Part shown: in pieces, positions 1 through 64,000 of the stretch
Position numbering within the stretch: position 1 is the first letter of the stretch
How the letters are laid out: the number at the start of each line of letters is the position of its first letter
Source: Desulfuromonadaceae bacterium
GTDB taxonomy: Bacteria > Desulfobacterota > Desulfuromonadia > Geobacterales > Pseudopelobacteraceae
Length of the DNA stretch: 64,000 nt
Assembly (NCBI GenBank): GCA_028687585.1
Contig: JAQTZV010000003.1
Coordinates: forward strand, 62,001-126,000
Reading direction: 5' to 3'
The notes under the pieces: generated by a model
Databases searched by the model: none
What the model saw: the letters and a program-made list of their open reading frames with translations, nothing else
Told to the model about the DNA's origin: nothing
Position numbers and translations under genes: made by a program

Positions 1-679
1 CCGAGCGGTCGCAGTAGCTGCAGGCATAGGGGCAGCCACGACTGGAGATGCAGCTCGTATTTGGCGTCTTCGGGTAATTAAAGATCGGCAGCATGTAGGA
101 TGCTGGAAATCCTGCCAGTTTCTCGTAGGCGGGAAACGGCAGATCGTCCAGCACGAGCCCGTTATCCCGGTAGCCGGTGAAATGTACCTCTGACCCTTTG
201 CGGTAGATGATTCCTTTAACCGCTGCCGGGTCGTCCAGGCCGGAGCGGGCAAGCTCCTCCATGGTTTCCTCACCTTCGCCGATCACGGCGAAATCCATGG
301 CAGGAAAGTTGGCAAAGAGCTGTTCCTTAAGTGCTGAAACGTGCGGACCACCGAAGACCGTCCGGATGCCGGGAACCGTCCGGCGGGCCACCTCAGCGAT
401 CCTGATGCCGTCAAGAAAGCTGGAGGTTGTGCAGCTTAACCCGATGAAAGCCGGTTTTTCCGCGAGCAGGTAGTCACGAATTGCCCGGTCTGAATCGGGC
501 CTTGCATAGCAGTCAACAATATCAACCGATCTGCCACGTTGCTCCATGTAGGCAGCTATGCTTGCAAGCCCTAATGGCGGCATGATGTTGGCGATGCGGG
601 AAATATCTCGCCCGGCCGCATCCGCCTTGTAGCCGAGCGGATGGACCAACAGGATTTTTTTATCGTTTAACATGTGCAT
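1..679 (-). CDS. B12-binding radical SAM protein (partial, N-terminal part)
   Basis: The gene enters from the right and runs off the left edge, so only about 226 N-terminal residues are visible. They form a cobalamin-binding-type Rossmann domain (start MHMLNDKKILLVHPLGYKAD, then GLSCTTSS and VFGGPHVS), followed by the radical SAM cluster motif CPYACSYC close to the edge. Family knowledge: such enzymes use a 4Fe-4S cluster and SAM, often with cobalamin, for methylation or C-C bond chemistry. The ATG at 679 overlaps the stop of the preceding gene (TAATG) and has AAGGA about nine bases upstream; a second in-frame ATG lies at 673. It is the last visible gene of the fatty-acid-like array, and the substrate is unknown. 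Confidence 0.85.
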   Translation of the reverse strand, partial: MHMLNDKKILLVHPLGYKADAAGRDISRIANIMPPLGLASIAAYMEQRGRSVDIVDCYARPDSDRAIRDYLLAEKPAFIGLSCTTSSFLDGIRIAEVARRTVPGIRTVFGGPHVSALKEQLFANFPAMDFAVIGEGEETMEELARSGLDDPAAVKGIIYRKGSEVHFTGYRDNGLVLDDLPFPAYEKLAGFPASYMLPIFNYPKTPNTSCISSRGCPYACSYCDRS

Positions 680-2028
680 TATCTATATTCCTTGGGAAAC
701 TTGATCAACGAATCCCAGAGCAGCCCACGGTAGCCAAACCGGTGCATAATCGAACGGCTTTCCTGAGCTTCGGACGGAGGAAAAATACGGTCGCGCCTCC
801 TCCTGAAGGCGGTCTGAATCATGTCATTCATCTTCTGCACATCAACGCCTGGTGACAGGTAATAAACCGGGTCACGCAGTGATGCGCCGTCAGCCATGAG
901 CCCGTCTCTGACGGCACGTGCAAGGAGGGGGGTCCCGGGGAGGATACGTATTCCGGAGAAGGCAAAGACAACGGTATGCTCCAACTGATCCAGATTTTTG
1001 AGCCCCTCGGCGATCGTCTCCATCGTTTCACCAGGCCCGCCAAACATGACAAAATGAGCGCATGGAAGTCGTTCGGCGATGCAGGCCCGGTTTGCCTCGA
1101 GAGCATCGGCAAAGGTAAACCCTTTGCCGAGCGAGCGTAGAGTTGTATCGCTTGCCGCGTCAGTGCCGAGTTCGACGGCATAGAGGCCTGACCGTTTCAT
1201 CAGTGCGATCTCCTGTCTTCTCACTCCTTCCGGTCGCATATAGCAGCACCAGCGCAGGGAGAGGTTTCGACGGATGATTTCCTCGACTACTTCGAGGTAG
1301 TGACCGTCGCTGTCGTTGAAAACCGAGTCCGTAAAGAAAAAACTATCCACTCCGTGCTTTGTATTGATCCGCTCCAGATCGTCAACTACCGTTTTCGGAT
1401 CGCGACAGCGATAGCGCGTCCCCTCAAGTGTGGGATAGCTGCAGTAGATGCAGCCGTGAGGGCAGCCGCGCTTGGTTTGCAGATTGATCATGCTGCTTTG
1501 TTCCAGGTAGAACGCGATCATACTCTCCGAATAAAGCGGCGATATCATCTCGACCCCAGAGAGAAGTCCGTTGCTGTACAGTATTCTGGGTGGCGATATT
1601 CCTTCAGAGAGATTGCTGATCAGCTCGCAGACCAGACGCTCCCCCTCACCAACTATTCCGTAGTCAGCGCCGGTGTAGGCCAAAAGTTCTTCCGGCATGA
1701 TTGAAAACGCAGGGCCGCCAACAATGACCGGTGCAGTCGATTGTTCCCGGATCACTACAATAAGGCGTCTGGTAATCTCCGGATAGCCGGTGACCGTCAG
1801 GGAGTCACAGTTGTCCAGATTTCTGATTGAAACGCAGACGTAGTCAGGCGCAAAGTCGGTAACCCGCTCTGCCAACAGCTCCTCCGACTCTCCTGACGCC
1901 AGAAAATCGAACTGTGCCACTTCGTGTCCGGCTCCTGCCAGCGCGGCCGCAATGACTGCGAGTCCCAACGGATAGACCGGGTACGGTTCCACCGTAATAT
2001 TTGAGGAAACCAGCAGAATCCGTTTCAT
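679..2028 (-). CDS. B12-binding radical SAM protein
   Basis: A complete 449-residue protein. An N-terminal B12-binding-like Rossmann domain (residues about 1-150, with YPLGLAVIAAAL and VIVGGPAFS) precedes a radical SAM TIM-barrel starting at the CPHGCIYC cluster motif near residue 190. Later segments such as GFTFADALEANRACI and VMFGGPGETMET fit the Elp3/BchE-like barrel. The start overlaps the end of the upstream radical SAM gene by four bases (ATGA), so the two are probably translated together. The known family catalyses methyl transfer or radical rearrangement on unactivated carbon. Placement at the end of a lipid/polyketide-type operon suggests it modifies that product; this is inference. 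Confidence 0.87.
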   Translation of the reverse strand: MKRILLVSSNITVEPYPVYPLGLAVIAAALAGAGHEVAQFDFLASGESEELLAERVTDFAPDYVCVSIRNLDNCDSLTVTGYPEITRRLIVVIREQSTAPVIVGGPAFSIMPEELLAYTGADYGIVGEGERLVCELISNLSEGISPPRILYSNGLLSGVEMISPLYSESMIAFYLEQSSMINLQTKRGCPHGCIYCSYPTLEGTRYRCRDPKTVVDDLERINTKHGVDSFFFTDSVFNDSDGHYLEVVEEIIRRNLSLRWCCYMRPEGVRRQEIALMKRSGLYAVELGTDAASDTTLRSLGKGFTFADALEANRACIAERLPCAHFVMFGGPGETMETIAEGLKNLDQLEHTVVFAFSGIRILPGTPLLARAVRDGLMADGASLRDPVYYLSPGVDVQKMNDMIQTAFRRRRDRIFPPSEAQESRSIMHRFGYRGLLWDSLIKFPKEYR

Positions 2029-3290
2029 GCCTTATTCAATCCCTTGACAAAAGAGCGCTTCCGGCGTGGATTATAGCGGTAGTAGGTACCATCCTCCATC
2101 TCCCTCTGAATCACTTTCTTGAAAAGATTCCCCATTTTGAGCTGGTGTCCGCCGTCCGCATAAAAGGTATCCCACGCGTAGTAGTAAAGCTCCTGGAGTT
2201 TTTCAGGGGTCATCTGCTTCGGTTGAAATAGTACCTTGTCCGCAGAGTAGTTTTTCCAGTCGCTGTTCAAGAGCCTCCCTTCGCTCTCAAGCTGGGTGCG
2301 ACAGGGTGAATGGGGAAACGGAGTCAAGATAGTGAATTCTGCCACATCCAGTTCGACCTCCAGAAGGAAATCAACCAGTCGCTTGATGTCGTCTTCGCTC
2401 TGCTCGTCGGTCCCGAGCAGAATAGTTCCTTCTACGCCGATGCCATGATCCTTCAGACGCTTGATACGGTTACGAATCAGATCAGAGGTGTCGAAGACAG
2501 CCTGGTACACGTACCAGGCTCCCGCATCAGCAGCCAGTTTCAGGATTTTGTCGTCATCCATGATCGGGTGGGAGACCCATTTTTTTTTCAGTGGTTCCAT
2601 AGCGGTGAAAAGGTCGATTAGCCATTGGCGATCCTGGGCCAGCGAGTTATCTACGATGAACATGCGGTTGTTACGGATCGCTTCCATCTCTTCGATCACT
2701 TTATCGATCGGGCGTGGCCGGAAGCTCTTGCCGCCCAGAAATCCGGTGCAGCAGGGGAAACAGTCAAATTTGCACCCGCGCGAAGCATGTACTAGATCGA
2801 GCATCTGGACGTCGCGATAATTGTAGAGCTCCCGGTTCAGGATTTCCCGCCGGGCGGTGCCGATAAGAGAGGCATCCGGGGGGTTGTCCATGTAGTTGTA
2901 GACTTTTTTCATTTCGCCGGACCTGAAGTCGTCCAGTACAGCGGCAAAACGCCCCTCTGCTTCGCCAAGAAAGACAGCGTCAGCATGTTGCGCGACCTCC
3001 TCCGCATGCAGCATGGTGGCGATACCACCAAAGATAACAGCCACGCCGCGCTTACGGAATTCGGCAGCGATTTCAAAACCGCGCGGGAGCTGGCAGGAGA
3101 GCATGACAGAGATGCCGACCAGATCACAGGGTGCTTCGAAGTCGATCCTTTCGAGGTTTTCATCGATGAATTCCAGCTTCACCTCCGGCGGAACACAGGC
3201 GGCGAAGACTACCGGGCCGTGGGGTGGGAGGTGAAATTCCGTCTGCCGGTCAAGTTTTGGCCAACGGGGGTAGATCAGGATCATATTCAT
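2025..3290 (-). CDS. Radical SAM protein with B12-binding-like N-terminus
   Basis: A complete 421-residue protein. The N-terminus has a B12-binding-type fold (LVGISVMLSCQLPRGFEIA, FGGIATMLHAEE). The radical SAM motif CKFDCFPC sits near residue 175, and the C-terminal half contains ILLGTDEQSEDDIKRLVDF and FTILTPFPHSPC, a pattern seen in HpnP/HpnJ-like lipid-modifying radical SAM proteins. Its start has GGAGA about ten bases upstream. Its stop overlaps the next radical SAM gene. Three such enzymes in a row at the end of a fatty-acid-like operon point to radical tailoring of an acyl chain, but no substrate can be read from sequence. Confidence 0.86.
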   Translation of the reverse strand: MNMILIYPRWPKLDRQTEFHLPPHGPVVFAACVPPEVKLEFIDENLERIDFEAPCDLVGISVMLSCQLPRGFEIAAEFRKRGVAVIFGGIATMLHAEEVAQHADAVFLGEAEGRFAAVLDDFRSGEMKKVYNYMDNPPDASLIGTARREILNRELYNYRDVQMLDLVHASRGCKFDCFPCCTGFLGGKSFRPRPIDKVIEEMEAIRNNRMFIVDNSLAQDRQWLIDLFTAMEPLKKKWVSHPIMDDDKILKLAADAGAWYVYQAVFDTSDLIRNRIKRLKDHGIGVEGTILLGTDEQSEDDIKRLVDFLLEVELDVAEFTILTPFPHSPCRTQLESEGRLLNSDWKNYSADKVLFQPKQMTPEKLQELYYYAWDTFYADGGHQLKMGNLFKKVIQREMEDGTYYRYNPRRKRSFVKGLNKA

Positions 3291-3395
3291 ATATTGGTTG
3301 TCTCCTTTTTAGTCGCAGTTCAATGGGATGACTCGGTGTACATGCATTTTTTTGGTAATTTTTACCACGTGCTGCGAGATAAAAACGGTAGTGAC

Positions 3396-4196
3396 CTACT
3401 TGTGCCTTTTCAGATTGTAGCTTTTAATCATATCAGCGCCTTCCTGATGCAGCATGTTGTCCAGAAAGCTGTCGTAGTATGCAAAAGGAACGACTTTCAC
3501 CCGAAGATAATATACGTGGCCGGGCTTGACTTGTACCGTTGCTGCGCCTGTCAATCCGGCAGCCACCTTTGTTGAGGTGCCGGACTTTAAAAGGCTTCCT
3601 GTTGTGAACGGGACTTTGCCCGAAGGGACCACAAATGGGTAGTATTCGGCGTTCCCCAGCACAACAACCGGCTTGTCATTCGAGAGCAGTTGTATATCTA
3701 TATCAGAGGAACCACTCCACGGCTCCCGGAAAATGTAGACAATTCCCTTGTCGGACGGAACCTTCGCTTCGAAGGAATCGGCAGAATTCACCTTTCGTTC
3801 CATTCGCTGCTCCATGGCTTTTGTATACGCAGCTTCACCTGTCACGGAAAATGCGGAGCGGGCAGCAACGGCGTAACCAACCGTGTGGTAGTTGTAATAT
3901 GCTCGTACTTCATATTTACCGGGTGCAGGCGGATCGAAAGTCATAGTGGCGGTATTCAGCCCCTTCGGCGTGTACTTGTAGTCGCCGCCATCATTGTCAG
4001 GAGAAGTCGCCGGTACAATGCATATCCAGTCACTGTCAAGGCCGGGAGCACCGGAAAAAGTTGCCTTGATTGTTTCTCCGTACTGGTACACGGCTTTGTC
4101 GGTTTTTACACTGGCCGAGCTTGCATGGCAGAATGTCGTGCCGCTTAAAATAACACCGATAGCCACCGAGAAAAACTTCATACATTTACTGATCAT
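3396..4196 (-). CDS. Secreted protein, DUF2846-like C-terminal part
   Basis: A 266-residue protein with a clear signal peptide (hydrophobic stretch then ATFCHASS-like cleavage region around residue 26). Residues about 30-120 look like a beta-sandwich (VYQYGETIKATFSG, APGKYEVRAYYNY), and residues about 145-260 (GIVYIFREPW, KPVVVLGNAEYYPFVVPSGK, LRVKVVPFAYYD) resemble the DUF2846 periplasmic/lipoprotein family. It lies between the ketosynthase-like gene and the radical SAM genes on the same strand, with about 90-105 bases on either side, so cotranscription is likely but not proved. Function unknown. Confidence 0.7.
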   Translation of the reverse strand: MISKCMKFFSVAIGVILSGTTFCHASSASVKTDKAVYQYGETIKATFSGAPGLDSDWICIVPATSPDNDGGDYKYTPKGLNTATMTFDPPAPGKYEVRAYYNYHTVGYAVAARSAFSVTGEAAYTKAMEQRMERKVNSADSFEAKVPSDKGIVYIFREPWSGSSDIDIQLLSNDKPVVVLGNAEYYPFVVPSGKVPFTTGSLLKSGTSTKVAAGLTGAATVQVKPGHVYYLRVKVVPFAYYDSFLDNMLHQEGADMIKSYNLKRHK

Positions 4197-4289
4197 AAGT
4201 CATTCCTCCCTGTCAAAAATTCGAATCAACACCCTGTCGGCGAAACAGTACCTGAAAACTGCAAAACTACACTTCCTCTGAAGTGGCAT

Positions 4290-5006
4290 TTAACGGATTA
4301 TCCCAGTCATGGCTCTCTGAACCAGCTCAAAAAGGCTGTTGGTGGCACTGCCGTTATGCAAAAGAGTGCCGTCACCGACTAACGATACGATTCCGTAATT
4401 GTTTGACGCCGCTGGAGCTGTAGCGGCGAGAACCAAGAAGACCGCCCCCGGTGTTAACGATACAGAATCCGCAAATGCCTCCGGCACGGCCAGGTCGCAG
4501 ATCCCGGCCAGCATCGTGTCTGCTTCCCCCTGTTCCAGATCTTCCAGCGCCATCCGGATAGCATCGAGGTTATCTCCACCGGTCTCGTTGATGGCGAACG
4601 ATGAGCCGGTCAGTCCGAACTGAATGGCGGCATCGCCCAGAAAACAGTTGGCGAGCGTGTATGCGAACAGATTCGGACTGGCAAGCCCGCCGCCGTCAAG
4701 GAGCACGGTTGTGTGGTATTCGAGGTCGGTGGCGAGGCAGCCGAGGCGGGTTGAAGCGACCACGCCGATAGGGCGTTTATCAGCCCACTTTTCCAGTCCG
4801 GCATCACGCAGGGCAAAGGTAACAGCAGCGAGGCCGAGCTTCGTGTACTCCGACATACGACCGAAACGCTGATTCGGTTCCGGGAAAACATCCTTGCGCG
4901 TCAGCGGCGGAAGCGGCAGATCCGGCATGGTCCATTCGCCCCCCTGACTTCCCCAGCCGAACCCTGCGCCGGTAACCCAGCCGATGCCGCAGATATATGC
5001 GTCCAT
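4290..5006 (-). CDS. Ketosynthase-like partner protein lacking the catalytic cysteine
   Basis: A 238-residue protein, little more than half a normal ketosynthase. It shows the thiolase-fold N-terminal half (YTKLGLAAVTFALRDAGL, IGVVASTRLGCLATDLEY, NLFAYTLANCFLGDAAIQFG). At the nucleophile position, where ketosynthases read N-x-A-C-A, it reads INETGGDN with no cysteine. The C-terminal catalytic histidines are also absent. Start and stop chain directly with the upstream full ketosynthase (shared base at 5006). Family knowledge: type II polyketide and aryl polyene systems pair an active KS with an inactive chain-length factor. A CLF-like role here is inference; degeneration is the alternative. 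Confidence 0.75.
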   Translation of the reverse strand: MDAYICGIGWVTGAGFGWGSQGGEWTMPDLPLPPLTRKDVFPEPNQRFGRMSEYTKLGLAAVTFALRDAGLEKWADKRPIGVVASTRLGCLATDLEYHTTVLLDGGGLASPNLFAYTLANCFLGDAAIQFGLTGSSFAINETGGDNLDAIRMALEDLEQGEADTMLAGICDLAVPEAFADSVSLTPGAVFLVLAATAPAASNNYGIVSLVGDGTLLHNGSATNSLFELVQRAMTGIIR

Positions 5007-6136
5007 TACCCCTCCTCCCGGCGCAGTATCAGCGCTGCATTAACACCGCCGAAACCGGAATTGGTACTCAACAGATACCTGCCGTCAATCGGCTCTGCGG
5101 AACAGCTCAAAAATCCCTCGCCAGCTTCTTCTGGCTCCAGCAAACCTACCGTGGGGGGGAGTTGACCGGCCTCAAGGCATTTCAAGCCAAGAGCGACTTC
5201 GATCCCGCCTGCGGCACCCAGGGTGTGGCCGATGGCTCCTTTGATCGAGTGCATCGGGATGCTGCGCTCTCCGAAAAGCGTGCGGAAGGCGATAAGCTCC
5301 ATCAGGTCGTTATACACCGTTGCGGTGCCGTGCGCGCTGATCGCAGCTATCTCTGCAGGAGCAATCGCTGCACGCTTCAGCGCCTGACGCACAGACTGAA
5401 TCAGGCCGCAGCCGTCGCGGGCGGGAGCGGTGATATGGGTGGCGTCGTTGGCGGATCCCCACCCGGAAACAACGCCAAGTACCGGCCATCCTTCCCGGAT
5501 CGCCTGCTCGCGGCTCATGAGGAGCAGCGCTGCCCCCCCTTCACCCAGAATCAGGCCGTCACGGTTGCGGTCGAAGGGGCGACAGGCAGTCCTTGACAGC
5601 GCCTGGAGTGCCGAGAATCCGGAAAACACAAATTCACTCACCAGATCCATACAGACCACAACAACCGACTCGCTTCTTCCCGCAGCGATCAGGGAGGCAG
5701 CGCGAGCCACGGCAATGGTTGAAGAGGCACACGCCGCGTTAATGTTGATTCCGGAAGCGGTCATGCCGAGTCTGCCAGCGATATGTTGCAGCAACGGCGC
5801 CATCGGGACTTCGGCAGGATCGCCCGGAAGCCCCATTTGAAGCCGCTCCATACCATCGATGCATCCCTTGGTGCTTGCCGTAATCAAGGTTGTGCCCGCA
5901 GGAACCGGGACGAAACCGTCAAAAAGCTGCTCTAGCAGCGGATAGAGCCTTGACTGGCTGCTCTTTGACTCCAGCCCTTCGATCCAGGAAGCGTTTCCGG
6001 TCAGGTAGCGGTCGGTCGCAAAGCGGGTAAGCGGCCGTATCGCACTTTCTCCTGCCATGACGCCCCGCCAGAGGCTGTCCAGGTCAGGGCCGAGGCCGGT
6101 CACGGTATGAGCGGCAGAAATACAGACCTCTCTCAT
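5006..6136 (-). CDS. Beta-ketoacyl-ACP synthase (active KS)
   Basis: A 376-residue FabF/FabB-type condensing enzyme. The nucleophile motif is NAACASSTIAVARA, and both catalytic histidines are visible (SAHGTATVYNDLME and IKGAIGHTLGAAGG). It would elongate ACP-bound acyl chains with malonyl-ACP in the cytoplasm. The start overlaps the thioesterase gene by four bases and the stop abuts the inactive KS-like partner, a layout typical of KS/CLF pairs. Slightly short for a FabF (usually about 410 residues). Its exact chain specificity is not readable. Confidence 0.9.
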   Translation of the reverse strand: MREVCISAAHTVTGLGPDLDSLWRGVMAGESAIRPLTRFATDRYLTGNASWIEGLESKSSQSRLYPLLEQLFDGFVPVPAGTTLITASTKGCIDGMERLQMGLPGDPAEVPMAPLLQHIAGRLGMTASGININAACASSTIAVARAASLIAAGRSESVVVVCMDLVSEFVFSGFSALQALSRTACRPFDRNRDGLILGEGGAALLLMSREQAIREGWPVLGVVSGWGSANDATHITAPARDGCGLIQSVRQALKRAAIAPAEIAAISAHGTATVYNDLMELIAFRTLFGERSIPMHSIKGAIGHTLGAAGGIEVALGLKCLEAGQLPPTVGLLEPEEAGEGFLSCSAEPIDGRYLLSTNSGFGGVNAALILRREEG

Positions 6137-6594
6137 CGGATGATCCCCTTTTCCCAGCGATCGAGAAAGCTGCTCACAAATGGCGGCGGAATGAGCATGA
6201 TATTCATGTCGGTATCGAGCAGCATCTGCACCGTGTATCCGGTCGTGGTAATCTCTTCTGCCCTGTTTCTGATAATGAACTCGAAGTTGAGGCGTGCCGC
6301 CGCACTCCAGTGCAGTATCCCCTCGATGCTGAAATATTCTTGAAAGCGCAGCGGTCGAACGTAGTCGATGTGCATCTGCTTGATAGGACAGAGGATGCCT
6401 TGCCCATAGAAGTCGAGGTAACCCAGACCGTATTTTTCACCGAATGCCACCCTGGCATCCTCGAAAAAGCTTGGGTAGCGACCATGCCACACTATATTGA
6501 GCGGGTCTACCTCTTCGAAGCGGACCTGACGCTCAACAGTTATTCTGAGGGGGGAGGGCGCGTTCTCCTGCCGTGAAAAATAGGCGCGGCTCAT
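6133..6594 (-). CDS. Acyl-ACP/acyl-CoA thioesterase, 4HBT hotdog family
   Basis: A 153-residue single hotdog domain. The YbgC-like active-site region reads VRFEEVDPLNIVWHGRYPSFFEDAR, shown here as two parts: VRFEEVDPLNIV and WHGRYPSFFEDAR; the aspartate is the expected catalytic residue. Such enzymes hydrolyse thioesters and could release the finished acyl chain from the carrier protein. It overlaps both neighbours by four bases (dehydratase upstream, ketosynthase downstream), so it belongs to the same operon. Aryl polyene clusters carry a comparable thioesterase. Confidence 0.86.
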   Translation of the reverse strand: MSRAYFSRQENAPSPLRITVERQVRFEEVDPLNIVWHGRYPSFFEDARVAFGEKYGLGYLDFYGQGILCPIKQMHIDYVRPLRFQEYFSIEGILHWSAAARLNFEFIIRNRAEEITTTGYTVQMLLDTDMNIMLIPPPFVSSFLDRWEKGIIR

Positions 6595-6992
6595 GGCACC
6601 TCTCCTGTAGAGGAAAGTTCGATCAACAGAGTCGCGGTGATGGTTTCTCCCACGGTCAACTCAGCGTCATAGAGGAGCTTCCCTTTAACGGACCGCTGTC
6701 GGCAGCGTACCAGGATCTCTTGATTCGGCAGTACCGGATTGAGAAATTTAGCATCTTCGACGGCTATCAGGTGTTGCCGGCATCCCGTATGTTCGCTGAC
6801 CAACGAGACCACGGTCAATATTTCCACGATGGCCGGGAGTATCGGATGACCCGGAAAATGCCCGGCGAATCCGGTAAAAGTATCTCCGAAACAGTAGCGC
6901 CCCTCCAGCGTCCCGCCGGCGTCTGTCGCTGCGCCGCCACGCTTTGCAGCGGCTATTCCCAATAAAATTTTATTCATCGATTTTGTCCACAC
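6591..6992 (-). CDS. FabA/FabZ-like hotdog dehydratase
   Basis: A 133-residue protein with the central hotdog signature FAGHFPGHPILPAIVEIL: histidine in GHFPGHP and a glutamate in PAIVEI match the FabZ-type catalytic pair. It probably dehydrates 3-hydroxyacyl-ACP to the enoyl form during chain assembly. The start lies 23 bases inside the upstream lipoprotein gene and the stop overlaps the thioesterase, so expression is probably coupled. A second, more distant hotdog dehydratase lies at 10657-11106. No enoyl reductase gene is visible in the array, which favours retention of double bonds; that last point is inference. Confidence 0.82.
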   Translation of the reverse strand: MWTKSMNKILLGIAAAKRGGAATDAGGTLEGRYCFGDTFTGFAGHFPGHPILPAIVEILTVVSLVSEHTGCRQHLIAVEDAKFLNPVLPNQEILVRCRQRSVKGKLLYDAELTVGETITATLLIELSSTGEVP

Positions 6993-7659
6993 TTTCAGTC
7001 CATAAAGTCAGGCGGTAACCGGCCAGATCATCTTCGAGCAGTATACCGCCAGGAAAAAACTGCCCCTGGCGCCGTTGATACTGATAATAGCGAACCCGCC
7101 ACGACTCGTCAGGTCCCCGCCACGATTTTTCCAGAAGCTGTGCATCAGCTCCCCCAAGGGTAAAACGGATCGTCCCCCCATCATCCCTTTTCCGGGTGAG
7201 CAGGTAGCTTGTTGCGGTGCGTTCAACGGTGTCGTCCGGGGCCGGTTCCGGTGAGAGGAAAATCCTCCGGACCGAGACGGCAACCGCTTCGGAAAATCCG
7301 GGATAGCTTGCGAGGTCCGGGATGATGAAGTGCGCCTGACTGGAAGTCGTATCTACGGAGATGTCGTAAAGCTTCACCCCCATGTCATTCAACCCGACCA
7401 GTCGGGCACCCTTTGCCGCGAGGTCCAGTCTCATTACTCCTGTAACCGGAACCCGCGCCCCCTCAAATTCGAAGAGTGCCGACTGGCGGATCATGAGGCA
7501 TTCTCTACCTGCGTTCCAGAGGCCGCCGGATAATTCCGCAGCGCTCCGGGGTGTTGTCCGGACAAGCTCGGTGGGCACGAATGGTACTGCCGTGCAGGCA
7601 GTTGTCAGTAGCAAAAGTGCCGTGAGGAGTAGCGGTAAAAAAACGTTTGTCCCTCTCAT
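6970..7659 (-). CDS. Outer-envelope lipoprotein, DUF3261-like
   Basis: A 229-residue protein with a lipoprotein signal peptide ending in the lipobox LTTAC (cysteine near residue 22). The mature part contains LDLAAKGARLVGLNDMGVKLYDI, here quoted as LDLAAKGARLVGL followed by NDMGVKLYDI, which fits the DUF3261 lipoproteins that accompany MMPL exporters in aryl polyene clusters. It starts four bases inside the exporter gene. A role with the LolA-like carrier in moving the lipid product to the outer membrane is likely from context but is inference. Confidence 0.72.
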   Translation of the reverse strand: MRGTNVFLPLLLTALLLLTTACTAVPFVPTELVRTTPRSAAELSGGLWNAGRECLMIRQSALFEFEGARVPVTGVMRLDLAAKGARLVGLNDMGVKLYDISVDTTSSQAHFIIPDLASYPGFSEAVAVSVRRIFLSPEPAPDDTVERTATSYLLTRKRDDGGTIRFTLGGADAQLLEKSWRGPDESWRVRYYQYQRRQGQFFPGGILLEDDLAGYRLTLWTESVDKIDE

Positions 7660-10031
7660 TCCATATCCTTACCACAGAGAGCCGGGATTACCAGAAGCGC
7701 TGCAGGAATCCCGGTGCCGATCCCGAGCAGTACCGTTATTCCGATAGAGTGCATGGATGGATGTCGCGCCAAAGCCAGGGCGCCAAGCCCCGCAAGCGTT
7801 GTAAGCCCTGAAACAAGAACGGCTCGATTTGTCGTAGAGTCAGAACCTTCAGTTAATCTGCAAACCATAAATATCCCGTAATCAACGCACAACCCGATGA
7901 TAAGAATGGTTGCCGCGATATTGAAAATATTGAACTCGATACCACACAGTCCCATGATGCCGAGCATGCAGAGCAATCCAGTTACAACCGGAACCAGCGC
8001 AAGCATAACACGCGATGGTGAGCGGAAGACAACAATAAGGAGAGCGAGCACCAGGGCCGAGGTGAGCGTAAGATATCGGGTAAAGTCGTGGATGATGGCG
8101 CGCCCGACGTTGTCGCCGAAGCGGCTCTGGGAAACGAGGCGAACTCCCGGCAATGATTTGAGATCATCGGAGAGTGCCGCCACCACCTGTGGCGTGTCAG
8201 GCACCATTGTCAGTACTCGTACCATGTCTGGTGAGCGGATTATCAGCGAGTCAACGAGTTCCCCCATGCCCGCCTCCCGGAGGCTTTCCACGGTCGCTGC
8301 CGGTGGCGAGGTGGTGAGCGTCGCAAGAAACGGAGCAAAAGCTTCTGTGGAGAAACCGTACGTTTCTCCTGACTTCGTCAAATCTTTCTCCAGTTGCGCT
8401 GCCCGACCGTTCTGCCAGAAGGAGAGCCAGCGCGCCCTGTTTGCGTGTTGCAGGGCGTTGCTCGGCATAAGCGGCGCGAGGCTCACCAGATCACCGGCAG
8501 GAATACGTCCGGAGATCAACGCAAAGAGCTTGTCATTTAGTGCAAGGGCACTTTCCAGATCAGTTCCTTCGGCAAAGAGCAGTGCTTTGCCGCGCATATT
8601 TCCCCAGGTTTTGATCAGATCTTCCTCAGCCAGACGCAGTTCCGGAGTGACCATACTGACCGCTCCCAGCTCTCCGTTAAAACGGATGTTGGTCGACTGC
8701 CAGGAACAGAGTGCAAGAACGGCGAGCCAGACACCGATCACCACCCGGCGCGGCAGTCGCCATGCGCCGCCAAGACCCTTGAGTGACAGCTTCACCTCAG
8801 GCAGCGGTTTTATGAGATGCGGCAGCACGATGAGTGAAATAAGAAGCGCCGCTACGATCCCGACCATGCTGTAAACGGCAAGCTGACGCTGTCCCGGGAG
8901 GCTTGACAACAGCATGATGCCAAAGGAGATGAGTGTCGCCGCAGCGCCGAATATCACCGGCCTTGATACTTCGGCGGTGATGACGGCTGGATCTTTTCCA
9001 CCCTGTCGGCAGGAAAAATAGATCAGCATGGCATATTCATCAACCATGCCAAGCAGCACTCCGCCGAAACCGAGGGTGACGGCAAATACGTTGACATCGT
9101 AAAGTGCAATGACACCGGTGGCAATCACCAGGATTGAAGTGGGAACCAGAAACACAAAAACGGCACTCAAACTTCTCAAAAAAACCAGATAGATGGCGAA
9201 CACTGCCACGACGCTGAGAGTCAGGACTACGTAAAGATCCCGCTTGATGGTGTCAGCATTGACCAGCGTATAGCGATGCCCGGAGACAACCGTTGCGGTC
9301 ATTCCAGCAGGAACCGAGGCGGTAATCGCTGTGCTGATCCGCTCCAGAAGGTCTCGTGAACCCCCGGAATCTGTCATGGAGACAGCCGAGTCTACAACAA
9401 GCAGGGCGCTCGTGCCGTCAGCCGCCACGAAATGGTTCTGCACAAGGCGCATATTCGGAACCATATTCAAAAAACGCATCTTCTCCAGTGCAAGTGAAGA
9501 GAAGGAGAGCGGGTCAGTTTGAACGTTACCTTTAAGGGCCCACCCCTCAGGTGAAAGGAGCTGCTCATAACTGTTACGGAGGCGGCTTCGTACCTCGTCC
9601 GGTGAGCTGCCGGCGGCAAGCCGCTCCAGATCCTTTTCTGTCGTAAGGTTTGGGAGAGATGCCCCGAGCCAGCTAAAAAATCCGCCTGAGATGTTTGCCG
9701 GGCCGGTCATTACGTTTGCGATCCCTGCGGCTCTTAGCCCCTCTGCCAGGCGGTCGGTAACCACAATGAGTGCAGCAGAATCGTTTGGATTTCCCCCCTT
9801 CAGGGTAATTACGAGTTTCCTGGTGAAGGGGGCCAGCTGCAGCAGACGGAAATCCTGGGCAACGGAAGAACTGTCGTCCGGGAGCATCGCAACGATGTCT
9901 TCCTGAATATGCAACCGTGAGGATGCGAGAAAGCTCAAGACAACAATCAGTACCGTCACAGAGAAGAGAACCGTGCGCCGTACGGAGAAAAAATTGTACA
10001 GCTTTTCGAACAGCGTAAAGGCCGGTACCAT
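7656..10031 (-). CDS. MMPL/RND-family lipid exporter
   Basis: A 791-residue inner-membrane protein with the two-fold RND layout: one N-terminal helix, a large periplasmic loop (about residues 35-250), a block of helices, a second loop (about 455-625) and a final block. Acidic residues expected for proton coupling are seen in LLGMVDEYAMLIYF and GLCVDYGIFMVC. Family members export lipids, hopanoids or aryl polyenes. It lies between the LolA-like gene (3-base gap) and the DUF3261-like lipoprotein (4-base overlap). Export of the locally made acyl product is the natural reading, though the cargo is unknown. Confidence 0.9.
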   Translation of the reverse strand: MVPAFTLFEKLYNFFSVRRTVLFSVTVLIVVLSFLASSRLHIQEDIVAMLPDDSSSVAQDFRLLQLAPFTRKLVITLKGGNPNDSAALIVVTDRLAEGLRAAGIANVMTGPANISGGFFSWLGASLPNLTTEKDLERLAAGSSPDEVRSRLRNSYEQLLSPEGWALKGNVQTDPLSFSSLALEKMRFLNMVPNMRLVQNHFVAADGTSALLVVDSAVSMTDSGGSRDLLERISTAITASVPAGMTATVVSGHRYTLVNADTIKRDLYVVLTLSVVAVFAIYLVFLRSLSAVFVFLVPTSILVIATGVIALYDVNVFAVTLGFGGVLLGMVDEYAMLIYFSCRQGGKDPAVITAEVSRPVIFGAAATLISFGIMLLSSLPGQRQLAVYSMVGIVAALLISLIVLPHLIKPLPEVKLSLKGLGGAWRLPRRVVIGVWLAVLALCSWQSTNIRFNGELGAVSMVTPELRLAEEDLIKTWGNMRGKALLFAEGTDLESALALNDKLFALISGRIPAGDLVSLAPLMPSNALQHANRARWLSFWQNGRAAQLEKDLTKSGETYGFSTEAFAPFLATLTTSPPAATVESLREAGMGELVDSLIIRSPDMVRVLTMVPDTPQVVAALSDDLKSLPGVRLVSQSRFGDNVGRAIIHDFTRYLTLTSALVLALLIVVFRSPSRVMLALVPVVTGLLCMLGIMGLCGIEFNIFNIAATILIIGLCVDYGIFMVCRLTEGSDSTTNRAVLVSGLTTLAGLGALALARHPSMHSIGITVLLGIGTGIPAALLVIPALCGKDME

Positions 10032-10034
10032 AAC

Positions 10035-10664
10035 TTAGAAAAGGTCTGCTTGCAGCGGCTTGTTCACCACCGTATTGACAAATTTGATCCGGGTGAAGTC
10101 TCCATCTTTTTCATGCAGTTCGACGCTGCGTACGTACCTGCCATCGGTACTGAATGTTATCAAAAGGTGATTTAGGAACCCTGCCGTTGCAGCGGATCGT
10201 GGTTCCAGACGAAGCGCCACCGGCGACTCGCCGAGGACAGTTATCCGGTACTCCTTCTTGAGCCAGGCAAAATCCGCTTTCCCCCAGGCAAAGAGCTGCT
10301 CGGAGACAAGCTTCATGATCGGTTCCTGACTGATCTGAAAACTCTCGCTCCGCCCGGTGCGTTCATGCCAGCGCCGCCCTTTATCTCCCCTCAGAACGAA
10401 TCCGGAAGCGACCGGAGCGGTTAGTTCCCAGCGCAGCAGGTCCGGTTTGCTGAAGTAGAAGCGCCCTTTGGAATTCATGACGGTTTTAAAAATTGCCAGA
10501 TGTTTTTCCTGAACAAAATCACTTGATAACGTCTTGACACTGCCTGCAGTTCGCTCCAGGGCGTTGAAGAGTGCTGCGGATTCGGTCGAAGTCGTGGTTT
10601 TCGCTGCGGTTACGGTGCCACCGCTGAAGAACAGAAAGCCGATCAGCGCAATTATCCTAATCAT
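10035..10664 (-). CDS. LolA-like outer-membrane lipoprotein carrier
   Basis: A 209-residue periplasmic protein. The chosen ATG at 10664 (MIRIIALIG) has GGAGG upstream and leads into a signal peptide ending near VTAAK; an upstream in-frame ATG at 10679 is less well placed. The mature sequence has the LolA-type pattern (SDFVQEKHLAIFKTVMNSKG, FYFSKPDLLRWEL, PVALRLEPRS). LolA folds chaperone lipid moieties across the periplasm. Here it sits beside an MMPL exporter and a lipoprotein, so it is more likely a cluster-specific carrier than the housekeeping LolA. Confidence 0.85.
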   Translation of the reverse strand: MIRIIALIGFLFFSGGTVTAAKTTTSTESAALFNALERTAGSVKTLSSDFVQEKHLAIFKTVMNSKGRFYFSKPDLLRWELTAPVASGFVLRGDKGRRWHERTGRSESFQISQEPIMKLVSEQLFAWGKADFAWLKKEYRITVLGESPVALRLEPRSAATAGFLNHLLITFSTDGRYVRSVELHEKDGDFTRIKFVNTVVNKPLQADLF

Positions 10665-11106
10665 GCTGTTTTCCTCCATCGACTATCCAGAGCTTGATTG
10701 AGCCGCTTGCGATGGTCTTGCCGGTAGAAATAACTTCTCCCTCTGCCACAGCAAACCCCTCGAAGCTGCCGACAGTCCTAATGTGTATCTGAAGTTTTTC
10801 ACCGACAGAGGCACGGCCGGTGATGCGCAATTTTCTGATACCAACCAGGAACCCCTTCTTGATTTCATTGCCGTGCAACATGTCATCATAACCCTTTATG
10901 ACGGCGTAACTTTGCGCCAGAAGTTCTACTAACGTTACCTCATCCAGAGTGCCGTCCAAATTGGCCAGGATGCTGTTTACGGAAAGTGTTGTCTCGATAA
11001 CACCGGCTGCATCGGCGCACGAGATTAGCGTGTCCAACAGCTGCATAGGCGGCCGGTGCGGAATGAGGTTTGCTGCCGGCATTGGTAATGTAATGTTGTT
11101 CTTCAT
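10657..11106 (-). CDS. Hotdog 3-hydroxyacyl-ACP dehydratase (ApeI/ApeP-like)
   Basis: A 149-residue hotdog protein. The N-terminal motif IPHRPPMQLLDTL and the later EVTLVELLAQSYAVIKGYDD match the dehydratases found in aryl polyene clusters (histidine in PHRPPM, glutamate in VELLAQ). It is distinct from the shorter GHFPGHP-type dehydratase at 6591-6992. The gene overlaps the signal-peptide region of the LolA-like gene. It begins eight bases after the stop of a possible 47-codon ORF. Two dissimilar dehydratases in one cluster are consistent with building a polyene. Confidence 0.83.
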   Translation of the reverse strand: MKNNITLPMPAANLIPHRPPMQLLDTLISCADAAGVIETTLSVNSILANLDGTLDEVTLVELLAQSYAVIKGYDDMLHGNEIKKGFLVGIRKLRITGRASVGEKLQIHIRTVGSFEGFAVAEGEVISTGKTIASGSIKLWIVDGGKQHD

Positions 11107-11114
11107 TGTGTCGC

Positions 11115-11258
11115 TTACCGCCTGTATACCGGAATGTTATCTGTAACCATAAACTTTGCATTACTAACGGATTTGAGTGTTTTGAGCACCGCTACGGTTC
11201 CCATTCTGGCAACGTCCTGATTTGAGATGTAGCAGAATATGGAGAATTGCCAGTTCAT
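11115..11258 (-). CDS. Possible 47-residue coupled small ORF
   Basis: This fills the gap between the acyltransferase and the dehydratase. It begins MNWQFSIFCYISNQD and ends DNIPVYRR. Its ATG overlaps the acyltransferase stop as ATGA (11258-11255), and its TAA lies eight bases before the dehydratase ATG, so it fits the operon's coupling pattern exactly. I recognise no domain or signal peptide. It could be a real small protein or the remnant of a larger gene lost at this point. Confidence is limited because the ORF is short. Confidence 0.4.
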   Translation of the reverse strand: MNWQFSIFCYISNQDVARMGTVAVLKTLKSVSNAKFMVTDNIPVYRR

Positions 11259-12049
11259 GGCAGTCTTTGCATCTCTTCAAGTTCCAGTGACATGCGTTTT
11301 TGTACCTCCCGGCGCAACTGGTCAAGCCCTTTCCTCCCGAGATATTCAGAAGGATCCACCGGATCTAAGGCTCTAAGCCGCACCCGTGCAGGATGCAAAA
11401 AGGAGTGACCAGGTGGGAGCATGGTGTCGGTACCGGTGATACAGAGAGGGACAATCGGCACGCCTGTTTCCTGTGCAAGACGAAACGCGCCGGAGTAAAA
11501 TGGTTGCAGTTTTCCGGTTCTGCTTCGGTGTCCCTCGGGGAAAAAGAGGACGGTCCCCTGTTTGGCAAAAGTTGCCGTACAGGTTCGCTTTACCTCGTCC
11601 CAGTTGCCAGTTTCTACGTCGAGATAGCTGGCAAGCCTCATGAACAGGGTGTACCAGTACATTTTAAAGGGCCATGCCCCGACGGCAAAGATACCGTCAT
11701 GAAAAGGAAGAGCAGCCAAAAAATAACTGTCAAAAAAAGAGAGGTGATTGACCACCAAAATGCATGGGCGCTTAATTTCAGCCAACCTTTCCTTCTGAAA
11801 ACCTACGAAAGGGGATACAATAATAATCAGTCCGTAACCGTGGATACTGATTAGGTGTCGCATGACTCGACCAACATCCCAGCCGGTCACGACTTTCCAG
11901 ATAACGATTAAAAAAGGGGATACCAGGATTCCTGTAACGATCCAAAAGGCCATCAGAGGGTAGAACATGAGGTTAAACGCTAACGCTTGTATTCTTCGGG
12001 GGATGCTCATTTTGCCCCGATGCCAATTACTATCCGAATTCGTTGTCAC
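11255..12049 (-). CDS. PlsC-type lysophospholipid/lipid acyltransferase
   Basis: A 264-residue inner-membrane protein. Two N-terminal hydrophobic segments (ALAFNLMFYPLMAFWIVTG and VSPFLIVIWKVV) precede the acyltransferase motifs NHLSFFD (the HX4D catalytic pair) and FFPEGHRSRTG (the EGxxS-like substrate motif). Such enzymes move an acyl chain from ACP or CoA onto a glycerophosphate or similar hydroxyl. It is preceded immediately by the ACP gene, suggesting the ACP-bound product is transferred to a lipid or glycan anchor. A LPLAT of this type is also found in aryl polyene clusters. The acceptor is unknown. Confidence 0.86.
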   Translation of the reverse strand: MTTNSDSNWHRGKMSIPRRIQALAFNLMFYPLMAFWIVTGILVSPFLIVIWKVVTGWDVGRVMRHLISIHGYGLIIIVSPFVGFQKERLAEIKRPCILVVNHLSFFDSYFLAALPFHDGIFAVGAWPFKMYWYTLFMRLASYLDVETGNWDEVKRTCTATFAKQGTVLFFPEGHRSRTGKLQPFYSGAFRLAQETGVPIVPLCITGTDTMLPPGHSFLHPARVRLRALDPVDPSEYLGRKGLDQLRREVQKRMSLELEEMQRLP

Positions 12050-12053
12050 GTAA

Positions 12054-12314
12054 TTATGCGCTCTCCAACTGACGTTTTTTATTGATTACGAAGCTGTGGA
12101 TGTCGCCCAGGGTGCGAATGTTCCGTATAGCTTCCTCCTCGCGGATTTTCATGCCAAAAGCTGTTTCGAGCACTATAACAAGGTCTACGACATCCAGGCT
12201 GTCCAGTCCCATATCCTCATAAAGCGTTGTCTCGGGAGTCATCACCCCAAGATCAAGCTCAAATTCTTCAGCAAGCGAGCTGTTGATCTTCTCGATGATC
12301 TCTTGATCAGTCAT
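12054..12314 (-). CDS. Acyl carrier protein
   Basis: An 86-residue acidic protein with the phosphopantetheine attachment motif DMGLDSLDVVDLV, the serine being the modified residue. AAGGAG lies about nine bases before the ATG, and the ATG overlaps the upstream ketosynthase stop (ATGA at 12314-12311). It carries the growing chain for the ketosynthases, ketoreductase and dehydratases of this operon. It is the only carrier protein visible in the array, whereas aryl polyene clusters usually have two. Confidence 0.93.
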   Translation of the reverse strand: MTDQEIIEKINSSLAEEFELDLGVMTPETTLYEDMGLDSLDVVDLVIVLETAFGMKIREEEAIRNIRTLGDIHSFVINKKRQLESA

Positions 12315-13543
12315 TGCGGGTATCTCCTTAAGATAATTGATGAGTTTATGCCACCTAAGGCAAAGTTGTTTTTTACCACCGTCGATACCGGGCGCCGGGA
12401 GACTCCATCAACGTGCTGTACATTCGCGCAGCGCGGATCAACATTATCAAGATTAAGAGTCGGGATCAAGACGCCCTGTTGGAGCATCTCGATGCAGGCC
12501 GCAAGTTCCAGTGTGCCGCTGGCCGCCATGGCGTGACCCAAGTGGCCTTTCAGGCTACTGGTTGGTGTGCGGGAGCCAAAGACGCTCGAAATTGCCTGGC
12601 ACTCGGCGATGTCGCCCTGTTCTGTTGCGGTGGCATGGGCATTAATATAATCAACATTGTCCGGCTCGATTTCAGCGTCAGTAAGTGCCAAGCGCATGCA
12701 CTCTGCTATGCACTCTGCATCAGGGTTGGCAATGCTTCCCGGATCAGAGTTGGTGGCAAAGCCGACTATCTCGGCAAGGATGGTGGCCCCGCGCTGCTGT
12801 GCCGACTCCAGAGACTCCAAAAGCAGTATGCCGCTTCCCTCGCCGCAGACAATGCCGTCGCGATCCCGGTCAAAAGGGCGCGGAGTGCTGCTTGGGGAGT
12901 CGTTAAACGCCATCGATGCTGCGTTTATAATGTCAAAAGTCCCTGAGGTGAGTGGATGAAATTCGTCCGCCCCCCCGCAAAGCATAAAGTCCTGTTTTCC
13001 CATGCCGATCATTTCTGCTGCGTAGCCGACTGCATGACAGCTGGTGGAGCAGGCTGCAGCGGGTGCCAGAATCCTTCCGGTGACACCAAGTGCCTGAGCC
13101 ACATTAGATGCACAGCTGTGGTTCATGATGTGGAAGAATATCGTTGATTTCATTCGCTCCAGGCTGTTGTCGAGACTAAAATCCCGAAAAAATTCCTGCA
13201 TGGTTTGCGGGCTTCCAACTGTTGAGCCGAGAGAAACGCCGAGGCGGCCACTGTGAAGCTGCTCCTTAGTAAGTCCTCCCATGTAGGCTGCATCCTTGCT
13301 GGCAAGGGTCGCAAAAACCGACATGCTCGACATGGACCGGCGAAATTTCCTTGGGATCTCCAACGGATCGATCCCGGTAGCAAGTGCAGCAACCCGGGTT
13401 CTCATCCCCGTGATCTCAGCCAACGCAGGGATCTCAACGACGCCACTTTTACCCGCAAGAAGTGCGGCCATCAGGTTTTCAATACCTCTGCCAAAAGGGG
13501 ATACAACGCCTATTCCCGTTATGACGACTCTTCTCAGCAACAT
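12311..13543 (-). CDS. Beta-ketoacyl-ACP synthase II-type (FabF-like)
   Basis: A 410-residue, full-length condensing enzyme. The nucleophile region is APAAACSTSCHAVGYAAEM, and the histidines are in INAHATATEQGD and LKGHLGHAMAASG. DRDGIVCGEGSGILLLE is also typical of the family. It works on ACP-bound intermediates in the cytoplasm and is cotranslated with the ACP that follows it. It and the neighbouring ketosynthase at 13639 share the same length but differ in sequence, so they probably act at different elongation steps; that division is inference. Confidence 0.93.
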   Translation of the reverse strand: MLLRRVVITGIGVVSPFGRGIENLMAALLAGKSGVVEIPALAEITGMRTRVAALATGIDPLEIPRKFRRSMSSMSVFATLASKDAAYMGGLTKEQLHSGRLGVSLGSTVGSPQTMQEFFRDFSLDNSLERMKSTIFFHIMNHSCASNVAQALGVTGRILAPAAACSTSCHAVGYAAEMIGMGKQDFMLCGGADEFHPLTSGTFDIINAASMAFNDSPSSTPRPFDRDRDGIVCGEGSGILLLESLESAQQRGATILAEIVGFATNSDPGSIANPDAECIAECMRLALTDAEIEPDNVDYINAHATATEQGDIAECQAISSVFGSRTPTSSLKGHLGHAMAASGTLELAACIEMLQQGVLIPTLNLDNVDPRCANVQHVDGVSRRPVSTVVKNNFALGGINSSIILRRYPQ

Positions 13544-13638
13544 GCTTCGTGTTCCTTTCCCATAGCTATAAAACTCAGTTTAGAAACGGTATCATACAAA
13601 AGGAAATGCATGAAAAGCAAGCTATTTAGCAGCCCCCT

Positions 13639-14871
13639 TTATTCAGCAAAACGTAGTACGAGGCAGGAGTTGGTTCCGCCAAAACCTGCAGAGTTGCACA
13701 GGACGTGTTCGGGGGAACGGTCAATGCACTTCTCTATTATATTCAGCCCCGCCGTGGCCTCATCTGGTTCTGAAAAGTTTGCATTCGGCGCAATGAAGCC
13801 TTGTTGAGCCATGATGGTTGAATAGACTACCTGCGATGCTCCGGACATCCAGAGTTCATGTCCGGTCATCGATTTGATCGAAGATACCGGTGGGGTCCGT
13901 GGCCCGAATACGGCTGATATGTTACCTGCCTCTGCAGCGTCTCCCGCAGGGGTCGACGTTGCGTGAGCACAGATGTAATTGATATCACACTCCTTAATCC
14001 CGGCAAGAGCTATGGCCTTGCGCATGGCCCGCTGTAGTCCCTCCTGACTCGGAACTGAAATGTGGTTGCCATCTGATGAGAAAGCATAACCTCTTACTTC
14101 ACCGAGAATGGCAGCGCCGCGGGCTTTGGCCAAATCGTAGCGCTCAAGTACAAGAGCGGCTGCACCACCGCTCGGAATCAGTCCGTCTCGTCCGGCATCA
14201 AATGGTCGTGATGCTTTGCCGGGATCGTCAAGGCGTGTTGAGAAAGCGCCCAGAGCGTCAAAGCTGCACATAGATTGCCAGTTAATTTCCTGTGCGCCGC
14301 CGCAGATGACCCGCTCCTGACGCCCAAAGGCAATCAGATCCGCTGCTTGGCCGACGGCGTGGCCGCCACTGGAACAGGCAGAACTGATAGTCCAACAGGC
14401 GCCGCCTGTTTTGAAAAGAGTATTCAGATTCATTGTAATACAGGATGTCATGGAGCGAAAGATGTGGCCACTACCAATAAGTTTGGTCTCGCCGCGCTCT
14501 TTGAGCAGGTCAACCTGCTCAATCGCCGCTATACTGCTGGAATCACAACCGAAAATCAGACCGCTCTCTGGGCTTTGCACATCATCCTCTCCGAGTCCCG
14601 ACATTGTGAGCGCGTCAAATGCAGCCGCATGGGCCTGGACAGCAAAGTCCGGCATGGTTTTGCACTGCTTCTTTGACAGTAAGGCGCGTGGATCAAAACC
14701 AGAAATAGCTCCGGTCAGTGGGCTTCTGAAGCCGAGTGTGCGTCGCTCCTCATCGAGTATTATCCCCGAGTGACCGAGCCGTAATGCCTTCCCGACGGCC
14801 TCGACGGTATTGCCGAGGCACGAAACAATGCCTATGCCGGTAATCGCAACTCTATGCACAAATCCTCGCAT
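13639..14871 (-). CDS. Beta-ketoacyl-ACP synthase (FabF-like)
   Basis: A 410-residue condensing enzyme starting with RVAITGIGIVSCLGN. Catalytic cysteine is in ISSACSSGGHAVGQAA, histidines in ICAHATSTPAGD and KSMTGHELWMSGA. It follows fabG by about 47 bases and precedes the second ketosynthase by about 95 bases on the same strand. In the second histidine motif the usual glycine-rich H-x-x-G-A-A-G is altered to HELWMSGA, so substrate range may differ from housekeeping FabF. Confidence 0.92.
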   Translation of the reverse strand: MRGFVHRVAITGIGIVSCLGNTVEAVGKALRLGHSGIILDEERRTLGFRSPLTGAISGFDPRALLSKKQCKTMPDFAVQAHAAAFDALTMSGLGEDDVQSPESGLIFGCDSSSIAAIEQVDLLKERGETKLIGSGHIFRSMTSCITMNLNTLFKTGGACWTISSACSSGGHAVGQAADLIAFGRQERVICGGAQEINWQSMCSFDALGAFSTRLDDPGKASRPFDAGRDGLIPSGGAAALVLERYDLAKARGAAILGEVRGYAFSSDGNHISVPSQEGLQRAMRKAIALAGIKECDINYICAHATSTPAGDAAEAGNISAVFGPRTPPVSSIKSMTGHELWMSGASQVVYSTIMAQQGFIAPNANFSEPDEATAGLNIIEKCIDRSPEHVLCNSAGFGGTNSCLVLRFAE

Positions 14872-14918
14872 GATGAAATAGTTTGACTGTGGTGGTGGGC
14901 TTCTTCAACCGCCGGTTA

Positions 14919-15647
14919 CTACATGTAGGCCCCGCCGTTAACTGATAAGATCTGCCCGGTTATGTACGACGCCTTATCCGAACAGAGGAATGCAACGGCT
15001 TCAGCGACCTCGGCGGGTTTGCCGATTCGCCCCATTGGGATCATTGGCAGTATTCTCTCAATAGGGAGGCCGTCGATCATCTCTGTCTCGATAAATCCTG
15101 GTGACACTGTGTTTACCAGCACGTTGCGTTTGGAGGTTTCTGCGGCCAGTGCCTTGGTGGCGCCAATCAACCCCGCCTTTGCTGCAGAGTAGTTTACCTG
15201 GCCCGGCATGCCGCTCTGCCCTGAGGTAGAAGCAATATGGATGATTCTGCCCGCTCTTTTTTTGAGCATTCCGACCAGCAGTAGTTTGGTGACATAAAAA
15301 AAGCCGTCCAGATGAACAGAGAGCACATCCTTCCATTCACTCTCCCCCATCCAGACCATCAGGGTATCTTTGGCAAATCCCGCGTTGTTTACCAATACGG
15401 AGGGGTATTCCTGCTCAAGAAGTGGAGTAAGTACCTCCTTTACTGCCGTGGGGTCGGCAACGTCAAAGCACATCAGCCGACAGGATCTTCCAAGCTCTTC
15501 AATCTGCTTACCGACCGCCGCTGCAGCAGTATGGTCAGAACGGTAATTGAGCCAAATATCGTAGCCGTCACGTGCCAGAACCAGAGCAATAGCGGCCCCG
15601 ATCCCTTTGCTCGCTCCGGTAACCAACGCTGTTTTTTGTTCGTGCAT
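14919..15647 (-). CDS. 3-oxoacyl-ACP reductase (FabG-like SDR)
   Basis: A 242-residue short-chain dehydrogenase. The cofactor motif is [13 protein letters not shown], the structural motif NNAGFAKD, the catalytic set is the serine in [16 protein letters not shown] for tyrosine and lysine, and the C-terminus SVNGGAYM fits FabG. It reduces 3-oxoacyl-ACP with NADPH. It is the first gene of the array, preceded by about 180 bases of non-coding DNA that holds a hemW terminator and a second hairpin with a U-run. Confidence 0.92.
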
Positions 15648-15682
15648 GGCAGTACTCCCTTTCGTTGAAATTATCCATCGGT

Positions 15683-15707
15683 AAAAAAAGCGGGCAGTTG
15701 GCCTGCC
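15683..15707 (-). terminator. Hairpin with U-run in the fabG leader
   Basis: On the minus strand GGCAG-GCCAA-CTGCC is followed by CGCTTTTTTT, about 36 bases before the fabG start. The stem is only five perfect pairs. It may be a second terminator for hemW, or an attenuator-like element controlling entry into the ketosynthase operon. Its position after a stronger hemW terminator makes the leader reading worth considering. Confidence 0.4.
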
Positions 15708-15772
15708 AGGTCATAACTGCTCTTGTTTATACAAGTGTTTGAGTCATGGGGCAAGATTAAATAAGGCTTTGA

Positions 15773-15810
15773 ATAAAAAATAAGCCGGATATTTGGCCTG
15801 ATATCCTGGC
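15773..15810 (-). terminator. Intrinsic terminator downstream of hemW
   Basis: Minus strand reads GCCAGGATAT, loop, ATATCCGGC, then TTATTTTTTATTC. The stem is about nine pairs with one mismatch. It lies about 20 bases after the hemW stop and separates hemW from the fabG operon. Confidence 0.65.
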
Positions 15811-15830
15811 GGAAATGTCGAGTAAATACA

Positions 15831-16967
15831 TTATTCAATAAATTTTATAAACGACTGATTAGAAAGTAACATGCCCCGAGGTGTCAATGTCAGCATTTCG
15901 TCAGTTTGAAGGAGAAGTCCGAGCTTTGCTAATTCCGCTGCTGCTGGGCCGTACACGGAGTTTAGCGGTGTGCCAAACTCCCGTTCAAAGGCGTACCTAC
16001 TCACACCCTCCGCCAGGCGCAAACCAAGAAACATATATTCCGCCATGGCTTCACGCGGCGTCAGTCGTTGCTCCTCAATCCGGGTCGGGTGCCCGGACAG
16101 TATGCCCAGGCGATATTCTGCAAGGGTGCCCGGATTGCTGAATCTGACACCGTGCCCTTCCCGTAGAAACGAATGCGCCGCGACACCAAGCCCAAGATAG
16201 CCGTCACGCTGCCAATATCCGCTGTTATGCCGTGATCGGTAACCGGGCCGGGCATAGTTGGCAATCTCGTAATGGTCAAAACCGGACCTGGTCAGAAACT
16301 CATCGGTATATTCAAACATGTCTGCCGAAAGGTCGTCGTCGGCTAATTCAGGGCAATCGGCAGAATATATCGCCGCAAAAGGTGTGCCTTCTTCTACCGT
16401 GAGCCCGTAAATGGAAATATGCTCAGGTCCAAGATCTATGGCTCGTTGCAGCTCAGTTCCCCATTGATCGAGGCTCTGTCCGGGAAGTGAGTGAATCAGA
16501 TCGATGCTGACATTGTTGAACCCGGCTTGACGTGCCGCCTGAAAAGCCTGCCGGGACTGTTCTGTTGTATGAATCCGTCCAAGACATGTGAGAAAACGGT
16601 TATCAAACGACTGAATCCCCAGAGAGATCCGGTTGATGCCGGCATCATGAAACGCCTTCAGGGAGAAAAGATCAACCGTGCCCGGGTTTGCCTCCAGCGT
16701 GATTTCTGCTGTTTTCAGGATAGGCACTTGACCTGCAATTTCCGTAAGCAGTCTTGCCACCTGCTCCGGTTTCAGAAGAGACGGGGTACCGCCGCCGAAG
16801 TAAATTGATTCAAGCGGTCGGGCTTCATTTGTGTGGAATCCCAGTTCGCGGCTCAGAAGGGCGGGATATTCAACGAGTTCATTATGTTTCGGCGTGCTTG
16901 AGACAAAGGCACAGTAGTGACATTTTTCACGGCAGAACGGCACGTGAATATAGAGTCGGTTAAACAT
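15831..16967 (-). CDS. hemW: HemW-like radical SAM protein (formerly HemN-like)
   Basis: A 378-residue protein from the ATG at 16967, chosen because AGGAG lies seven bases upstream and it begins directly with MFNRLYIHVPFCREKCHYCAF; a longer in-frame extension to 17126 has no family-like sequence. CxxxCxxC binds the 4Fe-4S cluster, followed by YFGGGTPSLL and GIQSFDNRFL, all typical of HemW. Known family role: heme chaperone or insertion, related to oxygen-independent coproporphyrinogen oxidase but usually lacking that activity. Divergent from the OB-fold gene, with 88 bases between starts. Confidence 0.88.
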   Translation of the reverse strand: MFNRLYIHVPFCREKCHYCAFVSSTPKHNELVEYPALLSRELGFHTNEARPLESIYFGGGTPSLLKPEQVARLLTEIAGQVPILKTAEITLEANPGTVDLFSLKAFHDAGINRISLGIQSFDNRFLTCLGRIHTTEQSRQAFQAARQAGFNNVSIDLIHSLPGQSLDQWGTELQRAIDLGPEHISIYGLTVEEGTPFAAIYSADCPELADDDLSADMFEYTDEFLTRSGFDHYEIANYARPGYRSRHNSGYWQRDGYLGLGVAAHSFLREGHGVRFSNPGTLAEYRLGILSGHPTRIEEQRLTPREAMAEYMFLGLRLAEGVSRYAFEREFGTPLNSVYGPAAAELAKLGLLLQTDEMLTLTPRGMLLSNQSFIKFIE

Positions 16968-17055
16968 GGTGATCTCCTGATTTTTTTGAGTGCCGAGAGT
17001 CCAAAGATATGATAGTGTTACGCCCTTGGTTGGTAAATATAAAAAAGGGGATTTT

Positions 17056-17817
17056 ATGAACAAAAATTTTCTACTGACACTTTCCTGTGCTATTGCACTC
17101 TCTTCCGTAACAGCTGCATCAGCCAATCCCGATAAAGCTGCTGCTCCTGCCGTCGCTCCTGCCGCTGCAAAGGCTGCTCAGCCTGTGCTCGCCGGGAAGG
17201 TGATTGAAACTATGGATAGCGGTGGCTATACCTATGTGTATATCCAGAAGAAAGACGGAGAAAAAGTCTGGGTTGCAACTGCGGCAACTCCGGTTAAAGT
17301 CGGCTCCCAGATAAGTTTCAAGGGGGGCGCGGAGATGTTTAACTTTGAGAGTAAAAGTCTGAAACGAAAATTTGACAAGATTATTTTTGCCGACGCCGCC
17401 GTATCTGACGCACCAGCCACAGCTTCTGCCACATATAAAGGGAAGAGCGCATCCGGTGGCAGCAAGGCCGCCACTGCAGCCAAGGATACAAAAATTTCGG
17501 TAGCGAAAGCTACCGGAGCAAACGCCTATACCGTTCAGGAAATATTTGCCAACAGCGCCAAACTGAATAAGAAAAAAGTTGTCGTTAAAGGTAAAGTGGT
17601 TAAAATGTCTGCCGGAATCATGGGGCGGAACTGGATTCATATTCAGGATGGGACCGGCAGTCAGGCCAAAAAGAACCATAATCTCGTCTGTACTTCCAAA
17701 GAAACGGCTGAAATCGGTGACATCGTGACAGTAAGCGGCATACTTGCCAAAGACAAGGATTTTGGCGGCGGATACAAGTACACTGCTATTGTAGAAGAGT
17801 CTACAATTAAAAAATAA
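17056..17817 (+). CDS. Secreted OB-fold protein, NrfJ-like
   Basis: A 253-residue protein from the ATG at 17056 (MNKNFLLTLSCAIALSS), chosen because it starts a signal peptide and follows AAAGGGG. The mature part opens with an Ala/Pro-rich linker, then one small beta domain (GKVIETMDSGGYTYVYIQ, VGSQISFKGGAEM), an Ala/Lys-rich linker, and an OB-fold-like domain (KKVVVKGKVVKMS, NWIHIQDGTG, IGDIVTVSGI). Proteins of this kind in Geobacter are annotated NrfJ-related. Function is not established; periplasmic location is likely. A strong terminator follows. Confidence 0.75.
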   Translation: MNKNFLLTLSCAIALSSVTAASANPDKAAAPAVAPAAAKAAQPVLAGKVIETMDSGGYTYVYIQKKDGEKVWVATAATPVKVGSQISFKGGAEMFNFESKSLKRKFDKIIFADAAVSDAPATASATYKGKSASGGSKAATAAKDTKISVAKATGANAYTVQEIFANSAKLNKKKVVVKGKVVKMSAGIMGRNWIHIQDGTGSQAKKNHNLVCTSKETAEIGDIVTVSGILAKDKDFGGGYKYTAIVEESTIKK

Positions 17818-17842
17818 CCGTTCGGTACTATTACAGATATGT

Positions 17843-17877
17843 GAGCCCTTCGCTTGTCACTGCGAAGGGCTCTTTTT
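17843..17877 (+). terminator. Intrinsic terminator
   Basis: GAGCCCTTCGC and GCGAAGGGCTC form an 11-pair perfect stem with an 8-base loop, followed by TTTTT. It ends the OB-fold gene. Confidence 0.9.
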
Positions 17878-17918
17878 CTGACGGTTGAAAGCGGAGCAAC
17901 ATCCTGCTACAGTGCCGT

Positions 17919-19001
17919 ATGGCCAATCCGGTACAAATTCACTATCAAAACTACCCCTATCCGAGCTACCCTCTGATCGCCTCAGTACGACGCCGTGACA
18001 CCTACGCCCTCAATCTGAAAGCCCTCTGGGCGCGATTTAACAATACCATACCCCCTGTTGAAGCAGAAAAAATACTGATTGCAGGCTGCGGCACATTTGC
18101 TCCGTATCCCATGGCCGTTGCCAATCCTGACGTGTCGATTACCGCGCTTGATCTCTCGGAGAGAAGCCTGCGACGGGCACGATGGCACTGTCTGCTGCAT
18201 GGCAGGCGAAATGTTGCGTTTCGCTGCGGTGATCTGTCTGAGCAGAATGTTATTGATGACCGCTTCGGGTTGATTGATTCTTTTGGGGTTCTTCATCACC
18301 TGGAAGATCCGCAGGCTGGTTTGAAAACGTTGGCAGGGCACCTGGTTCCGGGCGGAATATTGCGGGTCATGCTCTACAGCCGTTACGCCCGTCGGGCAGA
18401 GGAGTCCATTCGCCGTGCTTTCATGATCCTTGGCATACATACACCCGGTCGTGCCCGTCATCTGCTGCAAAAAGCCAAACCAGGATCACGCCTTGCTAAC
18501 TACCTGGCTGCATCCGATGAGACGACAACAGCTTCCGGGCTGGCAGATGCTCTTCTCCATCCGCGAGTAAAAACCTACCTGATTGATGAGTTGCTTGAGA
18601 TAATCGCCCAGGCCGGGCTTGAACCGCTGCTCTTCGCTCACCGGGGTGCCCTGGAGGACCCGGCAGCGGAAATTTCGCGGCTTAGAACGCTTGAAAAAGA
18701 TCGATACTCCCCCGGCAACTTTGTTCTCTATCTCGGAAAAAACGTTAGGCCGAGCAGTGATAATCCCAGCGACACCCTTGTTGTTCTTAACCCCTGTCTT
18801 GTTTCTACGGTCAGTCGTCTAACATTTGGAACACAGCAGATCCATCCCAGGATCGGCTGCAGCAATCCGGTTCTGACTAGCCGAAGCAGAGGCTTTTTAC
18901 GGCATTTTGTTACTCCTGTCCGCTACAGTGATTTAACCGGTGATGAAGCGGAAATGGTTGACGTTTACAAACGCCTTCTTTTTCTGGTAGAGTACGCATG
19001 A
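17919..19001 (+). CDS. Class I SAM-dependent methyltransferase
   Basis: A 360-residue protein. Motif I is ILIAGCGTFAPYP, the acidic residue that binds SAM is in ITALDLSERSL, and FGVLHHLEDPQAGL with LVPGGILRVMLYS are the usual motif III and IV regions. The N-terminus (YQNYPYPSYP) resembles methyltransferases annotated as tetratricopeptide-linked or UbiE-like, but the substrate is unknown. The last 100 residues do not look like the core fold. No good ribosome-binding site is visible before 17919. Confidence 0.82.
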   Translation: MANPVQIHYQNYPYPSYPLIASVRRRDTYALNLKALWARFNNTIPPVEAEKILIAGCGTFAPYPMAVANPDVSITALDLSERSLRRARWHCLLHGRRNVAFRCGDLSEQNVIDDRFGLIDSFGVLHHLEDPQAGLKTLAGHLVPGGILRVMLYSRYARRAEESIRRAFMILGIHTPGRARHLLQKAKPGSRLANYLAASDETTTASGLADALLHPRVKTYLIDELLEIIAQAGLEPLLFAHRGALEDPAAEISRLRTLEKDRYSPGNFVLYLGKNVRPSSDNPSDTLVVLNPCLVSTVSRLTFGTQQIHPRIGCSNPVLTSRSRGFLRHFVTPVRYSDLTGDEAEMVDVYKRLLFLVEYA

Positions 19002-19038
19002 ATTATTGCTTGAAATTGTTTGTTACGAGGAGTTACCA

Positions 19039-19464
19039 GTGATTAAGCATATTTTGCGTATCAGGTCTTACGTTGTTGCGGGAGTTATTTTTTGCGAAAT
19101 TGCGCTTTTCCCATTGCAGGCTTTTGCGTTTGTGCCGGAGGATCTGGAGCGCCTTACGGCGACGAATAACTGTCCGGGATGTGATCTTAGAAATGCTGAT
19201 CTGCATGGGGCACGCCTCAAACAGGCTGTTCTCGAGGGAGCCAATCTGATGGGGGCTAATCTGGAAGGGGCTGATCTCCAGGGTGCTGTTCTGGATGATG
19301 CCGGCATGGAAAAGGCCGTTCTAAAGAAGGCGATCCTCTCCGGCGCATCGCTTGATCATGCCACGATTGATGACGCTGACCTGAATGGAGCGCTTCTTGA
19401 CGACACCACCTGGGTGGACGGAAAGATCTGCAAAAAAGGATCAGTCGGTGTCTGCAAGAAATAG
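19039..19464 (+). CDS. Secreted pentapeptide-repeat protein
   Basis: A 141-residue protein from GTG at 19039, chosen because GAGGAG lies nine bases upstream; a TTG at 19006 is less likely. A signal peptide (VVAGVIFCEIALFPLQAFA) is followed by NNCPGCDLRNADLHGARL and about 14 pentapeptides of A(D/N)LxG type forming a right-handed quadrilateral helix. A C-terminal tail has two cysteines (ICKKGSVGVCKK). Proteins with the NCPGC cap are common in this lineage; the role is unknown. Confidence 0.85.
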   Translation: MIKHILRIRSYVVAGVIFCEIALFPLQAFAFVPEDLERLTATNNCPGCDLRNADLHGARLKQAVLEGANLMGANLEGADLQGAVLDDAGMEKAVLKKAILSGASLDHATIDDADLNGALLDDTTWVDGKICKKGSVGVCKK

Positions 19465-19490
19465 TTAGTCGGACATGGCTCTTTCTCGCG

Positions 19491-19522
19491 ACAGGGCACT
19501 CCAAACGGTCTGCCCTGTTTTT
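19491..19522. terminator. Convergent terminator
   Basis: ACAGGGCA and TGCCCTGT form an 8-pair stem followed by a T-run on the plus strand. It lies between the pentapeptide gene and the oppositely oriented lptD and probably serves the plus-strand gene mainly. Confidence 0.75.
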
Positions 19523-19525
19523 ATT

Positions 19526-21607
19526 CTACAGTCCGGCAAGATTGAAATGTACAGAAAATGAATTATTCCCGGGGCGCTGGTGGACGGCGAGGTTAATGCT
19601 CCAGCATTTATGGAAATATTCTACGGAAGATACCGACTCAAGAAAATCGTGGCTGTCCAGTGAGTAGCGGATGGAGTAGGAAAGTTTGAGAGGTGCGATC
19701 AGCTTTGTCGTGAACCTCCCTTCCAGGTATTCAACGCCATTTTGGGGGGGAGTAGCGGTTGTGCCGGTTCGTGTAAAAGGTGTTGATCGGGCCATCTGAT
19801 AGCCGGCGCCAAATGAGTTCCCTTGCCGGTCATCAACATCAATGCCCGCTTCAGTCGTTGACAGATAATTTTTGTAGAGGTTATAGCGGGTATCAAAGGT
19901 GAAACGCACCATGTTGGTCAGCCATGTATCGGTCTCCAAAATGAGATCGCTCCAGGGACGTTGACTTGCAACCAATGACAACAGGTCCCGGCGCTCTCCG
20001 GAAAATAAATAGTCTGCGCCCAGTTTAATCCTCGAAATATCACGATACTCAGTTGAAGCCCCCGAGACAAATTTTCCGGAAATCAAATTGGTAATTGAAA
20101 GCGCACCTGCATTTTGCGTGATCATACGATCGGTGTAATCATAGTACGGAAGTCGCTGCTGATCCCGTTCCGGCGTAACATTGTAACGGAGTTCCGGGAT
20201 GATTTCATGTCTGACTTTTTGTAATGTGGAGAAACCGGCATCATAAATCCGGGTCAGTGATGTAGACATGCGTGCGCCCGCCTCCGGCAGCAGATCTGCG
20301 GTGCTCGCCGGATTTTTGCTGCTGTCCCGATTATCGGTGGCATACCCCCTCACATGGAGTCCGGCAAACAGTTCAGTTTGAAGAACGCTGCTTTTATACG
20401 GGTACATGGTGATTCGGGGAAACATCTGCAGGCGCTGACCGCTCGGCGCCGTTTCGCGATAAAGGTTTTCTACGGTGCCGTCAAAGTCGACGTAGAGCGG
20501 TATTGAGAACAGTGACTGTCGTACCGTTGCGCCGCCAAGTGACGGCAAAGCCTGAAGCGTAGCACTATTATCGGATGTATAGAGGTTGTCGCTATAGCGC
20601 AGGTGGGAAGTCAGGGCAAAATTCTTCCAAATATTCAGGGTGTTAATTATTGTGTCACTCGACTGGCGATTGTAATCGCCAACTTTTTCACCATAATCGC
20701 TCAAAAAGGTCGAATCACTGGTAACGCTGACGGTCATACGCAGATTTGCGTCAGGGGAAAATTTTTCTTTGTGCTCCTGCGACAGCTGCCAGCGCCATCG
20801 ATTCTCCATCTTGTCGTAGACCTGATATGTACTGATAAACCCCTCACTGCCGCGCTTTCGGATATAGCGATAATTCACCCCGGTTCCTATACCGCGGAGC
20901 GACATCATATAGAGATCCAGCTGAATATCCTGACTGGGTGAAATCACTAGATACAGTGGCACATCAAGCTGGATCCCCCGCTTCTCGTATTTACCCAGTT
21001 TCGGGCGAAGGAGCCCCGACGTTTTCCCGTTGAGTATCGGAAAAGCCATCCAGGGCAGGTAGAGAACGGGAACATCTTTCACATAAAAGATGACGTTACG
21101 CCCCGTGGCGTATCCGTCTAACTTGGCATTGAGGGTGCTGGTACCGAATTTCCAGAATGGATCCGGGATATCACAGGAGGTCATCTCAGCGGACGAACCG
21201 CTATACTCGTTCTCATTTATCCGGGTAAGCTTTTCCGCCGAGATGGTTACGCCTGATTTAGGAGCCTTCAGGAGTGCCGGATCAATTTCAGCCCGGCCGG
21301 TATCGATGTTCATAACCAGCGCTTCGCCTTTCAGGACAGTCTCTGCCTTTGACAGTACAATCGAACCGTTTGCATACAGCATGTGTGTTGTCGCTTCATA
21401 CCTGACCCTGTCGGCAACAAGAGTCTGACCCTGCCAGCGGGCAACCACATTACCTTCTGCAGTATACACTTCCGTTGCAATGTCCTGGCTCATCTGATCG
21501 GCATTTATATGTATGTTTCCATCAGTAACCGGAGGCTCCGCAGCTGCGGAAACAGTTGTCCAGCAGCCGATTAAACAGAGTATAAAGAGATAACGGATGG
21601 ACTTCAT
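19526..21607 (-). CDS. lptD: LPS-assembly protein LptD
   Basis: A 693-residue outer-membrane protein. A signal peptide is followed by an OstA/jellyroll domain (ADQMSQDIATEVYTAEGNVV, RVRYEATTHMLYANGSIVL) at about residues 30-150. The conserved segment SCDIPDPFWKFG and a long barrel region follow (PEDLQY-like strands, DYLFSGERRDLLS). It inserts LPS into the outer leaflet. Cysteines visible in the mature protein are the one in SCDIPDP and one near the C-terminus (FHKCWSINL), a possible single disulfide, fewer than in E. coli LptD. Nine bases separate it from folC upstream. Confidence 0.92.
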   Translation of the reverse strand: MKSIRYLFILCLIGCWTTVSAAAEPPVTDGNIHINADQMSQDIATEVYTAEGNVVARWQGQTLVADRVRYEATTHMLYANGSIVLSKAETVLKGEALVMNIDTGRAEIDPALLKAPKSGVTISAEKLTRINENEYSGSSAEMTSCDIPDPFWKFGTSTLNAKLDGYATGRNVIFYVKDVPVLYLPWMAFPILNGKTSGLLRPKLGKYEKRGIQLDVPLYLVISPSQDIQLDLYMMSLRGIGTGVNYRYIRKRGSEGFISTYQVYDKMENRWRWQLSQEHKEKFSPDANLRMTVSVTSDSTFLSDYGEKVGDYNRQSSDTIINTLNIWKNFALTSHLRYSDNLYTSDNSATLQALPSLGGATVRQSLFSIPLYVDFDGTVENLYRETAPSGQRLQMFPRITMYPYKSSVLQTELFAGLHVRGYATDNRDSSKNPASTADLLPEAGARMSTSLTRIYDAGFSTLQKVRHEIIPELRYNVTPERDQQRLPYYDYTDRMITQNAGALSITNLISGKFVSGASTEYRDISRIKLGADYLFSGERRDLLSLVASQRPWSDLILETDTWLTNMVRFTFDTRYNLYKNYLSTTEAGIDVDDRQGNSFGAGYQMARSTPFTRTGTTATPPQNGVEYLEGRFTTKLIAPLKLSYSIRYSLDSHDFLESVSSVEYFHKCWSINLAVHQRPGNNSFSVHFNLAGL

Positions 21608-21615
21608 ATCAGCGG

Positions 21616-22893
21616 TCAGCCTCTGATTCCGGAATAATGTACCTTCTCAAGCCATGCTTTTACTTCACCAACGACAAACAGCGAACCGCATACCAGAATA
21701 AGATCGTGCTCTGCTGCACGGCTGCGGGCCTTATTGACCCCTGCTACAACAGAGCCGCACGGCTCTGATTCAATCCCCTGCGTCCGGAAATACTGTGTGA
21801 GCGCTTCATCCTTTATGGCTCGATCAACAGCAGGGGTGACGGTATAAATGACATCGACGAGCGGCAGCAACCGGGCATACATCTGCTCGACATCCTTGTC
21901 ATCACAGACACCGGTCACCATCAACAGCCGCGAATAGGAATAATCCTGCAGTGCTTCCGCCAGCGCCGCCGCGCCGGCCGGGTTATGGGCACCATCCAGC
22001 AGCAGTCGCGGCGAGCCCGGTATCAGTTCCATCCGGCCCGGCCACGTTGCCCCGGCAATTCCTGCTTTGAAAGCGGTGGGAGTGATCTTCGTTCCCTCTG
22101 CTTCAAGGGTTTCTGCTGCGGCAAGCGCAAGAGCGGCATTTACCGCTTGATAGCGACCGGCACAACCGGGGATGAGTCGGAGCAATGTCCGGTGCAGTCC
22201 GTGATATGTGAGAGTGTGATCGAAGGTCCGATCAACGGAAAAATCGGTGCCGAGAGCTGTAAGGGTACTTTCTGAACTGCGGCACCGCTCTGCAATTGCC
22301 AGGCGGACAACTTCAGGCTGTTCTGCGCTGATAACGTGAGTGCGCTGCTTGATGATCCCGGCCTTCTCCTTTGCAATTGTCTCGAGAGTGGCGCCGAGAT
22401 ACTCGGCGTGATCGATGGCGATCGGGGTGAGTATGGTCATTTCGCCATTAAAAGCGGCGGTTGCATCGGAACCGCCACCCATACCCGCTTCCATGATTGC
22501 GAACGCAACCTGCTCTTCACAGAAAATATACGCCGCCAGAGCCGTTGTAATCTCAAAAAATGTTGCTTCATCCGGAGCGGCTTCCAGCACGACCTCCAGC
22601 CGGTGTGTGAGCTTTTCCGTAGAATATTCGGCGCCGTTTATTCTGAACCGTTCGGTAAAGCGGACCAGATGTGGGGAGCTGAACTGGGCAACTGAATGCC
22701 CCGCATGGAGGAGGATAGCGGAGAGAAAGGCCGATGTTGAACCCTTGCCGTTAGTGCCGACGACATGGATGGTGCGGAATTGTTTCTCGGGATTGCCCAG
22801 ACGTTCGAGCAGCGTGCCGACCCTGTCGACGCCTGGCCGTATACCAAATCGCCGACGGGCGTAGAGTCTTTCCAGCACATCTGTCAGAGACAT
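21616..22893 (-). CDS. folC: Bifunctional folylpolyglutamate/dihydrofolate synthase
   Basis: A 425-residue Mur-ligase family enzyme. The ATP loop is VVGTNGKGSTSAFL, the FolC start region is LLERLGNPEKQFRTIHV, and LLLDGAHNPAGAAALAEAL is the C-terminal family motif. It adds glutamate to dihydropteroate and to folates in the cytoplasm. The start lies one base after the accD stop, and lptD follows, giving an accD-folC-lptD operon. Confidence 0.95.
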   Translation of the reverse strand: MSLTDVLERLYARRRFGIRPGVDRVGTLLERLGNPEKQFRTIHVVGTNGKGSTSAFLSAILLHAGHSVAQFSSPHLVRFTERFRINGAEYSTEKLTHRLEVVLEAAPDEATFFEITTALAAYIFCEEQVAFAIMEAGMGGGSDATAAFNGEMTILTPIAIDHAEYLGATLETIAKEKAGIIKQRTHVISAEQPEVVRLAIAERCRSSESTLTALGTDFSVDRTFDHTLTYHGLHRTLLRLIPGCAGRYQAVNAALALAAAETLEAEGTKITPTAFKAGIAGATWPGRMELIPGSPRLLLDGAHNPAGAAALAEALQDYSYSRLLMVTGVCDDKDVEQMYARLLPLVDVIYTVTPAVDRAIKDEALTQYFRTQGIESEPCGSVVAGVNKARSRAAEHDLILVCGSLFVVGEVKAWLEKVHYSGIRG

Positions 22894-22894
22894 T

Positions 22895-23749
22895 TCAGGC
22901 GGCAGGTCGATGCATCATTTTCAACAGGGAAGCAAGTTTGCAACGCATTTCTGAACGAGGAATGATTGCGTCGATCATACCATGATCCAGTAAATATTCC
23001 GCTCGCTGAAAGCCTTCCGGCAGTTTCTGCCGGATAGTCTGCTCAATAACCCGAGGACCGGCAAAACCGATCAGCGCTTTCGGTTCGGAAATGTTGATAT
23101 CTCCCAGCATGGCAAAACTGGCGGTAACGCCGCCGGTCGTAGGATCTGTCAGGAGTGATACAAAAGGGATGCCGGCTCTTTTGAGCTTTGCCAGGGCAGC
23201 GGAAGTCTTTGCCATCTGCATCAGCGAGAGGATGCTCTCCTGCATACGAGCACCGCCGGAAGCTGAAATAATAATCACCGGCTGGCGTTTTTGCAGGCCG
23301 CGTTCGATAGAGCGGGTAATTTTTTCACCGACAACGCTTCCCATACTCCCGCCCATGAAGGAAAAATCAAAGCAGGAAACCTGTACCTGCAGCTCTTCGA
23401 TAGATCCTTCGACACAAATCACCGCATCTTTTGACCCGCCTTTGGCAAGGGCTGCGTCAATACGGTCCTGATAGCTTTTGGCATCTTTGAATTCAAGAAA
23501 ATCGACGGAAGTTATATCGGCGTCAAACTCCTGCCAGACACCGCCATCAAGCAGTGCCTCGAGGCGTTTGCGGGCGGAAATACGGTAATGATGATCACAT
23601 TTCGGGCAGACCTGCAGATTTGCCTCGATATCCTTGCTTAACAGAGTTTCTGAGCACCCCGGGCATTTTACCCACATCCCGTCGGGAAACGTGACTTTGC
23701 TGCCGCCCGATCTTTCTATACTGACTCTTTCCTTGGTAAACCAGCTCAT
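22895..23749 (-). CDS. accD: Acetyl-CoA carboxylase carboxyltransferase subunit beta
   Basis: A 284-residue protein from the ATG at 23749 (MSWFTKERVSI); GAGG precedes it, and the upstream extension to 23797 lies in the palindromic element. An N-terminal zinc ribbon (CPGC and CPKC pairs) is followed by the carboxyltransferase fold (FDFSFMGGSMGSVVGEKI, SASGGARMQE, TTGGVTASFAMLGD). It makes malonyl-CoA with AccA, supplying fatty acid synthesis. Located between trpA and folC. Confidence 0.95.
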   Translation of the reverse strand: MSWFTKERVSIERSGGSKVTFPDGMWVKCPGCSETLLSKDIEANLQVCPKCDHHYRISARKRLEALLDGGVWQEFDADITSVDFLEFKDAKSYQDRIDAALAKGGSKDAVICVEGSIEELQVQVSCFDFSFMGGSMGSVVGEKITRSIERGLQKRQPVIIISASGGARMQESILSLMQMAKTSAALAKLKRAGIPFVSLLTDPTTGGVTASFAMLGDINISEPKALIGFAGPRVIEQTIRQKLPEGFQRAEYLLDHGMIDAIIPRSEMRCKLASLLKMMHRPAA

Positions 23750-23790
23750 AGATCGCCTCGCGTCTTTCGTAATTCTGAAATAAGTACCGT

Positions 23791-23914
23791 ATACCAATTC
23801 TAAATCAAGGCGCTATCTTCGTTGCCTCGTCTTCAGCTCCTCAACATACTGTTGTATGCCTTCGTCGCCTCGATCCTCGCCGCCTTGATATCACTCTTGA
23901 TTTAGAATTGGGAT
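23791..23914. repeat. Imperfect intergenic palindrome (REP/MITE-like)
   Basis: Between trpA and accD. Perfect 16-base inverted arms CCAATTCTAAATCAAG (23794-23809) and its complement (23896-23911) enclose a GC-richer core, with ATCAAGGCG recurring inverted inside the arms and a small central dyad CATAC-TGTT-GTATG (23844-23857). No coding potential. The build resembles interspersed repeats in Geobacter-like genomes, but copy number cannot be judged from one window. Confidence 0.65.
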
Positions 23915-23916
23915 TG

Positions 23917-24714
23917 CTAATCGTATGCAAGAGCTTGTTTCAAACTGGCGACATAACTCCCCAGCTGTTGTTTCAACTCTTCTCCGGAGGCTTGTTCAAA
24001 CAGTTTTACAATGGCACTGCCAACAACAATACCGCTTGCAAGCTTACCAACTTCAGCGGCCTGCTCAGGAGTCGATATACCGAAACCGGCCATAACAGGG
24101 AGCGAAATAGTTTGTTGAACTCTGGCCAGTTCTTGCGCCAGTGAGATCGAAACAGATGTCCTGGCACCGGTTACTCCGGTTACGGTAACATAATAAACAA
24201 AACCGCTGCCAAGCTTTTCTACGGAAGCGATACGCTCTGAATCTGATGTCGGCGTAAGCAGGAAGATCACATCGAGGCCATAACGGCGGGCCGGAACAAC
24301 CAATTCGCCTGATTCTTCCGGCGGCATGTCAACCAGCAGAACTCCATCAACCCCCGCTTCGGAAGCATCTAGGCAGAAACGGTCGTATCCGTAAGCATGA
24401 ACCGGATTAAGGTATCCCATCAAAATAATCGGTATTTCGGTGCGGGTTCGAACCCTTTTTACCAGTTCCAGAATGCCATGAAGCGTCGTTCCCGAGCCTA
24501 ATGCCCGCTCCGAAGAACGTTGGATCGTCGGCCCGTCAGCCATCGGGTCTGAAAAAGGGACTCCAAGCTCAATAACGTCTGCTCCGGAATTCTCAAGCAG
24601 CAGAATAATCTCTTCCGAGGTGGCAAGATCCGGATCTCCGGCGGTAATGAATGCTATCAAAGCTTTTGAACGGTCTGCTTGAATTGCGGTGAATCGTGCG
24701 GCAAGTCGGCTCAT
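23917..24714 (-). CDS. trpA: Tryptophan synthase alpha subunit
   Basis: A TIM-barrel of 265 residues from the ATG at 24714 ([10 protein letters not shown]), the start expected from family alignment. An in-frame ATG at 24738 overlaps the chemoreceptor stop as ATGA and would add eight residues. Visible motifs are [12 protein letters not shown], the catalytic glutamate in [20 protein letters not shown] (E of ELGVPFSDP), [12 protein letters not shown] and [11 protein letters not shown]. It cleaves indole-3-glycerol phosphate and passes indole to TrpB. Its partner trpB lies 37 kb away on the other strand, which is unusual. Confidence 0.93.
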
Positions 24715-24734
24715 TAGTAGTACCACGTAACCGG

Positions 24735-26900
24735 TCATATTTTGAAGCCGGCCATCTCCTTTTCAAGCAGATAAATTTGCTGTGTCAAATCAGTAACCGC
24801 AGAATTCATAACCGTTGTTGCATGACTGTTTGCGTTTGTGGCTCCTTCGATATCGTTGACCGATTTTGAAATCAAGGCGCTGCTGTCTATCTGCAGGCGG
24901 CACGCTTCGCGGATCTGGTCAACCATCAAGGTTACATCTTCCGTTGAACGGGCGATCATACTGCTGGCCCGACTCTGTTCCCGGGTAGACGTACGCAGGT
25001 GGATGGTGAGGTTTTTCATTCGCTCAACCGCAGCTGATATCATCTCCGCTCCCCGGGAGTGCTCTCGGGATGAATTGGCGATACTGCTAACCATGTCTTC
25101 AACACTTTCCATCGCTTCACGAATACTCTGGCTGCCTCGCGCCTGTTCAATTGTTGCCTTGGCAATCTCGCTTACCTGGAGTCCGGCACGTTCAACACCA
25201 GCAACTATCTTTTCAAGAGCGGTACCTGACCGCTGCGATAATTTTTCTCCTTCAGCAATGCTCTCCTCAGCCTGATTAATTGCATTGACCGCACGACGCG
25301 TCTCTTCCTGTACACCCTTGATGACCGTTGCTATTTCCTGGGTAGAACTGCTGGTGCGATCGGCCAGTTCACGGATTTCATCAGCAACAACTGCAAACCC
25401 TTTCCCGTGTTCACCGGCCTGTGCCGCGATAATTGCCGCATTGAGTGCCAAAAGATGTGTCTGTTCGGCAACTTCATCGATAACCTGCAGAATGGTTCCT
25501 ATGTCATTTACGCGCAGCGAAAGTGTCTCTACAACTTCTGAAGTTATCTGCGAAGAGGCCCTGATCGCTTGCATTCCGGCAATTGCCTCAAGTACGGCGT
25601 TTTTGCCGATTTCTGCGTCGCTACGTACGCTTTCTGAAATGGAGGCAGAATCCTTGGAATTTTTCTCCACCTGCTTGATGGTCGCGTCCATTTCGGCAAT
25701 TGAAGAGGCTGTTGTTATGGATGCGTCAAGTAAGTTGATAATGCTCGCACCGATCTCTTTAATTGAAGAAGTCATTTCGATAATGGAAGAACTGACCTCT
25801 TCGGCAGCTTCTTCGAGTTTTTCGGCGCCCATCGCGATCTCTTCAATGGTCGCAGCCATTTCAAGCGAAGAGGAAGAGGTTTCTGTAGTTGACTCCGAGA
25901 GTTTGTCCATTCCGTCATTTATTTCATATACGGACTTGTTGATTTGTACGACGGCTTGTGACGTTTCCTGGACTGATTTATCCTGCATCTGAGCGGAATT
26001 CACCACTTGAAGAACGGCATTTTCCAGATTGTTGTCAATTGATGTGAGTACTTCAGAGGCGGAACCGATGCGTGAAACTATGCTGTGGAGGTTTTCGGCC
26101 ATGATATTCATGGCAGCAGCAAGATCTGAAGCTTCTCCGCCGCCTTGTACTTCCAGGCGGGCATCGAGTTTGCCGTCAGCCATTGCCTTGGCAAACTCGA
26201 CACAACTTCTCAGCGGTCTGGTTATCGAGGTTGTGATGTAATATGAAAAAAGGGCAATCAGGCCGATGGCAATGGTCGTAACAGCTGCAGAAATGGCAAT
26301 TTTAATTCTGATACCTGCAGCAACCTGCTCCTCCGTGGCGGCAACGTCCAGATGGATTCGTTCAACCATTTGTACAATTGCCTTGCTGAATGTGTTGAAT
26401 CGTTCTGCCTGAATCCCGGTCATGAGATAGCTGGCTTTAAGTACATCGCCATTTGTTGCAGCCGGCAGAACTTCTTCCAGAAGGGTTTTCCGGTATTCGA
26501 TCCAGATGGTGTGTGCCTTGTTTATGGTTGAATGTTTTCCGGGAGAGTCTACGGACTCCAGAACTGTTCCAAAATTTTGTTCAATATCTTTCGTGAGGTT
26601 TTTTATTGCGACAATACTTTTCTCGGCAGTAATGGGGTCCGCTTCAAGCATAAAGTCCTGCATTTCACTGTTTATCTGAAAAAGATCGGACTTCAGTTGG
26701 GCAGTGCTTTCCAGGGCATTCTTGTTTTTTTGGATGGACTGATAGGCGGTACCGCCAATTCTCACTTCATTCATCATGAACAGGCTTATCGCACTAACCA
26801 GCAGGATACCGGCAAACGCTGCCGCAGAAAGCAGTACCATCTTGGTGCGGAGGGTGAGGCCGGTCGAACTATAAGAGTGCGTTTTTCTCTCCACAAACAA
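24735..26900 (-). CDS. Methyl-accepting chemotaxis protein
   Basis: A 721-residue chemoreceptor: TM1 at about residues 22-45 ([20 protein letters not shown]), a 4-helix-bundle-like periplasmic domain, TM2 near 205-228, a HAMP domain, and a long signalling coiled coil. The hairpin tip reads [27 protein letters not shown] (quoted in parts: [20 protein letters not shown]), where most receptors have [10 protein letters not shown]. The IIAAQAG form occurs in a recognisable subset of receptors. The long region of paired SSSI/SSSS-like heptads suggests an extended cytoplasmic stalk. Its stop overlaps the extended trpA start. Confidence 0.92.
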
Positions 26901-26970
26901 CTCCTCTCCGGACTCTGACAGGCGGAATACGTGTGTACTTTTTTATTATTCTAAAATCGAACTAAGATTC

Positions 26971-27001
26971 AAAAAAAGCCGCCCGACTATAGCAGAGCGG
27001 C
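26971..27001 (-). terminator. Intrinsic terminator
   Basis: Minus strand GCCGC, 14-base loop, GCGGC, then TTTTTTT. It lies about 100 bases past the stop of the transglycosylase-like gene and upstream of the chemoreceptor. Confidence 0.6.
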
Positions 27002-27103
27002 AGCTTTCATATCAAGAAAAAACACCTGTTGCAGTCGCTAGAAACTTCTCCTTGAGCGGTTGCAAAAAAATGTGTGGAACAGCTCTTCTGACTATCAGCC
27101 TGT

Positions 27104-27733
27104 TTAACGAATTCTTGCTGCTGAATCAGCCAGAGCAAGTTTGTCACTCTGAAGATCGAGATCCGCAATCATCTCCTTCCGGATGGTCCGGATTTTTTTT
27201 ATGTACGCATTTGCCTGCGGCCCTTGGCCACAATAATATTTTTTTGCCCGTTCCAGATTCCCCTGTGCCATGTCGAGCTTGGTATACAATTCACAGATCG
27301 CCGCCTCGGCACATTTGGCGTCGTCACGCATATCGCTCGGCGAATAGCCGTGGCTTCTGGCGCGTTGCGGCATCAACTGCCAGACCCCAAGAGCCCCACG
27401 TTCTGAAACGGCGCGGGAGGAAAGGCGGTGCCCGCCGGTTTCAGCCAACGCTATTTCGGCGAGGTCAAAAGGCATAAAGACAGTGCCGGCTGTCTTTTCA
27501 AAACAGATTGCAGCCAATTGGTGGGCCCGCTCGGGTGACGTTCTACGGGAAAACGCCGCTTCAATTACGGCCTGCTGTTTTTTTCGCTGGATAAGGGAGA
27601 CGCTGCTGTTGCCAAGTATGGATGGTTCGGTCGCCAGTGAAGTGGAAGAGTCGAATATGGCCGGTGTAAGCGGGGCATTTTCGCACGCTGTCAATATGAA
27701 CAGGCACATCAGATAGATAAGTTTTTTTCGCAT
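27104..27733 (-). CDS. Lytic transglycosylase-like lipoprotein
   Basis: A 209-residue protein with lipobox LTAC near residue 17. Residues about 105-180 match the soluble lytic transglycosylase fold: LAETGGHRLSS carries the candidate catalytic glutamate, then SERGALGVWQLMPQRA and KKYYCGQGPQANAYIKKI. It would cleave peptidoglycan at the outer membrane. It is small, with little beyond the catalytic domain. A terminator follows. Confidence 0.82.
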   Translation of the reverse strand: MRKKLIYLMCLFILTACENAPLTPAIFDSSTSLATEPSILGNSSVSLIQRKKQQAVIEAAFSRRTSPERAHQLAAICFEKTAGTVFMPFDLAEIALAETGGHRLSSRAVSERGALGVWQLMPQRARSHGYSPSDMRDDAKCAEAAICELYTKLDMAQGNLERAKKYYCGQGPQANAYIKKIRTIRKEMIADLDLQSDKLALADSAARIR

Positions 27734-27958
27734 AATAAGTAGAGTAGGGAAGTGGTATCGGCTTTGCCGGAGCGGCGTCGTTGCCCACAGATTGCGAGGG
27801 CGTATCTCCGGCGGGGTACTCCTTTCCAGGTTATTTTGTCACAGATCCTCATAAGCAGAATGGAGGAAGAGTGCACAAGTGATCCCGAACAATATAGTAT
27901 CAAACGGTGAGAGTCAATGCGTTTTTGATTTAATTCAGTGATATTAAAATGTTATGAC

Positions 27959-28369
27959 TTAATGTTCCTTGTTTGTCAGCTCTTTGAGGGTTACTCCTGC
28001 CAATACGCTGCGAACTTCACCCTGAACCCGCTTCCAGACCGGATGAACTTTACAGAAACCAGAACGCTCACACTCGGGGGGGGAGACAACACATCTGTTC
28101 GGAATGATTGGTCCTTCAACCGCCTCAACAACTTCAAGCAGTGTAATGTTTTCGGGGGCACGACCCAGCAGAAATCCTCCCCCGGTGCCGCGAAACGACT
28201 TTACCAGTCCGATTTTGCTGAACTGCTGGAATATTTTGGCAAGGAACGTCGGGGGGACATCAACGGCGGCAGCTATATCACTCAGCAGACAGACTTTGTC
28301 AATCGGCTTTCCTGCCAGATACACGATACCTCTGATTGCGTACTCACCTTTACGAGTTAATTCCATCAT
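27959..28369 (-). CDS. Rrf2-family transcriptional regulator
   Basis: A 136-residue winged-helix protein. The ATG at 28369 follows AGGGG at about seven bases; ATG at 28366 and a TTG at 28375 are alternatives. The helix-turn-helix region (LLSDIAAAVDVPPTFLAKIF) and wing (RGTGGGFLLGR) are clear. Three cysteines, CVVSPPECERSGFC, have spacing close to IscR, so a redox- or Fe-S-sensing role is plausible. A palindrome upstream (28450-28476) is a candidate autoregulatory operator. Confidence 0.88.
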   Translation of the reverse strand: MMELTRKGEYAIRGIVYLAGKPIDKVCLLSDIAAAVDVPPTFLAKIFQQFSKIGLVKSFRGTGGGFLLGRAPENITLLEVVEAVEGPIIPNRCVVSPPECERSGFCKVHPVWKRVQGEVRSVLAGVTLKELTNKEH

Positions 28370-28449
28370 ACACAACCCCTAAATCAAAAACAGGATACGT
28401 CCGTTACAGAAACATCTTTTCCGGAAAACAAAAAAAACTACGAAACGAA

Positions 28450-28476
28450 CTAAAAAGACTATATGTATCCTTTTAG
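28450..28476. promoter_or_regulatory. Candidate operator upstream of the Rrf2 gene
   Basis: A 27-base imperfect dyad beginning CTAAAA and ending TTTTAG, with inner RGA/TCY symmetry. It lies about 80 bases before the regulator start, in AT-rich DNA. Rrf2 proteins commonly bind such AT-rich palindromes and autoregulate. Assignment is inference. Confidence 0.4.
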
Positions 28477-28517
28477 GGGGTTTGCCGGTACTTGTCAACA
28501 GTAAATATAAGGGGTAG

Positions 28518-29369
28518 CTATACTGCTGGAACTGCGCAATCCCCGGCAGGGGGGGCTTTTTTCTTGCCGAAGATTAAGGCGACCCAGACGCTTATTTCGT
28601 ACATAAGGTACATCGGGATCATTATGACAAACATGGTGATCAGATCTGCGTGAAAAGCTGCAACTATCGAACTGGCCAGCAGCGCGTATTTCCGTTTCGG
28701 TGCCAGAAACTTGTAGCTCACGATCCCGAAGCGGGCCAGAACCAATGTCAGTACCGGTAGTTCAAATATCAACCCGAACATCAGAATCAGTCGCAGACAA
28801 AAATTAACGTAGGCGCTTATATTGAACCAGCTTTGCAGCCCTTCAGCCTCATATGATAAAGAAAAATTGATAATTACCGGCCAGATAATGATCAAAAAAA
28901 ACATGGCGCCGACGCAGAACGTCACGGTAGCTGCGGTAACAAAAGGGACTACCATTCTCCGTTCACGCCGGGTGAGGGCGGGTGCAATAAATAGCCAGAC
29001 CTGATAGAAGACGATCGGCAAAACCAGGACAAATCCCGCCATCATTGAGATTTTGCATTGAATGAAAAACGGTTCCAGAGGGGCGCTGTAATTGAGTGGA
29101 CGCTGCTTTTGGGGAGCGTTGACTTCCTGGTCAAGCTTGTAGCGGGTGTACATCGAAGGGGCAAGTTCTTTGACTTTGAGATACACGCCCTTCTTGATCT
29201 CTGTCAGATAGGTTTTGCCGGTTAATGGTTTTTCAATGAACTTGAGGAGATCACTGGAATAATTCCAGGCAACTCCCATTCCGACAATTACTGCAATAAC
29301 AATCACGATCAATCGCGTGCGCAGTTCAACCAGATGTTCTATAAACGGGACGGTTTTTTCTTCGCTCAT
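28518..29369 (-). CDS. tatC: Twin-arginine translocase subunit TatC
   Basis: A 283-residue polytopic membrane protein from the ATG at 29369 (MSEEKTVPFIEHLVELRTRL), preceded by GGAAG; the extension to 29405 has no family match. PFIEHLVELRTRL is the TatC hallmark. The first periplasmic loop is long (about residues 50-105, with KGVYLKVKELAPSMY). FIAPALTRRERRMVVPFV and FELPVLTLVLARFGIVS are conserved. It recognises twin-arginine signals with TatA/B, which are not in this window. Confidence 0.93.
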   Translation of the reverse strand: MSEEKTVPFIEHLVELRTRLIVIVIAVIVGMGVAWNYSSDLLKFIEKPLTGKTYLTEIKKGVYLKVKELAPSMYTRYKLDQEVNAPQKQRPLNYSAPLEPFFIQCKISMMAGFVLVLPIVFYQVWLFIAPALTRRERRMVVPFVTAATVTFCVGAMFFLIIIWPVIINFSLSYEAEGLQSWFNISAYVNFCLRLILMFGLIFELPVLTLVLARFGIVSYKFLAPKRKYALLASSIVAAFHADLITMFVIMIPMYLMYEISVWVALIFGKKKAPPAGDCAVPAV

Positions 29370-29655
29370 GTAAATCTTCCTAACACAGGGTGCACCACCT
29401 TGCAATCAGAATCGGCCGGCGAAGCACTTAAGGAACAGCCAATAATAATATGCAACCCATCCTTCGACTTCAAAATACTGTCTAATGAAAGGTCCCATAA
29501 AGGCCTGACGGATCGATGTGAAAATATTGGGCAGGAATTACCTGAGGAAAAGACGCGGTTGGCGTACCCCGAGTTAAAAGACGTCTCAAAAGCCAAGAAT
29601 GTTTGAGAGGCACCTGGCCTGTTGGAAACAATGAGATTTGTAACGTCTTCTGTTG

Positions 29656-30519
29656 CTATGATTTTGCGTGGTTTCTGCCCACAATTCGTTTGCGACGTAG
29701 TAGGCCGAAGATACTGAATGCTGCCAATCCCGCAACCATCAAATAGAATGTGCCAGGTTCCGGAGTTGCTGTTGGTGGTTTCTCTTCCGGTAATGATGCA
29801 GAAGAATAAGGTTCAAACGGTGGGCTGACATGAGAATGAGAATCACTGTATTGCGGTGAAGGCGGTGGCGAAACGAAATAGTTTGGCTTGTTATTCAAAA
29901 ATGCAGGTAGAGCTTCAGCCAGACTGGGTGGGTCTGGAGGATCACTTTTTTCGACACGACGTGATGGGCCATCAACCCTTTCTACCGGTGTGATCATGCT
30001 GACGATTCTGGGAGCGGGGGCTGCAACATAGTCGTTGCAGCAGTACGTGCGAACAAATCGTACTCCATCTGTAACATATTGATCGCCCTTAGGCAGTTTG
30101 ACCGGTTTCGTTGTCTGTTTGATTACGGGACCTTTTCTGTACGAAACAAAGGTCCACAATTCCTGTTCCTGCTTACCAAGCTTGGCGACAGACCAGTTAA
30201 ACTCTGAAAAGTGAGCAGCTAGAACAGGGTCGCTTTGAACAGTTTTGCGAAAATCTTCGACCGAATGAGTGCTATTTTTTGCGCAAAGTCCATAGTATTG
30301 TCCGGATATTTCGCTATTGGCATCGTCCGGTTCCTCAATGTGAGCCACTGCAACTTGTACTGGGACTTCCTTTGAAACATAAGCCTTCTTCTGTGGGAGA
30401 AATGTACGAATAAGTAATCCTACTGCTAGGACGGCAAGAAAAAGCAGTACAATAGCAGCAACTCTTTTTTTGGGGCTAACAGAATTTTTGTCGGAGTGCG
30501 GTCTGATTTCGTCTGACAT
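29656..30519 (-). CDS. PEP-CTERM protein with N-terminal membrane anchor
   Basis: A 287-residue protein from the ATG at 30519 (MSDEIRPHSDKN), preceded by GGAGGAG at seven bases. A hydrophobic segment near residues 19-40 (VAAIVLLFLAVLAVGLLI) is followed by a soluble region with two cysteine pairs and a Pro/Ser-rich stretch, then a C-terminal sorting tail: TPEPGTFYLMVAGLAAFSIF and RRKR. PEP-CTERM tails are processed by exosortase, which must be elsewhere. Ends both anchored by hydrophobic segments, an unusual arrangement. Function unknown. Confidence 0.78.
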   Translation of the reverse strand: MSDEIRPHSDKNSVSPKKRVAAIVLLFLAVLAVGLLIRTFLPQKKAYVSKEVPVQVAVAHIEEPDDANSEISGQYYGLCAKNSTHSVEDFRKTVQSDPVLAAHFSEFNWSVAKLGKQEQELWTFVSYRKGPVIKQTTKPVKLPKGDQYVTDGVRFVRTYCCNDYVAAPAPRIVSMITPVERVDGPSRRVEKSDPPDPPSLAEALPAFLNNKPNYFVSPPPSPQYSDSHSHVSPPFEPYSSASLPEEKPPTATPEPGTFYLMVAGLAAFSIFGLLRRKRIVGRNHAKS

Positions 30520-30720
30520 AGTATCTCCTCCCATTACCCTCCTGGCAGTACTCCACACTCATTATGAGCAAAGTGCGCTTCAGTGAGTTGCAATAGAAGT
30601 CCTATTGGCTTTGTATTATTGTAAAACGAATTTAATCTATCAGGGTAAATCCCCCGCCCCTTTGGGCGTTTCAAGCATCAACTAAAGATACAGATAAGTC
30701 GCTGCTTGCGGCAAGGTTGA

Positions 30721-31974
30721 TCATTTTTCTGACAAAGCGCCATTTGTCAGCATTGGGCCTAGAGGATCAGTCATAGATCCGACCCACATAACAGCATTAT
30801 TTTTGTAGATACCTACGCCAAAAGCAAGAAAGTTCCCCCCCCTCCAAACTCCGGACTCAACCAGAACTGCATTATGACTCGGACTTGCTTTCCAGGCCTC
30901 CAATACTTTAGCTGGAGTCACTTCTTGTTCTCCTGTCGAGTAAGCATTTTCGTAGCCATCTCCAGTATACGTGAAGTTGGTTATTTCACGGGGTTTGTCC
31001 CACATCCCTTCGGCATACAAGTGGTCTTTAGTGTAGCAGACCTCTTTCCATGTCCCCTTGTCCGACCAACTGTGCAGAGAACAATCGAGGCCGCGGCTAT
31101 CCTGTCCTACGGCAGGAGCGTTTTCAACGAGATCTATTGCATGGATACGCGCAACCTTGTTAAGAGAGCGAGAATTCGCAATTACCGGTAGTCCTTGGCT
31201 CTCTCGGTATTCGTTTATTAGCCGGAATAGCTCCATTTCTTTTACTGAAAGTTGCGAGAACTCGCCGGATTCGTCAAGTACACGGTTTATTATAGTCTTG
31301 GTTGTGGGCTCGGGGATAGACTCAGCACTGCCTGTAGCACTAACCCCGAGTGAAATAATAGCTGCTAGGACTGCGCTCAACAACATTTTTTGCAGGCGGA
31401 CACCGTAAGATACATGGCTGGTAGTAACATGTCCTGAGTCTACAAGAATTTCGCCCAGTCTTTTATGCGATGTAGTTTGCTGGGCAAGAGCAGACTGCAA
31501 CTGCTCGCGAGTTATATGACCTGTTGCCACCAGCAGATCGCCAAATCTTAGGGGAGAATCGTGCGCTACTTCCTGATTGAATTGAAAGTCCAGCAAGGCT
31601 TTCAACTGCCGTTCCGTCAGCATGTCAAGCCGTAGAAAAACTTCGCCAAGTTTCTCCCCCGTTCGTTTTTGTTCAGCAATCACAAGACCAAGCTGTTCGA
31701 TGCTGATATATCCTGACTGGACAAGCAAAGCACCAAGCAACTGCCGCTCACCTGCGGCTATTTTTACCGCATTATCAATGGTGCCTAAGTGTTGTTGTAC
31801 CAACAATGGGGCACAGACATCCTCTGGCTTGAGTATTCCCATTCTGACCAAAACCTGTCCCAAAAGCTCCTTGGTACATATCTGCTCCTTAAGAGCAGAG
31901 TCAAGATCTTTTTGCGACAGAAATTTGCCATCTAGTAAAATTTTACCTATATAACGCTTCTCTGAACTTGCCAT
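30721..31974 (-). CDS. Membrane protein: three tandem MshEN-like domains fused to a CAP domain
   Basis: A 417-residue protein from the ATG at 31974 (MASSEKRYIGK), preceded by AGGTGAG. Residues 7-190 hold six about-24-residue motifs in three pairs, each pair split by five residues, matching MshEN spacing; the third pair is best (RFGDLLVATGHITREQL and RLGEILVDSGHV). A transmembrane helix (about 196-216) leads to a CAP/SCP domain (about 240-417; ARIHAIDL, GYENAY, SPSHNAVL, FGVGIYK). MshEN domains bind cyclic di-GMP in known proteins. Binding here and outward placement of CAP are inference. Flanking DNA is AT-rich. Confidence 0.78.
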   Translation of the reverse strand: MASSEKRYIGKILLDGKFLSQKDLDSALKEQICTKELLGQVLVRMGILKPEDVCAPLLVQQHLGTIDNAVKIAAGERQLLGALLVQSGYISIEQLGLVIAEQKRTGEKLGEVFLRLDMLTERQLKALLDFQFNQEVAHDSPLRFGDLLVATGHITREQLQSALAQQTTSHKRLGEILVDSGHVTTSHVSYGVRLQKMLLSAVLAAIISLGVSATGSAESIPEPTTKTIINRVLDESGEFSQLSVKEMELFRLINEYRESQGLPVIANSRSLNKVARIHAIDLVENAPAVGQDSRGLDCSLHSWSDKGTWKEVCYTKDHLYAEGMWDKPREITNFTYTGDGYENAYSTGEQEVTPAKVLEAWKASPSHNAVLVESGVWRGGNFLAFGVGIYKNNAVMWVGSMTDPLGPMLTNGALSEK

Positions 31975-32226
31975 GAGAAAACTCACCTTTCCAAAATTTG
32001 TCCACAATAATCGAATCCATAAAAATGTATATGGACATCCTCTGCTCTCTATTGTGAAACAAAAATACAACAAAATATATAGTTAATCGAACACCTGATT
32101 ATCGAAAATTACATGAATATTTTATTAAAACATCCCATGCTTAAAAGTAGTCTACTGTACTTGTACTATTATTTAGCTCTATATTTTGTGCGCCAGATCA
32201 CGTGGAAGCATCTTTCCTCATTCCTC

Positions 32227-34521
32227 TTAACGGCATCTCCTCCCTCCACCGTTACCTTTGTCAGAAGTCCTGTTTCTGCCATTTCTTCCTTCCATTCCCT
32301 GGTCGTCACTTCGCGGCTGTAGGCCGTTCAGCCGTTTGCCGTGCAGCGGAATGCGCGGATATTCTATTGATCCGGTTGCACTGGAACTGGTCTGACCTGC
32401 CGTGGTAGAAGTATGTGTCGTCAAGTGGAACTCGATGCGCCGGGTCCCCGGGGAGACTGAAGACACAGAGATCCGTACTGCATCTCCGATCCGGAAGATT
32501 GTCCCGGTGCGCCTCCCGATCAGAGAATGCTGCTTTTCGGCATGAACGTACATGTCATCGGTAAGCGTTGAAACATGCACCAACCCCTCAACGAAAAGCT
32601 CTGCAAGTTCTACAAAGAAACCGAAGGCAGTCACTCCGGTAATGTAGCCATTAAACTGCTCTCCCACATGCTTCTGCATATACTGGAGTTTTTTCATCTC
32701 TATCACGTCACGCTCAGCCTCCATCGCAACACGTTCGCGTTTACTGGTATGTTCAGCGACTTCTCCCATCCTTTCAGTGGCGATGGCAAGTTGTTTGGAG
32801 GCGGGAAGGGCGATAACTGCCTTCAATATTCGATGTACCACCAGATCCGGATAGCGTCGGATTGGGGAGGTGAAGTGGCAGTAGCAGTCTGATGCCAGGC
32901 CAAAGTGCCCGACATTATCAGCGGCATAACGGGCCTGCTTCATACAGCGGAGCAGGGAGTAGTTGATCATGCGTTCTTCGGGCCGGCCATTGGCCTGGAC
33001 CAGCAAACGCTGCAGTTCGAACGGCTTTACCTTTTCGTCTACCAGTGTGAATTCGTAGCCGAAGCCATAGACAAAATCCTGAAAGGTCTGCAGCTTGGCC
33101 GGGTCCGGGTTCTCATGGACGCGGTAGAGAAACGGAATATCCCGGGAGGTAATATGGCGTGCCACCGCCTCGTTGGCTGCCAGCATGAACTCCTCAATCA
33201 ACTGGTGCGCCAGATTGCGTTCGGCCCGGATAATCCCCTCGGTCAGGCCGGTCAGGCCGATGATGACTTCCGGTTCGGGCAGATCGAAATCGATACTGCC
33301 CCGTTTTTTTCGCATCGCCATCAGAATCAGGGCCAGCTCCTTCATCTCCTTCAGCATGGGCGAGACCGGACGATATTTGTCGGCCAGTTCGCGATCGTCG
33401 TCGACGATTATCTGCTTCACAATCTTATAGGTCAGGCGTGCGGTACTTTTGATCACACTGGAATAAAAGGATGAATCCAGCATGGTTCCGGCCTGGTCAA
33501 AGAGCATTTCAGCCGTCATCGTCAGGCGGTCAACATTCGGGTTGAGAGAGCAGATACCATTCGAGAGCCGTTCCGGCAGCATCGGAATGCAGCGGTCAGG
33601 GAAGTAGACGGAGGTCCCGCGCAGATATGCTTCGCGGTCCAGCGGGCTGTCTTTCTTTACATAGTGCGAAACGTCGGCAATTGACACCCAGAGCCGGAAG
33701 TTATCCCCCTCACGGCGCAGGGAAACAGCGTCATCAAAATCACGGGCAGTCTCGCCGTCTATAGTGACAGTCGGCATTACACGCAAATCCACGCGCCCCT
33801 TCAACTCTTTGCTGGAAACGGTATCGGTTATTCCTTCAGCCTCGGCCAGTACGTCCGGAGTGAAGACGTGCGGCAGGTCGAAGCGGCGAATCACCGACTG
33901 AATCTCCACCTCAGGATCGTCCGGCCACCCCAGAACCTCAATAATTTTACCCTCGGCAGGTCGTCCGCCGATCGGATATGCCGTCAGTTCCGCCACCACC
34001 TGATGCCCGTCTTGTGCGGTGCCGCGACCTTTCACCGGAATCTCGACGACCAGATTCAGCCGCTGGTCTTCAGGGATGACGATGGCGCCGCGCCGTGTTT
34101 CTTCAAATCGGCCGACGATGCGGCTGGTGGCACGCTCCAGTACCGTCAAAACCCGCCCGTCCAACTTGTTACCCCCCATGCGACTCAGCGAAGAGCTTGC
34201 CTCAACCATATCGCCGTGGAGTGCGCCTTTCAGAAACTTTGATGGAATAAAAATGTCCTCCCCGCCATCATCAGGAGTCACAAAACCGTAGCCATCGCGG
34301 TGTACCGAAATTCTGCCCCGGGTGGTTTTGATTTTCCCCGGCAGCGTGTAACTATTACCTTTCAGCCGAATAACTTCGCCATCTTCTGCCATATCCTCCA
34401 GCATGTTTTTAAGTTCCCTTTTGATATGGCGCCCACCGAACTCACGGACAAAGTTTGCAAAATTAATGGCTCCCTCATGCTGTTTGAAATGCGCCAGAAT
34501 ATTTTTTTTGGTAAGATTCAT
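32227..34521 (-). CDS. rnr: Ribonuclease R
   Basis: A 764-residue RNase II-family exoribonuclease. N-terminal winged helix (KKNILAHFKQHEGAINF), cold-shock domains (RGRISVHRDGYGFVTPDDGG), the RNB domain with metal-binding aspartates (TIDGETARDFDDAVSL, VSIADVSHYVKKDSPLD), TSPIRRYPDLVVHR, and a C-terminal S1 domain (GYITGVTAFGFFVELAELF). A short Gly/Arg-rich basic tail ends the protein. It degrades structured RNA. It stands alone on the minus strand. Confidence 0.95.
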   Translation of the reverse strand: MNLTKKNILAHFKQHEGAINFANFVREFGGRHIKRELKNMLEDMAEDGEVIRLKGNSYTLPGKIKTTRGRISVHRDGYGFVTPDDGGEDIFIPSKFLKGALHGDMVEASSSLSRMGGNKLDGRVLTVLERATSRIVGRFEETRRGAIVIPEDQRLNLVVEIPVKGRGTAQDGHQVVAELTAYPIGGRPAEGKIIEVLGWPDDPEVEIQSVIRRFDLPHVFTPDVLAEAEGITDTVSSKELKGRVDLRVMPTVTIDGETARDFDDAVSLRREGDNFRLWVSIADVSHYVKKDSPLDREAYLRGTSVYFPDRCIPMLPERLSNGICSLNPNVDRLTMTAEMLFDQAGTMLDSSFYSSVIKSTARLTYKIVKQIIVDDDRELADKYRPVSPMLKEMKELALILMAMRKKRGSIDFDLPEPEVIIGLTGLTEGIIRAERNLAHQLIEEFMLAANEAVARHITSRDIPFLYRVHENPDPAKLQTFQDFVYGFGYEFTLVDEKVKPFELQRLLVQANGRPEERMINYSLLRCMKQARYAADNVGHFGLASDCYCHFTSPIRRYPDLVVHRILKAVIALPASKQLAIATERMGEVAEHTSKRERVAMEAERDVIEMKKLQYMQKHVGEQFNGYITGVTAFGFFVELAELFVEGLVHVSTLTDDMYVHAEKQHSLIGRRTGTIFRIGDAVRISVSSVSPGTRRIEFHLTTHTSTTAGQTSSSATGSIEYPRIPLHGKRLNGLQPRSDDQGMEGRNGRNRTSDKGNGGGRRCR

Positions 34522-34704
34522 TCCGTAACTCTCCCTGATTGGAATAGGGCGTTTGCCTTTGGCTACATTGTTAGGTTCAGTGCTTCACAAAGTCAACCAT
34601 GTTGTCTCCGCGGGTTCGGGCCAGTTGCCAGTCCGGATGATTTACGGTATAGTGCGACAACAGTATACCACCAGTGAAAAAACCTGCTGTACCAAGGATA
34701 CCAG

Positions 34705-35175
34705 ATGAAACGCATCATTCCGGCAGTAGTTCTGTTCTGTTCGCTCTCGGCGGTAACTGCAGATGCCGCAGACAAAGTCACGGTCCCGTCCAAGGCCAAG
34801 TGCCCGGTTTGCGGGATGTTTGTGGCAAAATATCCTGACTGGACGGCAACTGCACGTTTTAAGGACGGCACAACCTCCTATTATGACGGCCCGAAAGATA
34901 TGTTCAGCCACTATTTCGACACTCCCCGCTATACTCCGGGAAAACGCCAGTCCGACATCGTTGCGTTGTCAGTGAAGGAGTATTACTTGCTGGCGCCGAT
35001 CGATGCCCGCGCTGCTTTTTTTGTCATCGGCAGTGATGTCTCCGGCCCGATGGGGAGTGAGCTGATTCCGTTCAGTACGGAGAAGGATGCCGCTTCATTC
35101 AAGCTCGATCACAAGGGAAAACGTATCCTTCGCTTCAACGAGATAACGCCACAGACCGTAAAATCACTCAACTAA
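34705..35175 (+). CDS. NosL-family copper-binding-type protein
   Basis: A 156-residue secreted protein with a signal peptide ending near ADAAD. The NosL signature is AKCPVCGMFVAKYPDWTAT, with RFKDGTTSYYDGPKDMFSHY and KEYYLLAPIDARAAFFVIGS. NosL proteins bind Cu(I) and help mature nitrous oxide reductase. No nos genes are present here. The gene heads a module with an FtsX-type permease, ATPase and CxxC membrane protein, so copper transfer in the envelope is a reasonable inference. Confidence 0.83.
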   Translation: MKRIIPAVVLFCSLSAVTADAADKVTVPSKAKCPVCGMFVAKYPDWTATARFKDGTTSYYDGPKDMFSHYFDTPRYTPGKRQSDIVALSVKEYYLLAPIDARAAFFVIGSDVSGPMGSELIPFSTEKDAASFKLDHKGKRILRFNEITPQTVKSLN

Positions 35176-35182
35176 GGAGCAT

Positions 35183-35467
35183 ATGCGTCGATCACTACAA
35201 TATATTCTCTTTACTGCAGCAGTTTTTGCCGTTGTTCTTTTACTGTCGCTTCATGCCCGTAATGCGCAGCACCGCCGGGGGGACCCGGTACCTCAGATGC
35301 AGAACCTGCACGTTACGGATCTCTGTCTTACCACGGAAGCCCGCTACACTCGTCACCCGTCCATGGCCGACCGCCATGCCCCGTTTCAGGAGCATCCCCT
35401 GACGCTGGAACATTTCCCCTCCGGTTCACTGATCATGCCGAACTTGGCAGATCGTTACAAGCCATGA
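35183..35467 (+). CDS. Small anchored protein of the NosL-ABC module
   Basis: A 94-residue protein. AAGGAG precedes the ATG. One N-terminal hydrophobic helix (YILFTAAVFAVVLLLSL) anchors a short His-rich outer part (HVTDLCLTTEARYTRHPSM, DRHAPFQEHPLTLEHFP) with a single cysteine and many histidines, compatible with metal binding. The stop overlaps the permease ATG (ATGA). I recognise no named family. Confidence 0.72.
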   Translation: MRRSLQYILFTAAVFAVVLLLSLHARNAQHRRGDPVPQMQNLHVTDLCLTTEARYTRHPSMADRHAPFQEHPLTLEHFPSGSLIMPNLADRYKP

Positions 35468-36600
35468 ACAATTCAATGGAACGCCATCTGAATATCCTTG
35501 AATTTACGCTTGCATCGCTGCTGCGCAGAAAGGCAAAAAACCTGTCACTTCTGGCAATGTATCTGCTTGTGGTATTCATGCTGGCATCACTGCTGTTTTT
35601 TGTTACGGCACTCAAGAGGGAGGCGGCCATTATTCTGAACGATGCCCCGGATATGATTGTGCAGCGGCTGATGGCAGGCCGTCAGGATCTGGTGCCGGTT
35701 GACTATGTCGCTGGGATCGCTCAAATCAAAGGGGTGACCGCAGTTCGGCCGCGTTTGTGGGGGTATTATTACGATGCGTTGAACGGCGCTAACTTTACGA
35801 TCATGGCCGGCGATGATTCGGCCGCAGGTTCAGGCAAAACCGCCATTGGTTCCGGCGTGGCAAAAACCCGCAACCTGATGGTTGGTGACCTGCTGCCGCT
35901 GATAGGTTATGACAAATCGCCGGTGATGCTGGAGATTGGCACAATTTTTCCGAGTGCCTCCGATCTCATCGCGGCAGACCTGATAGTCATTTCTCCGGAT
36001 GACTTTCATCACCTGTTCAATTTTCCTGCCGGCCAGGCGACCGATCTTGCGGTAACGGTGCGTAATCCGAAAGAGCTGGCGACCGTTGCGGCAAAGATTG
36101 TCAGCCGGTTTCCCGATTCCCGACCAATACTGAAGAGTGAGATTCAGCGCACCTACCAGTCCATTTTTGATTGGCGCGGCGGCATGATGCTGTTAGTCCT
36201 GGCATCATCGCTACTCTCCTTCATTATCTTTGCCTGGGATAAGGCCACCGGCCTTTCCGCCGAAGAGCGCAAGGAGATCGGTATCCTGAAATCGATAGGG
36301 TGGGAGACATCCGATGTGCTGCTGCTCAAATTCTGGGAAGGGATAGTAATCTCGCTGACGGCCTTTCTGCTGGGGACAGTGCTGGCCTACGGGCACGTTT
36401 TCTTCCTGTCTGCCCCGCTGTTTGCCCAGGCGCTCAAAGGGTGGTCAGTGCTTTACCCTCATTTCCGGCTGGTACCGGTTGTCGATGTCTACCAACTGGC
36501 GGTGCTCTTCTTTCTGACCGTAGTTCCCTACACGACCGCGACAATCATACCATGCTGGCGAGCGGCCACGATTGATCCCGATGCCGCCATGAGGTATTAA
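35464..36600 (+). CDS. ABC transporter permease, FtsX/MacB type
   Basis: A 378-residue membrane protein. One N-terminal helix (NLSLLAMYLLVVFMLASLLF), a large periplasmic domain (about residues 60-235) and three C-terminal helices, with KATGLSAEERKEIGILKSIG, the usual coupling segment of FtsX-like permeases (GILKSIGWE). Such systems do not normally import solutes; they move lipids or drive periplasmic conformational work. Cotranslated with the small protein before it and two bases from the ATPase gene. Confidence 0.87.
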   Translation: MNNSMERHLNILEFTLASLLRRKAKNLSLLAMYLLVVFMLASLLFFVTALKREAAIILNDAPDMIVQRLMAGRQDLVPVDYVAGIAQIKGVTAVRPRLWGYYYDALNGANFTIMAGDDSAAGSGKTAIGSGVAKTRNLMVGDLLPLIGYDKSPVMLEIGTIFPSASDLIAADLIVISPDDFHHLFNFPAGQATDLAVTVRNPKELATVAAKIVSRFPDSRPILKSEIQRTYQSIFDWRGGMMLLVLASSLLSFIIFAWDKATGLSAEERKEIGILKSIGWETSDVLLLKFWEGIVISLTAFLLGTVLAYGHVFFLSAPLFAQALKGWSVLYPHFRLVPVVDVYQLAVLFFLTVVPYTTATIIPCWRAATIDPDAAMRY

Positions 36601-36601
36601 C

Positions 36602-37330
36602 GTGATAGAGCTTTCTGGAATAACCAAATCGTTCAACAGCGGTGAGCCGAATCAGTTTACCGCCGTGGATAACGTCTCTCTTGTCGTCCATCCGCAGAGA
36701 ATCACGGTATTAAAAGGGCCGAGCGGTTCAGGTAAAACCTCGCTTCTGACAATGATCGGCTGCATGGCCCGCCCGACTTCCGGACGGATATTTCTGCGCG
36801 GGGTGGCGGCTGCCGTGCCGTTTCAGCAGGAAGGCATGGACTCCGTTGAAATCACCAGCCTGCCGGAGCGTTTCCTGAACGATATCAGGCGCTCTACCTT
36901 TGGGTTTATCTTTCAGCAGTTCAATCTGGTCAAAGGGATTTCCGTGCTGGAAAATGTCATGCTTCCGGCCTACCCGACCGGCGAGCGGCGCCCGGATTTC
37001 CGGGCCAGAGCGTTGGGCCTTCTCGAACAGTTCAGTATCTCGCGCCACGCCGGGCAACGGATCGAGCTGCTTTCCGGCGGAGAATTACAGCGGGTTGCTA
37101 TTGCCCGCGCTCTGATCAATAACCCCGCCATCATCATTGCCGATGAACCGACGGCACATCTGGATTCAAAATTGTCACAGGAGTTTATGGCTATTGTCGG
37201 CCGTTTGAAAGGGGAGGGGAAGAGCGTACTGATTGCCAGTCATGACCCGATCGTATTTGATTCTCCGCTGATCGACCGGGTGGTGGAAATGCGGGATGGT
37301 GCGGTTGTCAACAGCGGGAGCTCCCGGTGA
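36602..37330 (+). CDS. ABC transporter ATP-binding protein, LolD/MacB type
   Basis: A 242-residue ATPase starting with GTG at 36602, GAGG upstream. Walker A GPSGSGKTS, signature LLSGGELQRVAIARAL, Walker B AIIIADEPTAHLD, and a histidine switch in LIASHDPIV. Between Walker A and the Q-loop (FGFIFQQFNL) there is an extra segment of about 15 residues (VAAAVPFQQEGMDSVEITS) relative to typical LolD. It powers the FtsX-like permease encoded just upstream. Confidence 0.92.
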   Translation: MIELSGITKSFNSGEPNQFTAVDNVSLVVHPQRITVLKGPSGSGKTSLLTMIGCMARPTSGRIFLRGVAAAVPFQQEGMDSVEITSLPERFLNDIRRSTFGFIFQQFNLVKGISVLENVMLPAYPTGERRPDFRARALGLLEQFSISRHAGQRIELLSGGELQRVAIARALINNPAIIIADEPTAHLDSKLSQEFMAIVGRLKGEGKSVLIASHDPIVFDSPLIDRVVEMRDGAVVNSGSSR

Positions 37331-38322
37331 TTCTACAGCCCGCCGTACTCGCGCTGCTGCTGATTGCACTGCTGGTTGCCGGAATGGGGCTCTACGCCGG
37401 GTATTACGGTATGAGGATTCTCGCCCGGTGGGATCCGGAGAGCGGCAGTGAACTGCAGTTGGAGCTGGAGCGGAGAACCTACCTGGTATCGACAATCATG
37501 AGTTACATCCTCAGTTTTGAGCTCATGTCACTGTTCCTCTTTATCTACACTGCAGACGACCTCCACCCCCTCTTTACCGGTGCTATGTGCGCAGCCGGAA
37601 CCCTGGCGGTCAACTCATTCGGGTATCCGGTACTACTCCTCAAGATCGTCAATTTTTTACTGGCCGGTGTCTGGCTGGTCGTGAACTATGCCGATAACCG
37701 GGGGTATGACTACCCGCTGATCAAGGTCAAATATGAACTGCTAAATGTGCTTGTGGTGCTGCTGGTACAGGAGTGCGTGTTGTTGTTTGCCTATTTTTCC
37801 GGCGTAAAGCCGGACATTATCACCTCTTGTTGTGGCAGTCTCTTCAGCCACGAAGCAGGCAGCTTCAGCGGAGATCTTGCGTCACTGCCGCACCTGCCGA
37901 TGCAGATCGCCTTCTTTACCGGTATGGCGGTCACCGCCGTCAGCGGTGTGATCTTTTACGTTCGCCGCCGCGCCGGCTATCTGTTTTCTATCGCAGCAGC
38001 CGTAACTTTTTTGATTTCCGCCGCTTCGGTGGTCTCCTTTATCTGCCTCTACTTCTACGAACTTCCCACCCATCACTGCCCGTTCTGTCTGCTGCAGAAG
38101 GAGTACGGCCATATCGGTTATGTTATGTATGCTACTCTCTTCAGCGGCGCTGTTGCGGGGATCGGGACCGGAGTACTGATGCCGTTCAGAACGGTTGGCA
38201 GTTTGATCCGTATCATCCCGGAGATCCAGCGCCGCCTCACCATTGTTACGCTGGTCTGCTATCTGCTGTTCAGTGCGATAGTTGTCTGGAAAATGTTTTT
38301 TTCGGCGCTGAAGCTGGGATGA
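37327..38322 (+). CDS. Polytopic membrane protein with HHCPFC motif
   Basis: A 331-residue protein with about eight hydrophobic segments, starting with GTG at 37327 that overlaps the ATPase stop (GTGA). Near residue 253 it reads PTHHCPFCLLQKEYG, a C-x-x-C next to two histidines in a loop between helices, reminiscent of quinone-linked disulfide enzymes (DsbB/VKOR) though not clearly homologous. A second Cys pair (ITSCCGSLF) is near 160. It completes the NosL-ABC module. Redox or copper-transfer function is inference. Confidence 0.72.
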   Translation: MILQPAVLALLLIALLVAGMGLYAGYYGMRILARWDPESGSELQLELERRTYLVSTIMSYILSFELMSLFLFIYTADDLHPLFTGAMCAAGTLAVNSFGYPVLLLKIVNFLLAGVWLVVNYADNRGYDYPLIKVKYELLNVLVVLLVQECVLLFAYFSGVKPDIITSCCGSLFSHEAGSFSGDLASLPHLPMQIAFFTGMAVTAVSGVIFYVRRRAGYLFSIAAAVTFLISAASVVSFICLYFYELPTHHCPFCLLQKEYGHIGYVMYATLFSGAVAGIGTGVLMPFRTVGSLIRIIPEIQRRLTIVTLVCYLLFSAIVVWKMFFSALKLG

Positions 38323-38405
38323 ATCTTTCCGTTCCTCTTGAAAACACAGTATGATAAAAGTACCCGTTACGTACGTTATCTGCACCCTTTATCAGCGAGA
38401 GCGCC

Positions 38406-40223
38406 ATGTCACCCTACAATAGTAATCAGCGAAACAATAAAATCCTTTTTTTACGAATTTGTCTGGTATTTGCATTGATCTTAATGTCAGAGCTGGTTTT
38501 TGACATGATACTGCCTGCAATTTTCCCCGCTCTATCTCCACTGGCGTTGGTTCTTGTTAATGCCGTATCGGTATTGATCTTTACGGTGCCCTTTTTTTTG
38601 TGGTTTGTCTTTAATCCAATTATGGTCACTCCGCTTATGGTCGAGGCACAACAAAAACTGCAGAAGAGCGAAGCGCGCTTTCGCAATCTTGCTGATTTTG
38701 CTCCGGTCGGTATTTATGAGACTGATGCACAGGGTAATTATATATTTGTGAACCGGAAGTGGTGCGAAATTATGGGGCTTTCAATTGACCAGGCTCTTGG
38801 AAACGGGTGGCTTTCCGCAATTCATCCGGAATCGGAACAGCTTGTTACAGAAGAGTGGGAGTGGGCACTCTGCGATGGGCGGGAATTCATGATGGAATAT
38901 CGCGTGAGGGACGCCATAAATTCTGATAAACGGGTTTTCGACAGTGCCGCGCCTTTTAGGGGCGAAGGTGGCGATCTGAGCAATTTCATGGGGATTGTCA
39001 TAGATGTCACGAAACGGCATCAGTCTGAAACTGCACTCCGTGAAAGTGAAGCCCGCTTTCGCACTATGTTCGATCATTCAGAGGATGCAATCATACTGTT
39101 TGCTCCGGGCGCCTGTACAATACTTGATGTAAACGGTACAACAGAACGGTTGTACGGGTACTCGAAAGATGAAATGATTGGACATGATTCCCATCTGATG
39201 CATGCACAATCCGAGTGTGATGATTGCATGCTTTCTATATGTGATCTCACCGGTTCGGAAGTCCGCAACATCGATCATGTGGTGAATCTTAAAAAAGACG
39301 GAACTGAACTCCATCTCTCGGTAAGGGCCAAGCTGATCAAGCTGCTGGGAGAGGATGTGATCTACTGTACTATGCGGGATATTTCTCCACGTCTGCAGAT
39401 GGAAAAAGAAGCACTTGCCCTGCAGGCCCAGATGATTCATGCCAATAAAATGAATTCGCTGGGTCTGCTTGTTGCGGGCATTGCGCACGAGATCAACAAT
39501 CCCAACAATTACATCATGGTAAATGCACAGATGCTCTTCAAAATATGGGAGGATCTGGCCCCGCTGCTCAAGGAGGAAGAACAGAGAAACGGTGATTTTA
39601 TTCTGGGGGGGCTGCCGTATACGAAACTTGAAGAGGCGCTTCCCGAAATGATTTCGGCGATAAATGACGGCTCACGAAGGATAAAGAGCATAGTAAGTGC
39701 GCTTAAAAACTACTCCCGAAAGGGTAAATCGCCAGCGGAAGCACTGGAAATAAACAGGGTAGTGGCTGCCTCCTTGATGCTCTTCAAGCACCACATAAAA
39801 AAATATACCGACAATTTCGTGCTTGATCTTGAAGAAGGGACTCCTCGCATTATGGGGAGTTCACAGCAGCTGGAACAGGTGATTATAAACCTGGTCATGA
39901 ATGCCCTGCAATCTTTGACTGACCGAAAGCAGCGCTTGTCGCTGAAAACATCCTTTTCCCCGGAGAAACAGGCAGTGCTGCTCACCGTTACGGATGAGGG
40001 GTGCGGCATCCCCGACGAGGTAAAGAGCAGGATAATGGAACCATTCTTTACCACAAAAATTGACTCCGGAGGCACCGGTCTTGGCCTCTCCATTGCCCGT
40101 TCGATAGTTTTGGCGCATCACGGGGAAATAGATATTGCGAGCCGGTCGGGAGAAGGGACGGTGGTAACGGTGTCTCTCCCTGTGGCGGAAAAATTCCAGG
40201 AAGGAGAGCCCTGTAATGTTTGA
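38406..40223 (+). CDS. PAS-domain sensor histidine kinase
   Basis: A 605-residue membrane kinase. Two N-terminal helices (about residues 15-35 and 40-65) with little outside, two PAS domains (about 85-205 and 210-330, the second with CDDCMLSICD), a HisKA-like segment with phospho-acceptor LLVAGIAHEINNPNNYIM, and a HATPase domain (GSSQQLEQVIINLVMNALQS, GGTGLGLSIARSIV). It overlaps the response regulator gene by eight bases, so the two form a pair. The CDDCMLSIC cysteines in PAS2 could sense metal or redox state; that is inference. Confidence 0.92.
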   Translation: MSPYNSNQRNNKILFLRICLVFALILMSELVFDMILPAIFPALSPLALVLVNAVSVLIFTVPFFLWFVFNPIMVTPLMVEAQQKLQKSEARFRNLADFAPVGIYETDAQGNYIFVNRKWCEIMGLSIDQALGNGWLSAIHPESEQLVTEEWEWALCDGREFMMEYRVRDAINSDKRVFDSAAPFRGEGGDLSNFMGIVIDVTKRHQSETALRESEARFRTMFDHSEDAIILFAPGACTILDVNGTTERLYGYSKDEMIGHDSHLMHAQSECDDCMLSICDLTGSEVRNIDHVVNLKKDGTELHLSVRAKLIKLLGEDVIYCTMRDISPRLQMEKEALALQAQMIHANKMNSLGLLVAGIAHEINNPNNYIMVNAQMLFKIWEDLAPLLKEEEQRNGDFILGGLPYTKLEEALPEMISAINDGSRRIKSIVSALKNYSRKGKSPAEALEINRVVAASLMLFKHHIKKYTDNFVLDLEEGTPRIMGSSQQLEQVIINLVMNALQSLTDRKQRLSLKTSFSPEKQAVLLTVTDEGCGIPDEVKSRIMEPFFTTKIDSGGTGLGLSIARSIVLAHHGEIDIASRSGEGTVVTVSLPVAEKFQEGEPCNV

Positions 40224-41619
40224 CATGCCGATTCTGCTGATAGATGACGAGCCGATGCTGCTCAGGGCTTCGAAGCTCCTGCTGACAAGCAAGGGATTCC
40301 CCGCTGTTACGGCCATCAGTGATAGCAGCAAAGTTATGGGGTATCTTGCTGAGCATAACGTGTCAGTTGTTGTGCTGGATCTGTTCATGCCGATACTGAG
40401 CGGCCTTGATTTGCTGCCGGAACTGGTCCGCGAGTATCCGGAAATGCCGGTGATAGTAATGACGGCTACGGACGAGACAGACACCGCAGTAAACTGCATG
40501 AAGCAGGGTGCTTTCGATTTTCTGGTCAAGCCGGTAGAGCCTGACAGGTTTGCCACAACCATTCGCAGGGCGCTCGAACACAGAGCAATCAGTTGTGAGA
40601 TCAGCGTTCTCCGGGATCAGTTTTTTGCCGAAAAAATCCTGCACCCTGAAGCGTTCTCCTCCATAGTGACGGTCAGCAGTAAGATGCATACCCTGTTTAA
40701 ATACATGGAGGCTGTCGCGCCATCACGCCAACCGGTGCTGATCTGCGGAGAAACCGGTGTCGGCAAGGAGTTGTTTGCCAAGGCACTTCATACCTTGAGC
40801 GGCTGCAAGGGCAATTTTGTCGCGGTAAATGTTGCCGGTCTCGATGATACGGTATTTGCCGATACCCTCTTCGGCCACCGGAAAGGCGCCTTCACCGGTG
40901 CAGATCAGGCCCGGGAAGGTCTTGTCGTGAAAGCCGCTTCCGGAACTCTTTTCCTTGACGAGATCGGCGACCTCAATGACCAGTCGCAAATCAAGCTGTT
41001 GCGGCTGCTGCAGGAACGGGAGTTCTATGCGGTTGGTTCGGACAACCCCAGCACAACCAACGCACGGATTCTTCTGGCGACAAACCACGATCTTCAGAAA
41101 TTGATTGCAGAAGGACGGTTTCGAAAGGATCTCTATTTCCGGCTCTACGCCCATCGTCTTCTCATTCCGCCGCTACGGGAGCGAACTGAAGATCTGTCTC
41201 TGCTGCTCGATTATTTTCTCGTTGAAGCAGCACGCGCATTTGAAAAGAAAAAACCGACCCCGCCCCCCGAATTGGTAACACTCCTGAAGAACTATCCGTT
41301 CCCCGGTAATGTACGTGAGTTGGAGGCTCTGGTCTATGATGCCGTTGCCCGCCACTCTGAAGGTGTCCTGTCAATGGAGAGTTTCTGGGAAGTCATCACT
41401 GTATTTAGCTCTGAACGCTTCGTTGATCGCCGCAAACAGGGCGGCAATGATGCATTGATTTCCCTGTTCGGGCACTTTCCCACTATAACCGAATTCGAGG
41501 AGTACCTGATCTCACAGGCACTGCTGCAGTCAAAGGGGAATCAGGGAATCGCGGCAAAACTTCTGGGCATATCACGTCAAACCCTCAATAAACGCTTACG
41601 CAGTGATCAAGGCGAATAA
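40216..41619 (+). CDS. Sigma-54-dependent response regulator (NtrC family)
   Basis: A 467-residue regulator: receiver domain (LLIDDEPMLL, phospho-acceptor in VVLDLFMPILSG, TATDE, VKPVEP), AAA+ domain (GETGVGKELFAKALH, sigma-54 contact loop KGAFTGADQA, FLDEIGDLNDQSQIKLLRLL) and a Fis-type HTH (GNQGIAAKLLGISRQTLNKR). AAGGAG precedes the ATG. It should activate a sigma-54 promoter when phosphorylated by the kinase upstream; a matching promoter lies 150 bases downstream of its stop. Confidence 0.95.
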   Translation: MFDMPILLIDDEPMLLRASKLLLTSKGFPAVTAISDSSKVMGYLAEHNVSVVVLDLFMPILSGLDLLPELVREYPEMPVIVMTATDETDTAVNCMKQGAFDFLVKPVEPDRFATTIRRALEHRAISCEISVLRDQFFAEKILHPEAFSSIVTVSSKMHTLFKYMEAVAPSRQPVLICGETGVGKELFAKALHTLSGCKGNFVAVNVAGLDDTVFADTLFGHRKGAFTGADQAREGLVVKAASGTLFLDEIGDLNDQSQIKLLRLLQEREFYAVGSDNPSTTNARILLATNHDLQKLIAEGRFRKDLYFRLYAHRLLIPPLRERTEDLSLLLDYFLVEAARAFEKKKPTPPPELVTLLKNYPFPGNVRELEALVYDAVARHSEGVLSMESFWEVITVFSSERFVDRRKQGGNDALISLFGHFPTITEFEEYLISQALLQSKGNQGIAAKLLGISRQTLNKRLRSDQGE

Positions 41620-41766
41620 TCCTTTTCTATACCACCGCAGTAACCCGGACCACCCCTGTCGTAAATCGCGACACTGAGTCTTGCTTTGCGACAATTCGGA
41701 ACCCTTTCCTGGTAGTTCATAAAAAATATCCCTGTAATTTCAGTAATATATAAAAGTATATTCATT

Positions 41767-41782
41767 TGGTATAGTATCTGCT
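41767..41782 (+). promoter_or_regulatory. Sigma-54-like promoter upstream of the multicopper oxidase operon
   Basis: TGGTATAGTATCTGCT has GG and GC ten bases apart, the sigma-54 -24/-12 spacing, though the -12 TT is only partly matched. It sits right after a sigma-54 activator gene and about 100 bases before the small secreted protein. Confidence 0.5.
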
Positions 41783-41880
41783 CTTCACACGCCAACTGCA
41801 GATCTCCAGAGTCTCATAACGTGGCCTTGCGTTTTATATCTGTTTTGTTAGCAGTTCAATCTACAGAAAGGAGAACCAAC

Positions 41881-42102
41881 ATGAGAACTTTTGTTATCCT
41901 TGCTATGGCATTACTGGTGATGACGCTTCTGTCGCCAGGCACTGTATCAGCAGCCCCCCAGGCTCCCGACCAGGCAGTCGCTGCAACAGCTGCGCAGGAG
42001 CGGAAGGACCAGCGCACTCTGGCCAAGCGAAATGCTGCTGCAAAGAAGCTCAAAGCCGAACTTGACAAGCAAAATGCTGCCAAGAGCAACCAAGCCAAAT
42101 AA
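41881..42102 (+). CDS. Small secreted Ala/Lys-rich protein
   Basis: A 73-residue protein from the ATG at 41881 (MRTFVILAMALLVMTLL), chosen because GAAAGGAG lies upstream; the extension to 41821 lacks such a site. A signal peptide ends near VSAAP; the remainder is charged and helical (AAQERKDQRTLAKRNAAAKK). No family recognised. It ends 23 bases before the oxidase start, so the two are probably cotranscribed. Confidence 0.7.
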   Translation: MRTFVILAMALLVMTLLSPGTVSAAPQAPDQAVAATAAQERKDQRTLAKRNAAAKKLKAELDKQNAAKSNQAK

Positions 42103-42125
42103 TGATTGATAAGGAGAGCACACAC

Positions 42126-45100
42126 ATGAAGAACAAACCTCACATCAAGCGATTTACACTGGCGCTGATGATGTCCTGTATCTGGTCCGTTGCGGCTTTT
42201 GCCGCCCCGGGAACCGTTACGCTTCCGGACTTCAGCAAGCCGGTGCTGGATGGCGCAACCCAGCCAAGCAACGGCGTCTGGGACAACGTGATCCCTAACG
42301 CCCTGGCCGACTACTACACCTACGTGCCATATACCACTGCAGACGCTGTTGCGCTTGGTTTTCCGGCCACCTGCGGTAACGTGGCAAAAGGTGATGCTGC
42401 CAGCACAGAAGACTGCTACACCATCACCGTCAGGAGTTTTCAGCAGGCATTGTCACTCCAGGGAATCTTCGGCGGCGGCCCCGGTCTTGTCGGCCTGGAT
42501 GGGGTAACCCCTCTTTCGACCAGAGCCTATGGCTACGGTTCCGGCGGCCCTGGTTGGGTGCTTCCGTACTATGACACGACAAAGCCCGGTGTCGTTGCCG
42601 GCACAGCGGTAACCGGAAATGCCCCTGCCGGGCCTTTGGCTGCCGGTATCTGGCACTTCCCGGCACCAACCATCAAAGGAGCTTTTGGTCGCCCGATTCG
42701 TGTGCAGTGGCTGAATGAGCTCCCCAATGTTGAGCCGACCGGCCTTGACCCATCGGTTGACTGCGGCCCCAACGCACCGAACTGCTTTCCGTACAACCGT
42801 ATCGTAACTCATGTTCACGGTGCCCACGTCGGCCCTGAGAGCGACGGCCTTGCCAGTGCCTGGTTCACCCCGAATTTCTCCGTTGTCGGTGAGGATTTTG
42901 TCTCCACCCGTCAGCACGGCCCGGAAGGCACCTACCTCTATCCGATGGATCAGGAAGCAAGTACCATCTGGTACCATGACCACGCCATGGGTAGCACACA
43001 CAACAACACCAACATGGGTATGGCAGGATTTTTGCCGATTACCGATGCTAACGAGAAGGCACTTCAGACGTGTACGCCGGTTGCGCCTGCAACAACATGT
43101 CAGTCTGTCCTGCCGGTCGGCGCCTACGAACTCGGCTTTGCCCTGCAGGATCGCCACTTTGATGCCGCTACCGGCAACATGGTTATGCCTGATTATTCGA
43201 TTTATGACCGCAATGCAGCTGGTTGTACTCTGGACGTAAACGGACTTCCCGATCCGTTAACCTGTCCGCTGGTCCCCTTTATGAAAGACCCTGCCGACGG
43301 CCATCTGGTCTCCTACGTAGCGGGTCATGCCTGGCTTGCTGATCCGATCAATGCCGGCGCACCATTCGGCGGCACCAGTGCCACCCTTGAATACTTCGGC
43401 AACATCCCGGTCGTTAACGGTGTCGTCTACGGTAATTATTCCGTTGAGCCGCGCGTCTACCGTATGCGTTTCATCGGCGGCACCGACTCCCGAACCTGGG
43501 TTATGAAGCTTGTATATACGACGACTGATCCAGTCACCGGTCTGCCTGTTCAGAATGTTGTGCCATTCTGGCAGATCGGTACTGAACAGGGGTTCCTGAA
43601 CAACCCTTTGTATCGTTCTGAAATGGATCTTATGCCGGGTGAGCGCGTTGACGTGCTGGTTGACTTCACCGGCATTCCTGCCGGTACGAAAGTGATGATG
43701 CAGAACCTTGGTCCCGATACTCCGTGGCCCGGTTACTTCGATTATCTTGCCGGTGCTGTTGCTCCGTCCGTTGATATTCCTGAAATCATGGCTTTTAACG
43801 TTGGCCCGCTGACTTCCCCGGACACTGTTATGACCCCGTCAGCAGCCATCAACCTGCGCCCTTTGTCTCCCCCGGTACCAGCCAAAGGCTTTGTACCGGC
43901 TATCAGCAACACCCGCGTCGTCTCCCTGATGGAGATCACTGACGGATACGGCCGCACCATGCCGACCATCGATGCCCGCGGCTTCAAGCCGGCAGGTATT
44001 CCGGTTACCGAAATCATAAAATTGAACGACACTGAGCAGTGGGATATCGTCAATACTACCGTTGATGCCCATCCGATGCACCTGCACCAGGTGGCCTTCA
44101 AGATCATTGACCGCCAGGCGATTGGCACCTTCACGCCGCCGACTGACGACATACTTAACCAGGTCTTCACCCCGCCATCCTACACGGTTGCCGGCGGTAG
44201 CGTATCAATTCCCGCTGATGCCTGGGATGACGGCTGGAAAGATACCATTGCCGCCCCTCCCGGTTATGTAACCAGAGTCTGGGCAAAATTTGACCTTTCC
44301 GGCGAATACGTTTGGCACTGCCATATCCTCAGCCACGAAGAGCACGACATGATGCGTAACTTCATCGTTACCGATGCCGCCCTCTCCGCTCCGGCTCCGG
44401 CCAGCATTACTGTTCCCTCCAGCAGCACAACCGGCAGCTACACCATCAACTGGGTAGGCACCGCCATCGCCGGTGTTACCTATGAACTGCAGGAGGCCAC
44501 CGACAGTGCTTTTGCTACTGCAGTGACCGTTCAGAACACCGCAGCACCAAGCTTCACCGCAGCAAAAACCTTGAATAACAGCTTCTACTATCGTGTGCGT
44601 GCTCTGCCGCCGGCAGCTTCCGGTTTTAACACCGGTGTCTGGAGAACAGCATCCAACCCGGTAAGCGTACAGCTGCCATTGGCCATTACTCCCGCCACCC
44701 TGCCGGTCGCCGCCGTTAATGCACCGTACAGCAGCGCCACTGCAAGCGCAGTCAACGGCGTACCTCCGTACAGCTGGTCAGCCGTCGGCCTGCCGGCCAG
44801 TTTGACCATTGATCCGGCTACCGGTTTAATCAGCGGCACACCAACACCGGCTGACATTCTGGCCGGTACAGCATCATCATACGCGATCACCGTCACCGTT
44901 ACAGATAGTTCCATACCTGCAGCATCACAGTCAGCACCGCTTACACTGGTTATCAACCAGGTGCTTCCCGCTGCGCCGAGCGTCCTGACCGCCACGGCCG
45001 CTTCTACCACATCGGTCAACCTGACCTGGACGGACAACGCTAACAATGAAACAGACTTCACCGTACAGCGCACCACTGCTGTAACAGGGGTTATCGCAAC

Positions 45101-46370
45101 ATTCACTGCCCCTGCAAATGCAACAACGTTCACCGATACCACCGCAGTTGCGGGCACAACTTACAGCTATAGCGTGGCAGCAACAAACGCGCTTGGCTCC
45201 TCGGCTGCTTCCAACAACGCAACCGTTGCCGTACCGGCAGTTTTGGTTATATCAACGGTTACTGTTCCCGCAGGGGCTGTTAACGCTCTTTACACCGCCA
45301 CCGTAGCAGCGACCGGCGGCGTAGCACCGTACACCTGGTCAGCAGTCGGCCTACCAGCAAGCCTGACTATTAATCCGGCTACCGGTGTAATCAGCGGCAC
45401 ACCAACACCGGCGGATGTTCCGGTCGGCGTATCTGCGACCTTCCCGGTAACCGTAACAGTGCAGGATGTCTTCACCCCCGCCGCACCGGTGTCAGTTGTG
45501 ATCAATCTGGTTATCAACCAGGTGCTTCCTGCTGCGCCGACGCTGTTGACGGCAACACCAGCCAGCATGACTCAGATCAATCTGGCCTGGGTTGATAATG
45601 CAAACAATGAAACAGGGTTCTCCCTACAGCGCGCTACCGATGCTCTCTTCACAAAAGGCCTCTTAACCGTTGCACTGCCGGCGAACGCTATCACCTATGC
45701 TGACCTTACGGTAGTCGCAAACACTGCTTACTACTACCGTATAAACAGCCTTAACGCTCTTGGGGCATCACTTACTGTCGGTGCCGGACCGGTTACGACA
45801 CCCAAGTCACTTCTGGCCATTTCAACAACAACATTACCTAACGCAACACAGGGCGTTGCCTATAGTGCCACCCTGAAAGCTACCGGCGGTGTTGTCGCGG
45901 CGTATTCCTGGTCTGCCACCGGTCTGCCTGCCGGTCTGACCATTGCCCCGACAACCGGTATCATCAGCGGTGTTACTGTGGCTCTACCGGCAATCTATCC
46001 GGTCACCATTACCGTGAACGATGGCACCACCACTCTTGGTGTCAGCAAGGTACTCAATCTGACAGTCGTAGCGTCGAAAGTAGTAGGCGCACCGGCTCAA
46101 CCGACAGGATTGACTGCCGTTGCCGCACCGGGAACGATCACCCTTGCCTGGGTTGATAATGCCACTACTGAAACCGGTTTCACGGTGCAGCGTGCAACAG
46201 ACAAAAACTTCAAAAAAGGCTTGGTGTCTACTGTGCTGCCAGCAAATACGGTAAGTTACAGTGATGCTTCTGCGAAAGTGGTAGGGACCATCTATTTCTA
46301 CCGGGTTTTTGCCACTAACGGTGCCGTTGCCTCCGCATTCTCCAATGTGGTAAGCATTGCCGCACAGTAG
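42126..46370 (+). CDS. Multicopper oxidase with FN3 and Ig-like modules (OmpB/OmpC type)
   Basis: A 1414-residue secreted protein from the ATG at 42126 (MKNKPHIKRFT), preceded by AAGGAGAG. Signal peptide ends near AFAAP. Residues about 20-760 are a multicopper oxidase with copper ligands in HVHGAHVG, WYHDHAMG, HPMHLHQ and HCHILSHEEHDMM (about residue 731), covering type 1 and trinuclear sites. The rest alternates FN3 and Ig-like (He_PIG) modules. Geobacter OmpB/OmpC, which are needed for Fe(III) oxide reduction, share this layout, from memory. Outer-surface metal oxidation or reduction is likely. Probably driven by the sigma-54-like promoter upstream. Confidence 0.88.
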   Translation: MKNKPHIKRFTLALMMSCIWSVAAFAAPGTVTLPDFSKPVLDGATQPSNGVWDNVIPNALADYYTYVPYTTADAVALGFPATCGNVAKGDAASTEDCYTITVRSFQQALSLQGIFGGGPGLVGLDGVTPLSTRAYGYGSGGPGWVLPYYDTTKPGVVAGTAVTGNAPAGPLAAGIWHFPAPTIKGAFGRPIRVQWLNELPNVEPTGLDPSVDCGPNAPNCFPYNRIVTHVHGAHVGPESDGLASAWFTPNFSVVGEDFVSTRQHGPEGTYLYPMDQEASTIWYHDHAMGSTHNNTNMGMAGFLPITDANEKALQTCTPVAPATTCQSVLPVGAYELGFALQDRHFDAATGNMVMPDYSIYDRNAAGCTLDVNGLPDPLTCPLVPFMKDPADGHLVSYVAGHAWLADPINAGAPFGGTSATLEYFGNIPVVNGVVYGNYSVEPRVYRMRFIGGTDSRTWVMKLVYTTTDPVTGLPVQNVVPFWQIGTEQGFLNNPLYRSEMDLMPGERVDVLVDFTGIPAGTKVMMQNLGPDTPWPGYFDYLAGAVAPSVDIPEIMAFNVGPLTSPDTVMTPSAAINLRPLSPPVPAKGFVPAISNTRVVSLMEITDGYGRTMPTIDARGFKPAGIPVTEIIKLNDTEQWDIVNTTVDAHPMHLHQVAFKIIDRQAIGTFTPPTDDILNQVFTPPSYTVAGGSVSIPADAWDDGWKDTIAAPPGYVTRVWAKFDLSGEYVWHCHILSHEEHDMMRNFIVTDAALSAPAPASITVPSSSTTGSYTINWVGTAIAGVTYELQEATDSAFATAVTVQNTAAPSFTAAKTLNNSFYYRVRALPPAASGFNTGVWRTASNPVSVQLPLAITPATLPVAAVNAPYSSATASAVNGVPPYSWSAVGLPASLTIDPATGLISGTPTPADILAGTASSYAITVTVTDSSIPAASQSAPLTLVINQVLPAAPSVLTATAASTTSVNLTWTDNANNETDFTVQRTTAVTGVIATFTAPANATTFTDTTAVAGTTYSYSVAATNALGSSAASNNATVAVPAVLVISTVTVPAGAVNALYTATVAATGGVAPYTWSAVGLPASLTINPATGVISGTPTPADVPVGVSATFPVTVTVQDVFTPAAPVSVVINLVINQVLPAAPTLLTATPASMTQINLAWVDNANNETGFSLQRATDALFTKGLLTVALPANAITYADLTVVANTAYYYRINSLNALGASLTVGAGPVTTPKSLLAISTTTLPNATQGVAYSATLKATGGVVAAYSWSATGLPAGLTIAPTTGIISGVTVALPAIYPVTITVNDGTTTLGVSKVLNLTVVASKVVGAPAQPTGLTAVAAPGTITLAWVDNATTETGFTVQRATDKNFKKGLVSTVLPANTVSYSDASAKVVGTIYFYRVFATNGAVASAFSNVVSIAAQ
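44690..45812 (+). repeat. 561-base tandem module repeat within the multicopper oxidase gene
   Basis: An Ig-like plus FN3 unit is repeated with a period of 561 bases (187 residues): GGTTATCAACCAGGTGCTTC occurs at about 44948 and 45509, and the segment starting ATCAGCGGCACACC is nearly identical in both copies. A third, diverged unit follows. Near identity at DNA level suggests recent duplication. Confidence 0.75.
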
Positions 46371-46417
46371 CAGTAAGTTGAAAATCAGTATCTGAACAAA
46401 TAACTATCCACCACATC

Positions 46418-46449
46418 GGTCCCCCTGGCAAAACAGCGCCAGGGGGACC
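46418..46449. terminator. Strong hairpin after the oxidase gene
   Basis: GGTCCCCCTGGC and GCCAGGGGGACC form a perfect 12-pair stem with an 8-base loop. The following DNA is not T-rich, so this could be a terminator, an mRNA 3-prime end barrier or both. It separates the oxidase from the cytochrome-fusion gene. Confidence 0.6.
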
Positions 46450-46540
46450 TGATTTGTCAGCGGAGTTACCGTACAAGTGAGCAGTATCAAGTTGCAACAT
46501 CACCTACGACACTAAAATTGCATTTTCAAGGAAACCTTAC

Positions 46541-48349
46541 GTGCACAGATTATATTTCCCAACATCTCTCATCGCGGCGGTCTGTCTTCTTACGCTGCTG
46601 TCGTTTCTGCCACCGCCTACTGTCTGGTGCGCCGGAATAGTTGCTGCCGCTCCCCTGCCACCACCAGAAGAGGTTATCCGGCTTGGTGAGCGCATGTACC
46701 GTGACGGCATCCTGCCATCGGGATCGACCATGCAGGCGGTTATCAGGGATGACGTTCAAGTGCACGGAGCCTCCTTCAGTTGCGTCAGCTGTCATCTGCG
46801 CAGCGGCATCGGTTCCATCGAAGGTCAGATTCTTTCGCCGCCGACCAACGGTCTGAAGCTGTTCAAGCCGTATTATCAGTACAACCCTGTTATTCCGGAC
46901 CCGAATAAACCACCTCCCAAAAACATGATGGACAGGCCCGATGCCAAACCATTTTACCGACCGGCGTATACCGACGAAACTTTGGCCGCGGCAATACGCT
47001 TCGGCGTGAATCCGGCCGGACGTGAACTGAATCCGGTTATGCCGCGTTACGAGATTGATGATCGTGACATGAGCATTTTGATCGCTTATTTGAAGACATT
47101 ATCCGCCGAACATGCTCCCGGGGTCTCCCCGAAAGAGATCCGTTTCGCAACCGTTATCGCAGGAACTGTGCCGCCTGACCAGCGCACGGAGATGCTTGCC
47201 GTTCTGGATGCTGTTATCAAGGATCACAACGCCAAAGCCAAAAAAAGAAACAAGCACCTCAATTATGGCGATAATCGTATCGTGGATGCCAGTTTCAATT
47301 ATCCGTTCTTCACCCTGAGCCGCTGGGAACTGACCGGCCCTCCGGAGACATGGGGCAGTCAGCTTGAAGAATACTACCGGAAAGAGCCGGTGTTTGCCCT
47401 GCTGGGGGGAATGGCCTCGGGCAGTTGGCAGCCGATGCACGACTTCAGTGAACAACACAAGATACCTTGCCTGCTGCCGGTCACCGACCTTCCGGTGGTC
47501 TCTGACAGCGACTGGTATACCCTCTATCTTTCCAAAGGGGCCTGGCAGGAGGGAGATACGGCGGCGCGCTACCTTGATCGCATTGCCGCATTGCCCAAGG
47601 AAGCGCGGGTGCTGCAGATTGTTGAGGAGAGTGCCACATCACGGGCTGTGGCAGACGGGTTTGAGGCGGCATGGAAGGAGTTGACGCGGGCAGCGCCGGT
47701 TACGGTTACCCTTGGTCGCGGTGAACAATTATCCGTGTCTGATATTCAGCAGAAAATCCGGAAGGAGAAGCCTGACGTAATTCTGCTCTGGACGTCAGGC
47801 CAGACCGGGACTATACTCTCGGGGCTTGCAGCCGGGTCTGCAGCGCCGAAACGGGTACATGTCTCATCAACTCTGCTCGGCAGCGGTCTGGCGCAGGTGC
47901 CTGAAAAGGCGCGTCCTTTTACCTTCATCAGCTATCCGTACCGGCTTGATGAGGGGAAGGAGCTTTTTCATGTCAATGCCCGTGCCTGGTTGAAGAAAAA
48001 TTCGGCTCCGGTCACCGATTTGCGAATTTCGAGCAAGCTGTTTGCACTGACCAAGGTTTTTCTGGAGCCGTTTCAGGTCGTAAAGCGTGATTTCAATCCT
48101 GCCGGGCAGGGGAGTGGACTGGTTATTATGGAGGAGCAGTTCGAGATGATGCTCCATGTCAGGCGGAACTACTACCGTGACTACCTGCTTGACGTCATCG
48201 GCATGATGGCTGATGCCAATAGCCTGGCCTTTGAACGCGTGAGTTTTGGCCCAGGCCAGCGCTATATCTCAAAAGGGTGCTATATCATCAAGCTGTCACC
48301 CGGCGCTCAACCGAATCTGATTAAAGAAAGCGATTGGGTAATTCATTGA
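46541..48349 (+). CDS. Cytochrome c fused to a periplasmic substrate-binding domain
   Basis: A 602-residue secreted protein starting with GTG at 46541, AAGGAAA upstream. A signal peptide (LIAAVCLLTLLSFLPPPTVW) precedes a cytochrome c domain with heme site CVSCH at residues 81-85 and a methionine-rich distal region (NPVMPRYEIDDRDM). From about 205 onward it is a type I periplasmic binding protein, LivK-like (RFATVIAGTVPPDQR, VFALLGGMASGSWQPMHDF, VILLWTSGQTGT). Joined to a heme, such a domain could sense or gate redox chemistry; the ligand is unknown. Confidence 0.83.
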   Translation: MHRLYFPTSLIAAVCLLTLLSFLPPPTVWCAGIVAAAPLPPPEEVIRLGERMYRDGILPSGSTMQAVIRDDVQVHGASFSCVSCHLRSGIGSIEGQILSPPTNGLKLFKPYYQYNPVIPDPNKPPPKNMMDRPDAKPFYRPAYTDETLAAAIRFGVNPAGRELNPVMPRYEIDDRDMSILIAYLKTLSAEHAPGVSPKEIRFATVIAGTVPPDQRTEMLAVLDAVIKDHNAKAKKRNKHLNYGDNRIVDASFNYPFFTLSRWELTGPPETWGSQLEEYYRKEPVFALLGGMASGSWQPMHDFSEQHKIPCLLPVTDLPVVSDSDWYTLYLSKGAWQEGDTAARYLDRIAALPKEARVLQIVEESATSRAVADGFEAAWKELTRAAPVTVTLGRGEQLSVSDIQQKIRKEKPDVILLWTSGQTGTILSGLAAGSAAPKRVHVSSTLLGSGLAQVPEKARPFTFISYPYRLDEGKELFHVNARAWLKKNSAPVTDLRISSKLFALTKVFLEPFQVVKRDFNPAGQGSGLVIMEEQFEMMLHVRRNYYRDYLLDVIGMMADANSLAFERVSFGPGQRYISKGCYIIKLSPGAQPNLIKESDWVIH

Positions 48350-48366
48350 AAGCGGAGTTTCTACAT

Positions 48367-48954
48367 ATGAAAAATTGTCTTCGGATAGCTATTATAGCAG
48401 GGCTGCTGATTATTTCCGCACTAACGTTCGCTCCGTCCCAGGCCGGGGCCGCAAGCAAGACATATAAACGTACGGTAGAGCGTTATCACATTCCGGATAT
48501 CGCCTTGATCAACCAGGAGGGGAAAAACGTTCGCCTGAAGAGTCTGGTTGATTCAGGGAAGCCGGTCATTGTTGATTTCATCTTCGGTACCTGTACGACC
48601 ATCTGTCCCGTCCTCTCGGCCAGCTTCACCAGTCTGCAGAACAAGCTGGGCGCGGACAGTGAAAAGGTTCACCTTCTGTCTGTCTCCATAGATCCGGAGA
48701 ATGATACACCCCGGGTGATGCGCGACTACCTCAAGCGCTACCGGGCAAAGCCGGGGTGGGATTTCCTCACCGGCAGCCGCAAGGATGTTGATACCGTTAT
48801 GAAATCTTTTGATGCATACATTTCCAACAAGATGTCCCATTATGCTGTGACCTTCATCCATATGCCCGGTGGCAACAGCTGGATCCGAATTGACGGCATC
48901 ACGAGTACATCCGAGTTTATCGAAGAGATTAAGAAAGCCGGTTTAGCACTGTAG
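48367..48954 (+). CDS. SCO1/SenC-family copper chaperone
   Basis: A 195-residue thioredoxin-fold protein from the ATG at 48367 (MKNCLRIAIIAG), preceded by GGAG. The signal peptide is followed by DFIFGTCTTICPVLS, with the copper-binding C-x3-C-P, and the expected histidine in MSHYAVTFIHMP. SCO proteins load copper into cytochrome oxidase and related enzymes. Here the nearest copper enzyme is the multicopper oxidase, so copper delivery to it is likely but inferred. The upstream gene ends 18 bases before. Confidence 0.88.
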   Translation: MKNCLRIAIIAGLLIISALTFAPSQAGAASKTYKRTVERYHIPDIALINQEGKNVRLKSLVDSGKPVIVDFIFGTCTTICPVLSASFTSLQNKLGADSEKVHLLSVSIDPENDTPRVMRDYLKRYRAKPGWDFLTGSRKDVDTVMKSFDAYISNKMSHYAVTFIHMPGGNSWIRIDGITSTSEFIEEIKKAGLAL

Positions 48955-49147
48955 TCATTTGAAGCTGTAAAGCCGGGCACGTGCGGCTGTGGCAGCGAGA
49001 AGCAGAACGCACCGCAGCGTAATGCCGCAAAAATAATTACCATTTCTGTAAGCCGGCATTATACCGCCTTACGCTGTTTCATTAGGGAACGGTTATTGCT
49101 GTCCGACAAGTCTTATGAACGAATTGGCACCATCATACCATCATGCC

Positions 49148-49741
49148 ATGAAAAAATGTAACCGCTACATTACGTCACTGCTGATGACAATGGTCTACAT
49201 GGTCATTGTTTTCAGTCCGCTGGCACCACTGGCCATGCAGGCACAGCATGCCGCACACGCCGTTACCGGGGAGTGTTCAGGTGACTGCACGGCTGACGGC
49301 TGTTCACTGGAGCGGAGTGCAGCCCATACCTGCTGTTGCTGGCAGAAGAAAAAACACGGGGCAGTTGATGTTCACTGCCATTCGGAAGATGACAGCAACG
49401 CCTTTCCGCCTGTAATAGCAGCTGTAACCCCTGAAAAAAGAGCCGGTTGCTGCGATGCCTCGATGCAGGAAACCCCTGAAAATAAGAATATGGCAACGTC
49501 CGCTTCCCCACCTCCTCCACCTCGCAATACAAAGCCGCACACTATCGGCAGTGTCCCCTGCGGCAGTGGTAAATTATTCGCGTTGCTAACCGTTGAAACA
49601 ACCCAGCATCTGCCATTTTTCTTTGTCGGAGAAATTTTTTCTCCGACACAAAGCAACCTCACCGTTACCCCTCCGGATCGCCTTACTTCCCGTTATGTTG
49701 ATCCGCCTGATCCACCTCCGATAGTTTCTGCCGCTTTCTGA
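49148..49741 (+). CDS. Secreted Cys/His-rich protein
   Basis: A 197-residue protein from ATG 49148 (MKKCNRYITSLLM); an ATG at 49115 is an alternative and neither has a clear ribosome-binding site. Signal peptide or anchor near residues 8-30, then a cluster of cysteines and histidines (GECSGDCTADGCSLERSAAH, TCCCWQKKKHG, VHCHSEDD, AGCCDAS). This looks like a metal-binding (probably copper) module. The C-terminus is Pro-rich. I recognise no named family. Context: between SCO and the large lipoprotein. Confidence 0.65.
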   Translation: MKKCNRYITSLLMTMVYMVIVFSPLAPLAMQAQHAAHAVTGECSGDCTADGCSLERSAAHTCCCWQKKKHGAVDVHCHSEDDSNAFPPVIAAVTPEKRAGCCDASMQETPENKNMATSASPPPPPRNTKPHTIGSVPCGSGKLFALLTVETTQHLPFFFVGEIFSPTQSNLTVTPPDRLTSRYVDPPDPPPIVSAAF

Positions 49742-49871
49742 TTCAACATATTTCCGTGCAATTTTAGAGGATTTTTATCTCCTCTCTCTCGTGTGTCTTC
49801 AGTTTAGACCTGCGCCACATTGTCAACGCTTGTGACGAGTTGATCTCGGTTATCTGGGGCATATACCTGAT

Positions 49872-49908
49872 TGCTCATACGGTGCTCCGAATGACACCAG
49901 TATGAGCA
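49872..49908 (+). promoter_or_regulatory. Long stem-loop in the leader of the lipoprotein operon
   Basis: TGCTCATACGGTG pairs with CACC(A)GTATGAGCA around a 10-base loop, 13 pairs with one bulge, ending 27 bases before the lipoprotein ATG. It has no T-run, so it looks more like an operator or RNA control element than a terminator. Confidence 0.5.
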
Positions 49909-49935
49909 GACCATACTTCAAGGAGGCCGTTTAAT

Positions 49936-51570
49936 ATGAAGTTATCAATATCCGTTATATTTAAAGGGGCCGTTGTCATTGGCCTCTCATTAATCTCATT
50001 CGGCTGCGGCGGTTCAAGCAGTCAATCTCCATCAGCTGCAACTACATCTGTTTCCGGGGTAGTCATGGCTGGACCGGCAAGTGGCTCATCTGTGACAGCA
50101 AAATCCGCTTCAGGGGCAGTTGTCTCCGGACCGGTAACGACCGGAGCCGACGGTTCCTACACAATCGTCATCCCAAACACGGCACTGACCGGGGATCTTA
50201 TCTTTGAAGCAAGTGGAGGAACTTTTACTGACGAAGCCACCGCTACTACCGGCGTACCAATGGGTACACTGACTTCCTACGCCGTCGCTGGAACTCTTGT
50301 GGCCGGATCAAATGTTGCTATCGATCCATCTTCAACGATCATTCAAAAACTTATTGCAGGGGGTAAAACCAAAGTTGCAGCAGAAAGTGCCTTTGCCGCT
50401 GCATTCGGTTACACCCCGGATAATTCTGTCAAACCGGTTTTTGCGGGGATGTCCAGCGCTTCAACAACTCCCCAGCGACTAGCGGGACTTCGTGCCGCTG
50501 CTTTTAGTCAGTTAACAGCAGATCTCACTCTCTCTCCAGGCGATCAATTTGCACTAATTAACGCAATAGCCGCTGATTTGTCTGATGGAACAGTTGACGG
50601 CGGCTATATGGTAGCTGCCAAAGCCATACCAGCAGATCTTGCCAACCGTTTTGGCCAGGCATTGGTCGGCTTCCAGATGAGTAGTAACAATAAATCCAAG
50701 TTGACGCCGGACAAGATCGGTACTCCGGTATTCAACAAAGTTGCCATCACGCCCAACTACAAAGTCGAATTCATACCCGGAATGCCTGCAGCAGCAATGG
50801 GCAAGTCTGCTTTCAAAATAAAAATTACTGATTCTGCCGGCACCACGCCTGCAACCGGTTTGACCAATATAACCGTGAAACCGTTCATGTACATGTCTTC
50901 AAAAAGCCACACAACACCAATATCAGGCGTTACCGAATCAAGTACTCCCAGCACATATGACTGTACCGCGTACTATGTCATGTCCACCGGTATGACGGGT
51001 GGAGTGTCCATGGGGGTTTGGGAAGTTAAGGTTATGATTGGGACTGAGTCAGCGGTTTTTTATCCCTACGTCAATATGAACATGGGAACGACTCCATTGG
51101 TCAAGTTGTCCGGTGTAGTTGATACCGCTGACCCTGTAACTCCAGTGTACTCAGATGGAATTGTAGGCATGGCAGGCGTAAAAGAGACCAGAACCTGGTT
51201 CCTGTTTGACGATGGCATTACAAAAGATGGAATGGCCAGTACCTATACAGTAAAGCTCTTTACCGCCACAAAAGAGATGATGACCAGCTTTCCGGCTGTC
51301 TATAACGGTAAAGTGCTTAAGAACGACAGCAATGATAATTGGACGGTTTCTGGAATGTCGGTTGAAGTCTCCGGAGACAAAAGCACTTGGACGACTCTTA
51401 CCGATAGTGGCAACGGTCACTGGACTGCAACCGGTATTACTCCCGACGTGAGCAGTAAAATATATGTGAAATTGACCGTAAACGGATTACAGAAAACGAC
51501 TGACGGAGCTGCCGTTGGCGCTGCAAACGGTTATCAGACATTTACCATAGTATCAGGCAGCGGGATGTAG
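49936..51570 (+). CDS. Large lipoprotein, function unknown
   Basis: A 544-residue protein with lipobox ISFGC near residue 25 and a Ser-rich linker. An N-terminal carboxypeptidase-regulatory-like beta domain (VSGVVMAGPASGSSVTAKS, GADGSYTIVIPN) leads into a helical middle region (about 110-240) and a Met-rich beta-rich C-terminal half (NITVKPFMYMSSKSHT, GMSVEVSGDKSTWTTL). AAGGAGG lies upstream. It heads an operon with an outer-membrane barrel, a redoxin and NosL. Function not recognisable; a surface metal-handling role is inference. Confidence 0.72.
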   Translation: MKLSISVIFKGAVVIGLSLISFGCGGSSSQSPSAATTSVSGVVMAGPASGSSVTAKSASGAVVSGPVTTGADGSYTIVIPNTALTGDLIFEASGGTFTDEATATTGVPMGTLTSYAVAGTLVAGSNVAIDPSSTIIQKLIAGGKTKVAAESAFAAAFGYTPDNSVKPVFAGMSSASTTPQRLAGLRAAAFSQLTADLTLSPGDQFALINAIAADLSDGTVDGGYMVAAKAIPADLANRFGQALVGFQMSSNNKSKLTPDKIGTPVFNKVAITPNYKVEFIPGMPAAAMGKSAFKIKITDSAGTTPATGLTNITVKPFMYMSSKSHTTPISGVTESSTPSTYDCTAYYVMSTGMTGGVSMGVWEVKVMIGTESAVFYPYVNMNMGTTPLVKLSGVVDTADPVTPVYSDGIVGMAGVKETRTWFLFDDGITKDGMASTYTVKLFTATKEMMTSFPAVYNGKVLKNDSNDNWTVSGMSVEVSGDKSTWTTLTDSGNGHWTATGITPDVSSKIYVKLTVNGLQKTTDGAAVGAANGYQTFTIVSGSGM

Positions 51571-51578
51571 AGGTCACC

Positions 51579-52559
51579 ATGAAATATAATCTTACTTACT
51601 ATGCTGTAGCAGCCCTCCTCGCGGGGGCTGCCTCCCTTGTTTCCTCCCACTCCTTTGCGGCATCCTGTTGCGGCGGAGGGTCGGCGGCATCTCTCGTCGT
51701 CCCCAAATATGCCACCGCCATCGTCGATCTCACCTTTGATGCAGAGCTTTACGACGGCTATTGGAACCATAATAATAAATACATTAAGGACCCTCCCGGA
51801 TCAGACTTGCAACAGTACCGAATGAACGTGGGTGTCGGCTACCGCTTCGCTACAAATTGGCAGGCGAGTTTAGCACTGCCATACGTCTGGAACGATAACA
51901 GCTATTCCGGGGTTTCTTCGCAGACGGATGGGCTTGGTGATACAACCGTCTCATTGACATACGAATTGCTGGACGACAACTCTGCGTGGAAAATACGCGA
52001 CACGCATGATCTGATCCCAGGAATATCGCTCGGGTTGTCTCTGCTGGTTCCCACCGGAACCTCTCCCTATGATGACCAACAGAGCAGTTTTGACATTACC
52101 GGGAGAGGATTCTACCGGCTGGACGGAACTCTGCTGATTGAAAAAACGATCCGCCCCTGGAACGTCTCTTGTGCAATTAGCTATGGTACTTACTTAGAAC
52201 GGACCATAAACCGTGAGTATGGTAAATATGTGGCACCATACAAAAAAGACCTCGGAGATCGTTTCTCTGCGTCTCTTTCCGCCGGCTATGCCTACGTTAT
52301 CGGCACCGGCGGAGACAGCATTACCGGCACGGTTTCCTACGTTTATCTGAACGAGGCCGATGGCAGTTTCAACGGAAACAGGGATACCGGTAGCGGCTTT
52401 GACAAGCAATCGGTCGGAGCAGCACTCTCATATACAAATAACGACAGCAACTGGAGTATCAGAACCGGATGGAACCATGCTGTCAAGAAGGACGGGTGGG
52501 GAGAAAATTTCCCCGCAACCGATATCATTACGGTGGGGGTGCGGTATGTCTTCTTGTAG
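51579..52559 (+). CDS. Outer-membrane beta-barrel protein
   Basis: A 326-residue protein. Signal peptide ends near SHSFAAS, and the mature end begins SCCGGGS. The body is made of amphipathic strands with aromatic ends (MNVGVGYRFATNWQASLALP, DTTVSLTYELLDD, GVRYVFL at the C-terminus), like transporter-type barrels of the MetA-pathway family. It lies eight bases after the lipoprotein gene, and its 3-prime end overlaps the redoxin start. A channel or receptor for metal or substrate is inference. Confidence 0.78.
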   Translation: MKYNLTYYAVAALLAGAASLVSSHSFAASCCGGGSAASLVVPKYATAIVDLTFDAELYDGYWNHNNKYIKDPPGSDLQQYRMNVGVGYRFATNWQASLALPYVWNDNSYSGVSSQTDGLGDTTVSLTYELLDDNSAWKIRDTHDLIPGISLGLSLLVPTGTSPYDDQQSSFDITGRGFYRLDGTLLIEKTIRPWNVSCAISYGTYLERTINREYGKYVAPYKKDLGDRFSASLSAGYAYVIGTGGDSITGTVSYVYLNEADGSFNGNRDTGSGFDKQSVGAALSYTNNDSNWSIRTGWNHAVKKDGWGENFPATDIITVGVRYVFL

Positions 52560-53088
52560 AGCGATCTGCCTGCTGACACTACTTGTTCTTTTGTCAGCCT
52601 GCGGCGACAACCTGTTCCCTTCCGGCGAAGATAAACGCACTCCCGTTTCGGCCGGCAGCAGTGGCGGGAGTGTCTCCCAAAAATCCCCGGACTTTTCAGT
52701 TTCCGATATACGCGGCGCTACCGTCAACCTGGCCTCCGCCACTGCCGGCAAGAAAGGTGCCGCCTTTTATTTCACCATGTGGTGCCCGATCTGCGACAGC
52801 CACATGAGCGACATGCGTACTTCAACAACGCTGATGTTTCCTGATGTGAATTTCTTTCTGGTCGATTATGTCTCCGGAAGCGTTGCCGGTGCCGCACGTG
52901 CCGCCACAGAAAATGGCTACGCCTTCGGTGTTTTTTCTACACTGGTAGACACAGATAATACTTTGCTCAACATCTTTCATGCCACCATGGGAACAACCGT
53001 AGTTATTGACAACACCGGCATTGTCAGGATGAACGAGGACTACCGCGATGGGGTCAACCTGCGCAAAGCCCTTGCAGCCCTACCATGA
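52546..53088 (+). CDS. Redoxin-type lipoprotein with CxxC
   Basis: A 180-residue protein from ATG 52546 (MSSCRAICLLTLLVLL), inside the end of the barrel gene; longer in-frame extensions lie in that gene and are rejected. Lipobox LLSAC is followed by a thioredoxin-like fold with YFTMWCPICDSHMSDMR, the CPIC active site. TlpA-like proteins reduce periplasmic disulfides or copper sites. With NosL and SCO nearby, keeping copper thiols reduced is a likely role; this is inference. Confidence 0.82.
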   Translation: MSSCRAICLLTLLVLLSACGDNLFPSGEDKRTPVSAGSSGGSVSQKSPDFSVSDIRGATVNLASATAGKKGAAFYFTMWCPICDSHMSDMRTSTTLMFPDVNFFLVDYVSGSVAGAARAATENGYAFGVFSTLVDTDNTLLNIFHATMGTTVVIDNTGIVRMNEDYRDGVNLRKALAALP

Positions 53089-53106
53089 TTTTTTCAAGGA
53101 GTTTGT

Positions 53107-53574
53107 ATGAAACAAAGAACATTTCTTGTTTTTCCAATCATAGCACTTCTGCTGTCTCTCTTTGTGCCACGAGCTTTCGCTGAAGCAGACATCGACCAGC
53201 ACCGCGAATGTAAACAGTGCGGCATGGATCGCAAGGCATACGGCTACAGCAGAATGCTGGTGGAATACAAAGACGGCACGCAGGTCGGCACCTGCTCGCT
53301 ACACTGCGTGGTAACCGAATTGCACAGCAACAAAAACAGGGAGGCAAGCACGTTAAAGGTTGCTGATCGCGACTCGCGGCAGCTTATTGATGCAGAAAAA
53401 GCGGTCTGGACCATTGGCGGCAAAAAGCGTGGCGTTATGACGATGCGCGCAAAATGGGCCTTTAGCACCAGGGAGGCCGCACAAAAATTTGTCGCCTCAT
53501 ACGGTGGAGCCATCGCTACCTGGAATGATACGTTTGCGGCAGCAGCAGAGGATGCCGTACCGAAATCAAGATAA
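53107..53574 (+). CDS. NosL-family protein (second copy)
   Basis: A 155-residue secreted protein. Signal peptide ends near RAFAEA. NosL-type motif ECKQCGMDRKAYGYSRMLVE is followed by YKDGTQVGTCSLHCVVTELH, which adds further cysteines and histidines. It differs clearly from the first NosL at 34705. AAGGAG lies upstream. Together with the redoxin gene 19 bases before, it looks like a copper-handling pair. Confidence 0.82.
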   Translation: MKQRTFLVFPIIALLLSLFVPRAFAEADIDQHRECKQCGMDRKAYGYSRMLVEYKDGTQVGTCSLHCVVTELHSNKNREASTLKVADRDSRQLIDAEKAVWTIGGKKRGVMTMRAKWAFSTREAAQKFVASYGGAIATWNDTFAAAAEDAVPKSR

Positions 53575-53810
53575 AAGGAGACACCAGGCGGGTTTTGGCG
53601 GGGGTGTGATACAGATGCGTTTTGCTTGGCACCCCCTGATGAAGATATGTTACGCGTAATGTGTGCCGGGAGTGCGCTGTTAAAAGCGGGGGGAAAATAA
53701 CGGCGAGTTCCAGCAATCGGCACGACCAACCCAAAAGCCGGCAGGCCAGTCGAAGCCCCGTTTCGGTTTTACCGATACCTACAAATACCTGCAAGGAGAA
53801 CACAATCACT
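53575..53810 (+). other. 236-base leader with several inverted repeats
   Basis: Between NosL and the FKBP gene. It contains GGGGGTG and CACCCCC (53600-53606, 53630-53636) and further GC-rich dyads, and ends with AAGGAGA before the FKBP ATG. It does not match a riboswitch class I know by eye, and no ORF is convincing. It may be a structured 5-prime leader. Confidence 0.35.
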
Positions 53811-54508
53811 ATGAAGAACATCGCCTTTATCCTTCTTCTATTAGCACTTACGGTTAGTCCGTTCCATGCTGGCGACAAACTTTCGTCCGAAAATTGAAAA
53901 CCATCTATGCGGTTGGTGCCAACGTGGCCCGTTTGCTGGCAGTGTTCAATCTGACTCCGGGTGAGATGGAGGTCGTACTAAAGGGGCTTGCCGAAACGCG
54001 TGCAGGGAAGAAGCCTGATTTCGACCTAACTGTGTATAATCAGAAGGTCCAGGAACTTGCCAAGGCACGTCGCAAGGCCGCTGGTGAAAAGCAGGCAGTC
54101 GCCGGTAAGGAGTATCTGGAGAAAGCCGCCCGGGAAAAGAATGCGGTCAAGTCTCTCTCCGGCTTGGTCTTCATTCCGCTAACTGAAGGCAAGGGGAGTG
54201 CTCCAGCGGCAACGGACGTGGTCAAGGTCAATTATCGCGGTACGTTGATTGACGGAGTCACTGAATTCGACAGCTCCTATAAGCGCGGTAAAGCTTCTGA
54301 GTTCAAGCTTAATGCGGTCATAAAATGCTGGACCGAAGGGTTGCAGATGATGAAACCGGGTGGCAAGGCCCGCCTGGTCTGTCCTCCGGAGCTGGCGTAT
54401 GGCGACAATGGTGCCGGAGAGTTGATCCTGCCAGGAGCTACGCTCAATTTCGAGATAGAATTGATTGATCTTCATACGCCGCCGGAACCCAAAAAAAAGT
54501 CCCCGTAA
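53811..54508 (+). CDS. FKBP-type peptidyl-prolyl isomerase with an apparent frameshift
   Basis: The signal peptide (MKNIAFILLLLALTVSPFHA) starts at 53811 with AAGGAG upstream but stops at 53895-53897 after GDKLSSEN. The mature protein continues in another frame from about 53894 to 54508: KTIYAVGANVARLLAVFNLT is an FkpA-type dimerisation region, and VKVNYRGTLIDGVTEFDSSY, CWTEGLQMMKPGGKARLVCP and ELAYGDNGAGE are the FKBP domain. Restoring one base in the A-run at 53890-53893 would join the frames. It may be a sequencing error, a strain mutation or a real break; without the fix the protein would lack its export signal. Confidence 0.75.
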
Positions 54509-54571
54509 GCTGACAATCTCCTTTTTTCTGGTACACTTCTTAAACAAAATCATCAGAACAAGGGGGAATAC

Positions 54572-54934
54572 ATGAATTCAACGATCATACACAGGGCACA
54601 TGTCAGTGGCAGTGTACTGGATAATCTGGCCAAGGCATTACCGGGCATTATCTCAGATGCACTGGAGGTAGCTGGCGGGAACCTGGCGATCCTCAAACCG
54701 AACCAGGTCTCGCTGGAATTTTCCCAAGCGAGCCCGCGTGATGTCGGCTCGGACATAAAGATTATCATATTTGCCCGAAACCTCACTCCACGGTCATCAA
54801 AGGAAAAAGATCTGGCAAAGGATATACTTGAAAAAGTTGTTTTTTTGGCCGGTAAACCCGGCGAAGAATACTCGATTGATATCCGGCTCTATCTGATGGA
54901 GGTCGGTGTAGCGGAGCATTTGCCGGGCAGATAG
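54572..54934 (+). CDS. Conserved-looking protein of unknown function
   Basis: A 120-residue cytoplasmic protein with no signal peptide. AAGGGGG lies upstream of ATG 54572. Sequence features are a helical N-terminus (GSVLDNLAKALPGIISDALE), two beta-alpha units and a basic segment (RNLTPRSSKEKDLAKDILEK). Weak overall resemblance to tautomerase-like folds, without the N-terminal catalytic proline, is not enough for a call. A terminator follows. Confidence 0.65.
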   Translation: MNSTIIHRAHVSGSVLDNLAKALPGIISDALEVAGGNLAILKPNQVSLEFSQASPRDVGSDIKIIIFARNLTPRSSKEKDLAKDILEKVVFLAGKPGEEYSIDIRLYLMEVGVAEHLPGR

Positions 54935-55337
54935 AAATAACTGCATACGGCATCCGGATGGGGCAGGCTTTTTGATTGCATATGAAAAGGCCTGTCCTCT
55001 TTTTTGGCCACCACAAAATGTCCCTAGTTATCCCGGTATTATTAAACCTGTTAGTTTGACCCGATTTTGTAGTGTCTGATACTGTTGACATTCTCTACAC
55101 AACCTTTCCTTCCAGTTGAAGTTCTCCCCATCGCATTCGATTTTGTCGGCTCAGTCACAATAAAAATCCTCTTATATCGGCATGTTATCATCATGGCTTG
55201 GATATTGCTATTCCGTTCCTCCACTTGCTGTGATCAGCCTCTATTCCATATCGACCTGACCAGAACGAGATATGTCAATAGACAAGGCAGGCTGCGACGG
55301 TACAGTGATCAAGCGGAGAAATTCAAAGGAGCAGAAT
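54935..55337 (+). other. Intergenic region with terminator and candidate promoter
   Basis: No gene seen in 403 bases. A terminator lies at 54960-55005. A possible sigma-70 promoter reads TTGACC (55056-55061), 16 bases, GATACT (55078-55083), giving a leader of about 250 bases before the chemoreceptor at 55338. The short ORFs overlapping here have no family-like sequence. Confidence 0.45.
54960..55005 (+). terminator. Intrinsic terminator
   Basis: GGGCAGGCTTTTT pairs with AAAAGGCCTGTCC (one bulge), followed by CTTTTTT. It follows the unknown gene by about 25 bases. Confidence 0.7.
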
Positions 55338-56984
55338 ATGTTTTTTGCTAAATTCGGCATCAAGGTCAAGCTGGGAATGGTATTCGGTTTTCTGTTGCTC
55401 ATGATTGTGATCATGAGCTGTCTGGGTCTCAGCAGCACTCGGCAGGTGAACATGGCTGTGGAGCGTATGGCAAAAGTCAACTATGCGAAAACCGTGGCAG
55501 CCCTTGAAGCCTCGAAGGTGCTTGAAGAGATCCAGGCCGATATCCGAATGGCGGTTCTGCTCAGGGACCGGGATGACGTCGCGAAGATTAAACAACGTAT
55601 CGATAGCTCCAGGACAAAATACAAGGAGGCCATGCTCACACTGGCACAACTTGAAAAATCCGAAAAAGGGGTCCAGTTGCTGAATAACATCGAAAGCGCC
55701 ATCACCCCTGCTGTCGCTGCCAATAATCTCGTCATTGAGCTGGTTGATGGTGACCGACGGGACGAGGCGACTGCTCTGCTGATGAAGGACGGGGTGCCGT
55801 TGACGCAGAAGGTGCAGAGACTGTTCGACGAGCAGGTGCAGTTTCAACGCGAAAGTGTAGATGCGGAGTACGGCAGGTCGGTCGCACTCTATACCAGGGT
55901 GAAACTGATTCAATTCGCAGCAGGTGCGCTTTCCATTATCCTGGGTCTGGCAGCGTCAATCTTCCTGATCAACAACTTCGTCACGAGGATCAACCGCGTC
56001 GCCGATGCCATGAACCGGGTTGCAGATGGAGATTTATCGACACAGCTTAAAATCTATGCGAAAGACGAAATCGGTGAACTCGGTAGAAACATCAACCGCA
56101 TGCTAACTTCAATCAGCGCGATGATTACTGCAATTAAAAATACCGCCAATCAGGTTGCTTCAGCTTCGAATTCGCTCTATGCAAACTCGGAACAGATTGC
56201 GACGGGTAACGAGCAGGTCGCGGCTCAAGTCGGGACAGTTGCTACATCCAGTGAGGAAATGGCGGCAACCTCATCTGAAATTGCCAATAACTGCACCACT
56301 GCAGCGGAAAGTTCACGACAGGCCAGCGATCTGGCTACTGAGGGAGTTTCAGTGGTTCATGAAACAGTTGCCGGCATGAACCGCATTGCGGAACGGGTCA
56401 AAAAGACCGCTGCGACCGTTGAGAATCTCGGAGTACGTTCCGATCAGATCGGGGAAATTGTCGGCACAATTGAAGACATCGCCGACCAGACCAATCTGCT
56501 TGCCCTCAATGCTGCCATTGAAGCAGCCAGGGCAGGCGAGCAGGGACGCGGATTTGCGGTGGTTGCGGATGAAGTGCGCGCACTGGCAGAACGGACATCC
56601 CGGGCAACAAAGGAAATTGGCCAGATGATCAAGGCGATACAGACTGATACAAAAGGCGCCGTCGCTGCCATAGATGAAGGGGTACAGGAGGTTGAGCGGG
56701 GTACAAATGACGCTGCGAGATCCGGTAAGGCACTGGAAAATATTTTTAATCAAATCAGTGACGTCACCGTACAGATCAATCAGATCGCGACTGCGGCAGA
56801 ACAACAGTCCGCAACATCCATGGATATATCCCGTAACATCCAGCAGATAACGGATGTTATCCAGGCAAGTGCTGCTTTTTCTCACAACTCGGTAACATCG
56901 GCACGGGAACTTTCCACCTGTGCGGACGGACTCCAGCACCTTGTCGATCAATTTACCCTGGCCGCTGATACGAGTCGGCTCTGA
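55338..56984 (+). CDS. Methyl-accepting chemotaxis protein
   Basis: A 548-residue receptor from ATG 55338 ([18 protein letters not shown]), chosen because AAAGGAG lies seven bases upstream. TM1 is about residues 11-33, a 4-helix-bundle sensor domain follows ([20 protein letters not shown]), TM2 about 190-212 ([19 protein letters not shown]), HAMP, then the signalling domain with the standard tip [20 protein letters not shown]. It lacks a C-terminal CheR-binding pentapeptide. It is unlike the other receptor at 24735 in tip sequence. Confidence 0.94.
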
Positions 56985-57367
56985 CAGCCAGCTAATTCTC
57001 CGGAAAATATGACTCCAGCCGACACCTGAACTACTTCCTGAATCCGGGAGTGCTGTGTAAATCTCAGGGTCAGGATTCCGTGATGATACGTTACGATTCA
57101 ATCGTGGCAACTCAGAAGCCCGACTCCGCTAGCATGTCTATTGGCAAACAATTCGGTTTTGCTAATTTCTGCCATGGGCTTACAGAAGCCTCGTGGCTGC
57201 ACATTTCCAAATAGTAATTTGGAGTATCTCCGCTTATACCTACTTTCCACGTACGTAATGCCGAAACAGCCACTTGTATTTGTATGAAGTCTGCTATTTT
57301 TTCTCCCCAGCGGCAAAAAATATGCTAATATCCCGTTTCTTTTTTACGCTACATTCAGGAGGTAGTC
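56985..57367 (+). other. Intergenic region upstream of ribH
   Basis: 383 bases without a convincing gene. It holds a small palindrome, TCCAAAT-AGTA-ATTTGGA (57206-57223), and AT-rich DNA with TATGCTAAT (57320-57328) before the ribH ribosome-binding site AGGAGG. The minus-strand ORF at 57098-57316 has no family-like sequence. No FMN riboswitch pattern recognised. Confidence 0.4.
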
Positions 57368-57835
57368 ATGCCGCAATTTTATGAAGGTAAGCTTGAAGCA
57401 AAGGGGCAGAAAATTGGTATTGTTGTCAGCCGTTTCAACAGTTTCATCTGTGAACGCCTGCTGGAAGGGGCGATTGATGCGCTGCTCCGTCATGGCGCCG
57501 ATGACAAGAATATCCACGTTGCCCGTGTGCCGGGCGCGTTTGAAATCCCGCTCTTTGCCAAGAAGATGGCTGAATCGGGGAAATACGATGCCCTGATCTG
57601 TCTTGGCGCGGTGATCCGCGGCTCAACACCGCATTTCGATTACGTCGCTTCCGAGGTTTCCAAAGGGGTTGCGGGTGTATCCCTGGAGAGCGGCGTGCCG
57701 ATTGCTTTCGGTGTTCTGACTACCGATACGATTGAGCAGGCGGTGGAACGGGCCGGAACAAAGGCGGGAAACAAGGGCTTTGATGCGGCAATGACGGTGA
57801 TCGAATCCGTCAATCTGATAAAGGCGCTGAAATAA
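57368..57835 (+). CDS. ribH: 6,7-dimethyl-8-ribityllumazine synthase
   Basis: A 155-residue protein. Motifs [44 protein letters not shown] and [12 protein letters not shown] are those of lumazine synthase; it makes the penultimate riboflavin precursor and usually forms icosahedral shells. AGGAGG precedes the ATG. Its TAA overlaps the nusB ATG (TAATG), a common ribH-nusB arrangement. Confidence 0.96.
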
Positions 57836-58269
57836 TGGGGCTACGGCGTGAAGCGCGTGAACTGGCCTTGCAGATGTTGTACGCTCTCGATTCTAACAGC
57901 TCCGTCGGATTACGTGAAACCCTGCAGACCTTCCGCGAGGAGCAGGGCGACATATCTGGACGGGTGCGGGAGTTTGCTGAAGGCCTGGTACAGGGTGTGC
58001 AGGCTCAGCGTGAAACCATTGATGAGGCCATCAAGGCCCGCTCCAAAAACTGGTCGCTGACGCGCATGCCGAGGGTCGATCTGAACGTCATGCGACTGGC
58101 AACATATGAACTGATGTTTCGCGCCGATATCCCTAAAAAAGTCACCATCAACGAGGCAATAGAGATTGTCCGCCGTTTCGGCGACAAGGAATCGCCGGCG
58201 TTTGTGAACGGTATACTCGATGAAATCGAGGCGTGTGCAAAAACTGAACTATCAAGCGAGGAACAATGA
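57835..58269 (+). CDS. nusB: Transcription antitermination factor NusB
   Basis: A 144-residue helical RNA-binding protein. [16 protein letters not shown] at the N-terminus and [26 protein letters not shown] at the C-terminus are NusB signatures. It works with NusE in rRNA antitermination. It overlaps ribH by one base and hom by four (ATGA). Confidence 0.95.
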
Positions 58270-59582
58270 AAGATATACAGGTTGGTCTGATAGGATTTGG
58301 CAATATCGGTGCGGGAGTTGTCAGGCTGTTGCGCGAGAATGCGGATGTTATTCGCAGTAAGGTCGGGACCGGCATTGTACTGAAACGGATAGCCGATCTG
58401 GATATAACCAGTGACCGCGGTGTTGTCGTCGACCCCGGTGTGTTGACAACCAGTGTCGATGATATTTTTAATGACTCCGAAATTTCAGTGGTCATCGAAT
58501 TGATCGGAGGCTATGAACCGGCAAAAACATTCGTGCTGAAGGCTATCGAGAAGGGCAAGCATATCGTTACCGCCAACAAGGCGCTCCTGGCGCTGCATGG
58601 TTCCGAAATTTACGCTGCCGCAGTCAGGAAGGGTGTTGAAGTGCAGTTTGAAGCCTCGGTCGGCGGCGGTATTCCGGTGCTGACGGCGATAAAGAGCAAC
58701 CTGGCCGCCAATAATTTCAGCAGTGTTTTCGGGATCATGAACGGCACCTGCAACTATATTCTGACCCGTATGACCCAGGAGGGGGCCGCCTTCAGTGATG
58801 TGCTGAAAGTTGCACAGGAACTCGGCTATGCTGAGCCCGACCCGACCTTTGATGTCGAGGGTGTTGACACAGCTCATAAGCTTGCTGTTCTGGTATCGCT
58901 CTGCTTCGGCACCAGAATTGACTTCAAAGACATTCACACCGAAGGAATTTCAAATATCAGCGGGATGGATGTCAAGTATGCCGCAGAATTCGGCTATCGT
59001 ATCAAACTGCTGGCAATCGGCAAGCATGTTGATGGCGAGATCGAAGCCCGTGTGCATCCGACCATGATTCCGCTCGACAGCCCCCTGGCAGACATCAACG
59101 GCGTATTCAACGCCATCCGCCTGACCGGCGATTTTGTCGGCCCGGTCATGTTTTCCGGGCGTGGCGCCGGCCAGAATCCGACCGCCAGTGCGATTGTCGG
59201 CGACCTGATCGGCCTCTCACGCAGTATGAAAGCCGGCGCCGGGCGGCGGATGTCACCACTCGGTTTTCTGGATGAAGCTATTGTTGTCATACCGGTCAAG
59301 CCGATGGCTAATATCGTCAGCAAATATATGCTCCGTTTCAGTACCCTCGATAAACCGGGTGTGCTGGGGGGGATCGCCGGTGCGCTCGGGGCACATGGCA
59401 TCAGCATCGAATCGATGGTGCAGACATCTCATGATGTCGATGATTCCACACCGGTGGCGATTGTCATCATGACGCACGAAGCTCGCGAAGGCTCCATTCA
59501 GGAGGCGTTGTCCGAGATTGACCAGCTTGACATTATCTGCGAAAAAACGAGTTTTATCCGGATCGAAGACAATCTGGAATAA
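58266..59582 (+). CDS. hom: Homoserine dehydrogenase
   Basis: A 438-residue enzyme. NAD(P) motif [16 protein letters not shown], catalytic region [49 protein letters not shown], and a C-terminal ACT domain ([20 protein letters not shown]) for feedback by threonine or related amino acid. It reduces aspartate semialdehyde to homoserine. The start overlaps nusB (ATGA). Confidence 0.95.
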
Positions 59583-59609
59583 CCCCCCACAATAGCCACC
59601 ACCCCCACC

Positions 59610-59643
59610 CCCTCCGTAACTACAGGAGGGGAGCTCATTTTTA
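59610..59643 (+). terminator. Weak terminator-like hairpin before trpB2
   Basis: CCCCTCC and GGAGGGG form a 7-pair stem with a 9-base loop; a short T-run follows after six bases. It may end the ribH-nusB-hom transcript or attenuate trpB2. Confidence 0.45.
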
Positions 59644-59653
59644 GGAGGAAGAT

Positions 59654-61009
59654 ATGAACACCAAAATCCTGCTGCCTGAAGACCAGATCCCTCGCCAGTG
59701 GTACAACATCATTCCTGATATGCCGGGTCCGTTGGCGCCGGTGATCAGTCCCCGTACCATGCAGCCGGTCACGCCGGACGAAATGCTCGCGATCTTCCCG
59801 ATGGCCCTGATCGAGCAGGAAATGTCGATGGAGCGTTGGATCGATATCCCTGACGAAGTTCGTGATATTTATCAACTGTGGCGACCGTCACCGTTGTTCC
59901 GGGCCCATCGCCTGGAAAAGGCGCTCGGTACTCCGGCCAAGATTTACTACAAGTACGAAGGGGTTTCCCCCGCCGGTTCGCATAAACCGAACTCTGCGAT
60001 TCCGCAGGCATATTATAACAAACAGGCAGGAATCCGCCGCCTGGCAACAGAGACCGGCGCCGGTCAGTGGGGGAGCTCTCTTGCGCTTGCCTGCTCGATG
60101 TTCGGCCTGGAATGTACAATCTATATGGTTAAAGTCTCCTGTACCCAGAAACCGTATCGCAAGAGCATGATGCAGTTATGGGGGGCACAGGTGATACCGT
60201 CTCCTTCTGAGTTCACCAACTCGGGGCGCTCAATTCTTGCGCATGACCCCGATTGTCCCGGTTCGCTTGGAATGGCTATCTCGGAAGCGGTGGAGGATGC
60301 CGCTACCCATGCCGATACCAACTACGCGCTGGGAAGCGTCTTAAACCATGTCTGTCTGCATCAGACCATTATCGGGCAGGAGGCGCAGGCACAACTCAAA
60401 ATTGCCGGGGATTATCCCGATGTCGTTATCGCCTGCTGCGGCGGCGGCTCAAACTTCGCCGGCCTGGCATTCCCCTTTATCGCTGATCGCGCCACCGGGA
60501 AGAATGTCCGTTGTGTTGCGGTTGAACCGGCCTCCTGTCCGACGCTGACGAAAGGGGTCTACGCTTTTGATTACGGTGATACTGCCAAAGTTGCGCCGAT
60601 TGCCATGATGTATACCCTGGGCCATGACTTTATGCCCCCCGGCATTCACGCCGGCGGACTCCGCTATCACGGTGAGTCGCCGCTGGTCTCGCAGTTGTAC
60701 CATGCCGGTCAGATTGAAGCGAAGTCCTACCGGCAGAACGCCTGTTTTGAGGGGGCACTCCTGTTTGCACGCAGCGAGGGAATCATTCCGGCGCCCGAAT
60801 CATCACACGCGGTACGGGCTGCCATAGACGAGGCGGTGCTGGCCAAGGAGGAAGGGAAAGAAAAAACCATTCTGTTCGGGCTTTCCGGTCACGGTCAGCT
60901 TGATATGGGTGCATATGACGCCTATCTCTCCGGTGGTCTGGAAGATTACGAATACCCGAGCGAGATGGTGAAATCGGCGCTGGAGCGGCTGCCGAAGATA
61001 AATCTGTAA
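59654..61009 (+). CDS. trpB2: TrpB-like PLP enzyme (TrpB2)
   Basis: A 451-residue member of the TrpB2 group, longer than TrpB. Features include the N-terminal [18 protein letters not shown], the PLP lysine in [33 protein letters not shown] and [13 protein letters not shown] for phosphate binding. Known members work without TrpA or as tryptophan salvage enzymes. AGGAGG precedes the ATG. It lies beside trpF and trpB but has its own leader. Confidence 0.92.
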
Positions 61010-61020
61010 ATTCAAACATC

Positions 61021-61136
61021 CACCACGGAGACACGGAGGCACGGAAAAAGACAAAAGAGAACATCAAAACCCTTGATTTTTTAAAACCAGAAACTGTTTA
61101 TTCTTGTTTTCTCAGTGTCTTCGTGCCTCCGTGGTG
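61021..61136. repeat. Inverted repeat between trpB2 and trpF
   Basis: CACCACGGAGACACGGAGGC (61021-61040) is matched in reverse complement by the segment 61111-61136 (GTGCCTCCGTGGTG at its end), separated by AT-rich DNA. Such CACGGAGGCACGG inverted repeats are common in many unrelated bacterial genomes. Confidence 0.75.
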
Positions 61137-61146
61137 AGGCCTTTCA

Positions 61147-61758
61147 GTGGTAAAAATTAAAATCTGCGGCATAACAAATCTGGGAGATGCCCTGATGGCG
61201 GTCGAAGCCGGAGCCGATGCTCTCGGCTTCGTCTTCTTTACGGGTTCTCCTCGTTATATTTCCCCGGAACAAGCTGTAGCCATCATCTGTTGTCTGCCGC
61301 CGTTCGTGCAGACGGTCGGCCTGTTTGTCAACGAGGAACTGGCGACGGTCAACTCCGTTGCCGATCAGTGCGGCCTGGATGTTGTGCAACTCCACGGTGA
61401 AGAGTCTCCTGACTTTTGCCATGCTGTCACGCGCAGAGTTATCAAAGCGTTCCGGGTGAAAGATGCTTCCTGTCTGGATGCTATGGCAGACTACCATGTC
61501 GCCGGTTGTCTGCTGGATGCCTGGTCGCCGGTTGCGCATGGCGGTACCGGCACCACCTTTAATTGGGATATTGCTGCGCAGGCGGCAGCTTGCCGGTCAA
61601 TCATTCTCGCGGGCGGACTGACGCCGGATAATGTTGCCGGGGCGGTAGCCATGGTACGTCCGTATGCGGTGGATGTGTCAAGCGGCGTGGAGAGTACGCC
61701 GGGGAAAAAGGATGCCGGGCTGGTCAGCCGGTTTATCAGAGCCACAAGGAGCATGTAA
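61147..61758 (+). CDS. trpF: Phosphoribosylanthranilate isomerase
   Basis: A 203-residue TIM-barrel starting with GTG at 61147; GAGG lies nine bases upstream, at the edge of the inverted repeat. [12 protein letters not shown] with the catalytic cysteine, [24 protein letters not shown] and VDVSSGVE are TrpF motifs. It isomerises N-phosphoribosylanthranilate in tryptophan synthesis. trpB follows after one base. Confidence 0.94.
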
Positions 61759-61759
61759 C

Positions 61760-62950
61760 GTGAAATTACCGGATAAAAAAGGCCATTTCGGCCAGTATGG
61801 CGGACGCTATGTCCCGGAAACGCTCATGCCGGCGCTGCTCGAACTTGAAAAAGCGTACGAGCATTATCGCCATGATCGAGAATTCAAGCAGGAATTCAAG
61901 TATTATCTGCGTCAGTATGTCGGTCGCCCCAACCCGCTCTATTTTGCCGAAAAGCTGACACAAAAACTGGGTGGCGCCCGGATATTTCTCAAACGTGAAG
62001 ACCTGAATCATACTGGCGCCCACAAGATCAACAACACGATCGGTCAGGGGTTGCTGGCGCGGCGGATGGGGAAGAAGCGCGTTATTGCCGAGACCGGCGC
62101 CGGTATGCATGGTGTGGCGACGGCAACCGTAGCAGCGCTGTTTGGTATGGAGTGCGAAGTTTTTATGGGTGAGGAAGATACTCATCGGCAGGCACAAAAT
62201 GTGTTTCGTATGAAGCTGCTGGGCGCGACGGTAACTCCGGTCACTGCTGGTACCGCTACCTTGAAAGACGCCATGAATGAGGCGATGCGCAACTGGGTCA
62301 CCACCATCCATGAAACTTTTTATGTGATCGGCACCGTGGCGGGCCCGCACCCGTATCCGATGATGGTGCGCGACTTTCAGTCCGTGATTGGGGCTGAAGT
62401 CAAGCGGCAGCACTATAAAGTTGAAGGGCGCCTGCCCGATTATCTGGTGGCCTGCGTCGGCGGGGGGAGTAATGCGCTGGGTCTGTTCTACCCATTCCTT
62501 AAAGACAAATCAGTACGCATCATCGGTGTTGAAGCAGCCGGCTACGGTATTGAAACCGGAAAACACGCTGCGCCTCTCTGTGCCGGGGCGCCTGGTATTC
62601 TGCATGGCAACAAGACGTATCTGCTACAGGACCAGCATGGCCAGATTACGCATGCCCACTCAATTTCGGCAGGCCTTGATTATCCGGGAGTCGGCCCGGA
62701 ACATTCCTGGCTGAAGGATTCGGGCCGGGCGGAATATGTTTCAATTACCGATGCCGAAGCTTTGGAAGGATTCAGTACCCTGACTCGCGAAGAGGGGATT
62801 ATTCCGGCGCTGGAATCGTCTCACGCCATTGCCCAGGTCATGAAGATGGCCCCTGCATTGAGCAAGGACACAACCATAGTGGTCTGCCTGTCCGGTCGCG
62901 GCGATAAGGATATGCATACGGTAGCCGAAGCGCTCGGGGTTGAATTTTAG
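61760..62950 (+). CDS. trpB: Tryptophan synthase beta subunit
   Basis: A 396-residue PLP enzyme from GTG at 61760 ([18 protein letters not shown]), preceded by AAGGAG at nine bases. The PLP lysine lies in [11 protein letters not shown], then [32 protein letters not shown] and [13 protein letters not shown]. It condenses indole with serine. TrpA, its partner, is not adjacent. A clear terminator follows, so trpF-trpB ends here. Confidence 0.96.
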
Positions 62951-62977
62951 CTCTGGTATAAGAGCTTAAGCATCGCT

Positions 62978-63004
62978 AAAAGCCTGAGAAATCAGGCTTT
63001 TTTT
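62978..63004 (+). terminator. Intrinsic terminator after trpB
   Basis: AAAGCCTGA, loop GAAA, TCAGGCTTT, then TTTT: a stable stem with a U-run, ending the trpF-trpB transcript. Confidence 0.92.
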
Positions 63005-63043
63005 GTTGACCGGTGATGAATCTTCAGTTATAAGCAGTCACGT

Positions 63044-63071
63044 TTTGTATTACAAAATTTGTATTACAAAA
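63044..63071 (+). promoter_or_regulatory. Tandem dyad repeats at the pta ribosome-binding site
   Basis: TTTGTATTACAAAA occurs twice in exact tandem (63044-63057 and 63058-63071), each a near-palindrome, and the second abuts AGGAGG. A paired operator for a regulator of pta is plausible; the protein is unknown. Confidence 0.5.
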
Positions 63072-63082
63072 GGAGGCTGAAT

Positions 63083-64000
63083 ATGCATACCATGCATCTT
63101 GTTGACCAGATCAAGGAGAAGGCCAAAAGGCATCAACAGACCATCGTACTGCCGGAAAGTTACGATGAGCGGATGCTGTATGCCGCAGAAACGATCATCA
63201 GCGAAAAACTGGCCAAGGTAGTGATACTTGGCGATCCGGTAAAGATTCAGGCTGAAGCCGATGAAAAAGGGATTAATCTCTCCGGAGTTTCGCTGATAAA
63301 TCCCGCGACCTCCTCAAAACTGGATCAGTATGTGACCGATTTTGTGGCATTGCGCAAAAGCAGAGGTAAAATTGTATCAGATGAAGAGGCGCGTGCCCTG
63401 TTGACGGCACCTGACCATCTCTACTACGCCGGAATGATGGTGCATAACAAGGATGCTGGCGGTGAGGTCGCGGGCGCTTCAAACACCACCGGAAACGTTC
63501 TTAAAGCTGCGTTCCAGACCGTTGGTCCTGCTGCCGGAATCAAAACCGTCTCCTCCTTTTTTCTGATGATCACCAAAAATCATTTCTTCGGTGAAAACGG
63601 TGTCATTCTGTTTGCCGACTGTGCCGTCAACCCGGACCCGGATGCCCAGGCTCTTGCTGAAATCGCCGTGGCCACCGCTGGAAACTGCAAGGCGTTTCTT
63701 GATGTTGATGCGCGCGTGGCGATGCTCTCCTTCTCCTCCAAGGGGAGTGCTGCACACCCCGATGTGGATAAAGTCACCAGAGCTCTGGCAATTGCGAAGC
63801 AGATGAAGCCTGATATGCAGATAGACGGCGAACTTCAGGCCGATGCTGCCCTGCTGCCGAGCGTCGGCGGCAAAAAGGCCCCGGGAAGCCCGGTCGCCGG
63901 CAAGGCCAATGTACTGATTTTCCCGAACCTTGATGCCGGGAACATCGGCTACAAACTTGTTGAGCGCGTCGCCGAAGCCGAGGCGGTTGGACCAATTATT
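63083..64000 (+). CDS. pta: Phosphate acetyltransferase (partial, N-terminal part)
   Basis: About 306 residues are visible before the window ends. The ATG at 63083 follows AGGAGG. The PTA/PTB fold is clear: VDQIKEKAKRHQQTIVLPES, AGGEVAGASNTTGNVLKAAF, FGENGVILFADCAVNPDP, ALAEIAVATAGNCKAF. It converts acetyl-CoA to acetyl phosphate, normally with AckA next to it, which would lie beyond the edge. No long N-terminal DRTGG domain is present, so it is the short form. Confidence 0.93.
   Translation, partial: MHTMHLVDQIKEKAKRHQQTIVLPESYDERMLYAAETIISEKLAKVVILGDPVKIQAEADEKGINLSGVSLINPATSSKLDQYVTDFVALRKSRGKIVSDEEARALLTAPDHLYYAGMMVHNKDAGGEVAGASNTTGNVLKAAFQTVGPAAGIKTVSSFFLMITKNHFFGENGVILFADCAVNPDPDAQALAEIAVATAGNCKAFLDVDARVAMLSFSSKGSAAHPDVDKVTRALAIAKQMKPDMQIDGELQADAALLPSVGGKKAPGSPVAGKANVLIFPNLDAGNIGYKLVERVAEAEAVGPII

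What the first reader, a model, noticed from the sequence alone, without database searches (positions are those of the whole stretch)
1..15647. Acyl/polyene biosynthesis-and-export array coupled to three radical SAM enzymes
A single minus-strand array carries KR, three KS plus a KS-like partner, ACP, two dissimilar dehydratases, thioesterase, acyltransferase, LolA-like carrier, MMPL exporter and DUF3261-like lipoprotein, then three radical SAM proteins, at least two with B12-type N-termini. The core matches aryl polyene clusters, but no AMP ligase, ammonia-lyase or glycosyltransferase for an aryl starter is seen, and no enoyl reductase. Radical SAM plus FabF sets have been proposed for ladderane-type lipids in anammox bacteria and in Desulfotalea, from memory. 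A modified polyene or otherwise radical-tailored lipid exported to the outer membrane is the inference.
Basis: partly seen in the sequence, partly recalled or inferred. Interest (0 to 1): 0.9.

Follow-up and report, generated by a model that had tools for sequence, protein, structure and literature searches.

The report
Anaerobic pigment-lipid cluster, starter gene lost
A Geobacter-like, probably anaerobic bacterium carries a large gene set related to those that build aryl-polyene (flexirubin-type) pigments, with B12/radical SAM enzymes added and only a remnant left of the gene that once supplied the aromatic starting block; what it makes is not yet known.

Summary
The array is real and is the right half of a ~33.5-kb cluster. 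Extended left, it has the complete third B12-radical SAM gene, a second ACP, a second KS/KS-like pair, acyltransferases, a CrtI-like flavoenzyme, an ABC exporter and a divergent arm with GT2-DUF2062, a fourth radical SAM and a StlD/DarB ring-forming ketosynthase. Radical SAM genes are conserved with the KS array (33 of 36 relatives of at least 20 kb). One radical SAM is NCBIfam's "ladderane" protein TIGR04072, but the machine is aryl-polyene/flexirubin-type: 16 of 34 proteins are reciprocal best hits in two Bacteroidota flexirubin-type clusters. Closest relatives carry an ammonia-lyase, some also a FlxY-like ligase: aryl-starter genes. The window keeps a 41-codon ammonia-lyase fossil at that exact place; its genome has no other copy. 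Remaining genes look constrained, so a changed starter is likelier than a dead cluster. Against ladderanes: the related anammox cluster is in 4 of 19 putative anammox genomes and on another branch. TIGR04072 resembles TsrM (TM 0.84; lower-axial Arg in 31 of 31, but Glu273 absent), so C-methylation is the likeliest chemistry. Product untested.

The parts
14919..15647 (-). KR (FabG/FlxB-like), first gene of the array
   Evidence: FlxB 300.7 bits (cut-off 340); reciprocal best hit to flexirubin-type clusters
13639..14871 (-). KS1, Cys-His-His intact
   Evidence: 49-51% identity, reciprocal best hit to KSa of Persicobacter/Aureispira clusters
12311..13543 (-). KS2, Cys-His-His intact
   Evidence: 63% identical to KS2 of genome G325
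12054..12314 (-). ACP1
   Evidence: DSL motif
11255..12049 (-). PlsC-type acyltransferase
   Evidence: PF01553
11142..11264 (-). Fossil of an ammonia-lyase gene: 41 codons aligned to lyase residues 414-461 (7 residues missing), at the slot where relatives have the intact gene
   Evidence: 27 of 48 aligned positions identical, E 1e-6; only match to the lyase in the whole genome, E 2.3e-5; relatives' gene order
10657..11106 (-). Dehydratase DH1 (ApeP/FabZ-like)
   Evidence: PF22817 27.5 bits (cut-off 27)
10035..10679 (-). LolA-like lipid carrier
   Evidence: PF03548 71 bits; LolA2_flexi 113 bits (cut-off 125)
7656..10031 (-). MMPL/RND exporter
   Evidence: PF03176
6970..7659 (-). Lipoprotein, weakly DUF3261-like
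   Evidence: E 0.012, below cut-off
6591..6992 (-). Dehydratase DH2 (ApeI-like)
   Evidence: PF22818 E 2.5e-4, below cut-off
6133..6594 (-). 4HBT thioesterase
   Evidence: PF13279
5006..6136 (-). KS3, Cys-His-His intact
4290..5006 (-). KS-like partner A, N-terminal half only, no Cys
   Evidence: PF00109
3396..4196 (-). Exported 266-aa protein, window-specific insertion
   Evidence: 0 of 80 relatives
2025..3290 (-). Radical SAM protein of 421 aa, CxxxCxxC at 173; weak B12-binding match
   Evidence: in 67 of 80 relatives
679..2028 (-). B12-radical SAM protein TIGR04072, TsrM-like fold
   Evidence: 684.6 bits (cut-off 360); TsrM TM 0.84 by query length; R69
1..679 (-). 5' part of the third B12-radical SAM gene (484 aa in all, L007:17225-18679)
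   Evidence: Left of the window, window position = L007 position minus 18000: LpxL-type acyltransferase, ACP2, KS4, KS-like B, PagL-like, 147-aa protein, BtrH/DUF4872, ABC ATPase, 271-aa MT-like (by reading only), CrtI-like, ABC-2 permease; divergent deacetylase-MT, GT2-DUF2062, radical SAM, StlD/DarB, OMP

Best explanation
A type II polyketide machine of the aryl-polyene/flexirubin kind, adapted to anaerobic life. KS/KS-like pairs (KS3 with A, KS4 with B), two further KSs, KR, two dehydratases and ACPs extend a starter into a conjugated polyene without enoyl reduction. Acyltransferases and the GT2-DUF2062 attach it to a carrier; LolA, MMPL and the lipoprotein take it to the outer membrane. 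StlD/DarB condenses a second chain into a cyclohexanedione/resorcinol-type ring. B12-radical SAM enzymes tailor it; TIGR04072 most likely transfers a methyl group to an sp2 carbon as TsrM does. The ancestor's starter was an aromatic acid made by an ammonia-lyase and activated by a FlxY-like ligase. In this genome both are gone from the cluster (one left as a fossil) while the other genes are kept, so the machine now probably uses another starter. Shown: gene content, order, homology, fossil, constraint, predicted fold. Inferred: every reaction, the substrate and the product.
For: 16 of 34 cluster proteins are reciprocal best hits (E 1e-6 or better) in both Persicobacter pPP6 and Aureispira pAUEa clusters; four Persicobacter proteins pass the curated flexirubin cut-offs (FlxA 776/700, FlxB 373/340, LolA2 176/125, FlxY 566/520). 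Single-contig genome G325 has the order KR-KS1-(CrtI)-KS2-ACP-acyltransferase-ligase-lyase-DH1-LolA-MMPL-lipoprotein-DH2-TE-KS3-KS-like, with ligase and lyase where the window has the fossil. Lyase present in 4 of 4 close relatives that hold the stretch (L043, L044, L045, L056). StlD/DarB over cut-off in 16 of 24 window-type genomes, 4 of 24 of the second type, 0 of 32 others; nearest solved structure StlD, E 3e-126. dN/dS 0.03-0.20 in all gene pairs tested. TsrM the top fold match; the residue aligned with its Arg69 is invariant in 31 of 31.
Against: The window's own genome has no ammonia-lyase beyond the fossil and no close FlxY homologue (best 31% identity, 144 bits). KR and LolA fall just below the flexirubin cut-offs. 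The lyase is a minority trait: 15 of 80 loci, 3 of 12 loci where acyltransferase and DH1 are within 3 kb, and 1 of 24 window-type genomes at high identity. The two comparator clusters lack all four radical SAM genes and StlD/DarB. TsrM's Glu273 is a Val/Ile/Phe here, so TsrM's non-radical chemistry need not hold. One relative-rate test shows mild excess change on the window branch (260 against 202, chi2 7.3, outgroup L044); three do not (212/183, 178/149, 106/112). No DarA aromatase was recognised among the scanned cluster proteins; the genome was not searched for it.
Confidence: 0.7

Rival explanations
1. Ladderane or ladderane-precursor lipid cluster, as the TIGR04072 name and Rattray 2009 suggest: radical SAM enzymes close a polyene into cyclobutane rings.
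For: TIGR04072 equivalog 684.6 bits against 360. The anammox clusters of G486 and G566 hold rSAM, KS, LpxL, LolA, MMPL, CrtI, GT and ligase homologues. PMC2649909 (results and discussion, first parts read) reports such clusters in Desulfotalea, Geobacter and Pelobacter.
Against: The anammox cluster copy is in 4 of 19 HzsA-bearing planctomycete genomes and absent from 7 of the 11 that hold a separate relative. The window's branch (47 rows, 100/98) excludes every anammox copy in the tree (4 cluster, 7 separate). No ladderanes were found in Desulfotalea (abstract). E. coli expression of K. stuttgartiensis candidate genes gave none (PMC4790861, abstract and first part of results), though most proteins were insoluble, so that test is weak.
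Confidence: 0.06
2. Anaerobic polyunsaturated fatty acid pathway feeding C31:9-type hydrocarbons through Ole enzymes.
For: Desulfotalea made C31:8/C31:9 with no known PUFA pathway (PMC2649909); G. bemidjiensis makes C31:9 (PMC4882568 passages).
Against: NF006754 (taken as OleC from memory) is over cut-off in 2 of 24 window-type genomes against 13 of 56 others, and not in the window's genome. Ammonia-lyase, FlxY-like ligase and StlD/DarB have no place in that route. PfaA was not searched.
Confidence: 0.06
3. In this strain the cluster is decaying: after loss of the starter genes it makes nothing.
For: Ammonia-lyase reduced to a fossil, ligase gone; a window-specific insertion sits inside the array; mild excess change in one of four relative-rate tests.
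Against: The other reading frames are open over their length; dN/dS 0.03-0.20 with dS about 0.6-1.5, though these pairwise values average both branches; most other carriers also lack the lyase.
Confidence: 0.15

Closest known systems
Flexirubin (Flx) and related aryl-polyene (Ape) clusters, e.g. Persicobacter psychrovividus pPP6 (L194), Aureispira anguillae pAUEa (L195/L196)
   Same: 16 of 34 proteins reciprocal best hits in both, incl. KR, KS, KS-like chain-length factor, ACPs, DHs, TE, LpxL, LolA, MMPL, CrtI-like, deacetylase, GT2-DUF2062; lyase and ligase in relatives
   Different: Radical SAM genes, StlD/DarB, BtrH, ABC pair and PagL are not in those two clusters; aryl-starter genes lost in the window's genome
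TIGR04072 'ladderane' clusters of anammox bacteria and Desulfotalea (Rattray 2009)
   Same: TIGR04072 and a 421-aa-like radical SAM beside KS, LpxL, LolA, MMPL, GT and a ligase in G486 and G566
   Different: Another branch of TIGR04072; no hit was assigned to the 484-aa radical SAM there; StlD/DarB in 16 of 24 window-type against 4 of 24 second-type genomes
TsrM, cobalamin-dependent tryptophan C2-methyltransferase
   Same: Top fold match, TM 0.84 by query length, 0.72 by target length; Arg69 equivalent invariant
   Different: Glu273, which blocks the cluster iron in TsrM (PMC8992657 passages), is Val/Ile/Phe here
StlD/DarB ketosynthases
   Same: NF005293 563 bits against 450; StlD structure E 3e-126
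   Different: Below the DarB model's own cut-off (456 against 550); no DarA recognised among the scanned cluster proteins

Membership tests
Flexirubin (Flx) cluster | FlxA tyrosine ammonia-lyase | tested here: not met
   Fossil only in the window; no other copy in the genome. Relative's lyase (L056) 483 bits against 700
Flexirubin (Flx) cluster | FlxY ligase | tested here: not met
   Own genome best 31% identity, 144 bits; relative's ligase (L081) 444 bits against 520
Flexirubin (Flx) cluster | FlxB reductase and LolA2 over curated cut-offs | tested here: not met
   300.7 against 340; 113.2 against 125
Aryl-polyene/flexirubin-type assembly and export set | KS with Cys-less KS-like partner, KR, two DHs, ACPs, TE, LpxL/PlsC acyltransferases, GT2-DUF2062, LolA, MMPL in one cluster | tested here: met
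Aryl-polyene/flexirubin-type assembly and export set | Product is a conjugated aryl polyene | not testable with these tools
   needs chemistry
TIGR04072 rSAM_ladder_B12 | Curated score cut-off | tested here: met
   684.6 against 360
Ladderane pathway | Cluster present in all ladderane makers (anammox) | tested here: not met
   4 of 19 HzsA-bearing genomes; the 19 were picked by eye from 66 with an HzsA-domain match, and that each is anammox rests on HzsA alone
Ladderane pathway | Product has cyclobutane rings | not testable with these tools
   needs chemistry
StlD/DarB ketosynthase | NF005293 cut-off | tested here: met
   563.1 against 450
TsrM-type methyltransferase | Arg in the lower axial site of cobalamin | tested here: met
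   by alignment; role from PMC13331322 passages
TsrM-type methyltransferase | Glu273 on the unique cluster iron | tested here: not met
   V 24, I 6, F 1 of 31
Ole/C31:9 hydrocarbon route | OleC-type NF006754 in the genome | tested here: not met
   2 of 24 window-type genomes

The most novel reading that the evidence does not exclude
Anaerobes of several phyla make an undescribed class of outer-membrane lipids: aryl- or acyl-capped polyenes joined to a cyclohexanedione/resorcinol ring and C-methylated by TsrM-like B12 enzymes. The so-called ladderane clusters outside anammox are this class, and the TIGR04072 proteins of anammox bacteria are methyltransferases of the same stock rather than ladder-forming cyclases.
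Probability: 0.3. Interest if true: 0.82.

Novelty: new variant of a known kind. Interest (0 to 1): 0.62.

Why it matters
Surveys report 'ladderane' clusters in many non-anammox phyla with no link to ladderane lipids made (PMC9902471 passages). If these are aryl-polyene/resorcinol-type clusters with B12-radical SAM tailoring, the label is misleading, pigments of this kind extend to anaerobes, and the search for the ladderane enzymes should move away from the anammox cluster that shares this plan (by content it looks like kuste3335-3352 of K. stuttgartiensis, an inference). The lyase fossil also gives a natural case of a polyketide machine apparently kept after losing its starter genes.

Tried and rejected
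Ladderane reading: weakened by distribution and tree. C31:9/Ole reading: weakened. Ordinary aryl-polyene cluster with starter genes just left: not found in the 38 kb fetched. A second marker in the anammox genomes agreed with the first. E. coli CFT073 as an aryl-polyene yardstick: the stretch fetched missed that locus and was not pursued. Plasmid hits to StlD/DarB: the three looked at were not pigment clusters; MMPL hits gave the useful comparators. Lyase substrate: the NQDVVSMG stretch looks TAL/PAL-like (recalled), but the best NCBIfam scores are histidine ammonia-lyase models, all below cut-off, so the substrate is open. PfaA and DarA were not searched over genomes. The 271-aa MT-like and 147-aa proteins have no significant Pfam match. 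Published equivalence of the two cluster kinds was not found (2 papers; passages of one read; 5 papers; passages of three read; none); the library holds CC-licensed PMC papers only.
Full report
OBSERVATION. The window is G000:C50:62001-126000 of a 5.47-Mb, 60-contig genome; its nearest relatives by TIGR04072 are Geobacter and Geobacteraceae MAGs at 71-85% identity. Fetching the stretch to the left shows that the array goes on for 17.9 kb. Minus strand: a 484-aa B12-radical SAM protein, LpxL-type acyltransferase, ACP2, KS4, KS-like B, PagL-like barrel, 147-aa protein, BtrH/DUF4872 protein, ABC ATPase, MT-like protein (by reading only), CrtI-like flavoenzyme, ABC-2 permease. Opposite strand: deacetylase-methyltransferase, GT2-DUF2062, a 431-aa radical SAM protein (HpnR-like, far below that model's cut-off), a StlD/DarB ketosynthase and a barrel protein. 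In all about 33.5 kb.

CONSERVATION. TIGR04072 over 395 Desulfobacterota genomes gave 84 over the cut-off, in two score groups: 24 genomes at 482-698 bits (window type) and 60 at 360-438 bits (second type). The window's own genus-mate G025 has only the second type. Of the 36 loci of at least 20 kb, the 421-aa radical SAM is in 33, LpxL in 32, KS4 and ACP2 in 31, MMPL, KS-like A and GT2-DUF2062 in 30, KS3 and LolA in 28, the 484-aa radical SAM in 16; one (L113) held only 3 of the 34 genes. Among shorter loci, L096 (17.6 kb) showed TIGR04072 alone and L119 (17.6 kb) three genes. Loci reach only 10 kb to each side, so absences are upper bounds.

WHAT IT IS. Two Bacteroidota plasmid clusters found through the MMPL protein serve as yardstick; four of ten Persicobacter proteins scanned pass curated flexirubin cut-offs (Aureispira was not scanned). 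Of 34 cluster proteins, 16 are reciprocal best hits at E 1e-6 or better in both (KR, KS1, ACP1, DH1, LolA, MMPL, DH2, TE, KS3, LpxL, ACP2, KS4, KS-like B, CrtI, deacetylase-MT, GT2-DUF2062). The PlsC acyltransferase matches a domain fused to MMPL there; KS2 hits the same KS as KS1; KS-like A hits the chain-length factor only weakly; the rest, all four radical SAM genes and StlD/DarB among them, have no significant counterpart. StlD/DarB is over its cut-off in 16 of 24 window-type genomes (one more has a fragment), 4 of 24 second-type and 0 of 32 others, and lies on the same contig within 20 kb of TIGR04072 in 10 of the 16. The 80 genomes were all 24 of the first group and my choice of 24 of 60 and 32 of the remaining 311.

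THE STARTER. In an analysis of 42 loci (40 of the 80 named ones plus G325 and G195), unmatched genes included a FlxY-like ligase family (15) and an ammonia-lyase family (11); by direct search the lyase is in 15 of 80 and the ligase in 20 of 80 named loci. The lyase has the GSVGASGDL motif of the MIO cofactor in the 10 of 11 relatives whose sequence covers it (MIO role recalled). It sits before DH1, and directly behind the ligase in G325, where the whole half-cluster is present in the window's order but unlinked to the radical SAM half. In the window the interval between acyltransferase and DH1 is 148 bp and holds a remnant of 41 codons, aligned over 48 lyase residues (27 identical, E 1e-6), the only match in the genome. 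The four close relatives whose record holds the interval (L043, L044, L045, L056) have the intact gene; L040-L042 do not hold it. The lyase is rare in the whole-genome sample (G325 alone of 24 at 81%; G307 at 38%), so many carriers work without it. The other window genes compared show dN/dS 0.03-0.20; one of four relative-rate tests shows a mild excess on the window branch.

CHEMISTRY OF TIGR04072. A model from 31 sequences (pLDDT 92.8) matches TsrM best (TM 0.84 by query length; then MgmA, AprD4, OxsB, CysS, TokK). Profile alignment puts the window's R69 on TsrM Arg69; it is R in 31 of 31 and 14 of 15 sequences of the two alignments, and in 19 of 19 second-type and anammox copies looked at. 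In TsrM this Arg occupies the lower face of cobalamin (PMC13331322 and PMC8992657, passages). TsrM's Glu273, which keeps AdoMet off the cluster iron, is replaced by Val, Ile or Phe. So methyl transfer is the likeliest reaction, radical or not being open. The 484-aa protein is nearer AprD4 and TokK by sequence; the 421-aa protein has no close solved relative.

LADDERANES. Nineteen planctomycete genomes were picked by eye, from 66 of 343 with an HzsA-domain match, for a full-length match in a frame of HzsA size. The anammox cluster copy of TIGR04072, at 411-440 bits, is in 4 of 19 (the surroundings of two, G486 and G566, were read); a separate relative at 305-340 bits is in 11 of 19, seven of which lack the cluster copy; 8 have neither. 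In the three separate copies whose surroundings were read (G520, G486, G566) no other cluster gene was matched. A second marker from the cluster agrees: 83-100% identity in the same 4, 47-48% in 3, at most 40% in 12. In a tree of 67 rows the window type is one clade (47 rows, 100/98), the anammox cluster copies group with second-type Desulfobacterota copies, and the separate copies form their own clade; one long second-type row (L039) falls beside the window clade. That all anammox bacteria make ladderanes is general knowledge; that a genome of this list is anammox rests on HzsA alone.

VERDICT. New variant of a known kind: an aryl-polyene/flexirubin-type machine with B12-radical SAM and StlD/DarB genes, its starter genes lost in this genome. 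It is not filed as a flexirubin cluster, since FlxA and FlxY are absent here, nor as a ladderane cluster.

Noticed in passing
window 3396-4196 (-): Exported 266-aa protein inserted between the KS-like gene and the radical SAM genes; no match in 80 of 80 relatives and no significant Pfam family.
   Followed up: partly
G000:C40:22963-31931 (L002, L004, L009): A second place in the same genome with two radical SAM homologues of the 421-aa protein (37% and 26% identity); neighbours listed as ORFs only.
   Followed up: no
L041 and G325 (L161-L162, L197-L198): The cluster comes apart into two halves: in L041 other genes lie beside the radical SAM/KS4 half, and in G325 that half is at 1.0 Mb while the KR-to-KS-like half is at 3.57 Mb in intact order.
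   Followed up: yes
G520, G615, G646 and others (L136-L142): A separate TIGR04072 relative is in 11 of 19 HzsA-bearing genomes, outside any matched cluster gene in the 3 read; a more widespread anammox candidate than the cluster copy.
   Followed up: partly
L078, L089, L091, L094, L097, L102, L107, L112, L118: Nitrospirota, Omnitrophota and some Desulfobacterota versions add a conserved ~446-aa protein and an FAD oxidoreductase, mostly followed by the 431-aa-type radical SAM gene; function not studied.
   Followed up: no
window 15831-17126 (-): HemW/HemN-like radical SAM gene (by reading the ORF) directly right of the cluster, taken as the border.
   Followed up: no
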